From Antedon mediterranea (taxonomy: Eukaryota > Echinodermata > Crinoidea > Comatulida > Antedonidae): DNA of 64,000 nt. Shown piece after piece: positions 1 through 64,000 of this stretch (the stretch's first letter is position 1; each line of letters starts with the position of its first letter). The notes beneath the pieces were generated by a model, which was given only the letters and a program-made list of their open reading frames with translations, was not told the DNA's origin and ran no database searches. A program made the position numbers and the translations under genes. The stretch covers positions 8,246,001-8,310,000 of the forward strand of contig NC_092672.1 of NCBI RefSeq assembly GCF_964355755.1, in the 5' to 3' direction.

Positions 1-467
1 AAATTCCAACGTATGACGTGCGCGTGGCGTTTGTCGTGCGGATAACTAACTCGTCAAAGTGACGAGTTCAAATCTAGTATTTATATTCCAATGATGACAC
101 GATATTCCTGTTCAGAAAGCTTTCATTTTATACGTGTACGCACTCATAACTATAATCTTTGAATTTTATAGTAAACTCATCCAATAAAATGTTATTACTG
201 GAACTTTATTTTGTGTCCATTTTTTTGTCAGTTTATCAAACAAATATATAACCAGCTTTTTTCAGTGACCTTAACTTTAACGTAATTATTAAGGTGAATC
301 GAATAATCTATAGGTTAAACAACTGGCGTTTAATCAATTGAATGAATATATATAGGCCTATATCAGTATATATCACCGGGCGGTTTAGAATTAGTGTTCT
401 TTGCCTACTGTGTTTATATATTATATATATATATTGATGTTACTTGAACGAGTATTTTAACGTTAAG

Positions 468-3467
468 ATGTCTAGGCTTAAAAGAGCTCTTTCCAATATC
501 AATCGTAAAAAGCTTCTGGATGAAGATGTACTTGAGACACAGCTCGAAAGATGCCTTACCACCTGGGATATGACGCTACTCGGCATCGGCGCTATAGTAG
601 GCTCAGGATTGTTTGTATTAACTGGCGAGGTTGCTGCCAACACAGCTGCGCCATCTGTAAGTCTGTCGTATTTCATTGCCGGAATCGCAGCACTACTGGC
701 TGCAATTTTCTACGCCGAGTTTGGTGCAAGAATTCCAAAAGCGGGATCTGCGTATATATTCGCATATGTGGCAGTTGGAGAGATCTGGGCTTTTTTGGTA
801 GGTTGGAATATTCTCTTGGAGTACGTAGTAGGAGCATCTGCCACAGCAAAAGCATTCAGTGGATATTTTGATGAATTAACTGGCGGCTACATTAACCAGT
901 TTATAATAGATACACTTCTTGGTGGAGAGGAATGGCAGTCTGATATCTTTTCTGACTTTCCGAACATTATGGCAGCTCTTTTAATTGTAATATTAATTAT
1001 CCTAGTTTCATCAGGAGCTGCCCTATCCACAAAACTTAACAGCGTAGTTGTTGTAACAAGTCTAGGGCTTGTTCTAGGGCTTGTCGTATTTATGTTCGTA
1101 ACATCTATGTTTTACGCTGATGTCTCAAACTGGTCTGTAGGAAATGGTTACTTTGCGTACGGATTTACAGGTACCTTATCGGGTGCGGCAACATGTTTTT
1201 ATGCGTATCTTGGGTTCGAAGTTATTGCTGTCTCCGGTGAGGAGGCAAAAACACCAGCTAAAAGTATACCTCTGGCTACGATATACTCGTTTAGTGTTTC
1301 TGCATCTTGCTACATTATAGCTTCAATTGGATTGACATTAATGGTTCCTTCCTTCCTTCTTGGCTGCGTTTGAATATGTTGGCTTAGACTGGGCAAAATA
1401 CATCGTTAGTATAGGAGCTGTACTTGCGATTCTTACCTCTTCGTTTGGAATTATATTTCCTCTACCACGATCACTTTACGCAATAGCAAGTGATGGTCTT
1501 CTTTTTAAAGTATTTGCTAAGGTAAATGAACGAACGAAAGTACCAATATTTGGAGTCGTTTTCTTTGGGATATTTTCAATCATTTTAGCAATATTTTTTG
1601 ATCTAGATGCTCTTATAGAATTTCTATCGATTGGCACCTTGTGCGGCTTCTCTTTTGTCGCCGCATCTGTAATAATTGTCAGATACTCACCAGAATTGTG
1701 CAACATCACAATACGCAACCCAAGAGGCCGCCCTGTCGTCTATAATAAAATTTCTAATGGAGAGATTAGTGACATTTTAGAGGAACCTGGAACTATTTCT
1801 AGTGAGAAGGAATTATTAACTGGACGATTGAAGGAACGCTTCCAATGTCTTGCCTTTCTTGAGAGTTCAGTGCCCGATGAAACAGTTGTGTACTGTTTAG
1901 CCTTCAGTGTAATTTGTGAATTTATGACAGCAATTGTTCTTGTCTATAAATATGAAGACTTGTTAGCAGGAGATTGGTGGGCTGTGATATGTGTCATCAT
2001 TCTTGGTTCTCTTGCGATATTGTCATTTATGGTAATACCAATGCACCACCAAAGTGAGATTGAACTCGATTTCAAGGTATTGATTCATTTTAACTAACAC
2101 CAAGTAGATAAAATAACATATCGGGTATAAGACGAACTTGGCATCTGGGTGGGGTAAATATTTCAGAAGTGAAATAAGACCTCCCTTATTCTTTCATGTT
2201 TATATGAGTCACAACGATAAGTAAACATCCTCTGAAAGACGGTTCGGTTGTGTTTTGGATGGATACCCGCCATCAACTTCATATCAAATATTGTCTTATT
2301 GCGGAGAGGGAGTCACTGTAATTCTATGACAGGCCATGATGCCCTCTGACGTCATTACACCATCAGCATAGATAGTATAATATTATAATTAATAGTATAA
2401 TTCAAATATTCATATTGGCATAGGGATCATCATTCATTTAACACAATAAAATATCTATCTTTCCATCTAGGTTCCATTAGTTCCATTCTTTCCATTTGCA
2501 AGTATAACGTTGAACTTGATCCTGATGGCTGAATTGGACAGTTATACCTGGATAAGGTTCGTCTGGGTTGTTCTTGGTAAGTAGTCAACTTTGTAAATGC
2601 TAAGCAGGAACGAGCACGGTCAATTACAATGAAGGGAATTAACGTTACTTAGGGCCCATTCAGACATAGTTATTTACCCGCTGTTAAGATGGCTTCATCG
2701 GCCGATCATCACTACCTTTGATGGTTAGGTCAGAGAAGAGTAATTACAATTTATTTCACTCCCCTCTGAGACTTAACCGGCTAATAAATCCTGAATATCG
2801 GTATGTCGGAAAGAAATTGAAAGATCATATACCAACAGAAAAAACAGAATGTGCAAGTCTAATGTATACCAAATTTGAACTAGACCCCCTCCACACACCA
2901 AACCCTCATTTAACCTGAAGGTGTATGCGGGTCTATTGCTTAAACAATTTAGAAATCTCAAAATGTGTGTCACAATGCATGCAGAATTACGACATAGTTC
3001 CAAATTAACGTTGCTTCAAAAAGACCTCCACCATATTTGTGTGTTTGTCATTTGGATAACGTCAATACTAAAGCACGGGTCTTTTACCAAATTTAAACCA
3101 GATAGAATGTGTGGTCACGAAAGACTTCTTAACATTTTGGAGGCAATCCGCACCAGTTCTGGACTACTTTTTATTATTTTACTAATTTCAGCCATACGTC
3201 AAAACTACAAGACAGATCTTTATCTCACACGATTCTTGGTCCTTTTTCTTTTCTTGCTCCTGGCAAAGATTATAACTCTCTGATTTCTCTTGTCACTATT
3301 AAATAGGTATAATCATATATGGTTGCTACAGATACAGTCGCAGCGTTGCCAATCAAGAGGCCATGGGATTTGTACCACTTGTCGACACACACCTACTAAA
3401 CGACGCGGGACAGACAGAAAACGGTGATACAACATATAGTGGAACCAATGGCATCAACCAGACGTAG
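468..3467 (+). CDS. SLC7A: Cationic amino-acid transporter (CAT / SLC7A1-4 type), frameshifted
   Basis: Polytopic plasma-membrane transporter of the APC superfamily; vertebrate CATs carry arginine, lysine and ornithine. Coding exons: 468-2076, 2471-2576, 3307-3467, with GT donors, AG acceptors and matching phases. The TTWDMTLLGIGAIVGSG, FGARIPKAGSAY and GEIWAFLVGWN blocks are CAT signatures; exon 2 encodes the late membrane segments (VPLVPFFPFAS, TWIRFVWVVLG) and exon 3 a polar C-terminal tail ending in TGINQT-like sequence. I chose ATG 468 because the reading frame further upstream has only a TTG. At 1347-1358 three CCTT units shift the frame so translation stops at 1371; dropping one unit restores the CAT frame, and the adjoining extracellular loop is also about 8-10 residues shorter than usual. 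It is therefore a recent pseudogene, a null allele or a sequence error. Restored length is about 620 aa, normal for the family. Family call is firm; the exact paralogue is not. Confidence 0.85.
1347..1358 (+). repeat. CCTT microsatellite causing a frameshift
   Basis: Three tandem CCTT units inside the first CAT exon. Upstream coding is in one frame and the rest of the protein in another; an array of two units would join them as MVPSFLAAFEYVG. Confidence 0.8.
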
Positions 3468-4946
3468 TTATACATTTCTGTGCTTCATAACTGTGTTACA
3501 GTGACATAATTAACAATGTCTCAAACGGCGCACAGTACAAATACATTCAAGGGATTCAATTTAAAATCTGCTAAATTGATGTAATCCGATGGACTATTAT
3601 TTAGATATTAGTTATGAGATTATATTATGAGCATGTTTACAAAAACATTTTCATATTAATTAATTAATATCTTTTCTAGTATATAAACGGGTGATTTAAT
3701 TTATGATTTATTGTTATTATAATAAATGAAATTTATATTTGTAAAGTACAGCAGCTTTTATTATGGTCTATTTTAATTTAGTATTGGGCCATTTCGACGA
3801 TTTCTGATTTATTACGAGTAATGAGTAAGTTATACGGTAGTCTATACAAAATATCAAATGAATGGAAAAAAACAACAACAATGACAGGCGAATGAGGATG
3901 AGACGTATAAACTATTCACACTGCCTTATTATATCTTGATTAATGATCTAACATGTAATTGGATATGTTTGAATGTATATTTTCATTTATTTAATAAATG
4001 TGATACTTATAGGATATAAAATGGTATCACCTATTTTCTGTATCGCGTGATGGTTTACAATTTATCTTGCGCTTAGGATATACAATGTATGGGGCGACTT
4101 TGCGATGGGGCGACTTGACTGGAACCCAATGGTATGACCTATTTTCTGTATCGCGTGATGATTTACCTTCTCTTCACGCTTTTAAGCTTCAATACATAAT
4201 GACACTGACTCAAATCATTTGTCAATAATATCTGTTACCACCCGGGTTACCACCACGTAAATTATGTTACGCCTCTCGGTTTATTAAAATGATAATTTAT
4301 CACACGAATAAAGTTGAAGACTTGGAAAATATATGAAAATACAAAACATGTATAATATTTTTGAATAAGATTGTTAAAATACTTACAATTTCCAGGATCT
4401 GTATATGGTCATTCCTCCTATATAATACGCGTAGAAAGTATTGAATTTAAATTTGTTTATGACTTGAGGTCAGCTAGTACTTATGACGTATAACAAATGC
4501 GTGCACGTCTATGATTTCTGGCGGCATATTCACGACAGACACTACTTCAGGCAATTATGTAATATTGACAAAATCTAACTGAGAAATTATCTTAATTTAT
4601 TTCGTTTCCATTTTGATTAGTAAAACTGATAAGAGCTATTTAGAAACAGTTCATCGTGTATGAATTCAATAAGGTTTATTTCTTAGCATCAATCATTATC
4701 ATGATAAGCTCTTCAGTGCTGCTGGATTCGGTATTCGGTATTCAACTCAAACTTGATGTCAATGGCTACCAGATGTCTTTATAGTAGACAGTTACCTGTA
4801 CCAGTACCAGTGTTAGTAAATTTATCAATACAAATATTGAATATTTTGAAAACTTATGGTGAAAAACACATTATTTAAAGGGTTAAATTGATATTGGTGT
4901 TGATGTAACAGTGACCGTCACAGTAATACTATAGGTTATTTATTTC
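3468..4946. other. Intergenic spacer
   Basis: No coding region recognised. It holds the putative CAT 3' UTR and an imperfect direct repeat of about 45 bases at 4021-4060 and 4129-4168, both containing CCTATTTTCTGTATCGCGTG. Confidence 0.6.
3721..3726 (+). promoter_or_regulatory. Candidate poly(A) signal of the CAT gene
   Basis: AATAAA about 250 bases after the CAT stop codon at 3467. A second AATAAA lies near 3993. Position only; no cleavage evidence. Confidence 0.4.
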
Positions 4947-5060
4947 TTAAGGTCTACACTGTCAAGCTATATTTTGAAAAAAAAGGTGATGTTCCCAAAT
5001 ATGGTCCCAATGGTAATAATAATGGCATCATCATGTCCATATTATGGGCACATCACATTG
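4947..5060. mobile_element. MITE family A fragment
   Basis: Starts with a TTAAGGTCTACACTGTCAA-like terminus and contains the family core (CATCATGTCCATATTATGGG, then GCACATCACATT). The second terminal half is missing; sequence switches at about 5060 into the inverted duplication carrying the cyclin-like pseudogene. Confidence 0.65.
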
Positions 5061-5399
5061 CGTAATGCTGTTAGCCATCATTGGTACCATATTTTACCAA
5101 TGATGTTGACACCAGTCTACCACGATGAGGTAGCATCTCCGACTTCAGACTGGAAATTTTGTTTCTTCCCAAGTTATGGCCAAATTAATTTTTAAAATAT
5201 AAAAAATTAGGGAAGAAGTATTGTTTTATTCAATTACCATTATCTTATTATGTTTTTTACAATTTTAGATTCTAATTAATATATTTTATTCAATATATTT
5301 TAATTTGTTTATTTGTTTGAAAATCTTTAGCCTAATATATTATAAGTTACTTTATCAATAAAAACTTATTAACATTAAATTATTTTGTTATCATCTTAT

Positions 5400-5690
5400 C
5401 TTATTGTATCTTATCTTATTGTATCTTAACTTACTTATCTTATTGATATCAATCTTGTTTGACCTTAAGTTATACTTATCTTATTGATATCTTATTGTGT
5501 CTTAACTTACCTATTTTATTGATATCTTATTGTATCTTAACTTACTTATCTTATTGATATCAATCTTGTTTGACCTTAAGTTATACTTATCTTATTGATA
5601 TCTTATTGTGTCTTAACTTACCTATTTTATTGATATCTTATTGTATCTTATTATCTTAACTTATTTATTATCTTATTTATCGTTTCTTTT
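5400..5690. repeat. CTTATCTTATTGATAT simple/tandem repeat
   Basis: Degenerate TTATCTTATTG units, with a ~100-base higher-order block (TATCAATCTTGTTTGACC) repeated twice. The matching flank of the right copy (33200-33310) is much shorter, so the array expanded after duplication. Confidence 0.7.
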
Positions 5691-6877
5691 TTGTATCTTA
5701 TATTTTACCTCATCAACAAAATAATGATTCCCAACTTATGCCAAGTATCTCACATTCGTCAACTACTATCAAGAATGCTATTATGGATGGTTTTACAGAT
5801 GTGTGAGATATTCTATTTGTAATCAAATATTTGAAAGATTCTTGTCTCACTGTTTCTATCGCTTGTTTGATAATTTCAGAGCTAGTGTTACTGCTACCAG
5901 AATCACAGTAAGCATAATATAAAGTCCAGACAAGTGACATTATTAATCTTAAAGTTTAAACTCTTTAGCATATTAAATTATATTTGTGAAATTAATTTAG
6001 AATCAAAATAGCCGATATCCACTGGCACTGACAGGTATAAGGTATGATACTCCTAGATTGGTATCGTTCAGCACATTTCATTGCAAGGCAAAATGATGCA
6101 ATTGCCAACTCTTCTAGATTCTCTAGTCTAACATCTGTGTGATCACACATCAATATACTTTCTACAAGTGTAAGGCTACGATGTACTATATCATAATCGA
6201 TTATGTAACCATACCGCATGAGCTCTGATCGAATGCAACATAACAACTCTACCATATTATCTTTGACAGATGGTGATTCAAAACATACCCACGGATTTAT
6301 ATCAATGACTTTTTGACGATCAAGTGTAACTTAAAATACGCCTTATTGTACTCATAATCATAATTTTCGTTTTTGTCGCCAGATACTGCGACATTACTAT
6401 CTTTACTACTATCGCTATCACTACTAGGCCTAGGCCTACTAATAATACTAATAAAAGTATTACTATCCTTACCCTGTCTACAGGTATCACTAATATTATT
6501 ACTGTTCATGGTCTCACTGGTAGTAGGAGACATTTCAACGAAATTAAAATCATTATTATTATTATTATTAGTGTTATTATTATTATTATTATTATTGATA
6601 ATACGTCGATTTCCATTATTAATACAGTATAATTACTTGAAGTATTTTCTACTTTTGCAAGTGTCTATAATTCTTTTAATTCCAAAATATTTCCTATTTT
6701 AGTATTTCGTCTGATATAAGGACATCCTCTATTTCTGGGCCTCTTGCGACCATTTGTGGAGAAGCTAGTATAACGCCATTCTTGGTAGCGTGAAAATCAT
6801 TTGATCTCACCGTTACCTGCTGCTGAGCTTCCTCTTAAAGAAGCATAATATCTTCTTTTAAGTACAAATTTAGCCAT
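5650..6877 (-). pseudogene. Cyclin-fold gene, decayed copy
   Basis: Aligns along its length to the intact gene at 32027-33202. The start MAKFVLKRRYYAS is kept (ATG at 6877), but the frame breaks soon after (TCTTTAAGAGGAAGC versus TCTTTAGATGAAGCC), again after the EYNKAYFK segment near 6330, and again after YTCQCQ near 6030. About 35 residues around the second cyclin helix bundle are lost (near 5930-5990). The remaining pieces, 5992-6255 and 5713-5940, still read as the cyclin box and C-terminal half. A CTA/ACT-rich serine tract at 6370-6540 differs in length from the intact copy. I regard it as non-functional. Confidence 0.8.
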
Positions 6878-7080
6878 ACTTAATTGATAGAAGTATAATA
6901 ACGGTATTTGAAAATTGATGTTACGTATTTCCAAATTAATTTGAAAAGTAAGTGCAGTTTTATTTTGTTTGAATTAAGAGCAATTTGAAATCACTGTTCA
7001 CAATTTGAAGAATTTAATCATTCTGACTTGACAACGCTTTTTCGTTAGCTTTTTTCGAATGTTATTGTGACGTAACAATG

Positions 7081-8518
7081 GCTTTCACGTTCTAAATTAC
7101 GCGCAACGTTTTGCACATTGCGCGTGTATCTATGAACCAATGGGATCGGAACTTATCTAAGATCTATGACGTCATGCTAATTTATTTTTCGCTTGCGTTT
7201 GATGTTCGTGTGTCACATGTATCGCACAAAAACATGTGAATTTCAACAAATACCTTTTATTTCAACCTTTTCGCGCGAAATCAATTTCAGTTGACGAGAC
7301 ATGGGCGTCACCTAAGGCATAATTTCTTTTCCCACTCTAGCGCAAAGAGACGCAGAATTGATGACCAACAAAGTAACAATTGGAATAATTCATCGCTTTT
7401 TATTGATCATTGCGCTTACATCATTGTGGTGTAGAGTGTGGGAACCAAGCAGTGCCGGGGACAGTAAAAACAATATACATTTTTTGTGTAAGTAGGCACG
7501 CCTTGTAGGCCTACTGTACTAACATTATGCCAACATAGATTTATATTGTTTGTCAAATCTTCGAGATGCGTCACGCAGAACGCGCAACACCTCTGATTGA
7601 AGAGACACACCAACAAACATGATCAGTAAGCTCTGTAAAGTGAGACTACGTGTGGTGTGGTTTTTTAGTGTCGGGAGCTATATCCTTTAAGTCTAACAGA
7701 CCTTAACAATTAATGTTGCTATGTGGAGTCAATTTTAAGTATCATCATGTCAACAAAATCCTATGGTCAAATCAATATTTTGATATTTCTAAAGTATCCG
7801 TGTTTTGCTTAATTATATAAAAAAACGGCACGTCCCAAAAACCTCCAATTCCCAATACACCACCCACCTCTCTGTATCACCCCCACCCCCTTCCACCACT
7901 CTATCTTGGTTGTTTTTGTCTTCGGCTAGATGAGCGATAGAGGGCGCTCGTCATATACAGAAGAAGATGTGTGTGGGCGTCGTGTTGTTACAAATCCCTG
8001 AAACTAAGGCTCATTAACGTCCAGATTTCAATTGTTTATGCCCATTTATTGTATTTAAATGAACAATATTCTCAACTATTAGGATATAATGGTGCGTTAC
8101 TGCCGTTGATTATGTTAATTCACACACTAGGTTAGGCCTAGGCTAGGTGGCAGTCGGGGCCCTCCTCTAACTAAAGGCCAGACTAGTGCCAGGCCTACGC
8201 TAAGCTAGATCTTGGTGACTAAAAAAAAGGCTAGTCGACAGGTAAGGAGGTAGGCTAGCAAGCCCAGTGTTAGTTGTGGCGTAGCTAGGCCTAGCTACTT
8301 AAAATAAGTCTTACAAATCACAGTACTACTAGCCTATGCCATACCTCACTAGTGACTAGTCTAGTGCGCTGTGCCGAGAGAAAACAAGGCAAAGCACACT
8401 CACACTGTTGATCATTTTGGCCTAGTAGACCCTATAGGCCTACAGGTAACAGATATAAAAACACAATAAAGTTAACACAACTTTTTTTACAAACTACATT
8501 ATCTACTCTTTTTCGTCA
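7081..8518. other. Spacer and putative VEPH1 5' region
   Basis: No coding exon found. 8130-8440 is dense in CTAG/TAGGCC motifs. GACAG|GTAAGG at 8236-8246 is a good donor that could end a 5' UTR exon joining the acceptor CAG at 8516-8518; this is a guess. CCAAT (7138) and TGACGTCA-like (7167) motifs occur upstream. Confidence 0.4.
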
Positions 8519-8536
8519 GGGAGGAACTCTATAGTG

Positions 8537-11500
8537 ATGTATGAACTGTTGGCACAGGTTCTTGCAGAAAGAGATCTCTCCATTGCCGGAGAACTCTTCT
8601 ACATTCCAGACTCTGCCATTGTCAATGACTTGACTGAAGCTCTCTACCGCATTCAGGATATCACGGCAGCTGAAGATTATTTGACCAATAGAAATGACCA
8701 GACAGTGGTTGAGATATGCATCACCAGGGTAACTACTGCAATCCGGTAGGTCATAGGTCAATCAATTAAATTGTAAAAGTGACCAACCCCATCCCAATCA
8801 ATTTTAGATACCTTCTGTTTCGTCTTTTAAAACTAGTTCAGCCCCTAAACTTTAAACAATACAGTGTAGGCCTATGTATTATTAAAATAAAGGCAAACTT
8901 TTTAATGACAATATACATTATTTTCAACTATCGTAATAGTTTTCTTTCCAAGAAAAAGAAAAAGCTTTAAATAGCTGTTTTTTTTTTTCATTTATTTAAA
9001 ACAACCTAGGACTCATATAAATCATGCATTATGATTTTGTCCCATGTTGTCCATTGAAATTGATTTGGATGACTGTACATACATAATCCAAGGTCATCAT
9101 AGAATCAACTAAATTAGATCCTACGACTTGACGGCAAAAACCGCAAACCAAATGCATGCGTAAAATAAATCAACATGACATTATAGACCATAGGTCAAAA
9201 CGTAAGCTTCATGATACAACTACAGTAGTAATATCTCTAATAATTATTGTTTGTTTCCTTTAAAAATTGTTCTTTTAGGGATACTGGTACAATTGATAAG
9301 CATGCTATGGCATTGGTGTATCTCTGGGATTCATGTCTTCATCATAATTTGATACCAACATTTAAAGATGAAGATCCACCTCATGCTAAAATTGCATCTG
9401 ACATAATGAGCTGTCTGTTCATGGTAAGCCTGTTTGTTTATGGCGGCGGCAAACTTCTTTTATCAATATTGCGTCAAATTTGTGTGATATTTACTAGTAT
9501 ACAAATAATGCCAATTTTATGTTTCGAACATCACAGCCTCACAGTAATAGAATAAATAGAACTTTAACTGTGAAATAAATCTAATACTGAATGGCACATG
9601 GTACGAAGTTGACCAATTAGATGACAGATATACACTCTGGCATGTTATATTATATTAAAGCCGTCATGGTACTGAATTTATGTTAGTGATAGATCTCCTG
9701 AATATAGAGAGAAGGAGAAAAGGTGTTTTTTTAATCAATGACCGACAATAATACTGTAGATAGTGGGTATTCCCACACAAAAGTTTGATGATTATTCGTT
9801 TGTTTTCATTTCACAATGCATCAAAAGATTAATTCAAATTATTTAAAAAATAATACCACCCATGGTTTCATGTACAACACCATTCCAATGATTTACTTCA
9901 AGGAAAGATTTGTTTCTTTGTAAAACCTGTGAAGCGTATAAATTTAAAAGCACACTCAACCATAAAACAACCTTCTTGTAATAGTTTACTGCAATAGACA
10001 CAGTTCTATGATAACATTGTCATGAATGGGACAGTGTTTACGGGACAGTGTTTACAGACCAGTGTTGCAGTGTTTATGTAGTGTTATGTAAATAATCTAT
10101 CTGAAGCACAATCTTGGTGTAGTATAGGTGATTTAGTATTCAGACTTTTTTTTGAATGGGAACACTATATTGTTAAAAACATTGAACTATGGAAAGGTTG
10201 ATACTTTACTGTAGAACCACTCCCTTTACACTAAAGCCAACAGCACCCAAATATGTGTCCCCCCTTAAGCCTGGTTTCCATAAAATCGCTACACGACAGC
10301 GTAGCGATTCTATGGAAACGCTAGAATTTATCGGGGATCTAGTACGCGACAAGTGCTAAATATTCTTTGGTACGCGTATACGATTCATCGCCGACAAAAT
10401 CGGCAAAGTTGAACATGGTTGAACTTTGCCGATTGCGTCGGCGACATCTGCGAGTGTTCCCTCTTAATAGGGGTTATACTGAGCTTGTGTAAAATAATAT
10501 AAAAAAGTTACTGATCCAATTCAGATTTCACCAATTACTGTATCTACTAAATAAATATGAATGGTTTTTAATTGAAAATAAATAGATGTGTTTAAATATG
10601 GATAAATTTGTTTTTATAGTGATGTTTTATTCATATGATTACTGTACAGTACTACAATGCAAAGATAAGAAATACATACAAATATCGAAATTTAAATACA
10701 TTTAATTATTTGTTTTAAGTTGCTTTATCCAATTCAGCAATTACTGTATCTACTAAACCATAATATGAATATTTTTTTTATTGAAATTAAAAACAACAAA
10801 TTTCTATGTTTAAATATCATGAATAAATTAGTTCATTTTATAGTGATGTTTTATTCATAGAATTACTGTACATACATTATTATTATACATACACATATAT
10901 TGAATAATTTTGTATTTGCAGCAAAATTACAACAAAAAATCTGTAATGAAACTTGCCTTGCCCGTAGCAGTCAAATTTCTACAGCAAGGAAATCGTGAGA
11001 TAACGCGCAATCTGTCGACGTATCTAGCACTCGCTGCGATTGAAAATGCTGAAATTTTGATTCCACATACTGGTTCACTCATTAGGAGTATTCGTCAAGG
11101 TAAGTATTTCCAGTGGTCTCAGTTCATATCCTAACTTTTTTCCAAGAATTCTTTCATTGATATATTGTCCCCCTAAAAAAAATTTTTTTTTTTAATATGC
11201 CATTTTGATGTAACATAATGGTTATCCACTTTGACAAAAAATTGGATCGAAAAAAAAATGTATTTACCTGAAAAAACTGTAAATTAAAGCAAAAAATGGT
11301 CAAATTAGCTCCCAGCCAATGGGTTTTTGGTTAAATTTAACCATTTATTTTGTCATTTTATAAGTGTAAACATTATTTTTTTCGTTTGTTTTTCTACGGA
11401 AGTGATTAACTTTATTTAAACTACAAAATAACCTATTTAAAGTCTGATTTAATTAATCTTCATTTCTTTATAGGTAACCGCTCCCTTCTTCGTATTTTAC

Positions 11501-14500
11501 CGCAAATTTACTCCGAAAGTAATTTAGAAATTGTCAACTATATTTCCGAGCTTGTTGTTATTCTTCCAAAGTGCAGTACATCAGAGAAACTAAGTATTCT
11601 ACAGATATTTGCTATGATTCAAAAGAAGTACCCACATGTAAGTACAGTGGAACCTCTATTAAATGGATGCTTCATTCTTATAGTGTTGTAACTTTTAATT
11701 GTGTTGTCTGATACAATAGCCTGAGTGCTAATAATAAAAAGAAACTTGACCATATAATGAAAACTGCTAGTAAAATAATAGGTAGAAATGTCAATGTTAT
11801 TGATGCAATATACAGGCGTGATGTTATTAGCCAAGTTAAGAAAATAATGGAGGATAGCTCACACCCGTTAAATAACAAATATGTAGTCAATAATTCAGGT
11901 AGAATCCACCTTTAAAATACAATACTACTCAATATAGGAAATCATTTGTCCACATGGAAGCCATGTGATACAAAATTATTTACATTATAGTCAACTCTCT
12001 CAATACTGGACTCTCTGAAAACCGGAAACTTTCTTGATGTCCAAAATATCCCAAATTTTGGTTTATTAGGCCAAAGGTGTCCAGTATTTGGAGAGTTGAC
12101 TCTTGTATAAATTTGGAATGATTGCATTTGTATACAAATTATAACGAACTCCAACTACATAATAATGAAACAAAACAATTATTTTAAAAACTTTCTGGCA
12201 ATATTAATAGTGACTTGCGATAAACATTTAATAACTTCCTATACAGTGTTATGATTTTTTTTTTACCCTTTGACCTTCTCTATTTCTAGGCCCTAAGGTC
12301 ACATGTAGCAGTATTAGTAGAGCAGCTTAATGACCCCAGTGTGTCGTCAACTATTTTAAACCTTTTACTGGATATTGCAACAGTTGATGCTAAAGCCTTC
12401 ATACCTTGCTTGCACATGCTGAAAGTGACCGTAGCTCAGCAGACATCCTTACTTTCTTTGGCTGCCAAGATCTTTGCAGCAATAGGAAAACTAAATGAGG
12501 TATAACATACAATTAAATAGGTTATGTTGAGTCATCAATCATTTTAACCTCTGTCTACACTAACTAGTTTGACAAAAAATTGTGATGTGCCCAAATATGG
12601 CAATATCTATTATAATGGACCAGTCCACAACCACGCCCTCATGTGGGAACGTACCACCGTCATCATTTTCCGCTTACTTGACTGCAGGGACGGCGGGAGA
12701 GAGTTTATAAAGGGGTGTTCTAGGAACTTTACACTTTCGTATCTAAAGCCCTCCCTCTGGAGAGCACGGGCTATTGTCGGTTTATACAGATAGATAGCAC
12801 TCATAGACTACTAACACCACTACTGGTTTGTGTAATATGGTATTATCTATCCATATACGGGTACATCACATTTCTTTGTCACATAAAGTTTGATAGTGTA
12901 GACAGAGCTTAAGACAGATGAGACATAGCCATAAATTTGGCACAGATTCAGGGGTCTCCTCAACAATAGTTCTTGTGGTAGAACAATTCTTCTCAGATAA
13001 TGACTTATTGTGTATGTGTAGTGTACAATCTAAAAGTGTGTATGTGGAAGTGTATGGGGTTACCCCTGTATACTGGTCCATCTCAGCCCCTGCCATTGTT
13101 GACAGAAAAATGAGCTTTTATTGGCAGCAGTATAACACAATGATGCCCTTGTTGTTTTCAATGTATGTATGCAACACAGCCAAGTTAGGCTGCAAGACAC
13201 AAGTTTATTTCCTCACGTTTATAATTAATATTCAATAATAATTGATTAATATTCCATAGGATTATGGCCGTGAGTGTATGACATTCCTTGTACAGCAACT
13301 GACTGTTGTAGAGCAGTCATCAGTTCCAGCGGTGCTCATAGAAATCAAGAGTATATCTGATTATCATAAGGGTCTTCTGAGCGAGCACATGCCACAGATC
13401 AACAGTCAGCAGGGTAGCAGTTCGACCGCTGTACGAATGATTGTACAGCAACTACAGGATGATTTGCATAAACGGTGAGTGTTCATGAAGTGCTCATTGG
13501 TCATGTATTTTGTTTTGGCCATATATGGAAATGATGATGTCATATCACTACAATATTTAGGTATATCACTACCATATTTGGGCACATGACGCTTTTTTTT
13601 ATTCAAACTAGTTTGATAGTGTAGACAGAGCTTAACATACCTGAGGTTTTTAAGGCAAGCCCAGTCCAAAGTTTTTTGCTTAAGTGCCTTTTCAAATAGA
13701 GACTAGTATTGAAAGGGATGGTAAATAAGCCTAGCCTAGCTGGGTCAGTTGTGCCTTAAAAATCCTGTCAACAGGCTTACTTACTTGTTACTTGTTTGCA
13801 TGCTATCCCCATTATTGGGGACATTTCGCCGTCATTGACATTATGTTGACATAGCACAACAATGAGAGACATTAATTTTGATGAGAAGGCCATTAACACT
13901 AATTAATTTTAAAACAACTAAAAACCTGAGACCTGTAACCCTTGGTAGGGACCCTGACGGGTACTCTCCCTCCGGGTCAAAGGGATCCCGAAACTCATCG
14001 GTGGGCAGGGGCGCTCAACTCCCTACTTGTTTATAGTATGTGCCGTTGGATTGGGAAAGCACCGTGCTTGCAAATTAATATTTCGAGACTGTTATATATC
14101 AAATTAAAAATACAAATTTTGCTTTGTTTTTATTTTAGAAAAGGCAGGACCTTTGAATCGAGTAAAGCAAAATCTCATTCTGCCTTGACTCACAGAGGAG
14201 GTGGAATTACACACTCTACTGTATCGTTGGACTTTGAAACTCGTAATCTACAAATGAAAAATCGCATACACAGCCAGGTCAGCGTCGACACATTTATGAA
14301 TCCAAGAAAACATTTCGATACTAAATCCTTGGCTACAAGAAGTCTAGAAGTAGGCCCTCTTTTATCACCGAAAGTTGATAAAGGACCCGAGTTATCTGGG
14401 AGCAAATCAAGTCTACAGAGTAACCCCCAACAATCGCGACCTCAGATGCGAAAATTTGAGCTTAGCCCACCTAAACCCGATGCTTCTGGAAAACATTGGG

Positions 14501-17500
14501 ATCCAAACAAACGCGTCAGTCGGAAAGACGGCGGAAGCCGGACCAACCTTATTCATCAGAAGGAGGTGCGAGAAATGTTAATGCCTAATAGCCGAGACAT
14601 GGAAATGAACAGTCTTTCAATCAGAGGTGAATCGTTGGGTAGCGGGCCTATCCACAATAGTAAACCAGGAACCTTAACAAGAACTGCTGAAAAGAAAGAC
14701 AGTAGTCTTCAACAATATTTAACAAAGAGAAGGAAGGAGATAATATCATACATTGAGTCTGTTAAAAAACAATTACCCGTTCCTACCAATTGCAAAGTTA
14801 TAGGTAAATAGTTTTCTATGTACTGTGTTTGCGTAAAAACCGTTATAATCATAAAGGTACATTTTTCACAGCAATGCATCCGGAATATGTATTCTAACTT
14901 ACCAGCTCAGCGCCCAATTTAAACCCATGGAACAACACCAATCTGGCTTTCTGAGCCAGACTTCCGTATACTTTTCGACATGCAATTGGACCCCTAAATC
15001 ACTAGTGCATCCTATACACCCAAACAAAGGCTACAGTATAGATGGGCCTTGATAACTGAAGGGAAAACAAGGTTGTAGCGAGAGATTATAAACAGACGAG
15101 GCAAAGATGCTTTAATTATAACTATCAATATAAAATATGACGATTTGTGCTAGGTAAAAGTTTCAGATGAGGCAAGTGCCTCGTCTGCCTCATGCTGACT
15201 AAGGATCTGGACAATGTCTTGCCTAGTTGATGACCACTCTAGCTTATACATAGGTACATATATTTATATATATATATATTTGTTTTGCTGTTTACAGAAT
15301 CAAAAGATAAGAAACCCGTTGGTCAATTAGAATTTCACTGTGGAAAGAAAGGAATAGATTGTTGTATGTATCAATCAACGCCATTTACCATGGCAACAAA
15401 AGAGATACAGACTTGGATCTATATAATGTACCTTCATTTACAGGTTTGTTTGTTGTTTGTTTTCTCTACATACAATTTCACTGCAATCTCCAATGTTGGT
15501 TTTCTGTGTGGTTTGGATTTGCAGAACACAAGTTTTCCTAAGCCTGCTCTGCTAAATGAACTTGTTTGGGCCTAGCTTTCCACATGGCAGTATATAAGTT
15601 TTGTTTAAGTGTCCCCAACACATAATCACTGTGTGTACGTGTTTATACACGGGTACGATTCATTGTTTGTTTCTGTTATGTCACAACTTTCTATAGGGGT
15701 CACAAGATACATGGTTTTCAAAGATATTTTGTCATAGCAGCCCTTTAGCATAAGCTAGAGAATCAAACTGTCCTTCATTTTTCCATATTTCAACCAATCA
15801 TTTTCAAAATTGATGAGTCATAAATCGTCATTTTTACATACTCTTTTCTCCAAAACTCAGTCTACACTAGCTTGACAAAAAAAGTGTGATGTGCACAAAT
15901 ATGACATCACCCTGTCCATAACATGGGCACATCACATTAGTTTGTCACATACAGTTTGATAGTGTAGACAGAACTTAAGAAATCATAATATTTTTTCTAG
16001 GCTACATCTCCAAGTCCAGTTGCAGTGGATGACGAGTCAATCCAGGTACTTAAAAGGTGCTGGGAGAAACAGAAGACAACCGGCGGGACGATGCCATTCC
16101 TTAAACTTATCACACAGAACTTTCCATCTACAAAAGTACAAAATGTTCTCATACAGCAGCTAAATGAGGCTAGTTATTACGATCTGTTCAAGTATGATCG
16201 GGACTGTTCAAGTTGGGTGTGCTTTATGTGCTGTAACCCAACAAAACTAGGTGAGTCATTGGTTAGCTCCCGGTGGCCGTATTCACCAATCAGACTTAAG
16301 TGAGAAATTAAGATGCTACGCTTTTCTACAAAAAGTTTTTCTAAACTACATGCTTCTCTCCTAATGGTTGCATCATGTCAGTGCTGCCAAGTCTAGCACT
16401 CTACTTTTTTATATATATTTTTATCAGACTATTATTATCATTATGTTATTGCTCCCTCTTTTAATATATCCTTGAACCGCGCCTGTGGTCTATTCTGTGT
16501 TAATATTTTGTGTGGCAATATCTTCGATTCAAGATCCCCACTAATCATGTTCTTTATTAATATGAGTCCATATCTATGTAAATTTCACAAACATTTTCTA
16601 TATACCAAAGTCATATCTCAATGTTTTTAAATTACTGTCATCTTTACTATTTTTTAGCTGATTACTTCTCTGATGGCCAGCCCCATATTGAAGGTCAACT
16701 GAAAGAAAAGAAAGTGCGCTGGAAATTGTTCCGCACTTGGAGAACTCGTTATTTTTCTTTGTCTGGAGAAAGTTTAATTTATAAGAAGAATAAATCAGTA
16801 AGAAATATTTAATTATTTTTGTTATGTTGTATGCTTGATTATGGGACACCCCTCTTCCAACAACTTCACTGGATGGATTCCCATTTCTGACTGTTTATGT
16901 TCAAAGTTTTACTTAATACATTCAAATGGCTGCATCCTGCCATGGAGTATAGGTCCATGATCCCACTGTATCTCAAAGATCGTGTATCTATAATCAGCCT
17001 AGCCATTGTCTCACAGGGCTTTATTTGCCATACCGAACCTTACCTGCGCTACATTTTCGCCTTGGCGATCAAGGCTTATTTCTTTCTTCAACGCTGAGAC
17101 AGTTTAAATTTGATTAATTTGCGACGAACAAAATATTTCATTTTAGATCATTGTGCGCATATGGGAATATTGCGACACATGTCCTCACATATGGTTGATG
17201 GTCTTTAGCTCCAGGGGACGACACAACGATTGACCTGGCCTAGGTTAGTCGTCGTCCATGGTTGTCGCAAGAATACCTATTACTGGGTAAAAAGTGCCAC
17301 ACCAATATTCAGATTATTATTTTATTATCATGCATTATTGATATAATACTCTTTTTCATTTGACTACAGTCACCATCCAAAGGAACGCTCCCGGTTGAAC
17401 TTGGAAAAGTGCAGAGTGTAAAGGCTGTGAGACGACGTGATCGTAGTATACCAAAAGCTTTTGAGATTTTCACAGAAGACAACAAGTCGTATGTATTTAA

Positions 17501-17579
17501 AGCGAAAGACAGCACTAAAGCTGAACAGTGGGTACAGTGTCTTACAATCGCAGTTCACCAAGCTAACACAAAACAATGA
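8537..17579 (+). CDS. VEPH1: VEPH1 / melted: PH-domain signalling adaptor
   Basis: Orthologue of Drosophila melted and vertebrate VEPH1, a membrane-associated adaptor reported to act in insulin/FOXO-TSC and TGF-beta signalling. Eleven coding exons: 8537-8745, 9279-9423, 10922-11099, 11474-11637, 12290-12499, 13260-13474, 14139-14803, 15298-15443, 16001-16250, 16658-16797, 17370-17579. All have GT/AG borders and add up in phase to 843 codons (human about 833). ATG 8537 aligns with the family start ([15 protein letters not shown]). Residues 1 to ~373 are the helical repeat region ([23 protein letters not shown]); ~374-596 (one 665-base exon) is a polar, poorly conserved linker; the C-terminal PH domain spans ~736-838 ([20 protein letters not shown] and [19 protein letters not shown]). 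No break seen. Introns carry MITEs, a SINE and LINE fragments. Confidence 0.95.
10264..10470. mobile_element. Palindromic MITE-like element (family C)
   Basis: In VEPH1 intron 2. An outer CTTAAGCCTGGTTTCCAT arm and nested palindromes: CGCTACACGACAGCGTAGCG and, at about 10391-10445, GCCGACAAAATCGGCAAAG mirrored by CTTTGCCGATTGCGTCGGC. No coding capacity. Confidence 0.6.
11718..11915 (+). pseudogene. LINE reverse-transcriptase C-terminal fragment
   Basis: In VEPH1 intron 4. A 65-codon open stretch reads [16 protein letters not shown], then [11 protein letters not shown] and SGRIHL, a pattern typical of the end of non-LTR retrotransposon ORF2 proteins. Nothing upstream or downstream continues it. 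The family is not assignable from so little. Confidence 0.55.
11988..12103. mobile_element. Short MITE-like inverted repeat (family E)
   Basis: About 116 bases with mirrored ends AGTCAACTCTCTCAATACTG and CAGTATTTGGAGAGTTGACT, in VEPH1 intron 4. Confidence 0.6.
12547..12912. mobile_element. MITE family A with internal insertion
   Basis: Termini CTCTGTCTACACT and AGTTTGATAGTGTAGACAGAGCTTA, split by about 240 unrelated bases (12601-12840) not seen in other copies. In VEPH1 intron 5. Confidence 0.75.
12922..13115 (+). mobile_element. SINE fragment (3' body, tRNA head lost)
   Basis: Diverged match to the body of the SINE at 29719-30050: TTCTTGTGGTAGAACAATTC followed by a CAGATAATGA stretch, and GGGGTTACCCCTGTATACTG. 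The tRNA-like head is absent or too decayed to see. Confidence 0.6.
13514..13635. mobile_element. MITE family A, 5'-truncated
   Basis: Contains CATATATGGAAATGATGATG, two ACTACCATATTTGGGCACAT-like repeats and the terminal TTTGATAGTGTAGACAGAGC. In VEPH1 intron 6. Confidence 0.75.
13640..14138. other. VEPH1 intron 6, remainder
   Basis: No gene. 13935-14080 is GC-richer (GACGGGTACTCTCCCTCCGG, GGGATCCCGAAACTCATCGG) than its surroundings and looks like an interspersed repeat fragment of unknown family. The open frame running into the 14139 exon from here is intron read-through. Confidence 0.4.
15855..15977. mobile_element. MITE family A, near full length
   Basis: Mirrored ends ACTCAGTCTACACTAG and TTTGATAGTGTAGACAGAAC around GATGTGCACAAATATGACAT, with GGGCACATCACATT near the far end. 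It ends 23 bases before a VEPH1 exon. Confidence 0.8.
16815..17100 (+). pseudogene. LINE (CR1/L2-like) fragment
   Basis: In VEPH1 intron 10. Broken coding similarity: LHWMDSHF, then [17 protein letters not shown] and a PLYLKDR segment, resembling the LHWLPV / FKxLLLTFKALHGLAP block of non-LTR retrotransposons. It contains a stop and has no RT core. Confidence 0.45.
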
Positions 17580-18440
17580 TTTGGGCTTCTCAGAATTTGT
17601 TGTATACTTTATACAAAATAATCCACATTTTTATGGGCTAAATATTACATTTTTGTCCACAATTTCAGATTTAAGAGTGTACTAGCTTTTATGAATACAA
17701 TTTTAACTTGATTTGAAATTAATAGTAGTTCATAAATATTTTTTAAAATATTTTTTTAAAAAGCTATTTATAAAATTTAATCATTTTCAAATATCAACTC
17801 AGAATATGAAATTAGTTGTGTAGTAATGTAGGTATCAAAGCTATCATTGTGGTAAGTTGAATACGTCGTTTTAAAAGTGAATATTACTGTATAGTGAGAG
17901 TATTTATATTTAGTGCAGTTTATCCTGTGCTTATATTGTGTATTTGCTATGCAAGGATTTTGGTGGGAAGTTATAATGTCAGCCATGTTTGTTGAATATG
18001 TGTATTTCAGTAGTCGCTATTTAATGTTCTGGTCGCTAATTAGAAGCATTTTAAAGGTCTAGCTTAGTTTCATTCAACCAAACAAAATGGTTTCTCTTGC
18101 AGGGTCTTTGATTTTATATTTTAAAATAGTAGATTTCGTTACTTCCCTAGATTACCTGAATGAACCAACGTTCAACCAAATACCGCTTTTGGTTTGTGAA
18201 TTTTTTAAACATATAATATCATACAACTTAACTTCAATTACCTTGAAACTTGTTCACATATCTGTCATTTTAATTATTTACCTTGTAATTCCAAAGAATT
18301 TATTCCATCGCATTTAACAGATATTTATGCATTCCATTTGCTATAGTTTGTAGATATTGAGAGGCCTTTGAATTTCACTATATGCTATGAAAGTAATAGA
18401 GCATGACAGACATACTATTTGCATATAGGCAGATATTTTT
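17580..18440. other. VEPH1 downstream / putative 3' UTR
   Basis: AT-rich, with no coding similarity. No AATAAA that I could assign with confidence; AATAAA at 19979-19984 and 20896-20901 are possible distal poly(A) signals. Confidence 0.4.
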
Positions 18441-18448
18441 CTTTAATT

Positions 18449-18960
18449 ACAGGTGTCATTACCTTGATTTGAATATATTATGGTTCAGGTGTCATTACCT
18501 TGATTTGAATATATTATAGTTCAGGTGCCATTGCACCTTGATTTGAATGTACTATGGTTAAGGTGCCATTATGATGATTTAAAAATAATTGTGCAGGTGT
18601 CATTACCTTGATTTGAATATATTATGGTTCAGGTGTCATTACACCTTGATTTGAATATATTATGGTTCAGGTGTCATTATCTTGATTTAAATATATTATG
18701 GTGCAGGTGTCATTACCTTGATTCAAGATGAAAAGAAAACTATTGTAGTATCTATTCATTTACATAAATTATGTAGGCATATCTGATTTAAATATATTAT
18801 AGTGAAGGTGTCTATGGATTTAAATATTAAGGTGCAGGTGGCTAATAACTTAAGTTAATAATACAGGTGTCTATTACCTTGATTTGAATATATTATGATA
18901 GATTTGTATAAAGTATAAATATCATGGTACAGGTGTCAAATATACATACCTTGATTTTTG
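18449..18960 (+). repeat. ~37-bp minisatellite
   Basis: About a dozen diverged units built on CAGGTGTCATTACCTTGATT plus TGAATATATTATGGTT. Units decay towards the 3' side. Confidence 0.85.
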
Positions 18961-19286
18961 AATAGGTGTGCCTTGAATAGGACTTCCATTATTTTTTGAA
19001 TCAAATATAATTTTTGAAAATCTTTTTTTATTTTATTGACATTATCAGTTTTTTTTTCAAACTACAAACATATAATGGGATTTAATTTTGAATTACTTTT
19101 ATTAGATATTATTACCAAATACGACAAGAGTATGGTCCCAGTAAATCTGGGTACGAAATGTTGTGAAAATTTAGGAGTGGGATTATTCTGTATTTGCAAT
19201 AACAATGGATTTACCAAAGTCTTGTGTCTCAATTTAGCCCAAATAAGGGAGTAGTATTTATGCTCCAGCATGAGATTATACTCTAT

Positions 19287-19458
19287 CTTAAGCTCTGTCT
19301 ACCCTATCCACCCCCCCCCCCCTCCTTTCACAAAATCCTTGATCCTCCCCTGAACTTAATGTGACAAAAAAAATGTGATGTGCCTATATATGGACATGAT
19401 GATGTCATATCACTACCATGTTTGGGCATATATACTTGATGGTGTAGACAGAGCTTAA
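19287..19458. mobile_element. MITE family A copy interrupted by a C tract
   Basis: Left end TTAAGCTCTGTCTACCCTAT runs into a poly-C stretch (19310-19322). The body resumes at 19356 (GTGACAAAAAAAATGTGATG) and ends in GATGGTGTAGACAGAGCTTA. Confidence 0.7.
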
Positions 19459-19576
19459 AACGGTATTTTTATTCAAAAGTTTACTTTCAACTAATGGTAC
19501 TACTTTCTTTCAAAGCATGCCTTTTTGTCAGTGACATATCATAGGGCAATGCAATGTCATGTGATCATCCCTGTGT

Positions 19577-19721
19577 ATAAAGCTCTGTCTACACTATCAA
19601 ACTTTATGTGACAACAAATGCGATGTGTCCATATATGGACATTATGATGTCATCACTACCATATATGGGAACATCACCCTTTTTTTTGTCAAACTAAATT
19701 AATAGTGTAGACAGATCTTAA
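19577..19721. mobile_element. MITE family A, full length
   Basis: Mirrored ends AAGCTCTGTCTACACTATC and AATAGTGTAGACAGATCTTA around the TGTCCATATATGGACATTAT core. Confidence 0.85.
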
Positions 19722-20101
19722 AATATGTATTTGTTGGATATATACAGCTGTTGTGCATCCCTTTCCATGAGGCTAAAAAGTTGTAAATTATAATGAAGTT
19801 TTAATATAATTTATGCATAAACTAACCATTTCCAAGAATGTTTGACGCTTCTGAATTTGTGCAATACTGTCTGCTAGTAACGTATAGTCTTTCTGCATTT
19901 AAAATTTATTGTAGTGTATAAAGATATTTGTTTTTGTATATATAGTTAATTTTTGCTACACTTTACTATTCATTCATTAATAAAAGCTTATATGAAAATG
20001 TGTACACGTAGTGTGGCAGGTTTAGATGACTTAAAATAATTAAGTAACATTTATGAAACGTTAATCTAATAATACACCCTAGATTAGAGCTGTTGCCATA
20101 C

Positions 20102-20208
20102 CTTAAGCTCTGTTTAGCCTATCAAAAAAAGTGATATGATGTCATTGTGTCCATATAATATGGGCACATTTTTTTTCACAAAGTTTGATAGTGTAGGTAG
20201 AACTTAAG
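20102..20208. mobile_element. MITE family A, short copy
   Basis: Ends CTTAAGCTCTGTTTAGCCTA and TTTGATAGTGTAGGTAGAAC. It abuts the next copy, sharing a few bases of the CTTAAGCTCTG terminus. Confidence 0.75.
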
Positions 20209-20722
20209 CTCTGTCTGTCTACATTATCAAACTAGTTTGACAAAAAAAAGTGTGGTAGTAATATGCTTAAATATGTTGTGATAGGACATTATTATGTCAA
20301 TACAGTATATGGTCACATCACATTTTTGCTTTCATATTTTTTATTTTATTTTATGTCTTTAGGCAATGTGGCCAAGGATTACCAATAGTGAATTAATCAC
20401 TGTCCTATCAGATAGGTGGTAAATCCCCTGATACAGGGGCTATTGTGTGAACCAGTTCACCGGGGTAACCCCCTACTCTTTTTCGAATAATGAACTGGGT
20501 TTCTTTAAAGTACACACAGGTTATAACTGTGTACACTGGACCTACGGTTTATAGTCCTTATCCAAGAAGACTTGTTCCACCACCAGAACTAGGAGCGAGT
20601 CGGCCTCGAACCCTTGCCAATGTTGTTGTTGGCTCTTTAGGTACGGTAAACGGCGCCCCTGCCTTAACCGCTCGGCCATATGACTCACTCATATGAAGTT
20701 TCATAGTGTAGGTAGAACTTTA
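20203..20722. mobile_element. MITE family A copy carrying a nested SINE
   Basis: Left part 20203-20337 and right part 20689-20722 (GAAGTTTCATAGTGTAGG) make one element once the SINE is removed. Confidence 0.8.
20338..20688 (-). mobile_element. tRNA-derived SINE inserted in a MITE
   Basis: On the minus strand the head reads TGGCCGAGCGGTTAAGGCAG (pol III A box) and GGGTTCGAGGCC (B box), then a body matching the SINE at 29719. TCATAT at 20332-20337 and 20689-20694 is a plausible target-site duplication. Confidence 0.85.
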
Positions 20723-23300
20723 GAAAGAGGGTGTTCAACATCCATGAGCCCACCTAAAAGGTCAAGTAAGATCATTAGATGTCTTCACTTGGTCTGGTAC
20801 TATTTCAGCTCTAAAAGCAGCTAGTGATGGTTGGGTTTAAGGTCTAAAAATGCTTTAAAAGACCTTGTACAGTTAGTATTGCTCCCTCTGGAATGAATAA
20901 AATATTTACATTGTTTCTCCAAGAATACAAGCATGATTTATGAATGCTGTGTAAATTTCTTTGTTTCTAAACAGATTTTAGTATACACTGGGATCATATT
21001 TTAATTTTCTATTATGAATGTGTGACAATCTTGGATATATGATTTTTTTTTTTATTGATTTTTTTATAGTGCACTTTCCATTAAATTTATCAAGGTGTTT
21101 TTTTTTAAGGCTTTTTGCGCTTGTTCACAGTTTACATTCCTATTATTAGTGCATACATATTATTTTAGGATTTTATAAAGTTTATTGTGAATCATGGAAT
21201 TTGGCAACCCAATCAGATTGTCAAAGGTGCTAGCAAAAATTCCATTAATACAAGTCATTATTTTTTACTCATTGGGCTTTTGAATCTTTAGTGATGTTAT
21301 ATTCAAGTTCAATAAATTGGTGTTAAAATGGGGAAAACATCTTTGTAGTTATCCATATATGCTTAATATATTTATTTCTGTAATTCAGTGGGTATGAAAT
21401 TTTATTTTGAAATATTAAAGCATTGCACACTACTATAAGGTCTGAAATCTTGTACTGTATCGTAATACAAAACATGATTATCAAAGAAATCATTATTCCT
21501 ATAAATTCATTGGTAAACATGTTAAAATCTTGTTTAGTTTCAATCGACGTTTCAATCAAATCAATCATCAATCTAAACATGCCATTAAATACAGAAGTGA
21601 CTATCGGCATGGTCAACCATGATTGTAATTTCTTATTTTTCCATCTGCATGGTTGAGTGTGCGTATAGTGTAAAGTTTTCTTTTTACCATGCCAATGTAG
21701 AAATCAATGAATTTGATGCGCGGTCAATAGTTAATGCGTATAGAATTTAAACGCACAGCTGACCGTGCCTATAGATAACTTTAAATTGACTGTGCAGATA
21801 AACTTAACTGGTGAATAGATAAATTCTAAGGATACAAAGGGTGTACAAACTATAGTTTATAAAAAATACATCAACAAAAGGTTACACATTACAGTGTGGA
21901 TAATTTAATGAAAAATCCAACAGCAATATAATAAATGATATAATAATGTGGAAAATTAGCTCTACAAACATATTTTAAACCTCTTTTTTTTTTATCTAAG
22001 GCTGTCATTCATGATTTGATATATCAAGATCTTGAAATCATAAGCCCAGTAGCTTTCACTTTTTGCACCAGTTTCAGAAAAATTATAAAAGAATTCTTCA
22101 GAGTTAACATAAAATAATATGCGATATTGTTAAAATAAAAATGGTAAATAATATTGTAATTCAAACACAATTTAAAATTTATATACAACTTAACTAAAAA
22201 GTACCATTTGCCATGAGAGTATTTTAAACATGTTAATGTTAGTAAGAGTCAAGATAATACAGGGTTCTCGCTAGGGCCCAAAGTCCCTTGTTTTTTTATG
22301 TTAAGAATTGTATATAAATTGATAGGGGTTATAAATAATATAATAGATTTCCACTCATATTCACCTTAATTATGGTATTAAAATTATGTACTTTTAAATA
22401 ATACCAGTACAACAATTGCTAAACAAAATCATTAATATTAATTTCAAATAAATGCATATTTTGATAACTATAAATTACAACTGTGATTTAATTACAAGTA
22501 GGTTTGGAAAACAATGATGAATATCCATACCCGAGTTACAAGTAGGGTTTAAAAATGGGCCTATAATGGATCAGCCTAAGCTTACAGGGGATGGTCTCTT
22601 AGACAACAGAGAGCACGTTCTTGACAAGGGTAATCAATTTTACTATAAGACAAATGGTTAAATAATATTGTTCAAATACCGACCTGGGTCATTCAATACT
22701 AGCGCTACCAATGAAAGGAAGTGCGACAAAAACTAACAGCAATAGTCTGTGAAATAACACGCAATTAATTTTTTTTCATATTGCAAATGAATTGGGCAAG
22801 TTTTTCCTTAATAAAATATTTTTCTATTACCTACACATTTTTATATGAAAATAGATATTTTTCCCATGTTAAATTGACCTTTGAACTGACATAACTAAGT
22901 TATTGTATTTTTTATCAGAAATGTCATACCAGGGAGTTGTAATTGGTGACAAGTCACTGGTCATACTAAACATTTGATTTAGACTTATGTTAAAAAAAAT
23001 CTATAGATATTAATAAATCTATGGTATATAAATGTACGTTTGTATCTTCAAAATGTTTTAATTTGCATCTTTCTAATAACATATCTTATTATTTACAATT
23101 AGAATAATTTATGAAACTAACCTTTTAAAAAAAATACCCATTTTAAATGTTATGCTTTGCAATGATATAACACGACCACTTTACATGTTTATGTCTAAAG
23201 TGCGTTACAATAGGATATTATGTCATCTGTTAGGCTAAAGGCAATACTCTATCTAAATATAAGTTAATATTACGGAGTTGTGATCTGAAATATTATCACA
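20723..23300. other. Intergenic spacer between convergent VEPH1 and SH3BP5
   Basis: AT-rich with no coding similarity. AATAAA at 20896-20901 could serve VEPH1. The part just below 23301 should include the SH3BP5 3' UTR. Short open frames around 21323-21656 have no recognisable content. Confidence 0.5.
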
Positions 23301-26300
23301 CTAAAATATAGTGGTTTCAGTACTACGATTATTTGCACCATCTTTTTGTGAGCAAGCAGACGTGTCCATATTCCCATCAGCCCCTATACATGTCTTTTTT
23401 GGTATATTACCCTCCATAGGAGCCTCTCTCGATGGACTATCTAAACATTCTCCATTAATAGTTGACTGACTTTCTGAATTATCACTTACAGACACATCAC
23501 TTATGACTTCTGTAGATATTGAGATTGGGAGTGGTTTAATTCGTTCGATACCAGAGATCGTATTTTGGCGTGCTTCAACATTGCTGGATGCACTGTCAGA
23601 TATTGGGAGTTGTATAACTGATTCCATTGTGGAGATCTTGGTTCCATTGTCTGATGTCTCACGTTGTTTAATAGAGTTCATTTCACATGCAGTATTCTTT
23701 GATGATTCTTCTTCACTGAAGGCACTTCCTGATACATCTAGATTGGAAATCTCTTGTACGATTTTTAGAGGTTCCGCAGATCCAGTGGAACTGGCAAGTC
23801 GTAATTGTGTTTTTGAACTCAGTCCAAACATGACATTTGACGCCTCGCTAGTTACACGTCTATGTGTTCTATACGTCAGACTACTCTTAACTTTGATATC
23901 AATTGAAGGTGCCATGTCGTGATCCTGTGAGTGGTCAGAACAGACGCTATCATTGTCCGAAATGTTGTCTAGGTTTTCCATCGACCCACGCTCGGCAAGG
24001 ATATCATGTGGATCCAGCGGTAATATTTCACCTTGTAAACTCAACGGACGTTTCGGTGTCTGCGTCTTATTTGGCAAATCTAAAAACATATCATCACGTG
24101 TTACGATCTCGCCACGAGGAGAAGATAGACGCTTTGCAGGAGATTCATGCGTTTCAAATTTTAAACGTGATGGTGGTGTTCGGGATTTCTCAATGTGCAC
24201 CTCAGGAACGGCTTCTGCTCCTACACCGGCTACTCTCTTTCCTAATTTTATTGACTGAGTTTTTCGCTTTTCATGGATTTCACAGCTGATTTCCTCAAGA
24301 TTGTGTAAAGCTTGCGAGTAGATTTCTTTAGATCTGGCAACTTTAATTTCTAATTCCCGAACTGTTTGTTTTTTTTCCTGTTGAATAATATAAAAAAATG
24401 AGGAACATCATTGAGTTGATAATTAACATGTTGTTATTTTGGAAATTCCTTGCTTGCATGCATCCATGTTCAACAACAAAATATTAACAAAACTTAAGAC
24501 TTTAAGCTCTCTCTACACTATGTGTGTCATACCATATTTGGTACATCACACTAGTTTAATAGTGTAGACAGAGCTATACACAGTAGAAAAATTACCAGAA
24601 TTGTACTGGGAAGCTTTTAAACTTTTTTTGGGCAAGGGGGATAAAAAAGCTTCTTTCATAGAAAACAGCTTGCTAGACAACAATGCAGATTTTGCTGTCC
24701 AATATTATACAATTTGTACTAGCATAATTCTATAGTGTGTGTGCAAATACAATTAGATAGTAACACTGTACTTACCTCCATCTGCTGGTTGAATTTCGCC
24801 TTTGCTTCAAAGTATGGCCTGCAATGAAAAGAAAATATCTTACAGGGAATGTAGTGGAAACTGAAGCTTGGTGGTCAACATTCTTACCCAGGGTTCTGGG
24901 TGAAAGTCTATGCTCGGCCACTGTGTACCAGAATAGTTTGTCGCAACACCTAAGCCTCATAACAAGATATAGTTAAGAAAGGACGTATTTAAGGCAAAAT
25001 AACATAGCTGTTGGATATATGTGTGTGTAATTTAGTTTTATACCATATATTATAAAAAAAGAAAAATCTCTGTTTAACAACCATATTCATGGGAGGCATG
25101 AATAACATACAGTATTTTCTAATCATTTTATGATATAGCTTAACAATCCATACAACAGCAGCAGAATACATTGGGTTTACACTGACGAGCGGGAAAACAA
25201 TAAGAAAGGTACAACTTCACAAAATCCTAAAACAAAGAGGATAAATAATTGATAACATAGAAAAATAAGTTATTTCTCAATGGATATACAGTACAATACA
25301 TTTGGCAGGCTACATTCAAACTTGTACTGTTTTCACATGAATATAATTTTCCATAATTAACAAATATATGGCACACTCTTCCATTCCATGAAACAGAACA
25401 AGTGTGAATGCAACCTTAGAAAAGAACAAATGGATTCACACAGTGGTGCAGCAGTACCGAGAAAGGAATCAACTTTTTTCTAACATTAATATGAACTCCT
25501 TTACGTATTTAAACGATATTTTAAACGTCAGGAAGACTGTGATTGTCTGTTACAAAGTAGGTTAAAGTACTACTAGTGCAGAAACCCTAGGCTAACTCTT
25601 GTGAATACTGACTGGGATAACTTACTACATGCAATTTGATTTAATGCCTGTTCCCACTAAGACACAACACAAGGTCCGAACGTAAGCACAATGCAAGAAA
25701 TTTGACCAATAACAATTGCTGAATTATTCAATTGTCATTGGTCAACTAGCTTGCGTTGCGCTTACGTCCTTGTGTTGCATCCTAGTGGGAGCCCAGCTTA
25801 ACAGGCCATTCCTGGAAAAACTTGTTTTTCCCATTCATAATATTTACTACTTACAACATTACAAGATCGTGCTGGTTGACAATAGTGGTTAATTGTAGCA
25901 AGTTCCTACGAATGGACATGCTACGAGCATGATAAACAATAAAAATGAAATGTAATGAAAACAATGTTCTACACTAAAGCTTCGTCTACACTATTAAACT
26001 AGTGTGATGTGCCCAAATATGATAGTGATATGCACAAATATAGTAGTGATATGACAACATCATGTCCATATATGGGCACATCACATGGGCATGACACATA
26101 AAGTTTGATAGTGTTGACAGAGCTTAATACTATGTACTATAAAAAATAAACTATTGTCTTTCACACCTTGTGTTTACACTATAAATAGATCCTATACATT
26201 AATTAATATATAACTTGGCCTTCACAGGTTATTTCGTATTCTATATTGTGCAATAAATAATCTACTCTCTATTTGTCTGTATTGCAGGAAATATCTTACA

Positions 26301-29300
26301 TTATGTTATATAACCAATTACAGTTTAGAACCTCTATTAAGGGGACACCGTAGGGACTCTACAAATTGTTATAACGATATCAATAAATAATATAATTATT
26401 TAATTTTGTTTTTGTAATTGTCCCCTTAATAATAAGGTTTGAATAAAAAAAAAATTGGCACACTCAAAAGTCTCTCCGTCCCCTCAATAGAGGTGTCCCC
26501 TGATTAAGAGTTTTCTGTAGTGTTAAAACATATATTGTCCCTTGATTTGTGGAAAAGTGTCCACATAATAGGGTGTCCCTGGAATAAGGGTATCCCAAAG
26601 GAAACTGTACCAGATTTAAGCTTTCTAAATTCTCATGTTATGAGGCTTAGGTTTGGCGCTATTTTGGTAACTAAAAAACCCCTGACACTGAGCCGGAATA
26701 ATCACCTTGATTTGTTTATGACACTTTTCAATCCTTTCTGAACACGTTTTACAGCTAGTTCCTGTTGATCGTATTCTGCAGCTGTTCTCTCGTGTTGTTT
26801 TTTACTGATATTCCTTTCAAGTTCTGCTTCTCCCACCTATTACAAAATCAATATGCCAATTGGTTAATTATGCAAATCAGCCATTATATTTATTATAATC
26901 ATATCTTATTATTACTCATACATACTTATTACAGATTAGTACAGAAATTATTGAGTCATTCTGTATACTTTATATAATATCTTTGAGTGAATAAATAATA
27001 ATATCTATTTCACTTTTTCCACATCAAATTTTGTACATGAAATATTGGATTTGTATAATTATAATAAAATGAAAATACATTGTATTCAGTGAAAAAGAAA
27101 CTCTGCCAGAAAGCAAGCTTTTAGTTAACATAACTCTGACAAAAGCAATACAAATATAGAGAAATAATTCTTTGACCATTTGCAACAAGGCATGAAGTTC
27201 CTAGTTTCAGTAGTAGTTTCATCACTCTTATTAACCCCACTTCACAGAAGACTGTACACCCTAAGCCGCAATTCTGTAACTTATGACTGTACTCCCTAAG
27301 CCGCAATTCTGTAACTTATGACTGTACTCCCTAAGCCGCAATTTTGTAACTCATGGCTGTAAAAGTTGTTGTTTGTTCTATTTCATTTTCCACACAAAGC
27401 AACAAATAATGACAAAAAGTGTGGAAGGTAGAATAAGTGGTGTGTTTTGACTTTACCCCCAATAAAATTAACAATAGTACTAATAAAACAATGAACAATA
27501 CCTTCATGGTAGAGTGGTTAAGCATCTCCTGCCAGTTAGCGTCAAACTCTCTGCCTTCTTCCAACAGGCCCATCTCAGCAAGATCTACCATCTCTTTTGC
27601 TGCTGCCAACATGCTATTGGCCCTCTCAAAGTTTATGGCGGCCTGCTGTGTACTCTGATGTAGCTGATAAGATACAAGATTAACGCTAACATTATTGTGA
27701 ATTTTAGTGGCATCCTTGTCCTTTCCAAATTTTTAATAAAATTCTGAACATTAAAATTTACACACAAATTTACAGATATTCAAACAATTTCTAAAGCTCT
27801 GTATGTGACAAAAATTCTGATGTGCCCATATACTGTATGGACACGATGATGTCATATATCACTACCATATTTGGACATATCGCTACCATATTTGAGCACA
27901 TACTGTACACTTTAGAAAGAGCTTTAAACACTCCAGGAAATCCTTAAGCTTGGTTCCCACTAGGAAGCAATACAAGGACACCCAAGGAACATAGTAATCA
28001 TAGGCAATAGATAATCTAAGCTTTTTTTTTTTGCGATTGGTCAAACTAGTTTATGATGTGTGTATTTCCTTGTGTTGGTTCCTAGTGGGAACAAAGCTTT
28101 ATTAATGTATTCATTTTCTAACAAGAATGAACAGTAAGATAGACATTCCAAACAGAGTACTGTAGCATTTAAACATGCAATATCTGTTAAGCTCTGAAAA
28201 CAATATCAAAATAGTTTGACAAAAAAAGTGCTATGTGCCCAAATATGTCCATACTGTATATGGGCACATTCCACATCACGTTTTTTTTTGCATAAAGTTT
28301 GATAGTGTAGACAGATCTTTACACAACATAATAATATTTAAAAAGTATGTAAAGCTCTGCCTACACTATCAAACTAATTTGACAAAAAAAGTGTGATGCG
28401 CCCAAATATGGTAATGGTATGGCAAAATATGGTAGTGATATGACATCATCGTGTCCATATGGGCACATCACATTTTTTGTCACATAAAGTTTGATACTGT
28501 AACTTCAACTCGTGACTATCATAAATCATTCTCTATTAGTCATAAAATATAGTTATTTGAACATAAAAGTGGTTTACAGTATATGTATCAAATGATTACA
28601 CAATCTATTGCAATCTATATCCCAGTGCAATCTGAACACAATGTATGCATACCTCTTTCGCTCGTTGACGAGCTTCATAAAATGGCCTTGCTTTGTCAAT
28701 GCATGTTCCAAGTTGTTTGGATATTGCATTGAGGCTTTGTGTGGAGTCTGTGAGAGCCTGTCTGAAACTAGCTCTAGCCTCCTACAAAAGTAGAAAAACA
28801 ATAAAAACATATCAATAAACAGTTGTAGGGACTGAAGTAGCCCAAATAATAGCTACAGTATGTTTAAAACCTTCCTCTATCTAGGTAAAAACAGAATACC
28901 CTTTTGTTTTTTTCCCAAGGTCGTAGACATTTTCCCATATTATACTGTAACTACTTGAAAAAAATGGAAAGTTTAAGTCCTTTAAATGATTCATTGACGG
29001 ATTTGATTACAAAAAACTAAGGGAAAAAGCATTGATGGTATTGCAGCAAGCACAATGAGTATTTTGCAATACTTACTATCTTGTCTTCTATCTACTAACT
29101 GTATACGGATTAATATTTCAGTTTCATGTGTAGATAAATAAAAAGTCCCATAAAACGTAATTTTAATTGCTGTATTTTGCAATGTTATATTCCAAAAAGT
29201 TTATACATTGGTAACTGTAATCCATGTATATAAAATGTTAAATAATTAAAAGGACTGCAAGTCACAACCAGCTTGTGCATGTGCAAGAACGAATATACAC

Positions 29301-31274
29301 TTTTCGAAAGAGAGTAAGGGATCGTCTCCTGGCTCAATTCACCACCAGAAGGATCTCACCAGAAACATGTCTACAGACTTAGTGGGCTATTCTTGGTGTG
29401 TAACACCAAAAATAACAACAACAGAGTTCTGTAACAATGAACACAAACTCGTCCTTGGTGTGTAACAGTGAACACCAAAAATAACAACAACAGAGAACTA
29501 ATATAACGCAAACTCATCATATTTTACTTACGTCAAGTTGGAATTCCAAGGTGTTTATCTGGTGTGTTGAGGAATTTAAACGTTCTAATTCAACCTATAA
29601 TAAAATAGAAAAGAACTTGAAGCTTATTCAAGTTGTTATATTTAATTATCTGGAGGACCAAACTTAAAGCCTTTGCTTAATGTGTCATCCTCACACAATT
29701 ATATTTATTAATTTATGTGAGAGTTAGCGAGTGGCCGAGCGGTTAAGACAGTGGAACCGTAATTACGTAGCCATAACATCGGCAGGGGTTCGAGGCTCAC
29801 TCACTCATGGTTCTGGTGGTAGAACGAGTCTTCTCGGATAAGAACTATAAACTCTAGGTCCAGTGTACACATCTAGCTCGTGTGCACTTTAAAGAACCTA
29901 GTACATCTTTCGAGACGAGTAGGGGTAACCCCGGTGTATTAGTACATCACAGCCACTGGTCACCAACTGGGCCCTCTGGGAGACCAGTCTTTGACTGAAG
30001 AGGTTACCCAGTATAAATATATATTTCAATCAATTTCAATCAACTGTATATTCTGTATATTGTATTGTGTGAAGCAATAAACTTGAAATATAAAACCATA
30101 AATTAATAATGTAACTGAAATTTCCTTATTTATTTATCATTTTTATGAAATTGTGAACAATAGAAAGAGGTACAACAAATTAATACAATTTTTTATTATT
30201 ATTCATAAATGAACCATGAAGTGTAAAAATAAATTATGACTAAAAGAATCGGCATGTGATTTCTGACAGCTGTTATGTTGTATTGTTGACTTTTCTATAC
30301 AGTATTGTGAACATGTTTAAGCTCTGTCTACTAACACTATCAAACTAGTGACAAAAAAATGTGATGTGCCTATTATGGACATGCTGATGTCATATCACTA
30401 CCCTATTTGGGCACATCACTACCATATTTGGGCACATCACAATCACTAGTTTGACAGAGCTTTAGAGTCAGTTTATAAAAGGTGATACAAGACAACAAAA
30501 CTTGCAACTTTTTACAAACAACTTACTTAAAAATTCATGATGACTGTGCCTGTTTCATTTAGATATTAATAACTGGTAGGTTGATATAAATAAGTATTAA
30601 AAATATGAGGATGAAAATCTGGCAATATTTTCATTCTCCATTTTCAACAGGCATGCACTGAAGTCAAACATTTGTTTAGCAAAACAGATTAATAAATAAC
30701 TTATCGTTAAATTTGAACATCTTTAGCAGGGCCAAACTAACAATCATAATACTGTACTCCTTACAGCTTAAATTAAAACTCAAATTGAAATTGTTGTTCA
30801 ATTTTGATTAATGCTTAAACTTGTTGGTCATTTTAATCATGATACTGAGTCTGAGCATCATTTTATTAAACTACTTTTTAATAAAAAGCCCCCTGGTTGT
30901 CAGTACAACATCAGAGTGTAGGGGCTGTGCCATCAAAGTAACACTCTATGGCAAAACAGGTTAGGCTAATGGATTACTACTGACAACTACTACAAGACAA
31001 CTAGGGCCTAGAGTAGGCTAGCTAGGTCCCTACTCAGTCAGGTAGAGAGGGCTATGCCTCTCTCTAGCCTAGCTAGTGCGCCGTATACATTTTTTCTACA
31101 CTTTATATCTTAAAATTACAACTGAAATATAGAGCACCAATATTACAACTTATTATCAAATAGATGATATTTAAAGCTATGTTATATAAATGGCCATACA
31201 TTATGTATATTGGGAAATAATAGACTTACTTTCACCCTTGGATCAAGCTTGTCCTCTTCGTCCGGTGTAGCCAT
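23301..31274 (-). CDS. SH3BP5: SH3BP5 (Sab) / RAB11 exchange factor family
   Basis: SH3BP5/SH3BP5L proteins are coiled-coil guanine-nucleotide exchange factors for RAB11; SH3BP5 is also the mitochondrial JNK-docking protein Sab. Coding exons in transcript order: 31274-31230, 29594-29532, 28781-28653, 27663-27502, 26836-26706, 24818-24776, 24377-23301. Borders are GT/AG and phases match, giving 549 aa (human about 455). Start MATPDEEDKLDPRVKVELER matches the family's DPRIQ-ELEKLN region. Residues ~15-250 are the long helical hairpins (KARPFYEARQRAKE, EFDANWQEMLNHST, SRPYFEAKAKFNQQME, EISCEIHEKR). The last exon then gives a ~300-residue polar, Ser/Thr/Glu-rich tail that is longer than in vertebrates and poorly conserved. 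No break seen. Introns are loaded with MITEs and a SINE. Confidence 0.93.
24501..24575. mobile_element. MITE family A, internally deleted (75 bp)
   Basis: Only the two ends remain: TTTAAGCTCTCTCTACACTA and TTTAATAGTGTAGACAGAGC. In an SH3BP5 intron. Confidence 0.75.
25647..25801. mobile_element. MITE family B
   Basis: Mirrored CCTGTTCCCACTAAGAC and CCTAGTGGGAGCCCAGCTTA ends, with an inner palindrome around CAATTGCTGAATTATTCAAT (TTGACCAAT ... ATTGGTCAA). Second copy at 27953-28101. Confidence 0.75.
25976..26127. mobile_element. MITE family A, full length
   Basis: Ends AAGCTTCGTCTACACTATTA and TTTGATAGTGTTGACAGAGC; core contains TCATGTCCATATATGGGCAC. Confidence 0.85.
26328..26520. mobile_element. 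MITE-like element (family D)
   Basis: TTAGAACCTCTATTAAGGGG plus ACACC at one end is mirrored by GGTGTCCCCTGATTAAGAG at the other. A relic of the same start (GGAACCTCTATTAAATGG) occurs at 11650. Confidence 0.5.
27248..27362. repeat. ~37-bp tandem repeat, three units
   Basis: Unit GACTGTACTCCCTAAGCCGC followed by AATTCTGTAACTTAT, in SH3BP5 intron 4. Confidence 0.85.
27791..27926. mobile_element. MITE family A, diverged
   Basis: CTAAAGCTCTGTATGTGACA start, GATGTGCCCATATACTGTAT core and a damaged right end (AGAAAGAGCTTTA). Confidence 0.65.
27953..28101. mobile_element. MITE family B
   Basis: Ends TTAAGCTTGGTTCCCACTAG and CCTAGTGGGAACAAAGCTTT; same inner TTGGTCAA motif as the 25647 copy. Confidence 0.8.
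28186..28320. mobile_element. MITE family A
   Basis: Left end TTAAGCTCTGAAAACAATAT, right end TTTGATAGTGTAGACAGATC; core GTGCCCAAATATGTCCATAC. Confidence 0.75.
28350..28501. mobile_element. MITE family A, near full length
   Basis: Left end AAAGCTCTGCCTACACTATC; core CATCGTGTCCATATGGGCAC; right end truncated after TTTGATACTGTA. Confidence 0.8.
29394..29495. repeat. Short direct duplication
   Basis: TTGGTGTGTAACA and ACACCAAAAATAACAACAAC occur twice about 60 bases apart in SH3BP5 intron 2. Confidence 0.7.
29719..30050 (+). mobile_element. tRNA-derived SINE, full-length copy
   Basis: Head GTGGCCGAGCGGTTAAGACA (A box) and GGGGTTCGAGGCTC (B box), spaced as in a Leu/Ser-type tRNA with a long variable arm. 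The body includes TTCTGGTGGTAGAACGAGTC and GGTAACCCCGGTGTATTAG, and the tail repeats AATCAATTTC. Copies or fragments also occur at 20338-20688 (-) and 12922-13115. It lies in SH3BP5 intron 1. Confidence 0.9.
30317..30465. mobile_element. MITE family A
   Basis: TTTAAGCTCTGTCTACTAAC start, two ACTACCNTATTTGGGCACAT repeats, end TAGTTTGACAGAGCTTTA. Confidence 0.8.
30466..31229. other. SH3BP5 intron 1, promoter-proximal part
   Basis: No gene. 31000-31085 has several TAG/GGCCTAG/GCTAG repeats. Confidence 0.5.
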
Positions 31275-32026
31275 TTTTTAATAATAAATAGTGATGTAGC
31301 GCCATCTATATAATGCACATGGAAGGTGGACGACCGGGAATACACTACTAATAGGGAAAGTCCCTATGTCAAAAGTGTTTTATAAAAATAGTAAGTGCCC
31401 TAATAAATTAATACTTATTTCTCTATGGTATTATATAGTGTAAAATCATAATGTTATTATCGATTCAGAAAACAAACGTAAATGTATAGGCCTATTTACA
31501 GTCATCGGTCCTATTCAATTAATTAGATTAGACATTCTTCCAAAATGATGCTCATACTGTATTGTTAATAATAGTGGTGCCACATTCGGTCTATTTTGTT
31601 ATTTTCCACTTCTCCATGGCGCCCGGGGTTTAACAACTCAGACTGCCGATATTGAGTATGAAGTACACGATATCTTTTGACAAACAAACATTTTTTGATT
31701 AAGTTTGGAGGCGATGGGGCGGGCCTTGACTCGTTTGGCACGTCACACACACATAGTAGTTGCGCAAAATACGCGTATACATACGGTACGCGCAATACAT
31801 AGTGCGTACGTCCGGCCAAATATCATTGTTACGTCACAATTAAACATTCGAAAAAAGGCTAACGAAAAAGCGTTGTCAAGTCAGAATTATTAAATTCTTC
31901 AAACTGTGAACAGTGATTTTAAATTGCTCTTCATTCAAACGAAATAAAACTGCATTTACTTTTCAAATTCATTTGGAAATACGAAACATCAATTTTCAAA
32001 TACCGTTGTTATACTTAAGTAGGCCT
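31275..32026. promoter_or_regulatory. Divergent intergenic region SH3BP5 / cyclin-like gene
   Basis: The two start codons are 752 bases apart and face away from each other. The inverted duplication begins near 31825, just before TTACGTCACAATT (a CRE-like site also kept in the left copy at 7064-7076). No TATA box is obvious for SH3BP5. A shared bidirectional promoter is an inference. Confidence 0.4.
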
Positions 32027-33707
32027 ATGGCTAAATTTGTACTTAAAAGAAGATATTATGCTTCTTTAGATGAAGCCCAGCAGGTAACAGTGAGATCAAA
32101 CGATTTTCAGGCCACCAAGAATGGCGTTACTAGCTTCTCCAAAAAAGGTGGAAAGAGGCCTAAAAATAGAAGATGTCCTTATATCAGACGAAATACTAAA
32201 GTAGGCAATATTTCTGAATTAAAAGAATTAGATACGCTTATAAAAATAGAAAATACCAAAATTAATGGAATTCAGTATATTAATAATAACGATTTTAATT
32301 TTGTTGAAATGTCTCCTACTAGTACTACCAATGAGACCATGAACAGTAATAATATTAGGCCTAGTGATACCTGTAGACAGGGTAAGGATAGGCCTAGTAA
32401 TACTTTTATTAGTATTATTAGTAGTGATAGCGATAGTATTAAAGATAGTGATGTCGTAGTATCTGGCGACAAAAGCGAAAATCAAAACGAAAATTATGAT
32501 TATGAGTACAATAAGGAGTATTTTAAGTCACTACTTGATCGTCAAAAAGTCACTGATATAAATCCGTGGGCATGTTTTGAATCACCATCTGTCAAAGATA
32601 ATATGGTAGAGTTTTTATGTTACATTCGATTTGAGCTCATGCGGTATGGATACATAATCGATTATGATATAGTACATCGTAGCCTTACACTTGTAGAAAG
32701 TATATTGATGTGTGATAACACAGATGTTAGACTAGGGAATCTAGAAGAGTTGGCAATTGCATCATTTTGCCTTGCAATGAAATGTGCTGAACGATACCAA
32801 TCTAAGAGTATTATACCTTATACTTGTCAGTGCCTCCAGGATATTGGCTACTTTGATTCTAAATTAATTTCACAAATAGAATTCAATATACTAAAGAGTT
32901 TAAACTTTAAGATTAATAATGTCACTTGTCTTGACTTTATACATGCTTACTGTGATTCTGGTAGCAGTAACACTAGCTCTGAAATTATCAAACAAGCTAT
33001 AGAAACAGTGAGACAAGAATCTGTCAAATATTTGATTACAAATAGAATATCTCACACATCGGTAAAACCATGCATAATAGCATTCTTGATAGTAGTTGAC
33101 GAATGTGAGATACTTGGCATAAGTTGGGAATCACTTGTCGATGAGGTAAAATATAAGATGCAAAAAGACACGATTAATAAGATAATAAATAAGTTAAGGT
33201 AATAAGTTACAATAAGATATAAACAATATAACTTATAAGTAAGTTAAGATACAATAAGTTAAGTACAACAGGATAGACTGTAAGTTAAGATGCAATAAAA
33301 GCGGTTGAACTAAGAAAAAAAATTGATTAGAAAAAAAGATAAGATAAAGATAAGATGCAATAAGAAAATAATTTTGTAATATATAGTTATATATTTATTT
33401 AATTTTCAAATATAAATAAATTGGTAAAGTAATTTAGGTTGAACATTCAAATAAATAAAAAAAACATGGTATTTAATGACATATTTGTGTAAAAATGATA
33501 AGATAAAATTGGAAAAACAAATGATAATTGAATAGAACAATACTTCTTCCCCCATTTCTTATAAAATGATTTTTAAATTAATTTGGCCAATGGGAAGAAA
33601 CAAAATTTCCAGTCTGAAGTCGGAGATGCTACCTCATTGTGGTAGACTGGTGTCAACATCATTGGTAAAATACGGTACCAATGATGGCTAACAGCATCAC
33701 GCATACA
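31825..33707 (+). repeat. Right copy of the ~1.9-kb inverted duplication
   Basis: Partner of 5058-7080. Outer limits are TACGTCACAATTAAACATTC on the left and GATGGCTAACAGCATCACGC on the right. The two arms lie about 25 kb apart in opposite orientation. Confidence 0.8.
32027..33202 (+). CDS. Cyclin-fold protein, single exon
   Basis: 391 aa from ATG 32027 (MAKFVLKRRYYAS); the frame is open further upstream but without an ATG. Residues 1-100 are basic and then disordered, with Asn/Ser/Thr runs. From about 165 on there is a cyclin box: NMVEFLCYIRFELMRYGY, the VESILM helix, ELAIASFCLAMKCAERY (equivalent of the LxxIAxKYEE helix), then QIEFNILKSLNFKI and TCLDFIHAYC, followed by a second five-helix half. 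Cyclins bind and activate cyclin-dependent kinases; which class this belongs to I cannot say, as the box is divergent. The absence of introns suggests origin as a retrocopy, later duplicated with its flanks. AATAAA at 33294-33299. Confidence 0.75.
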   Translation: MAKFVLKRRYYASLDEAQQVTVRSNDFQATKNGVTSFSKKGGKRPKNRRCPYIRRNTKVGNISELKELDTLIKIENTKINGIQYINNNDFNFVEMSPTSTTNETMNSNNIRPSDTCRQGKDRPSNTFISIISSDSDSIKDSDVVVSGDKSENQNENYDYEYNKEYFKSLLDRQKVTDINPWACFESPSVKDNMVEFLCYIRFELMRYGYIIDYDIVHRSLTLVESILMCDNTDVRLGNLEELAIASFCLAMKCAERYQSKSIIPYTCQCLQDIGYFDSKLISQIEFNILKSLNFKINNVTCLDFIHAYCDSGSSNTSSEIIKQAIETVRQESVKYLITNRISHTSVKPCIIAFLIVVDECEILGISWESLVDEVKYKMQKDTINKIINKLR

Positions 33708-34009
33708 ATACACTAAATTAATTTTTAAACACGTTTATTTTATCGTTACTTATAATATATTAGCCGATCGAAACTAATAATATGGAAAGTTTTGGTATGC
33801 CTACCGATAGACGGCGCCCTTTTTTATTTTGTCAAAATTATTCTTCCACATGTGCGAGGCTTGTGTCAAGCTAGCCAACAATAAGCCAGCCAACAATAAG
33901 CCAGCCCACTTTTATTTTTTCCAGCCAACAATAACTATGAAACGCGGTTTGTGCATTCTTTACATTTTCATTGTTACTTATGGCTTTTATGGTATTAGGA
34001 ATTAAATAT
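33535..34009. other. Spacer between cyclin-like gene and satellite
   Basis: Up to 33707 it mirrors 5058-5230 of the left duplication. 33872-33929 has four AGCCAACAATAAGCC-type 14-base units. No gene seen. Confidence 0.6.
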
Positions 34010-37000
34010 TTGTGAGAAAAACGGCGGATTGTTACTGGGATTCACTTGGTGGGATTATACTAGGGTACCTCGTTAGTCGTCCAGTATAGGTTAGAGTTGG
34101 ACCACTGGTCCCGTTTACTCAGCCCTCATCTTTTAAATTTCAGTATAACTCAATTACGATTGTTAATATATAGTGAAATTTGATATTGTAATTGTGAGAA
34201 AACGGCGGATTGTTCCGGGAAGTCACTTGGTGGGATTATACTAGGGTACCTCCTTAGTCGCCCAGTATAAGTTAGAGTAGGACCACTGGTCCCGTTTACT
34301 CAGCCCTCATCTTTTAAATTTGAATGTAACCCAATTACGATTTTTAAAATATAGTGAAATTTGAAACTGTATCTGTGCAAAAACGGCGGATTGTTCCTGG
34401 GCATCACTTGGCGGGATTATACTAGGGTACCTCCTTAGTCGTCCAGTATAAGTTAGAGTGGGACCACTGGTCCCGTTTACTCAGCCCTCATCTTTTAAAT
34501 CTGAGTGTAACTCAATTACGATTTTAATATTGTTAAATTTGAAACTGTATTTGTGAGAAAATGGCGGATTGTTCCTGGCAGTCACTTGGTGGGATTATAC
34601 TAGGGTACCCCCTTAGTCGTCCAGTATAAGTTAGAGTGGGACCACTAGTCCCGTTTACTCAGCCCTCATCTTTAAATATTGAGTGTAACTCAATCAATTT
34701 TTAAAATATAGTTAAATTTGAAACTGTATTTGTGAGAAAATTGCGGATTGTTCCTGGGAGTCACTTGGTGGGATTATACCAGGGTACCTCCTTAGTCGTC
34801 CAGTATAAGTTAGAGTTGGACCACTGGTCCCGTTTACTCAGCCCTCATCTTTAAAATTTGAGTGTAACTCAATTACGATTAATATTTTAAAATATAGTGA
34901 AATTTGATACTGTATTTGTGAGAAAATGGCGGATTGTTCCTGGGAGTCACTTGGTGGGATTATACTAGGGTACCCCCTTAGTCGTCCAGTATAAGTTAGA
35001 GTGGGACCACTGGTCCCGTTTACTCAGCCCTCATCTTTAAAATTTGAGTGTAACTCATTTACGATTTTTAAAATATAGTGAAATTTGAAACTGTATTTGT
35101 GAGAAAACGGCGGATTGTTCCTGGGAGTCACTTGGTGGGATTATACTAGGTACCTCCTTAGTTGTCCAGTATAAGTTAAAGTGGGACCACTGGTCCCGTT
35201 TACTCAGCCCTCATCTTTAACGTTTGAGTGTAACTCAATTACGATTAATATTTTAAAATATAGTGAAATTTGATACTGTATTAGTGAGAAAATGGAGGAT
35301 TGTTCCTGGGAGTCACTTGGTGGGATTATACTAGGGTACCTCCTTAGTTGTCCAGTTTAAGTTAGAGTGGGACCACTGGTCCCGTTTACTCAGCCCTTAT
35401 CTTTAAAATTTGAGTGTAACTCAATTACGATTAATATTTTAAAATATAGTGAAATTTGATACTGTATTTGTGAGAAAATGGCGTATTGTTCCTGGGAGTC
35501 ACTTGGTGGGATTATACTAGGGTACCCCTTTAGTCGTCCAGTGTAAGATAGAATGGGACCACTGGTCTCGTTTACTCAGCCCTCATCTTTAAAATTTGAG
35601 TGTAACTCATTTACGATTTTTAAAATATAGTGAAATTTGAAACTGTATTTGTGAGAAAACGGCGGATTGTTCCTGAGAGTCACATGGTGGGATTATACTA
35701 GGGTACGTCCTTAGTCGTCCAGTAAAAGTTAGAGTGCGACCACTGGTCCCGTTTACTCAGCCCTCATCTTTTAAATTTGAGTGTAACTCAATTACGATAA
35801 CATTTTTTAAATATAGTGAAAATTGATACTATATTTGTGAGATAATGGCGGATTGTTCCTGGGAGTCACTTGGTGGGATTATACTAGGGTACCTCCTTAG
35901 TTGTCCAGTATAAGTTAGAGTGGGACCACTGGTCCCGTTTACTCAGCCCTCATCTTTAACATTTGAGTGTAACTCAATTACGATTAATATTTTAAAATAT
36001 AGTGAAATTTGATACTGTATTAGTGAGAAAATGGCGGATTGTTCCTGGGAGTCACTTGGTGGGATTATACTAGGGTACCTCCTTAGTTGTCCAGTTTAAG
36101 TTAGAGTGGGACCACTGGTCCCGTTTACTCAGCCCTTATCTTTAAAATTTGAGTGTAACTCAATTACGATTAATATTTTAAAATATAGTGAAATTTGATA
36201 CTGTATTTGTGAGAAAATGGCGGATTGTTCCTGGGAGTCACTTGGTGGGATTAAACTAGGGTACCCCCTCAGTCGTCCAGTATAAGTTAGAATGGGACCA
36301 CTGGTCCCGTTTACTCAGCCCTCATCTTTAAAATTTGAGTGTAACTCATTTACGATTTTTAAAATATAGTGAAATTTGAAACTGTATTTGTGAGAAAACG
36401 GCGGATTGTTCCTGAGAGTCACTTGGTGGGATTATACTAGGGTACACACTAAGTTGTCCAGTATAAGTTAGAGTGGTACCACTGGTCCCGTTTACTCAGC
36501 CCTCATCTTTAAAATTTGAGTGTAACTCATTTACGATTTTTAAAATATAGTGAAATTTGATACTGTATTTGTGAGAAAATGGCGGATTGTTCCTGAGAGT
36601 CACTTGGTGGGATTATACTAGGGAAACTCTTTAATCATCCAGTATAAGTTAGAGTGGGACCACTGGTCCCGTTTACTAAGCCCTCATCTTTTAAATTTGA
36701 GTGTAACTCAATTACGATAACATTTTTAAAATATAGTGAAAATTGATACTGTATTTGTGAGAAAATGGCGGATTGTTCCTGGGAGTCACTTGGTGGGATT
36801 ATACTAAGGTACCTCCTTAGTTGTCCAGTATAAGTTAGAGTGGGACCACTGGTCCCGTTTACTCAGCCCTCATCTTTAACGTTTGAGTGTAACTCAATTA
36901 CGATTAATATTTTAAAATATAGTGAAATTTGATACTGTATTTGTGAGAAAATGGCGGATTTTTCCTGAGAGTCACTTGGTAGGATTATACTAGGGTACCC

Positions 37001-40000
37001 CCTTAGTCGTCCAGTATAAGTTAGAGTGGGACCACTGGTCCCGTTTACTCAGCCCTCATCTTTAAAATTTAAGTGTAACTCAATTACGATTAATATTTTA
37101 AAATATAGTGAAATTTGATACTGTATTTGTGAGAAAATGGCGGATTGTTCCTGGGAGTCACTTGGTGGGATTATACTAGGGTACCCCCTTAGTCGTCCAG
37201 TATAAGTTAGAATGGGACCACTGGTCCCGTTTACTCAGCCCTCATCTTTTAAATTTGAGTGTAACTCATTTACGATTTTTAAAATATAGTGAAATTTGAA
37301 ACTGTATTTGTGAGAAAACGGCGGATTGTTCCTGAGAGTCACTTGGTGGGATTATACTAGGGTACACCCTAAGTCGTCCAGTATAAGTTAGAGTGGGACC
37401 ACTGGTCCCGTTTACTCAGCCCTCATCTTTAAAATTTGAGTGTAACTCATTTACGATTTTTAATATATAGTGAAATTTGATACTGTATTTGTGAGAAAAG
37501 GGCGGATTGTTCCTGAGAGTCACTTGGTGGGATTATACTAGGGAAACTCTTTAATCATCCAGTATAAGTTAGAGTGGGACCACTGGTCCCGTTTACTAAG
37601 CCCTCATCTTTTAAATTTGAGTGTAACTCATTTACGATTTTTAAAATATAGTGAAATTTGAAACTGTATTTGTGAGAAAATGGCGGATTGTTCCTGGGAG
37701 TCACTTGGTGGGATTATACTAGGGTACCCCCTTAGTTGTCTAGTATAAGTTAGAATGGGACCGCTGGTCCCGTTTACTCAGCCCTCTTCTTTAAAATTTG
37801 AGTGTAACTCATTTACGATTTTTAAAATATAGTGAAATTTGATACTGTTATTGTAAGAAAACGGCGGATTGTTCCTGAGAGTCACTTGGTGGGATTATAC
37901 TAGGGTACCTCCTTAGTCGTACAGTAAAAGTTAGAGTGGGACCACTGGTACCGTTTACTCAGCCCTCATCTTTTAAATTTGAGTGTAACTCATTTACGAT
38001 TTTAAAAATATAGTGAAATTTGATACTGTATTTGTGAGAAAATGGCGGATTGTTCCTAGGAGTCACTTGGTGTGATTATACAAGGGTACCTCCTTAGTTG
38101 TCCAGTATAAGTTAGAGTGGGACCACTGGTCCCGTTTACTCAGCCCTCATCTTTAAAATTTGAGTGTAACTCATTTACGATTTTTAAAATATAGTGAAAT
38201 TTGATACTGTATTTGTGAGAAAACGGCGGATTGTTCATGAGAGTCACTTGGTGGGATTATACTAGGGTACCCCCTTAGTCGTCCAGTATAAGTTAGAGTG
38301 GGTCCACTGGTCCCGTTTACTCAGCCATCATCTTTCAAATGTCAGTGTAACTCATTTACGATTTTTAAAATATAGTGAAATTTGATACTGTATTTGTGAG
38401 AAAACGGCGGATTGTTCCTGAGAGTCACTTGGTGGGATTATACTAGGGTGCCTCCTTAGTCGTCCAGTATAAGTTAGAGTGGGACCACTTGTCCCGTTTA
38501 CTCAGCCCTCATCTTTAAAATTTGAGTGTAACTCAATTACGATTAATATTTTAAAATATAGTGAAATTTGATACTGTATTTGTGAGAAAATGGCGGATTG
38601 TTCCTGGGAGTCACTTGGTGGGATTATACTAGGGTACCCCCTTAGTCGTCCAGTATAAGGTAGAATGGCACCACTGGTCCCGTTTACTCAGCCCTCATCT
38701 TTAAAATTTGAGTGTAACTTATTTACGATTTTTAAAATATAGTGAAATTTGAAACTGTATTTTTGAGAAAACGGCGGATTGTTCCTGAGACTCACTTGGT
38801 GGGATTATACTAGGGTACACCCTAAGTTGTCCAGTATAAGTTAGAGTGGGACCACTGGTCCCGTTTACTCAGCCCTCATCTTTAAAATTTGAGTGTAACT
38901 CATTTACGATTTTTAAAATATAGTGAAATTTGATACTGTATTTGTGAGAAAACGGCGGATTGTTCATGAGAGTCACTTGGTGGGATTATACTAGGGTACC
39001 CCCTTAGTCGTCCAGTATAAGTTAGAGTGGGTCCACTGGTCCCGTTTACTCAGCCATCATCTTTCAAATGTCAGTGTAACTCATTTACGATTTTTAAAAT
39101 ATAGTGAAATTTGATACTGTATTTGTGAGAAAACGGCGGATTGTTCCTGAGAGTCACTTGGTGGGATTATACTAGGGTGCCTCCTTAGTCGTCCAGTATA
39201 AGTTAGAGTGGGACCACTTGTCCCGTTTACTCAGCCCTCATCTTTAAAATTTGAGTGTAACTCAATTACGATTAATATTTTAAAATATAGTGAAATTTGA
39301 TACTGTATTTGTGAGAAAATGGCGGATTGTTCCTGGGAGTCACTTGGTGGGATTATACTAGGGTACCCCCTTAGTCGTCCAGTATAAGGTAGAATGGCAC
39401 CACTGGTCCCGTTTACTCAGCCCTCATCTTTAAAATTTGAGTGTAACTTATTTACGATTTTTAAAATATAGTGAAATTTGATACTGTATTTGTGAGAAAA
39501 GGGCGGATTGTTCCTGAGAGTCACTTGGTGGGATTATACTAGGGAAACTCTTTAATCATCCAGTATAAGTTAGAGTGGGACCACTGGTCCCGTTTACTAA
39601 GCCCTCATCTTTTAAATTTGAGTGTAACTCAATTACGATAACATTTTTAAAATATAGTGAAAATTGATACTGTATTTGTGAGAAAATGGCGGATTGTTCC
39701 TGGGAGTCACTTGGTGGGATTATACTAAGGTACCTCCTTAGTTGTCCAGTATAAGTTAGAGTGGGACCACTGGTCCCGTTTACTCAGCCCTCATCTTTAA
39801 CGTTTGAGTGTAACTCAATTACGATTAATATTTTAAAATATAGTGAAATTTGATACTGTATTTGTGATAAAATGGCGGATTGTTCCTGGGAGTCACTTGG
39901 TAGGATTATACTAGGGTACCCCCTTAGTCGTCCAGTATAAGTTAGAGTGGGACCACTTGTCCCGTTTACTCAGCCCTCATCTTAAAAATTTAAGTGTAAC

Positions 40001-43000
40001 TCAATTACGATTAATATTTTAAAATATAGTGAAATTTGATACTGTATTTGTGAGAAAATGGCGGATTGTTCCTGGGATTCACTTGGTGGGATTATACTAG
40101 GGTACACCCTTAGTCGTCCAGTATAAGTTAGAATGGGACCACTGGTCCCGTTTACTCAGCCCTCATCTTTAAAATTTAAGTGTAACTCATTTACGATTTT
40201 TAAAATATAGTGAAATTTGAAACTGTATTTGTGAGAAAACGGCGGATTGTTCCTGAGAGTCACTTGGTGGGATTATACTAGGGTACACCCTAAGTCGTCC
40301 AGTATAAGTTAGAGTGGGACCACTGGTTCCGTTTACTCAGCCCTCATCTTTAAAATTTGAGTGTAACTCATTTACGATTTTTAAAATATAGTGAAATTTG
40401 ATACTGTATTTGTGAGAAAAGGGCGGATTGTTCCTGAGAGTCACATGGTGGGATTATACTAGGGAAACTCTTTAATCATCCAGTATAAGTTAGAGTGGGA
40501 CCACTGGTTCCGTTTACTAAGCCCTCATCTTTTAAATTTGAGTGTAACTCAATTACGATAACATTTTTAAAATATAGTGAAAATTGATACTGTATTTGTG
40601 AGAAAATGGCGGATTGTTCCTGGGAGTCACTTGGTGGGATTATACTAAGGTACCTCCTTAGTTGTCCAGTATAAGTTAGAGTGGGACCACTGGTCCCGTT
40701 TACTCAGCCCTCATCTTTACCGTTTGAGTGTAACTCAATTACGATTAATATTTTAAAATATAGTGAAATTTGATACTGTATTTGTGAGAAAATGGCGGAT
40801 TGTTCCTGGGAGTCACTTGGTAGGATTATACTAGGGTACCCCCTTAGTCGTCCAGTATAAGTTAGAGTGAGACCACTGGTCCCGTTTACTCAGCCCTCAT
40901 CTTTAAAATTTGAGTGTAACTCATTTACGATTTTTAAAATATAGTGAAATTTGAAACTGTATTTGTGAGAAAACGGCGGATTGTTCCTGAGAGTCACTTG
41001 GTGGGATTATACTAGGGTACACCCTAAGTCGTCCAGTATAAGTTAGAGTGGGACCACTGGTCCCGTTTACTCAGCCCTCATCTTTAAAATTTGAGTGTAA
41101 CTCATTTACGATTTTTAAAATATAGTGAAATTTGATACTGTATTTGTGAGAAAAGGGCGGATTGTTCCTGAGAGTCGCATGGTGGGATTATACTAGGGAA
41201 ACTCTTTAATCATCCAGTATAAGTTAGAGTGGGACCACTGGTCCCGTTTACTAAGCCCTCATCTTTTAAATTTGAGTGTAACTCAATTACGATAACATTT
41301 TTAAAATATAGTAAAAATTGATACTGTATTTGTGAGAAAATGGCGGATTGTTCCTGGGAGTCACTTGGTGGGATTATACTAAGGTACCTCCTTAGTTGTC
41401 CAGTATAAGTTAGAGTGGGACCACTGGTCCCGTTTACTCAGCCCTCATCTTTAACGTTTGAGTGTAACTCAATTACGATTAATATTTTAAAATATAGTGA
41501 AATTTGATACTGTATTTGTGAGAAAATGGCGGATTGTTCCTGGGAGTCACTTGGTAGGATTATACTAGTGTACCCCCTTAGTCGTCCAGTATAAGTTAGA
41601 GTGAGACCACTGGTCCCGTTTACTCAGCCCTCATCTTTAAATTTTGAGTGTAACTCATTTACGATTTTTAAAATATAGTGAAATTTGAAACTGTATTTGT
41701 GAGAAAACGGCGGATTGTTCCTGAGAGTCACTTGGTGGGATTATACTAGGGTACACCCTAAGTCGTCCAGTATAAGTTAGAGTGGGACCACTCGTCCCGT
41801 TTACTCAGCCCTCATCTTTAAAATTTGAGTGTAACTCATTTACGATTTTTAAAAAATAGTGAAATTTGATACTGTATTTGTGAGAAAACGGCGGATTGTT
41901 CCTGAGAGTAACTTGGTGGGATTATACTAGGGAACCTCTTTAATCATCCAGTATAAGTTAGAGTGGGACCACTGGTCCCGTTTACTCAGCCCTCATCTTT
42001 AAAATTTGAGTGTAACTCATTTACGATTTTTAAAATAAAGTGAAATTTGAAACTGTATTTGTGAGAAAACGGCGGATTGTTCCTGGAAGTCACTTGGTGG
42101 GATTATACTAGGGTACCTCCTTAGTTGTCCAGTATAAGTTAGAGTGGGACCACTGGTCCCATTTACTCAGCCCTCATCTTTAACGTTTGAGTGTAACTCA
42201 ATTACGATTAATATTTTAAAATATAGTGAAATTTGATACTGTATTTGTGAGAAAATGGCGGATTGTTCCTGGGAGTCACTTGGTGGGATTATACTAGGGC
42301 ACCCCCTTAGTTGTCCAGTATAAGTTAGAATGGGACCACTGGTCCCGTTTACTCAGCCCTCTTCTTTAAATTTTGAGTGTAACTCATTTACGATTTTTAA
42401 AATATAGTGAAATTTGAAACTGTATTTGTGAGAAAATGGCGGATTGTTCCTGGGAGTCACTTGGTGGGATTATACTAGGGTACCCCCTTAGATGTCCAGT
42501 ATAAGTTAGAATGGGACCACTGGTCCCGTTTACTCAGCCCTCTTCTTTAAAATTTGAGTGTAACTCATTTACGATTTTTAAAATATAGTGAAATTTGAAA
42601 CTGTATTTGTGAGAAAACGGCGGATTGTTCCTGGGAGTCACATGGTGGGATTATACTAGGGTACATCCTTAGTCGTCCAGTATAAGTTAGAGTGGGACCA
42701 CTGGTCCCGTTTACTAAGCCCTCATCTTTTAAATTTGAGCGTAACTCAATTACGATAACATTTTTAAAATATAGTGAAAATTGATACTGTATTTGTGAGA
42801 AAATGGCGGATTGTTCCTGGGAGTCACTTGGTGTGATTATACTAAGGTACCTCCTTAGTTGTCCAGTATAAGTTAGAGTGGGACCACTGGTCCCGTTTAC
42901 TCAGCCCTCATCTTTAACCTTTGAGTGTAACTCAATTACGATTAATATTTTAAAATATAGTGAAATTTGATACTGTATTTGTGAGAAAATGGCGGATTGT

Positions 43001-43860
43001 TCCTGGGAGTCACTTGGTAGGATTATACTAGGGTACCCCCTTAGTCGTCCAGTATAAGTTAGAGTGGGACCACTGGTCCCGTTTACTCAGCCCTCATCTT
43101 TAAAATTTGAGTGTAACTCATTTACGATTTTTAAAATATAGTGAAATTTGAAACTGTATTTGTGAGAAAACGGCGGATTGTTCCTGAGAGTCACTTGGTG
43201 GGATTATACTAGGGTACACCCTAAGTTGTCCAGTATAAGTTAGAGTGGGACCACTGGTCCCGTTTACTCAGCCCTCATCTTTAAAATTTGAGTGTAACTC
43301 ATTTACGATTTTTAAAAAATAGTAAAATTTGATACTGTATTTGTGAGAAAACGGCGGATTGTTCCCGAGAGTCACTTGGTGGGATTATACTAGGGAACCT
43401 CTTTAATCATCCAGTATAAGTTAGAGTGGGACCACTGGTCCCGTTTACTCAGCCCTCATCTTTAAAATTTGAGTGTAACTCAATTACGATAAAAATTTTT
43501 AAATATAGTGAAAATTGATACTGTATTTGTGAGAAAATGGCGGATTGTTCCTGGGAGTCACTTGGTGGGATTATACTAGGGTACCTCCTTAGTTGTCCAG
43601 TATAAGTTAGAGTGGGACCACTGGTCCCGTTTACTCAGCCCTCATCTTTTAAATTTGAGTGTAACTCAATTACAATTTTTAAAATATAGTTAAATTTGAA
43701 ACTGTATTTGTGAGAAAACGGCGGATTGTTCCTGGGAGTTAATTGGTGGGATTATACTAGGGTACCTCCTTAGTTGTCCAGTATAAGTTAGAGTAGGACC
43801 ACTGGTCCGTTTACTTAGGCCTCATCTAAAATTTGAGTGGCTCAATTATGATTTTTTAAT
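34010..43860 (+). repeat. ~180-bp satellite array, left arm of giant element
   Basis: Units of about 178 or 186 bases, roughly 54 copies by length. Each runs GTGAGAAAATGGCGGATTGT, TCACTTGGTGGGATTATACT, AGTCGTCCAGTATAAGTTAG, GGGACCACTGGTCCC, TTTACTCAGCCCTCATC, GAGTGTAACTCA. The two length classes differ by an AATATT-containing insertion in the AT-rich part. Higher-order structure is present: blocks near 38231 and 38960 are about 729 bases apart and nearly identical, and a GAAAAGGGCGG/GGGAAACTCTTTAATC variant recurs at 37500, 39501, 40421 and 41155. No coding capacity. Confidence 0.97.
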
Positions 43861-44639
43861 ATAGTTATATAGCACAGTGAAGTTTTTTTTAAATTAAATA
43901 TATTGTTAATCGCAAAAGAATGAATAATTTCTTGGTAATCTAGCATTTTTTGTATACAAGGATCATATAAAATACGTTCCCGGTTATACGCTTAACACGC
44001 TGTGTTTTTTAACACATTTACGGCCGCTATCTTGTTGGATCCCCCTCCTTTTGGAATCACCTTTGAGTCTGAAGTACCCCCTCTAGCCTTCGGCTTATTA
44101 CATCTCTCTGGATGCCACAGATTGTACATTAGGCGGCACCAGATAGATAACTTTGTGAGGCCAGTTTTTACTTTATTTACATAAATTATTCCATTTTCCA
44201 TGAAACAACCCTTATGATTAAAAACAGATACTTCGAGCCGGACCGCAAAATTTAAACCATTTTAAATCAAAATAGAAGGCGTTATACCTATGTTTTTCCA
44301 GAGCCATATATAGCAATATTTTAAGTCAATATGAATATGATTATGAACTGTTTACGTCGTTTTTTTTTTATCTTTTCAGAACCTTCGTATAGAAAGTGAC
44401 CGAATAACATAATGCAGTGCTGCAATACGTTGTTCGTTGGTTAATACACTTGCAATACTAAGCCTGCTTGTTGGTTCGATGGGAAAATAACTATTAGCGA
44501 AAAATAATAATTAGAATGGACACCGTAAACTGAAGTTTCTATCGAAACGATTTGTAGGCCTACAATATGTTATATTATACGTATACTTGTTAAATAAAAG
44601 TTGTATAAAAGAGTCTATTTTGTAAAATGACGTAATATT

Positions 44640-45010
44640 TTGAAATTCTATGTAATTGTATAAATAAGAGTATCTTATAAAAATATCGATAAATGTTTTA
44701 TAGGTTTTTAATAGAATTTCTAAAGAGTTTTCAACACTTTTAGAAACTTTATATATAAGAAATTATATCAAAAGTCTATAAATTCTTTAGAAATATCTAA
44801 AGATATATCTATAAAATTTCTATAAACTTCTATAATTCTATACACAATCTATAACAGCTCTATTGAAAAGTCTATCGGAATTTTATAGAATATATATAGA
44901 AGATATAATAACTGTATATAAAAAGCTTTAGAAACTCTAAAAAAATTCTAAAGATATTAAATATATATAATTTGTGTATATATAGAATATTTATATAGAA
45001 ATTCTATACA
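44640..45010. repeat. AT-rich degenerate simple repeat
   Basis: Many imperfect TCTATAAATT / ATAGAAATTC units in both orientations, able to fold extensively. Confidence 0.6.
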
Positions 45011-45511
45011 CATTTTTTATTTACGGCTAATATCGGACGTTTAAGAGATGGAAAGGAACAAATTTTGGCTTGGATGTGTGATACAGTATAGGTAAAGCCA
45101 GGGAGAAATAACTGTCAGATTTATGTTTATTAGTAGGTAGCAGAAACAAATCTACAGTTTAGACCTTCAAAACATTCATTATTGTCTGAAATCCAATAAT
45201 TGTTTTTTGTTCATCTACTAGCAAAAGACACCTGCCCCAGTGTGGGAGTTGCTTCATAGGGACCATGGTTGCAGTGATTTAATCATAGGTTAAATCCTTC
45301 ACAGAAGAATTCTGTAAATGTATTCATTATATCTCCGAAACCCATCTCAGCTCCTCCTCCCAACCAACATCCACAGACCCTCCTTGAGACAGTTCAAATG
45401 TAATCAATTATAAATCAGAGTAATTTGATATATCATTACCTCTAAATTCCATTATCTCCTAATATATTAGAACTTTTCCCTCCCCCTTCCCACCTGAAAT
45501 GAAACCTTCCT

Positions 45512-45625
45512 TCCTGCGAGTTACAAGAATCTGCGAGTTACAAAACAGATCTGCGAGTTACAAAACAGATATGCGGCAAAATCTGCGAGTTACAACAAAT
45601 CTGTGAGTTACAAAACAAATCTCAC
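45512..45625. repeat. ~19-bp tandem repeat
   Basis: About five units of CTGCGAGTTACAAAACAGAT, with diverged ends. Confidence 0.8.
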
Positions 45626-46507
45626 TCTGTTCATATATGAGATATAAGAAATAAAGAAATTCTCTGCAAACAGTAATAAATCAAAAGTAATTAAGGTGAA
45701 TGGCCTGGTGAGACCAGATTCGACTCCACTAACTACATAGTAATACTGTCCAGACCACACAACATTTCAGCAACTTTTGCCATTAAAATATTAATTTATA
45801 GCTCATATCTACTAGTAGCAGGGTTTTGAAATAGTGGTTACCCTGACTTACCATATAGGACCTAAATATTGTAAAATGAGGTGCTGAAATGAACCTAATG
45901 TCCTATGTTTTGCATTTGAAGGGAAAATGGCTGACAGAACAATATTTTCTAAGTCCAAAATATCTCAACATTTTCTACTGTTGTTACTGTAGGTTAGTGG
46001 TTAAATGTTGTTATGTTACTGGTTAATTAAGTTTTTTACGTTAGTGGTTTAATCAATTAATTAATTAATTAAATTTTTTTAAATGCAAGTCATTCAAAAT
46101 ATAAAAAGTACATTAATTATATTAAAATAAGCAAGTCATCTTATATTTGTTTATAATAATATCCTGGATGTATATAGCGCCTAAGCGCTGTTATAAACTA
46201 ATACGAAAAAAGGGAATTCCAACCATGCCAAAAAAAAAACCAAACCGAAGGGGGATACGCCTTCGTCGCTAACCAGGGATCGGTCGAATTGAATCCCGGT
46301 CAGCACCAGGTGTGTCTCGGTCAACCCGGACTCAGGCGCCTCTTGCCCTACTTAAACTAGATCTAAAACAATCTAGGTGGCATGGTAAAGGAGAAAAAAG
46401 GGGATTAATATGCAAGTAAGTCTTAAGAAGCCCCTAAAAAGAGTCACCGACTGTGCATCTTTAATGTTTGACAGCCTTGACTGAAAAATCCATCATTATG
46501 GTTTGCG

Positions 46508-46577
46508 CCGAATACCTTTTTGTTACAAGTTGCTACAAGTTCTAACAAGTCGTTACAAGTTTTTACACGTTCTTACA
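46508..46577. repeat. ~9-bp TACAAGTTN tandem repeat
   Basis: Six to seven diverged TTACAAGTT units immediately upstream of the putative TATA box of the transposase gene. Confidence 0.65.
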
Positions 46578-46596
46578 TTTTGCAGATGTAAAAAGG

Positions 46597-46602
46597 TATA
46601 AA
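46597..46602 (+). promoter_or_regulatory. Candidate TATA box of the transposase gene
   Basis: GGTATAAAGTCTGCAG, 200 bases before the inferred ATG at 46797. Motif and position only. Confidence 0.35.
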
Positions 46603-46796
46603 GTCTGCAGTGTGCAGCAGATATGCTTCATTAGGAATTTTGCTTGCAACGAGATCAGTTAACGATAAGTGCCCTGTTAAAATTAATTTTCACCACTTTA
46701 AAATTCCGCTTTTGTGTATTTTCGTTCGTCTACATCGTTTACCATTACACAGTATAACATATTTGATGGTTTAAAAATCTTAAGGACTGTTGTGAG

Positions 46797-49700
46797 ATGG
46801 TACGCAAGAAGAAGAAAGTTGTCAAGGTAGGCATGCTTCATGAATAAAACAAAATAAACTTTCGTCATTAATATTTACTTTTTTATTTGTTGGTTGGTTG
46901 GTTAAAATGATTTCTGGACGAGTTGACTTAGGCCTACAGGCAGGAATAGGTTTACTAAAAAGTTGAATATTTCATCCCGACAAACAACAGTTAACAAATT
47001 CGAATTCGTATTTATTCGAAAACGCATCGGTGAGGTTATTGTTCTGTGGAGTTTTTAGGAGAAGGGGGCGTTTATTTTAGTGGTTGGGTGGGGAGGTGGT
47101 AGCCTTTATTTTTTGCTAAAGGCTCCCGCTCTGGCTTTCTAGAGTAATCTAGGTTCTATGTCATTTCAAGTACTTTCCATCACATACATTTCGTAAATTT
47201 TCGTATGCATTTTATAAGAAATTGATGGGAAAAATAAGATTAAAAAAGTAGGTTTAGTCTTTTGAAACAAAGTACAACATTTTGGGCTATAATTAGTACT
47301 GATACGCTCGTACACGCGTGTTTGTTTTTAGTCCTGGAGTGCATAGGGGTTGAGTGGGGTTGAGTGGGGTTGGTGAGCATCATGCAAAATACGCAAGAAT
47401 TTTGCCAAAATACGCAAATTAAGGGCGCTATGCTTTGCCAAAATACACAAATCATGCCAAAATACGCAAATCAGCCTTGCTAAAATACGCAAATTATGCC
47501 AAAATACGCAAATTGAGGGCGCTATGCTTTGCCAAAATACACAAATCATGCCAAAATACGCAAATCAGCCTTGCTAAAATACGCAAATTATGCCAAAATA
47601 CGCAAATTGAGGGCGCTATGCTTTGCCAAAATACACAAATCATGCCAAAATACGCAAATCAGCCTTGCCAAAAATACGCAAATCAGCCTTGCCAAAATAC
47701 GCAAATTTATGGCGCTATGCTTTGCCAAAATACGCAAATCATGCCAAAATACGAAAACTGAGAGCGTTTTGCTTTGCCAAAATACGCAAATCTGCTTTGC
47801 CAAAATACGCAAATCATGCCAAAATACGCAAATTGAGAGCGCTATGCTTTGCTAAAATACACAAATCATGCCAAAATACGCAAATCTGCTTTGCAAAAAT
47901 ATGCAAATCATGCCAAAATACGCAATTTGAGGGCGCTATGCTTTACCAAAATACACAAATCATGCCAAAATACGCAAATCTGCTTTGCTAAAATACGCAA
48001 ATCTGCTTTGCAAAAATATGCAAATCATGCCAAAATACGCAAATTGAGGGCGCTATGCTTTGCCAAAATACACAAATCATGCCAAAATACGCAAATCTGC
48101 TTTGCTAAAATACGCAAATCTGCTTTGCAAAAATATGCAAATCATGCCAAAATACGCAAATTGAGGGCGCTATGCTTTGCCAAAATACACAAATCATGCC
48201 AAAATACGCAAATTGAGGGCGCTATGCTTTGCCAAAATACACAAATCATGCCAAAATACGAAAATCTGCTTTGCCAAAATACGCAAATCTGCTTTGCTAA
48301 AATACGCAAATCTGCTTTGCAAAAATATGCAAATCATGCCAAAATACGCAAATTGAGGGCGCTATGCTTTGCCAAAATACACAAATCATGCCAAAATACG
48401 CAAATCTGCTTTGCTAAAATACGCAAATCTGCTTTGCAAAAATATGCAAATCATGCCAAAATACGCAAATTGAGGGCGCTATGCTTTGCCAAAATACACA
48501 AATCAAGCCAAAATACACAAATCTACTTTGCCAATAGGCAAATTGAGGGCGCTATGCTTTGCCAAAATACACAAATCATGCCAAAATACGCAAATCTGCT
48601 TTGCCAAAATACACAAATCATACTAAAATACGCAAATTCAGGGCGCTATGCTTTGCCAAAATACGCAAATCATTCGCTCCTTCTGTAAAGAGACCCGAAA
48701 AAACAAGTATTGGCTTAGCAAGAGGTACAAAAACGTAGCCGTATACTTTACTATCATAATGTTCATATTTATTGTGATACTCAAGCTCTAATTCACTGTG
48801 TTATATTTTATTTTACATTTATGGTAAAAATGTCTATTAAACTGTTAGTAATGTTAAGAATAGTATTCTTAATAGTAAAAATAACAGTAAAGGAAATAAT
48901 GTTATATATTATAGAATAATATAGATGGTTTTTCCTTAATAATTTGAATTATTTCTTTAATTTATGAGGATAATTCATGTATGTTATCAATCAGCAGGTA
49001 TATTATTCCCCGCTTATTACATTCATTCTCCCCCTACAAACAGTTTTCATTATTTCAAATAGTGTCATATGACTGGGGTCGACTCGGAGCCTGGTGCTGA
49101 CATAATAATTATATGAATACATAATAATATACATAGTATTTCTCAGCTTGAAAGCTATACGGCTACGTTTTTGTACCCTCTTGCTATAAGCCAAGACTTG
49201 GTTTTTGGGCCTCTTTACAGGAGGAGCGAATGATTTGCGTATTTTGGCAAAGCAAAACGCCCTCAATTTGCGTATTTTGGCATGATTTGCTTATTTTGGC
49301 AAAGCATAGCGCCCTCAATTTGCGTATTTTGGCAACATTCTTGCGTATTTTGGCAGGGTACTCACCAACCCTAATGTAGGGGTGTAAGCTACCGGCATTC
49401 ATAAACTTGTTTTCTGCCCAATGACTAGTTTTCATAAAGATCAAAGATATATTGGCCCTAATAACATTAAAAATCAAGATTAATAACATCAGATTTTACA
49501 TAGGCCATTGATCAGTTTTAATTACTTGAGATGAAAACATAGCACAAAATCATATTCTAACTTATAAAAAGACAAAATAAACTGTTCAATTCCACCTCAA
49601 ACCTATTATCTGGCAGATAGTTTGCCTCAATAATGTTTGTTATAAATTACAGTTTATTTCAGGTAAATATTTTTTTATTTTAATCTAATTTTTTATTAAT

Positions 49701-52700
49701 TAACAAAAAATTAAGTTAAATAATTATTAAGTGACATTAAATTGTCATATTAAAAAAAAATAACTAAAAAATAATAAATAATATTTCTACATCTATATAT
49801 TAATGCTACTAAATTTACGTACCTCCTATGAAACCGCTCACTTGGCACACTGATGTTTCTTGATGCGCCGCACAATAGGCTACTTGCCTGAATTTTAAGG
49901 TTAAACAGAATAAAAGTAAAAAAATAACAGTAATTTGACGTCTCAATGGCCATGTTTAAAACTCTCATTACCAAGATTATAAATAATTATAGATGAAAAC
50001 AATCTAAACTATAAATTAATTAATAATTTAACCACTTTTTAAAACTCTGGTATTGTGATAGACGATTGCTATTCAGTATACTTCAATATTTGTGTGTGCA
50101 ATGACTAAAACAACCATAAAGTCATTTGGGGTGACTTGTCTAAAATTTAGATCTCATATATATGGAACGCCGTTTACGCAACATTTCGATAATATGAATT
50201 TTATGACGCGATTTGTGAATGAAATCCATCGATATGAATATTGAATGACGCAATACGAATGAAATGTTTTGAATAAAATGTTTTGAATGAACTGTTTTGA
50301 ATAAAATGTTTTTTAATTCTTGGTAGCTTGACCGCGTACCGGACCTCTGAGCCACGTTAGCTTTTTCCCCTACTAAATGGATCCAAGCCCAGGTCTGTTA
50401 GGATTCGTTGTAAGGATCCATTGATGACAGCGGGTTGAGAGAGGAGAAGAGGGTACCCAGGCTTAAGAGGTTAAGAAAAAAAATCGCGAGCGGGAATGAC
50501 ATACGCCGCCAATAGTTTGACTTTTCAAATTCAATACAACATTTTTCATTCAAAACATTCGTTCAAAACATTTCATTCAAAACATTCAATTCAAAACATT
50601 CAATTCAAAACATTTCATTCAAAACATTTCATTTAAAACATTTCATTTAAAACATTTCATTCAAAACATTCATTTCAAAACATCTCATTCAAAACATTCT
50701 ATTCAAGGCATTCAATTCAAAGAATTTCATTAAAAATATTTCAGTCAAAACATTTCATTCACAACTTTCATTTCAAACATTTCATTTCAAACATTTCATT
50801 CAAAACATTTCATTCAAAACATTTCATTCAAAACATTTCGTTGAAAAGAAAACATTCAATTCAAAGCATTTCATTCAAAAAATTGCATTCATATCGATGC
50901 AATCAAATGCGAAGCATCCTCGTATCATTGACTGCGGGTATTTTTTAAGATGGACATCCATTAGACAGTGTATACCAGGATCGGAAAACAATCCTATATG
51001 CATGGGAAAATCGTTGAACCTAAATTCGTTTTAATTGTAAATAAATAATTATCTAACTCAATTTAATTAGTAAACAGGGTTACAGCAGGTGGTTAAAATC
51101 AGTACCGAAGGTATAAACCAACTTTATAATACCATCGAGTAAACATTCTAGAAATAACGCGCGATTTGCCGAATTTTGCCCTTACGTAAATTTATATATA
51201 AAAGATGATGTGTTTATGTCTAACTTAAACATTTGTATACTTAGTAGTATTCCAATTCATATTCTACAGCAAAGAACTTCCTAATTTTACTTTAGATTTT
51301 TAAAAAGCCTACACTATTTATTTATTAACTGATTACATTATACGATTTTGAAATCAATCTCTCCCCACCCCCCCCCCCCCCCCACACCCACTCTTTCTAT
51401 CCTCCGTTTGACAGGTTCATACAATTCTTAGTCTTCCCTATTATGAAAACATATATAGTTAACTGTGCTAATTTAGCAAATCATTTTAATTTTTTGCCAT
51501 AGAAGTTTTAAAAAAATATATACAGTTATTACAAAATAGACTACACATTTTCAGTACATACGTCGATATAAGACCGGAGAATATTGTAAAATGTACCGCC
51601 CATCTAGTCCCCTCCTCACACACAATTTGATTTACAATACAATTGACACCAAAAGAAGCAGCTTGTTAATTTGATTACCAATCACAGTTGTCTAAAGCTG
51701 TAGTTGTCCTAAGGAGTAGTTGTAGGCCTACGTTGGGCAGTTGTCTCAGGGGATAGTTGTCCTAATGGGTAGCTAGAGGGTTTTTGTCCTATGGAGTAAT
51801 GGTCCTAGGGGATAGTTGTCCTGAGAGGGGGGTTGTTGTCCTAGAAGGGTGATTGTTCAGGAGGTAATTGTCCGGGTGGTAGTTGTCCAGGGAGTAGTTG
51901 TCCTAGACCCGTCTTCAATATTTGTGTGTATAATGACTAAAAGAACCATAAAGTCATTTGAGGTGTCTAAAAAACTCAGATCTAGAAAATTCAGATCTCA
52001 GATATATCTGAGTTTTCTAGACCGTGATTCATTGCATTAATAATACTGTGGTAAATCTGCCTAAAAACCTTATATATTTCAGGTAATCATGATTGTGAGC
52101 ACTATTTGTTTAATCATCCTAATTTTGCTCATAATTAAACAAGGCTTACTCACAAACGCTAGAGTGTATTTTGTTTTATTCATTAACTCTCCTTAGTTTT
52201 ATATATTTTTTTATTATTTGTATTGTCTTAAAACTAACTAGACCACGATTAAATGTGTGATTGTGTAACATGTATTTCATGTTATTTATTTTTAAAATGC
52301 AAAGGAAAAACTAGCCTGAAACAGTTAAGAAAAATCTGCGATTTTTGATATTATTATTTAATAAAGTAATATATGTGGTATTTTGATTATGCAATACAAT
52401 AATTGTTATTCGCTTTCATTCATCCAATTTTATTCCTAATCCCAGCTTGGTTGTTAACGATAACAAACAATTTTATCGCACAGATACACATTATTTTTAG
52501 ATATCCATCGCAAATTCTATTTAAGATATCAATTTGTTGATACAGTAATATAATTTAAAAAGGCAGAGGAAAACTCTAAAATAAATTGTATTATTGAATT
52601 TGTATTCAAAGTTGTAGCTTGTAAATAAATAATTATTATATCATTACCATCATCTTGAATGCAAATATTATGAGTCTAAAAATTACTTTGATTGTTGAAA

Positions 52701-55700
52701 CTGCATTCCTCTAAGTTGTAAAGTGAATACAATTATGTTTCATTATCTCGAGTATAAATGGCCCTTCCCATCAAATTCCCATATAAAACATTAACTAATT
52801 ATGTTAATTTTGTTGTCAGGCTGATGACTCTCATCGTCGCCGCCGTCGGCGTTGTGATGGTATCGTAAAAACGAAACGGAAACAAGTTGACTATTTAAAC
52901 ATGAAGGCGTCTTTCTCAAGACATATTACATCAACTACAGATATTACAAGTGCGAGCAGTGAGTCAGTATGGGGTACAATTTTAAAAGAAATAAAATGGT
53001 TTAATACTCAAAACAACAGAAAGTACTTGAAAGTAATATGGCGATCAAACAGAGGCGGTGTACGCGAATACACGGAGCGAAATTGGGAAAATCCTGAAAC
53101 CAATAGTGCACTATATCAACTAGATGTCCAAGAAGAAGAACAGGAATATCAGCAAAATGGAGAAATAGAAGTCCAAACACCTTTGCAGACAGAATTTCGT
53201 CGAAGCAAAAGAAATAGGAAGGTTAAACGATTTTCTGAATGTTGGGAGACCGACACGTTTTGCATATGCCGGCGGGCTTGGAGAGGAGATGCAATTCGTC
53301 CAGCTATACAATGTGACCAGTGCTTGAAATGGTATCATTTCGATTGCATAAACATGCCAGAATATGCTACTGTAGATTTGCTGCATTGCAGATTCTATTG
53401 TGGATTTACAGGGTGCAGTAGCAGACAAAAGATGATCATAAGTGATGTAATTTCTACCTCAAAAAAATCAGAAAGTGACGTAGATGAACACTTAAGTAGA
53501 CCATCTCGCAACACCGATGTCGACAGGGATGAAGTCGAAAATGAATACATGACGTCATTCATGAATGTCCCATTAAAAAGTAAAGAAGAGAGCGATGCCG
53601 ATGAACACTTAAGTAGAGCATCTCGCTATACCGATGGCGACAGGGATAAGGTAGAAAATGAAAGCAAGACGTCATTCATGAATGTCCCATTAAAAAGTGA
53701 AGAAGAGAGCGACGCAGATGAACATTTAAGTACAGCATCTCGCAATACGGATGTCGACAGGGATGAGGTAGAAAATGAGGGAAAGACGTCATTCATGAAT
53801 GTCCCATTAAAAAGTGAAGAAGAGAGCGACGCAGATGAACATTTAAGTACAGCATCTCGAAATACGGATGTCGACAGGGATGAAGTCGAAAATGAAGGCA
53901 AGACGTCATTCATGAATTTCCCATTAAAAAGTAAAGAAGAGAGCGACGCAGATGAACACTTCAGTACAGCATCTCGCTATACCGATGTCGACAGGGATGA
54001 AATCGAAAATGAAGGCAAGACGTCATTCATGAATGTCCCATTAAAAAGTAAAGAAGAGAGCGACGCAGATGAACACTTAAGTAGAGCATCTCGCAATACG
54101 GATGTCGACAGGGATGAGGTAGAAAATGAAGGAAAGACGTCATTCATGAATTTCCCATTAAAAAGTGAAGAAGAGAGCGACGCAGATGAACATTTAAGTA
54201 TAGCATATCGATATACCGATGGCGACAGGGATGAAATCGAAAATGAAGGCAAGACGTCATTCATGAATGTCCCATTAAAAAGTGAAGAAGAGAGCGACGC
54301 AGATGAACACGTCAGTACAGCATCTCGCTATACCGATGTCGACAGGGATGAAATCGAAAATGAAGGCAAGACGTCATTCATGAATGTCCCATTAAAAAGT
54401 AAAGAAGAGAGTGACGCAGATGAGCACTTCAGTACAGCATCTCGCTATACCGATGTCGACAGGGATGAAATCGAAAATGAAGACAAGACGTCATTCATGA
54501 ATGTCCCATTAAAAAGTAAAGAAGAGAGCGACGCAGATGAACACTTCAGTACAGCATCTTGCAATACCGATGTCGACAGGGATGAAGTCGAAAATGAAGA
54601 CATGACGTCATTCATGAGGAATGTACCAATAGAAAAGGCTACTATAGGCAAATGTCTTGGCGAAGAAATCGGAGAACAAGTAATCAAAGAATTCCAAATT
54701 CCAAGAACTGCACATTTTAAGATAACAAAAGAAAAATGGAGCGAAATATGTAAACACCTAAGAGGAAAGTACTTTGAAAAGGGGCAATGGCACGAACAAT
54801 TTATTAAAGGTTTAAAAACATCCAACCCGTACTGCGTCCTTATGATAAGACGACATCGTGTAAGCATACGTAAACGAAGAGCAACTAGTAAACCACTTCT
54901 CACTGTAGATCTGTACTGCAAGTTTGACCACTGCCCCATCACTGCCAAACTGGAACTGGATACGAATTTTAAGGCAAATGTGAGGTACAGTCATGAAATA
55001 GTAATGCATCATTTAGGGGAGCAACATGCTAGACCTATCCGTGGTAGCGAAAGAGAAACATTAAAAGAAGCATTCAGACATGGCATAACTCCTTTAAACG
55101 AATACCTAAAAAGACTTGGTGAAAAAGACGCGACTCACGTAGTTTTGGCAGGCAATGCTGATGATCTTGGTACTAGTAAGCAAACACTTCGACAGGTATC
55201 TCATGAGGCAAATACTTCATGCATACTTCACAGTGACGAGCTTACAAGCCTACACCAAATGAAAAAAAAAATGGAGTCAGAGAGTCCAAACAAAAAAGTG
55301 AAAGGCTTTATACAGTTCATATCTTTATCCCCTACTGTTGTATTTTACTGGACCGAGGCCGGTATTCGCCTATGGCATGATTTGTCCCAGAAAGATGCGG
55401 CAGTAATAGATGCGACAGGCAATGTTGTCCGTTTGTCAGAAGAAAGAAAGAAGTTTTTGTACTATGAGGTATGCATGAGGAGCCCGATAGAAGGAGAATC
55501 TCCGATACCAATAATGGGTATGCTAAGTACAACTCATACAGCTACAATAATACGTTTCTGGATATCAGAATTCAGAAGATGCGAAAAGCTACTTTTTGGA
55601 TATCAGGGTGTTTCTATTCCTCGTCAAATAAATATGGACAGAGCCATGGCCTTTATAATGGCAATCCTATCGGAGTTTAATAACGAGACTGTTAAGGAAT

Positions 55701-58700
55701 TCCTGGATCGTTGTTGGCGGATTGTCACTGGAAATGCATTAGATAATGACATCGAGCGTAAAACTGTCCCTCACGCATGTACTTCACATGTAATGAAAGA
55801 TGTTAAGAAATCATGCAAGAAGCATTATGCGGGAAATATGGACTATGGATTATACTGCTTTAGCACAATTCTTAATGCTGACAAATTGGTAGAGGCTGAA
55901 CAAGCTCTGTTTGATATGGCTGTTGTGTTATATGGGAAAAAACTGACAGTGGAGGTAAAAGAGGCAAGTGAAAGGATATTTGACAGGATCAATTCTCTCT
56001 CGAAGCAAGTTTCTCAAGAGGTGAACAGAGATGTACGTGGGTCGGCTAATGTGACTGTGGAAGAAGATACAGTATCCGGAGTTAACAAGACAGAAGAAGA
56101 GTTTCTTCATTTTGCCACAGGTATTTGTTATTAATTGTAATATACATTCTTAATGTTCTACTGTGGATCCATTGTAAAAGATGGTAAACATCCGTTACAA
56201 TAACCGATAGTTTTATTTTGTTTTTATTGTGTTCGTTTTCATTACTTATATAATTATTATTATAAACACCATCCCTTGTACTAATTGTACGTTGCGACAT
56301 TCTTTGCCTTTAATGACATCTAACATCTTTAACAAATGATAAAAGGAAATTATATAAATCTTCCTAAAAATATTGTCTTGATGATGATTATTGCATGATT
56401 GCATGTTTTATTTTTATTTACGCAATAGCTATAAAAACAAAAACCTTTTTTTCTGTTGTTTAGGTACTTGCTTTGCAAGGTGGGCAAAGCAGACAATTAA
56501 AGGTGCAAGAGAAACTGTAACAGAGGGAGACGAAGCTATTGAAAACAATGCTCGATTTGGACCTAAATTTATGGAGGATATTCAAAAGCTGCTCCTACCA
56601 ACGCTTCCACTTTGGTCCTGTTTAATGCTTGGAAATCTACAGCGGCATGGAAGTTCAACCCCGTACAAAAAATACAAATTTGTGGAAAAAAGATACCCCA
56701 GTAAAACAACAAGTGTACAAGAAGGAAGATTCAATCAATTGAAAACATACATTCTTCAGAACAAATCCCACAGCCGTGTCGATGTGTTCTCGGAAAAATT
56801 GAAAGACACAACAAAGGCGCTGCAGACTTTAGCACTAAAAAACGCTTTGAAAAAGAGGACCAGAAAGGTTAGAGGAAAGAAGACAGTCCTCGTGGAAGAG
56901 AAATGGAATAAGATGCGCAAACAGCCCGACACATTAAGAGACAAAAAATACGGAAAATATCAACAGCGGCCAACAAAACCTTTCAAAGTTACGAAATCGG
57001 ACAAGAAAAGGGCAAGTGAAACGGTGATTGAGGGTAAGCAGAAGAAAAATAAACCCAATAAGGACAACACTTCTTACCTAATTCATGATGTGGATGTTGA
57101 AGTTGGACCAACAGGAACGAAAAAGAAAGAAGAATGTAGGCCTACATCACGTGTACATCATTCACTGAACCTTGAACCAAAATTCATTCCACTTCTAAAC
57201 TTGCACAACAACTGCTGGTTCAATGCCAACGTGCAAGCACTGGTATCGACAGCATCTTTAGACATTCTGTTGAAAGTACCTGACAGTACTTGGAAAAAAC
57301 CCCAAGAAATGAAATTGTTCGAGTTCCTTAAGATCTACAAGACCAACAAATCAATTAAATATAACAATCTTGAACCATTGTTGCGTGTACTTTCGGCTGA
57401 CGGACTTCAGTATGGACAACAAAATGATGCTCATGAATTTATTTCACGCCACATAGGCGTAATGATGTCCACTATTCGGCTTAACAAAATTGAAATTGAA
57501 GAAAATGTAACATGCAACAACTGTGATGACACCAAATCAAATGTTCAAACAATCACGGAGATCTTTGTTCCTGTACTTAACGATTATGATGCAGTCAACA
57601 TGCAAAACGAAGTTTTGAAACTGACAGATCCTACAGAACATGAAGCAATATGTGAAAATTGTGGATGTTTGGGCATGTTTTTAACATGCAAGAAAATGAA
57701 AACTGTTCCAAATGTGTTATTGATTGTAATGCAAAGAAACCAAAGCAGAGGGAAGATGCTGGCGGCTATAGAACCCACAAAAGAGTTATTAATTACACAC
57801 ACGGGTACTGACATTAAGTGTAGGTTCAAATTAAAGTCTGTTATCGTTCACAGAGGTGATACATGTAACACTGGTCACTATGTTACAATGGTACCGGATC
57901 ACTCCAGTGATATGATTAGTTGGGTACTCTGCGATGACCACATCATTGAAAACGCCCGACCACATGATATAGCTGCAGTTTACGACCAAAGCTACATAAT
58001 GTACTACGAGAAAGCAGAAGGAATTGATGAAACTGTCGGCTGTCAATCAGACCAAGAAAAGATGAATACTTCTAAAAGTAACACTGAAGTTATGGAAGCA
58101 ATCAAACGTAACTGTGAAAGTAAACCAAATGAAATAATGCAGAAAATAAACAGAATTGAAATTAGATATGCTGACGTTACAACCCTACTTATCAACAACT
58201 GGCTAAACGACGTCATAGTCAATACATATCTCTGGCTTGTACATACAAATTCAAAACAGCCTGGAAGTATAAACAAGGTGTATCCCTTTCCTACACAATG
58301 GCACCAAAAAGTCACAGGGAGAGGAGAGACATCACTAAGTTCATGGACGAGAAACACGAATCTGCAAAATTTCGACTGGCTGTTATTTCCAATTAGCCAG
58401 AGTGCACATTGGTTTCTCATCGGAATTAACCTCAGGCATCGTACAGTATCGACATTCGATTCATTACAAGGGGTACGAACACGTGAAATGAACTTAGCTC
58501 TGAAAGTAGTAAATGAGGTTATGGAAAAAAGGAGTCCGTTTACAATAAAGGTTATATCTACACCACGACAGCACAACATGGACGACTGTGGGGTGTATTT
58601 GTGCTATTTTGCAAACTACTTAAGCACGGTAGAGGAAGTCGTAGAAATACCAGATATTGATGCGGAAGAATACAGATACAATATGATTCTTGAACTGTAT

Positions 58701-58712
58701 AAAGGCTGTTAA
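46797..58712 (+). CDS. PHD finger-DDE transposase-USP-Ulp1 fusion protein
   Basis: Inferred exons 46797-46826, 52820-56120, 56464-58712 join in phase to 1859 aa. Residues 1-40 are Lys/Arg rich (MVRKKKKVVK, then an Arg run). PHD finger ~158-209: CIC, CDQC, WYHFDC and a final CxxxC-type set. Ten 39-aa acidic repeats follow (~227-617). A CxxxxC...H/H finger (~710-745) resembles FLYWCH/WRKY-GCM1 fingers of Mutator-like transposases. The RNase-H-fold core has D874 (VIDATGN), D950 (NMDRAM), a CTSH motif and candidate E1197 (VQEGRFNQLK). USP domain: Cys1361 (NNCWFNANVQAL), CxxC pairs, His1582 (TGHYVTM), Asp1601 (CDDH). Ulp1/SENP-type domain: WLNDVIVNTY, His1759 (SAHWFL), Asp1776 (FDSLQ), Gln1813 and Cys1819 (QHNMDDCGVYL). 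Catalytic residues look intact in both proteases. I recognise the domains, not a named family. The 10-codon first exon is the least certain part. Confidence 0.8.
47367..49372. mobile_element. Nested foldback element 1, minisatellite arms
   Basis: Left arm 47367-48750 starts GGTTGGTGAGCATCATGCAA and is mostly minisatellite, ending in unique sequence CGCTCCTTCTGTAAAGAG to AACGTAGCCGTATA. A ~400-base AT-rich loop follows. The right arm 49156-49372 is the mirror image (TATACGGCTACG, TACAGGAGGAGCG, minisatellite, CTCACCAACC), with only about 6 repeat units. The arms are thus strongly unequal. No coding capacity. Confidence 0.8.
47380..48672 (+). repeat. AAAATACGCAAAT minisatellite
   Basis: Interleaved 19-, 23- and ~33-base units: CAAAATACGCAAATCATGC, a variant with CTGCTTTGC, and one with TTGAGGGCGCTATGCTTTGC. 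It is open in several frames on both strands because the units lack stops, giving apparent proteins of 70-280 residues that I do not accept as genes. Confidence 0.95.
49373..50190. other. Spacer between nested foldback elements
   Basis: AT-rich, with no gene or clear repeat apart from the first half of a direct repeat at 50081-50155. Confidence 0.5.
50081..50155 (+). repeat. Direct repeat, copy 1 of 2
   Basis: CTTCAATATTTGTGTGTGCA, then ATGACTAAAACAACCATAAA and GTCATTTGGGGTG, followed by a TCTAAAATTTAGATC palindrome. Matches 51912-51985. Confidence 0.8.
50200..50925. mobile_element. Nested foldback element 2, 14-bp repeat arms
   Basis: Left arm (50200-50315) has CATCGATATGAATATTGAAT then a few AAAATGTTTTGAAT units. 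The right arm (50525-50925) has some 25 units of CATTCAAAACATTT then CATTCATATCGATG. The loop of about 200 bases includes a GGATCCA-rich unique part. Confidence 0.75.
51690..51908 (+). repeat. Degenerate TAGTTGTCCTA tandem repeat
   Basis: Roughly ten units of 18-22 bases around GTAGTTGTCCTAGGGG, with variable spacers. Confidence 0.7.
51912..51985 (+). repeat. Direct repeat, copy 2 of 2
   Basis: Same sequence as 50081-50155 with few differences (CTTCAATATTTGTGTGTATA, ATGACTAAAAGAACCATAAA). Confidence 0.8.
51964..52021. repeat. Long hairpin
   Basis: GTCTAAAAAACTCAGATC is mirrored by ATATCTGAGTTTTCTAGAC, with further AGATCT palindromes inside; overlaps the second direct repeat. Confidence 0.75.
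52022..52816. other. AT-rich end of intron 1
   Basis: Nothing recognised before the splice acceptor at 52817-52819. Confidence 0.5.
53468..54638 (+). repeat. Ten in-frame 117-bp coding repeats
   Basis: Each encodes 39 residues built on EESDADEHLSTASRNTDVD followed by RDEVENEGKTSFMNVPLK. The reading frame is kept through all ten; differences are mainly single substitutions (RN/RY, HL/HF/HV, VENE/IENE). The first and last units are the most diverged. Confidence 0.95.
56121..56463 (+). other. Inferred 343-bp intron inside the DDE domain
   Basis: CACAG|GTATTT donor and TTGTTTAG|GTACTT acceptor. Unspliced, translation stops at 56134. Spliced, the phase-1 codon becomes Gly and the frame runs on to the conserved FARWAKQ segment. 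Confidence 0.8.
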
Positions 58713-59393
58713 CAATGCCGTACCATCCCTTATAAGTAAGGTTGACAAAGTTTCACTTGATATTCTTGTTGTTTGGAAGAGAATTCAGATGTTCTTTAAT
58801 ATATTTTTATATAAAAGTGATGTGTTAGATGTGACAAATGTAAGCGTATTTCTTAACATACATTTTTCGTTATGCAAACATTCTAATTTTAATTACAAAG
58901 TGGTACATATTTAGTTGCAAAATCAAAGAACAATTACTTAATTTTAATCACTTAATGCACATTTACCAAAAATACAAGGCAACCATAATTATTATTTACA
59001 AAATGATTTTATAAAGTGTATTTTTGCGATACATTATTATTTTTTTTTTCTTTTAATTCATTACTCTCTTATTTTTGAGAGAGTATTATCGTGTTTCTTC
59101 TTATTTGTTTAATAGTTACGTTACCTTTATCTCTTAATTTTGTATTATGTACCGTATGTGATATACTTTTCAAAGTGAAACTAGTTTGTGTACACATTTT
59201 TACTCCCGTGTGTTGCATAATACATACAATAACTTAAAGTAGGCCTATTGTATGTGACATGATTTTCCCTTAGTATTAAGTGATAATGAATATAGGGTTT
59301 ACCTTCTGTTAACTGAAGGTACATGATTTTCGGAAATTATGTAGGCCTAAACTGCTGGTACTAAAAACGATTTTTTTTTCAATATGTTACTTC

Positions 59394-59399
59394 AATAAA
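59394..59399 (+). promoter_or_regulatory. Poly(A) signal of the transposase gene
   Basis: AATAAA 680 bases after the stop codon and just before the right satellite arm, so the whole transcription unit fits between the arms. Confidence 0.55.
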
Positions 59400-59464
59400 G
59401 ACATTTACAAAACTTGAAGTAAATAAATGTGTTCAATCTCTTATTTTGTCTCTATCCATCTTAG

Positions 59465-62400
59465 ACCAGTAGTTGGAGTCTATTTATACGGAACGACTAG
59501 GTAGTGGACGATAAATGATACATTTTGTTCTACCACTGAAATCGGAGGTTTTCTCACAAATAAAAACGCTCTAACCTATACTGAACGACTAAGTAAACAC
59601 GCATAGTATAGTATAATCCCACCAAGTGAGTAAACGGGACCAGTGGTCGCACTCTAACTTATACTGGACGACTAAGGAGGTACCCTAGTATAATCCCACC
59701 AAGTGACTCTCAGGAACAATCCGCCATTTTCTCACAAATACAGTATCAAATTTCACTATATTTTAAAAATCGTAAATGAGTTACACTCAAATTTTAAAGA
59801 TGAGGGCTGAGTAAACGGGACCAGTGGTCCCACTCTAACTTATACTGGACAACTAAGGAGGTACCCTTGTATAATCCCACCAAGTGACTCCCAGGAACAA
59901 TCCGCCATTTTCTTACAAATACAGTATCAAATTTCACTATATTTTTTAAATCGTAAATGAGTTACACTCAAATTTAAAAGATGAGGGCTGAGTAAACGGT
60001 ACCAGTGGTCTCACTCTAACTTATACTGTACGACTAAGGAGGTACCCTAGTATAATCCCACCAAGTGACTCTCAGGAACAATCCGCCGTTTTCTCACAAA
60101 TACAGTTTCAAATTTCACTATATTTTAAAAATCGTAAATGAGTTACACTCAAATTTTAAAGATGAGGGCTGAGTAAACGGAACCAGTGGTCCCACTCTAA
60201 CTTATACTGGACGACTAAGGGGGTACCCTAGTATAATCCCACCAAGTGACTGCCAGGAACAATCTGCCATTTTCTCACAAATACAGTATCAAATTTCACT
60301 ATATTTTAAAATATTAATCGTAATTGAGTTACACTCAAATTTTAAAGATAAGGGCTGAGTAAACGGGACCAGTAGTCCCACTCTAACTTAAACTGGACAA
60401 CTAAGGAGGTACCCTAGTATAATCCCACCAAGTGATTCCCGGGAACAATCCGCCATTTTCTCACAAATACAGTATCAAATTTCACTATATTTTAAAATAT
60501 TAATCGTAATTGAGTTACACTCAAACGTTAAAGATGAGGGCTGAGTAAACGGGACCAGTGGTCTCACTCTAACTTCTACTGGACAACTAAAGAGGTACCC
60601 TAGTATAATCCCACCAAGTGACTCCCAGGAACAATCCGCCATTTTCTCACAAATACAGTATCAATTTTCACTATATTTTAAATTTTTTTATCGTAATTGA
60701 GTTACACTCAAATTTAAAAGATGAGGGCTGAGTAAACGGAACCAGTGGTCGCACTCTAACTTATACTGGACGACTAAGGACGTACCTTAGTATAATCCCA
60801 CCATGTGACTCCCAGGAACAATCCGCCGTTTTCTCACAAATACAGTATCTAATTTCACTATATTTTTAAAATCGTAAATGAGTTACACTCAAATTTAAAA
60901 GATGAGGGCTGAGTAAACGGGACCAGTGGTCTCACTCTAACTTATACTGGACGACTAAGGAGGTACCCTAGTATAATCCCACCAAGTGACTCCCAGGAAC
61001 AATCCGCCATTTTCTCACAAATACAGTATCAAATTTTACTATATTTTTTAAATCGTAATTGAGTTACACTCAAATTTAAAAGATGAGGGCTGAGTAAACG
61101 GGACAAGTGGTCCCACTCTAACTTATACTGGACGACTAAGGGGGTACCCTAGTATAATCCCACCAAGTGACTCCCAGGAACAATCCGCCATTTTCTCACA
61201 AATACAGTATCAAATTTCACTATATTTTAAAATATTAACCGTAATTGAGTTACACTCAAATTTAAAAGATGAGGCCTGAGTAAACGGAACCAGTGGTCGC
61301 ACTCTAACTTATACTGGACGACTAAGGACGTACCTTAGTATAATCCCACCATGTAACTCCCAGGAACAATCCGCCGTTTTCTCACAAATACAGTATCTAA
61401 TTTCACTATATTTTTAAAATCGTAAATGAGTTACACTCAAATTTTAAAGATGAGGGCTGAGTAAACGGGACCAGTGGTCCCACTCTAACTTATACTGGAC
61501 GACTTAGGGTGTACCCTAGTATAATCCCACCAAGTGACTCTCAGGAACAATCCGCCGTTTTCTCACAAATACAGTTTCAAATTTCACTATATTTTAAAAA
61601 TCGTAAATGAGTTACACTCAAATGTTAAAGATGAGGGCTGAGTAAACGGGACCAGTGGTCCCATTCTAACTTATACTGGACGACTAAGGGGGTACCCTAG
61701 TATAATCCCACCAAGTGACTCCCAGAAACAATCCGCCATTTTCTCACAAATACAGTATCAAATTTCACTATATTTTAAAATATTAATCGTAATTGAGTTA
61801 CACTTAAATTTTAAAGATGAGGGCTGAGTAAACGGGACCAGTGGTCCCACTCTAACTTATACTGGACGACTAAGGGGGTACCCTAGTATAATCCTACCAA
61901 GTGACTCCCAGGAACAATCCGCCATTTTCTCACAAATACAGTATCAAATTTCACTATATTTTAAAATATTAATCGTAATTGAGTTACACTCAAACGTTAA
62001 AGATGAGGGCTGAGTAAACGGGACCAGTGGTCCCACTCTAACTTATACTGGACAACTAAGGAGGTACCTTAGTATAATCCCACCAAGTGACTCCCAGGAA
62101 CAATCCGCCATTTTCTCACAAATACAGTATCAATTTTCACTATATTTTAAAAATGTTATCGTAATTGAGTTACACTAAAATTTAAAAGATGAGGGCTTAG
62201 TAAACGGGACCAGTGGTCCCACTCTAACTTATACTGGATGATTAAAAAGTTTCCCTAGTATAATCCCACCAAGTGACTCTCAGGAACAATCCGCCCTTTT
62301 CTCACAAATACAGTATCAAATTTCACTATATTTTAAAAATCGTAAATGAGATACACTCAAATTTTAAAGATGAGGGCTGAGTAAACGGGACCAGTGGTCC

Positions 62401-64000
62401 CATTCTAACTTATACTGGACGACTAAGGGGGTACCCTAGTATAATCCCACCAAGTGACTCCCAGGAACAATCCGCCATTTTCTCACAAATACAGTATCAA
62501 ATTTCACTATATTTTAAATTATTAATCGTAATTGAGTTACACTCAAATTTTAAAGATGAGGGCTGAGTAAACGGGGCAAGTGGTCCCACTCTAACTTATA
62601 CTGGACGACTAAGGAGGCACCCTAGTATAATCCCACCAAGTGACTCTCAGGAACAATCCGCCGTTTTCTCACAAATACAGTATCAAATTTCACTATATTT
62701 TAAAAATCGTAAATGAGTTACACTGAAATTTGAAAGATGATGGCTGAGTAAACGGGACCAGTGGACCCACTCTAACTTATACTGGACGACTAAGGGGGTA
62801 CCCTAGTATAATCCCACCAAGTGACTCTCATGAACAATCCGCCGTTTTCTCACAAATACAGTATCAAATTTCACTATATTTTAAAAATCGTAAATGAGTT
62901 ACACTCAAATCTTAAAGATGAGGGCTGAGTAAACGGGACCAGTGGTCCCACTCTAACTTATACTGGACAACTAAGGAGGTACCCTTGTATAATCCCACCA
63001 AGTGACTCCCAGGAACAATCCGCCATTTTCTCACAAATACAGTATCAAATTTCACTATATTTTTAAAATCGTAAATGAGTTACACTCAAATTTTAAAGAT
63101 GAGGGCTGAGTAAACGGTACCAGTGGTCCCACTCTAACTTCTACTGTACGACTAAAGAGGTACCCTAGTATAATCCCACCAAGTGACTCTCAGGAACAAT
63201 CCGCCGTTTTCTTACAATAACAGTATCAAATTTCACTATATTTTAAAAATCGTAAATGAGTTACACTCAAATTTAAAAGATGAGGGCTGAGTAAACGGGA
63301 CCAGTGGTCCCACTCTAACTTATACTGGACGACTAAGGAGGTACCCTAGTATAATCCCACCAAGTGACTCCCAGGAACAATCCGCCATTTTTTCACAAAT
63401 ACAGTATCCAATTTCACTATACTTTAAAAATCGTAAATGAGTTACACTCAAATTTTAAAGATGAGGGCTGAGTAAACGGAACCAGTGGTCCCACTCTAAC
63501 TTATACTGGACGACTAAGGGGGTACCCTAGTATAATCCCACCAAGTGACTGCCAGGAACAATCCGCCATTTTCTCACAAATACAGTATCAAATTTCACTA
63601 TATTTTAAAATATTAATCGTAATTGAGTTACACTCAAATTTTAAAGATAAGGGCTGAGTAAACGGGACCAGTGGTCCCACTCTAACTTAAACTGGACAAC
63701 TAAGGAGGTACCCTAGTATAATCCCACCAAGTGACTCCCGGGAACAATCCGCCATTTTCTCACAAATACAGTATCAAATTTCACTATATTTTAAAATATT
63801 AATCGTAATTGAGTTACACTCAAACGTTAAAGATGAGGGCTGAGTAAACGGGACCAGTGGTCCCACTCTAAATTTACCTGGACGACTAAGGGGGTACCCT
63901 AGTATAATCCCACCAAGTGACTCCCAGGAACAATCCGCCATTTTCTCACAAATACAGTATCAATTTTCACTATATTTTAAATTTTTTTATCGTAATTGAG
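59465..64000 (-). repeat. ~180-bp satellite array, right arm (inverted), cut by window end
   Basis: Reverse complement of the 34010-43860 unit, about 24 copies. The innermost unit (59465-59640) is strongly diverged and rearranged. It carries the same variant units as the left arm, including the TTAAAAAGTTTCCCTAG form at about 62240. The array continues past 64000. Confidence 0.97.

Follow-up and report, generated by a model that had tools for sequence, protein, structure and literature searches.

A 64,000-nt stretch of the genome of Antedon mediterranea (GCF_964355755.1, NC_092672.1:8,246,001-8,310,000, forward strand; hereafter, the window) harbors an element of 33,174 bp that is very probably a giant foldback DNA transposon and likely the autonomous member of its family. 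It belongs most likely to Rehavkus, a branch of the Mutator-like transposons. It is one of a set of paired units dispersed in the genome that have mirrored termini, satellite arms and target-site duplications of 7-9 bp.

Architecture and Outer Ends of the Element

The whole element extends from position 33859 to 67032, the sequence having been read 10 kb beyond the window (L003) and positions past 64000 being expressed as window-equivalent coordinates. Copies of a 9-bp target-site duplication, ATGTGCGAG, border it on both sides, the left one at 33850-33858 and the right one beyond the window at window-equivalent 67033-67041. Inside the left duplication lies a 148-bp terminal repeat (33859-34006, + strand) that begins with GCTTGTGTCAAGC and contains 15-bp subrepeats (AAGCCAGCCAACAAT); this repeat is mirrored, with a single mismatch, at window-equivalent 66885-67032. 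The left arm (34007-43865, + strand) is a tandem array of a 181-bp satellite comprising 9,859 bp and 54 unit matches. The right arm is an array of opposite orientation whose in-window part occupies 59627-64000 (- strand) and which runs on to window-equivalent 66884; as it stops there, its full length is 7,258 bp, or about 40 units. Each arm keeps a single orientation, and both outer array edges pass into the common 148-bp inverted terminal repeat. The terminus pattern matches the element at these two outer ends only, the inner array edges being devoid of it. Between the arms lies a core of 15.8 kb (43866-59626); where it abuts the right arm, its sequence resembles a degenerate form of the satellite (59487-59626, - strand).

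The original prediction, which was made from the window, had postulated two opposing arrays of one satellite of about 180 bp, enclosed in a single mobile unit of more than 30 kb, and this picture is borne out. The outer end of the right array, a terminus shared by both outer edges and a target-site duplication of 7-10 bp had been proposed as things to look for, and all of them are present. The right array, instead of continuing for hundreds of kb, ends within the element.

The Gene Carried by the Core

The core carries one large gene, consisting of two open frames joined across a 343-bp GT-AG intron (56121-56463, + strand) and encoding 1822 amino acids with no internal stops. Exon 1 of this transposase-like gene runs from the first ATG of the frame to the splice donor (52901-56120, + strand), and exon 2 ends at the stop codon (56464-58714, + strand). 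Thus, the prediction of exactly one large gene holds for this core, but the gene is interrupted by an intron. As for the TATA box and poly(A) signal that had been assigned to it, a TATAAA is found about 150 bp upstream of the first ATG and AATAAA occurs at 59394, 59422 and 59559, but such short matches prove little.

The predicted protein combines several modules, all encoded on the + strand. A PHD finger (PF00628, 53261-53401) is detected with a Pfam E-value of 3.5e-05 and a score of 24.2 bits, just above the cut-off of 24, and is followed by 9.8 copies of a 117-bp (39-aa) in-frame repeat (53470-54617). N-terminal of the catalytic core, a C..C..H..H stretch with no library match (54917-55027) is a candidate for what we take to be a zinc-binding region. 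The putative first catalytic Asp is residue 837 (55409-55411), within a DATG motif that aligns in the distant relative L051. The putative second Asp is residue 913 (55637-55639), invariant in the alignment with the relatives L053 and L054, and the putative catalytic Glu is residue 1160 (56721-56723), which is also invariant and is embedded in QEGRF, corresponding to IENWF in L053 and L054. Further downstream, the protein includes a ubiquitin-specific protease domain (UCH, or USP; 57192-58007; Pfam E 1.7e-20) and an Ulp1/SENP domain (Peptidase_C48; 58197-58700; Pfam E 9.8e-19), in which the HW, D and DCG motifs align with SENP1.

Both the putative DDE core and the superfamily assignment rest on motifs. 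The D, D and E positions are conserved between the window protein and its divergent relatives. By eye, a D-x3-A motif at the second Asp and a later C-x2-H are common to the window protein, the relatives and one MULE frame of the same genome, while the last Glu lies in E-x2-F in the window protein and its relatives and in E-x2-H in MULE frames. No DDE domain of Pfam or NCBIfam is matched within the 1822 residues, and a genome search with the PF10551 profile found 36 other places and missed the window gene. Profile-profile comparison of the core with two MULE frames of the genome (hhalign) was not significant, with a probability of 0.2 of 100. A single-sequence AlphaFold2 model of the putative core (507 aa) reached a mean pLDDT of 38.5, too low to be of use. 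A sequence search of the PDB with the core returned only chance rows (E about 0.5), and a scan of viral contigs yielded no relative of the gene.

In protein searches of the genome, the window copy is the only intact one found, and no further gene copy appears inside any of the 26 terminus pairs described below. A broken relic, whose pieces are 41-90% identical, lies at C4:12.430-12.434 Mb with neither satellite nor terminus within the 5 kb read. The occurrence of the gene elsewhere without flanking satellite had been named as evidence against a mobile unit; no intact copy of this sort was found, but the relic does stand alone. More distant relatives with partly open frames are located at C2:17.93 Mb and C4:13.58 Mb, in addition to an USP-like frame at C11:19.83 Mb. 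The relatives on C2 and C4 both adjoin tandem arrays of 142-191-bp units, the array at C4:13.58 Mb being inverted relative to that at C2:17.93 Mb.

A Family of Paired Termini and Coreless Copies

The genome contains 67 copies of the terminus at two mismatches or fewer, and none is retrieved with a backward-pattern control. Fifty-two of these are arranged head to head as 26 pairs with a spacing of 7.5-33 kb, the window element among them, and the other 15 are without a partner at the threshold used. All 26 pairs are flanked by a duplication of 7-9 bp: an exact 9-bp duplication in 18 pairs; an exact 9-bp GAAGATCAT outside a 10-bp end duplication in the pair at C3:32277395; an exact 8-bp duplication in three; 9 bp with one mismatch in another three; and, in the last one, 9 bp with two mismatches (7 bp exact). 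When termini of different pairs were swapped, 0 of 650 combinations agreed with at most one mismatch over 8, 9 or 10 bp. No empty site was encountered: a search of this genome with the two flanks of the window element joined together recovered nothing but the locus of each flank, and a comparison of the flanks of all 26 pairs with the sequences collected for this analysis revealed none either.

A genome search with a satellite 32-mer gave 267 matches, and all of the 100 that were listed fall, by eye, between paired termini, 91 in the 26 pairs and nine in an additional pair whose ends have decayed. Accordingly, no long satellite array outside transposons is seen among these 100 of 267 matches; on C10, at 7.72 Mb and 8.07 Mb, two arrays adjoin unpaired termini.

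Whole structures were read in eight of the 26 units, the window element and seven others. In these seven there is no gene core and the two satellite arms meet directly, producing satellite palindromes that reach 27 kb. The 15.8-kb core is absent from all of them, the sole trace being an alignment of 58 columns, in one element, with the satellite-like sequence at the core's inner edge; one coreless element carries a nested element. Other loci with the same arm-core-inverted-arm layout had been expected, and there are 25 further paired units, though the seven that were read are arms without a core. Since the centres of these seven elements are of six kinds, core loss would have happened repeatedly.

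In the left arm of the window element, monomers are mostly 181 and 186 bp long, with a dimer period of 367 bp; arm copy number varies across the eight elements. Two subfamilies can be recognized, in which terminus and satellite co-segregate. Among 594 monomers of the eight elements (with ties shared out), the nearest relative lies in the same arm in 354 cases, in another element of the monomer's own subfamily in 184, in the opposite arm in 55 and in the other subfamily in one. Arms differ between copies (the median best match to another element is at 4 differences of 181) although termini are near-identical, which weighs against the main interpretation. The longest exact run between the two arms of the window element is 261 bp, compared with at most 206 bp against any other arm, but two separate elements, C10:24966565 and C7:23903809, share an exact 258 bp. 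The mirrored variants that had been predicted between the arms hold only weakly, most variants not being mirrored. Mirrored gene conversion was considered as the main force acting on the arms and discarded, as monomer relationships favor turnover within an arm. Conservation along the monomer is rather even, weakest in columns 151-160, and a conserved binding-site block was not apparent, so the idea that the monomers are transposase-binding sites remains a guess. The terminal repeat and the monomer consensus have no common word longer than 7 bp.

Relationship to Known Foldback Elements

Drosophila FB (with NOF), sea urchin TU and Arabidopsis FARE have inverted tandem-repeat arms of variable copy number, and both their repeats and their arms are far shorter than those of the window element. 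The original prediction set the unit against these foldbacks, as far larger than they are, and did not include the closest known element, Rehavkus-1_TC. Foldbacks of Drosophila, sea urchin and Arabidopsis are also named in PMC4079207 and PMC3169594.

Rehavkus-1_TC of Tribolium castaneum is described as a 9.5-kb DNA transposon with the 164-bp satellite TCsat23 in its inverted termini, each array having 5-8 monomers, mostly 5 and 8 (PMC10218199). The resemblance, drawn from description only, lies in the satellite within inverted termini. The differences are the 33 kb and the roughly 54 and 40 monomers found here, the coreless satellite palindromes of up to 27 kb, and the fusion of USP and Ulp1, of which the available parts of PMC10218199 and PMC6446971 make no mention for Rehavkus. 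The Rehavkus clade is listed with a 9-bp duplication, a PHD finger, terminal repeats of 26-400 bp and a minisatellite near the 3' end, and the Mutator-like superfamily with duplications of 8-11 bp (as excerpted from PMC6446971). Here, the duplication is exactly 9 bp in 19 of 26 pairs, the remaining seven being 8-bp, one-mismatch or 7-bp cases, and 25 of 26 are at 8-9 bp when one-mismatch cases are included, with one at 7 bp. The PHD finger is present, near its cut-off. The non-satellite terminal repeat measures 148 bp, within an inverted arm of about 7-10 kb, and the 181-bp array stands at both ends rather than one. The window element is best filed as a giant foldback transposon of the Rehavkus type.

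Other systems share part of this organization, as far as the available accounts describe them. Tetris of Drosophila virilis is a foldback whose inverted repeats contain tandem repeats of about 220 bp, with a non-repeat domain on the outside; it makes duplications of 8-10 bp, and its repeats also form satellite arrays; it differs in having arms of at most 1,735 bp and in being apparently non-autonomous, and its repeats also fill element-free contigs, whereas the satellite matches listed here lie between paired termini (PMC4079207). Tm1 of root-knot nematodes has foldback-like composite ends, mostly 9-bp duplications and, within a single genome, copies that encode a transposase alongside MITE-like and further non-coding ones, but its repeats are of 13-15 bp and one copy is 1,080 bp (PMC3169594). 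Galileo of Drosophila likewise has inverted repeats that are long and repetitive within, and experiments have shown that the DNA-binding domain of its transposase binds repeated sites in them; however, it belongs to the P superfamily, has a THAP domain and bears arms of roughly 1 kb (PMC3688188).

Alternative Explanations and a Possible Mechanism

Because the gene was found in only one of the eight units read whole, and in none of the other pairs by protein search, it could be a passenger trapped from another transposon, the mover being encoded elsewhere or lost; distant relatives with partly open frames do exist on C2, C4 and C11. This is rather unlikely, as no other intact copy was found, tandem arrays likewise stand next to the relatives at C2:17.93 Mb and C4:13.58 Mb, the terminus pattern is confined to the outer ends, and the PHD finger and 9-bp duplication fit Rehavkus, which has a known member with satellite in inverted termini. 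It is likewise doubtful that the element belongs to another superfamily of DNA transposons and resembles Rehavkus or Mutator in these two traits only. Profile methods gave no link between the core and MULEs, and foldback arms arise in unrelated superfamilies, as in Galileo of the P superfamily (PMC3688188), but D-x3-A and C-x2-H are shared, by eye, with the relatives and a MULE frame, the last Glu lying in E-x2-F here and in E-x2-H in the MULE frames, and Rehavkus is itself listed with both traits (PMC6446971).

An inversion in ordinary satellite, catching a gene between two halves, would also give opposing arrays of one 181-bp unit, and two arrays do adjoin unpaired termini; for the paired units this is refuted by the target-site duplications in 26 of 26, to which the exact termini and the position of the listed satellite matches can be added, and it is scarcely credible as a whole. 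A composite of two coreless elements inserted 16 kb apart and now seemingly moving as one has a parallel in the Ising TE of Drosophila, which lies between foldback elements; composite foldback units of hundreds of kb are reported in Drosophila (PMC6431247). It is nevertheless very improbable here, given that the duplication flanks the entire 33 kb, that the inner edges lack a terminus and that each window arm runs in one orientation throughout, unlike the palindrome that a coreless element forms.

In the proposed mechanism, the PHD-DDE-USP-Ulp1 protein would cut at the 148-bp ends and paste into targets staggered by 9 bp. The same protein would also move coreless copies in trans, these contributing ends only. 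The core would be lost when the inverted arms are fused somewhere inside the arrays, through a break or because the gap left by excision was not properly repaired, and the arms may grow or shrink as a result of slippage or exchange confined to a single arm. The least certain step concerns the PHD, USP and Ulp1 parts, which probably link the protein to chromatin and strip ubiquitin or SUMO.

Implications for Satellite Dispersal

The birth of satellites inside transposons and their later spread is an old question, usually argued from short stretches of repeats. Here, a single genome offers the series with exact ends: a coding element that is intact, palindromes of satellite that lack the core, and two subfamilies in which terminus and satellite vary jointly, together with one candidate protein for the family. 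It is tentatively conceivable that the satellite DNA of this genome has been dispersed mainly as giant foldback arms, with at least three arm satellites (181-, 97- and 101-bp units) in inverted pairs measuring roughly 1-16 kb, that arm-only palindromes are self-standing mobile satellites, and that the fused USP and SUMO proteases might shield these giants, prone as they are to form hairpins, from SUMO/ubiquitin-dependent silencing or aid their replication. Inverted satellite of such length is expected to be hard to replicate, and transposon-type insertion can put 7-27 kb of it, nearly pure, at new sites.

Structure of the Element at the Window Locus

The original prediction described a mobile unit whose arms are two opposed arrays of one satellite. 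At this locus (G000:C3:8246001-8310000, in an assembly of 354 Mb and 18 contigs), tandem-repeat and BLAST scans bear out that arrangement, with a single satellite running forward at 34007-43865 and in reverse from 59627. Reading 10 kb past the window (L003) placed the outer end of the right array at window-equivalent 66884, and beyond both outer array edges lies the sought-after shared terminus, an inverted 148 bp with one mismatch. A target-site duplication, also sought, was recovered: ATGTGCGAG flanks both ends (33850-33858 and 67033-67041) of an element totalling 33,174 bp. Since the left base preceding ATGTGCGAG is identical to the element's last base, a 10-bp duplication can be read at this copy; the length is fixed at 9 because of the other copies.

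Diverged relatives of the core stretch 44500-45100 occur at several genome places (66-90% identity by piece), and the core therefore itself contains other repeats. Another small nested foldback structure seems to be formed by the core minisatellite TGCCAAAATACGCAAATCA (47385-48637) together with a short stretch at 49230-49355 that repeats it in inverted orientation.

Other Copies and Their Target-Site Duplications

With at most two mismatches allowed, the initial 29 bases of the terminus matched 67 places across the genome, and the backward pattern used as control matched none. Fifty-two of these termini form 26 head-to-head pairs, each bounding a unit of 7,500-33,174 bp (median 13.5 kb), the window copy being the longest; C7:23903809 spans 31.5 kb owing to a nested element, its own length being ~16 kb. 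The other 15 have no partner within the 7.5-33 kb range at this mismatch limit. Directly inside two termini that are lone at the threshold used, C10:7723784 and C10:8074826, begin satellite arrays no shorter than 2.6 and 3.2 kb, respectively, which may be truncated copies. One additional pair, with decayed ends, lies at C4:17145035-17160157.

Comparison of the flanks of the 26 pairs revealed 18 exact 9-bp duplications, three exact 8-bp ones, three with one mismatch in nine and one with two (exact over 7 bp). The remaining pair, C3:32277395 (L012), apparently had no duplication at first comparison; its first 10 bases are tandemly duplicated at the left end, and outside them lies an exact 9-bp duplication, GAAGATCAT. 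When left and right flanks were swapped among elements, none of 650 pairings agreed within one mismatch at 8, 9 or 10 bp. The ends and duplications show that the family transposes.

Coreless Elements and Satellite Distribution

Seven further elements were read whole, and all seven have the order terminus, forward array, reverse array, terminus, the arm turn holding 0-30 bp of additional sequence. In these seven the layout sought elsewhere in the genome recurs in its opposed arms and not in its core: the window core has no match in them, save 58 columns in C4:24974957 that match its satellite-like inner edge. A common centre was seen in just one pair of elements, C10:11566164 and C4:24974957 (alignment score 182 of 200; at most 106 in every other comparison), and the seven centres are therefore of six kinds. 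Arm sizes are unequal (e.g., 30 vs 10 unit hits, or 91 vs 58). C4:24974957 carries three additional small inversions. Between its main arms (C4:24974957-24995863, L064-L066), one forward monomer amid reverse stretches occurs three times, which suggests local amplification of the palindrome centre.

A satellite 32-mer common to all eight elements read has 267 exact matches in the genome. The 100 of these 267 that were listed are on C1, C3 and C4; judged by eye, the 26 pairs account for 91 of them and the decayed C4 pair for the other 9. C2 comes after C1 and before C3 in listing order, and none of those 100 is on it. As far as these listed matches go, the satellite is not a general one.

Subfamilies and Divergence

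The 148-bp termini fall into two subfamilies that differ at 13-16 positions, A (17 of the 26 pairs, the window included) and B (the other nine). Two ends are outliers: one of C5:10024166, with 22 differences, and the right one of C7:23903809, which is interrupted. The monomers split likewise, mostly into 181-/186-bp units in A (five elements read) and 182-/179-bp units in B (three read), with mean differences of 21 positions across subfamilies and 15 among elements within one subfamily; monomers from the two arms of an element differ by 14 on average, and those inside an arm by 13. With C7:23903809 excluded, comparing the left terminus of each element with its own right one gives 35 differences over 3,676 positions, C5:10024166 alone contributing ten. 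The two copies of the duplication show 5 differences over 198 positions across 22 pairs, those whose 9-bp frame has no more than two mismatches (the three 8-bp cases and C3:32277395 are not counted). Taken together, these divergences would correspond to an insertion age of about one to two percent and to a faster turnover of the arms than of the termini.

The Encoded Protein

The gene comprises two open frames, 52808-56134 and 56388-58712, joined by a GT-AG intron (56121-56463) into 1822 codons free of stops. Pfam recognizes a PHD finger, a UCH domain and a Peptidase_C48 domain, the last aligning with SENP1 across the positions that we take to form the SENP1 active site. A run of 39-residue repeats separates the PHD finger from the putative catalytic core, to which no library searched assigned a name. 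On motif evidence, its D, D and E positions would constitute the catalytic triad. Divergent relatives in the same genome (~26-32% identical) retain these putative positions: L051 has the first Asp, and L053 and L054 have the second Asp and the Glu. The frames of L053 and L054 that were aligned did not show the first Asp. The assignment found no support from Pfam PF10551, from profile comparison or from AlphaFold2.

Protein searches of the genome found an intact gene copy in the window only. Elsewhere, the closest copy lies at C4:12.430-12.434 Mb and is a relic interrupted by numerous stops, 41-90% identical by piece; neither satellite nor terminus was found in the 5 kb read. Gene cousins with partly open frames at C2:17.93 Mb and C4:13.58 Mb adjoin tandem arrays of 142-191-bp units, the latter array inverted relative to the former.

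Known Systems and Proposed Mechanism

Rehavkus, a branch of the Mutator-like (MULE) superfamily, is listed in a Mutator survey with arthropods and annelids as hosts; the traits given there are duplications of 9 bp, a PHD finger, a minisatellite and terminal repeats 26-400 bp long (PMC6446971). Complete MULEs measure 1.4-10.0 kb in an arthropod survey (PMC13359780). The foldback families Tetris (PMC4079207) and Tm1 (PMC3169594) are smaller and produce 8-10 bp duplications, and in Drosophila the composite units that lie between foldback elements can be hundreds of kb long (PMC6431247). In the portions of open-licence literature searched, no foldback element with satellite arms this long was found.

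The simplest reading is that the encoded protein would be the mover, by DDE chemistry, and would also be the putative agent moving the coreless copies in trans. Because their centres differ, the latter probably arose when a core break, or failed repair after excision, was sealed between two inverted arms. Repeated binding along the arms has been shown for the DNA-binding domain of the Galileo transposase (PMC3688188, as excerpted); by analogy, such binding here would offset the cost of length. More speculatively, the USP and Ulp1 domains might strip chromatin or repair factors at the element of ubiquitin or SUMO.

Other Satellite-Armed Families

A second foldback family, with 53 terminus matches in G000, includes the unit nested in C7:23903809. 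This unit (~15.3 kb, about positions 16114-31446 of C7:23903809-23935298, L057-L060) interrupts its host's right terminal repeat and has GGCTTAT on both sides; its satellite arms, of 97-bp units, run in both orientations, its core contains 193-bp repeats, and no frame in it reaches 150 codons. The family forms many facing pairs, mostly spaced by ~9-17 kb, with single pairs at 23 and 73 kb, and its two ends are unlike each other, CAGGTATAG... vs GAGCTATATTG... It is present on C2 (40.9 Mb, ~11.5% of the assembly), where none of the 67 termini of the window's family lies. Two more members (L074-L078) show 97-bp arrays in both orientations with a 193-bp array between, and 7-bp duplications (CATTTGA and CTGTCTG, by eye); in these two copies the sole frame of at least 120 codons has 211 codons and lies inside a nested structure. 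A third foldback structure (L074 702-9927, C5:6295851-6305076), nested in one of these two second-family members, has arms built from a 101-bp satellite unit, 39 copies in one orientation and 13 in the other. As both the second family and this third structure are satellite-armed, such giants may be common in this genome.
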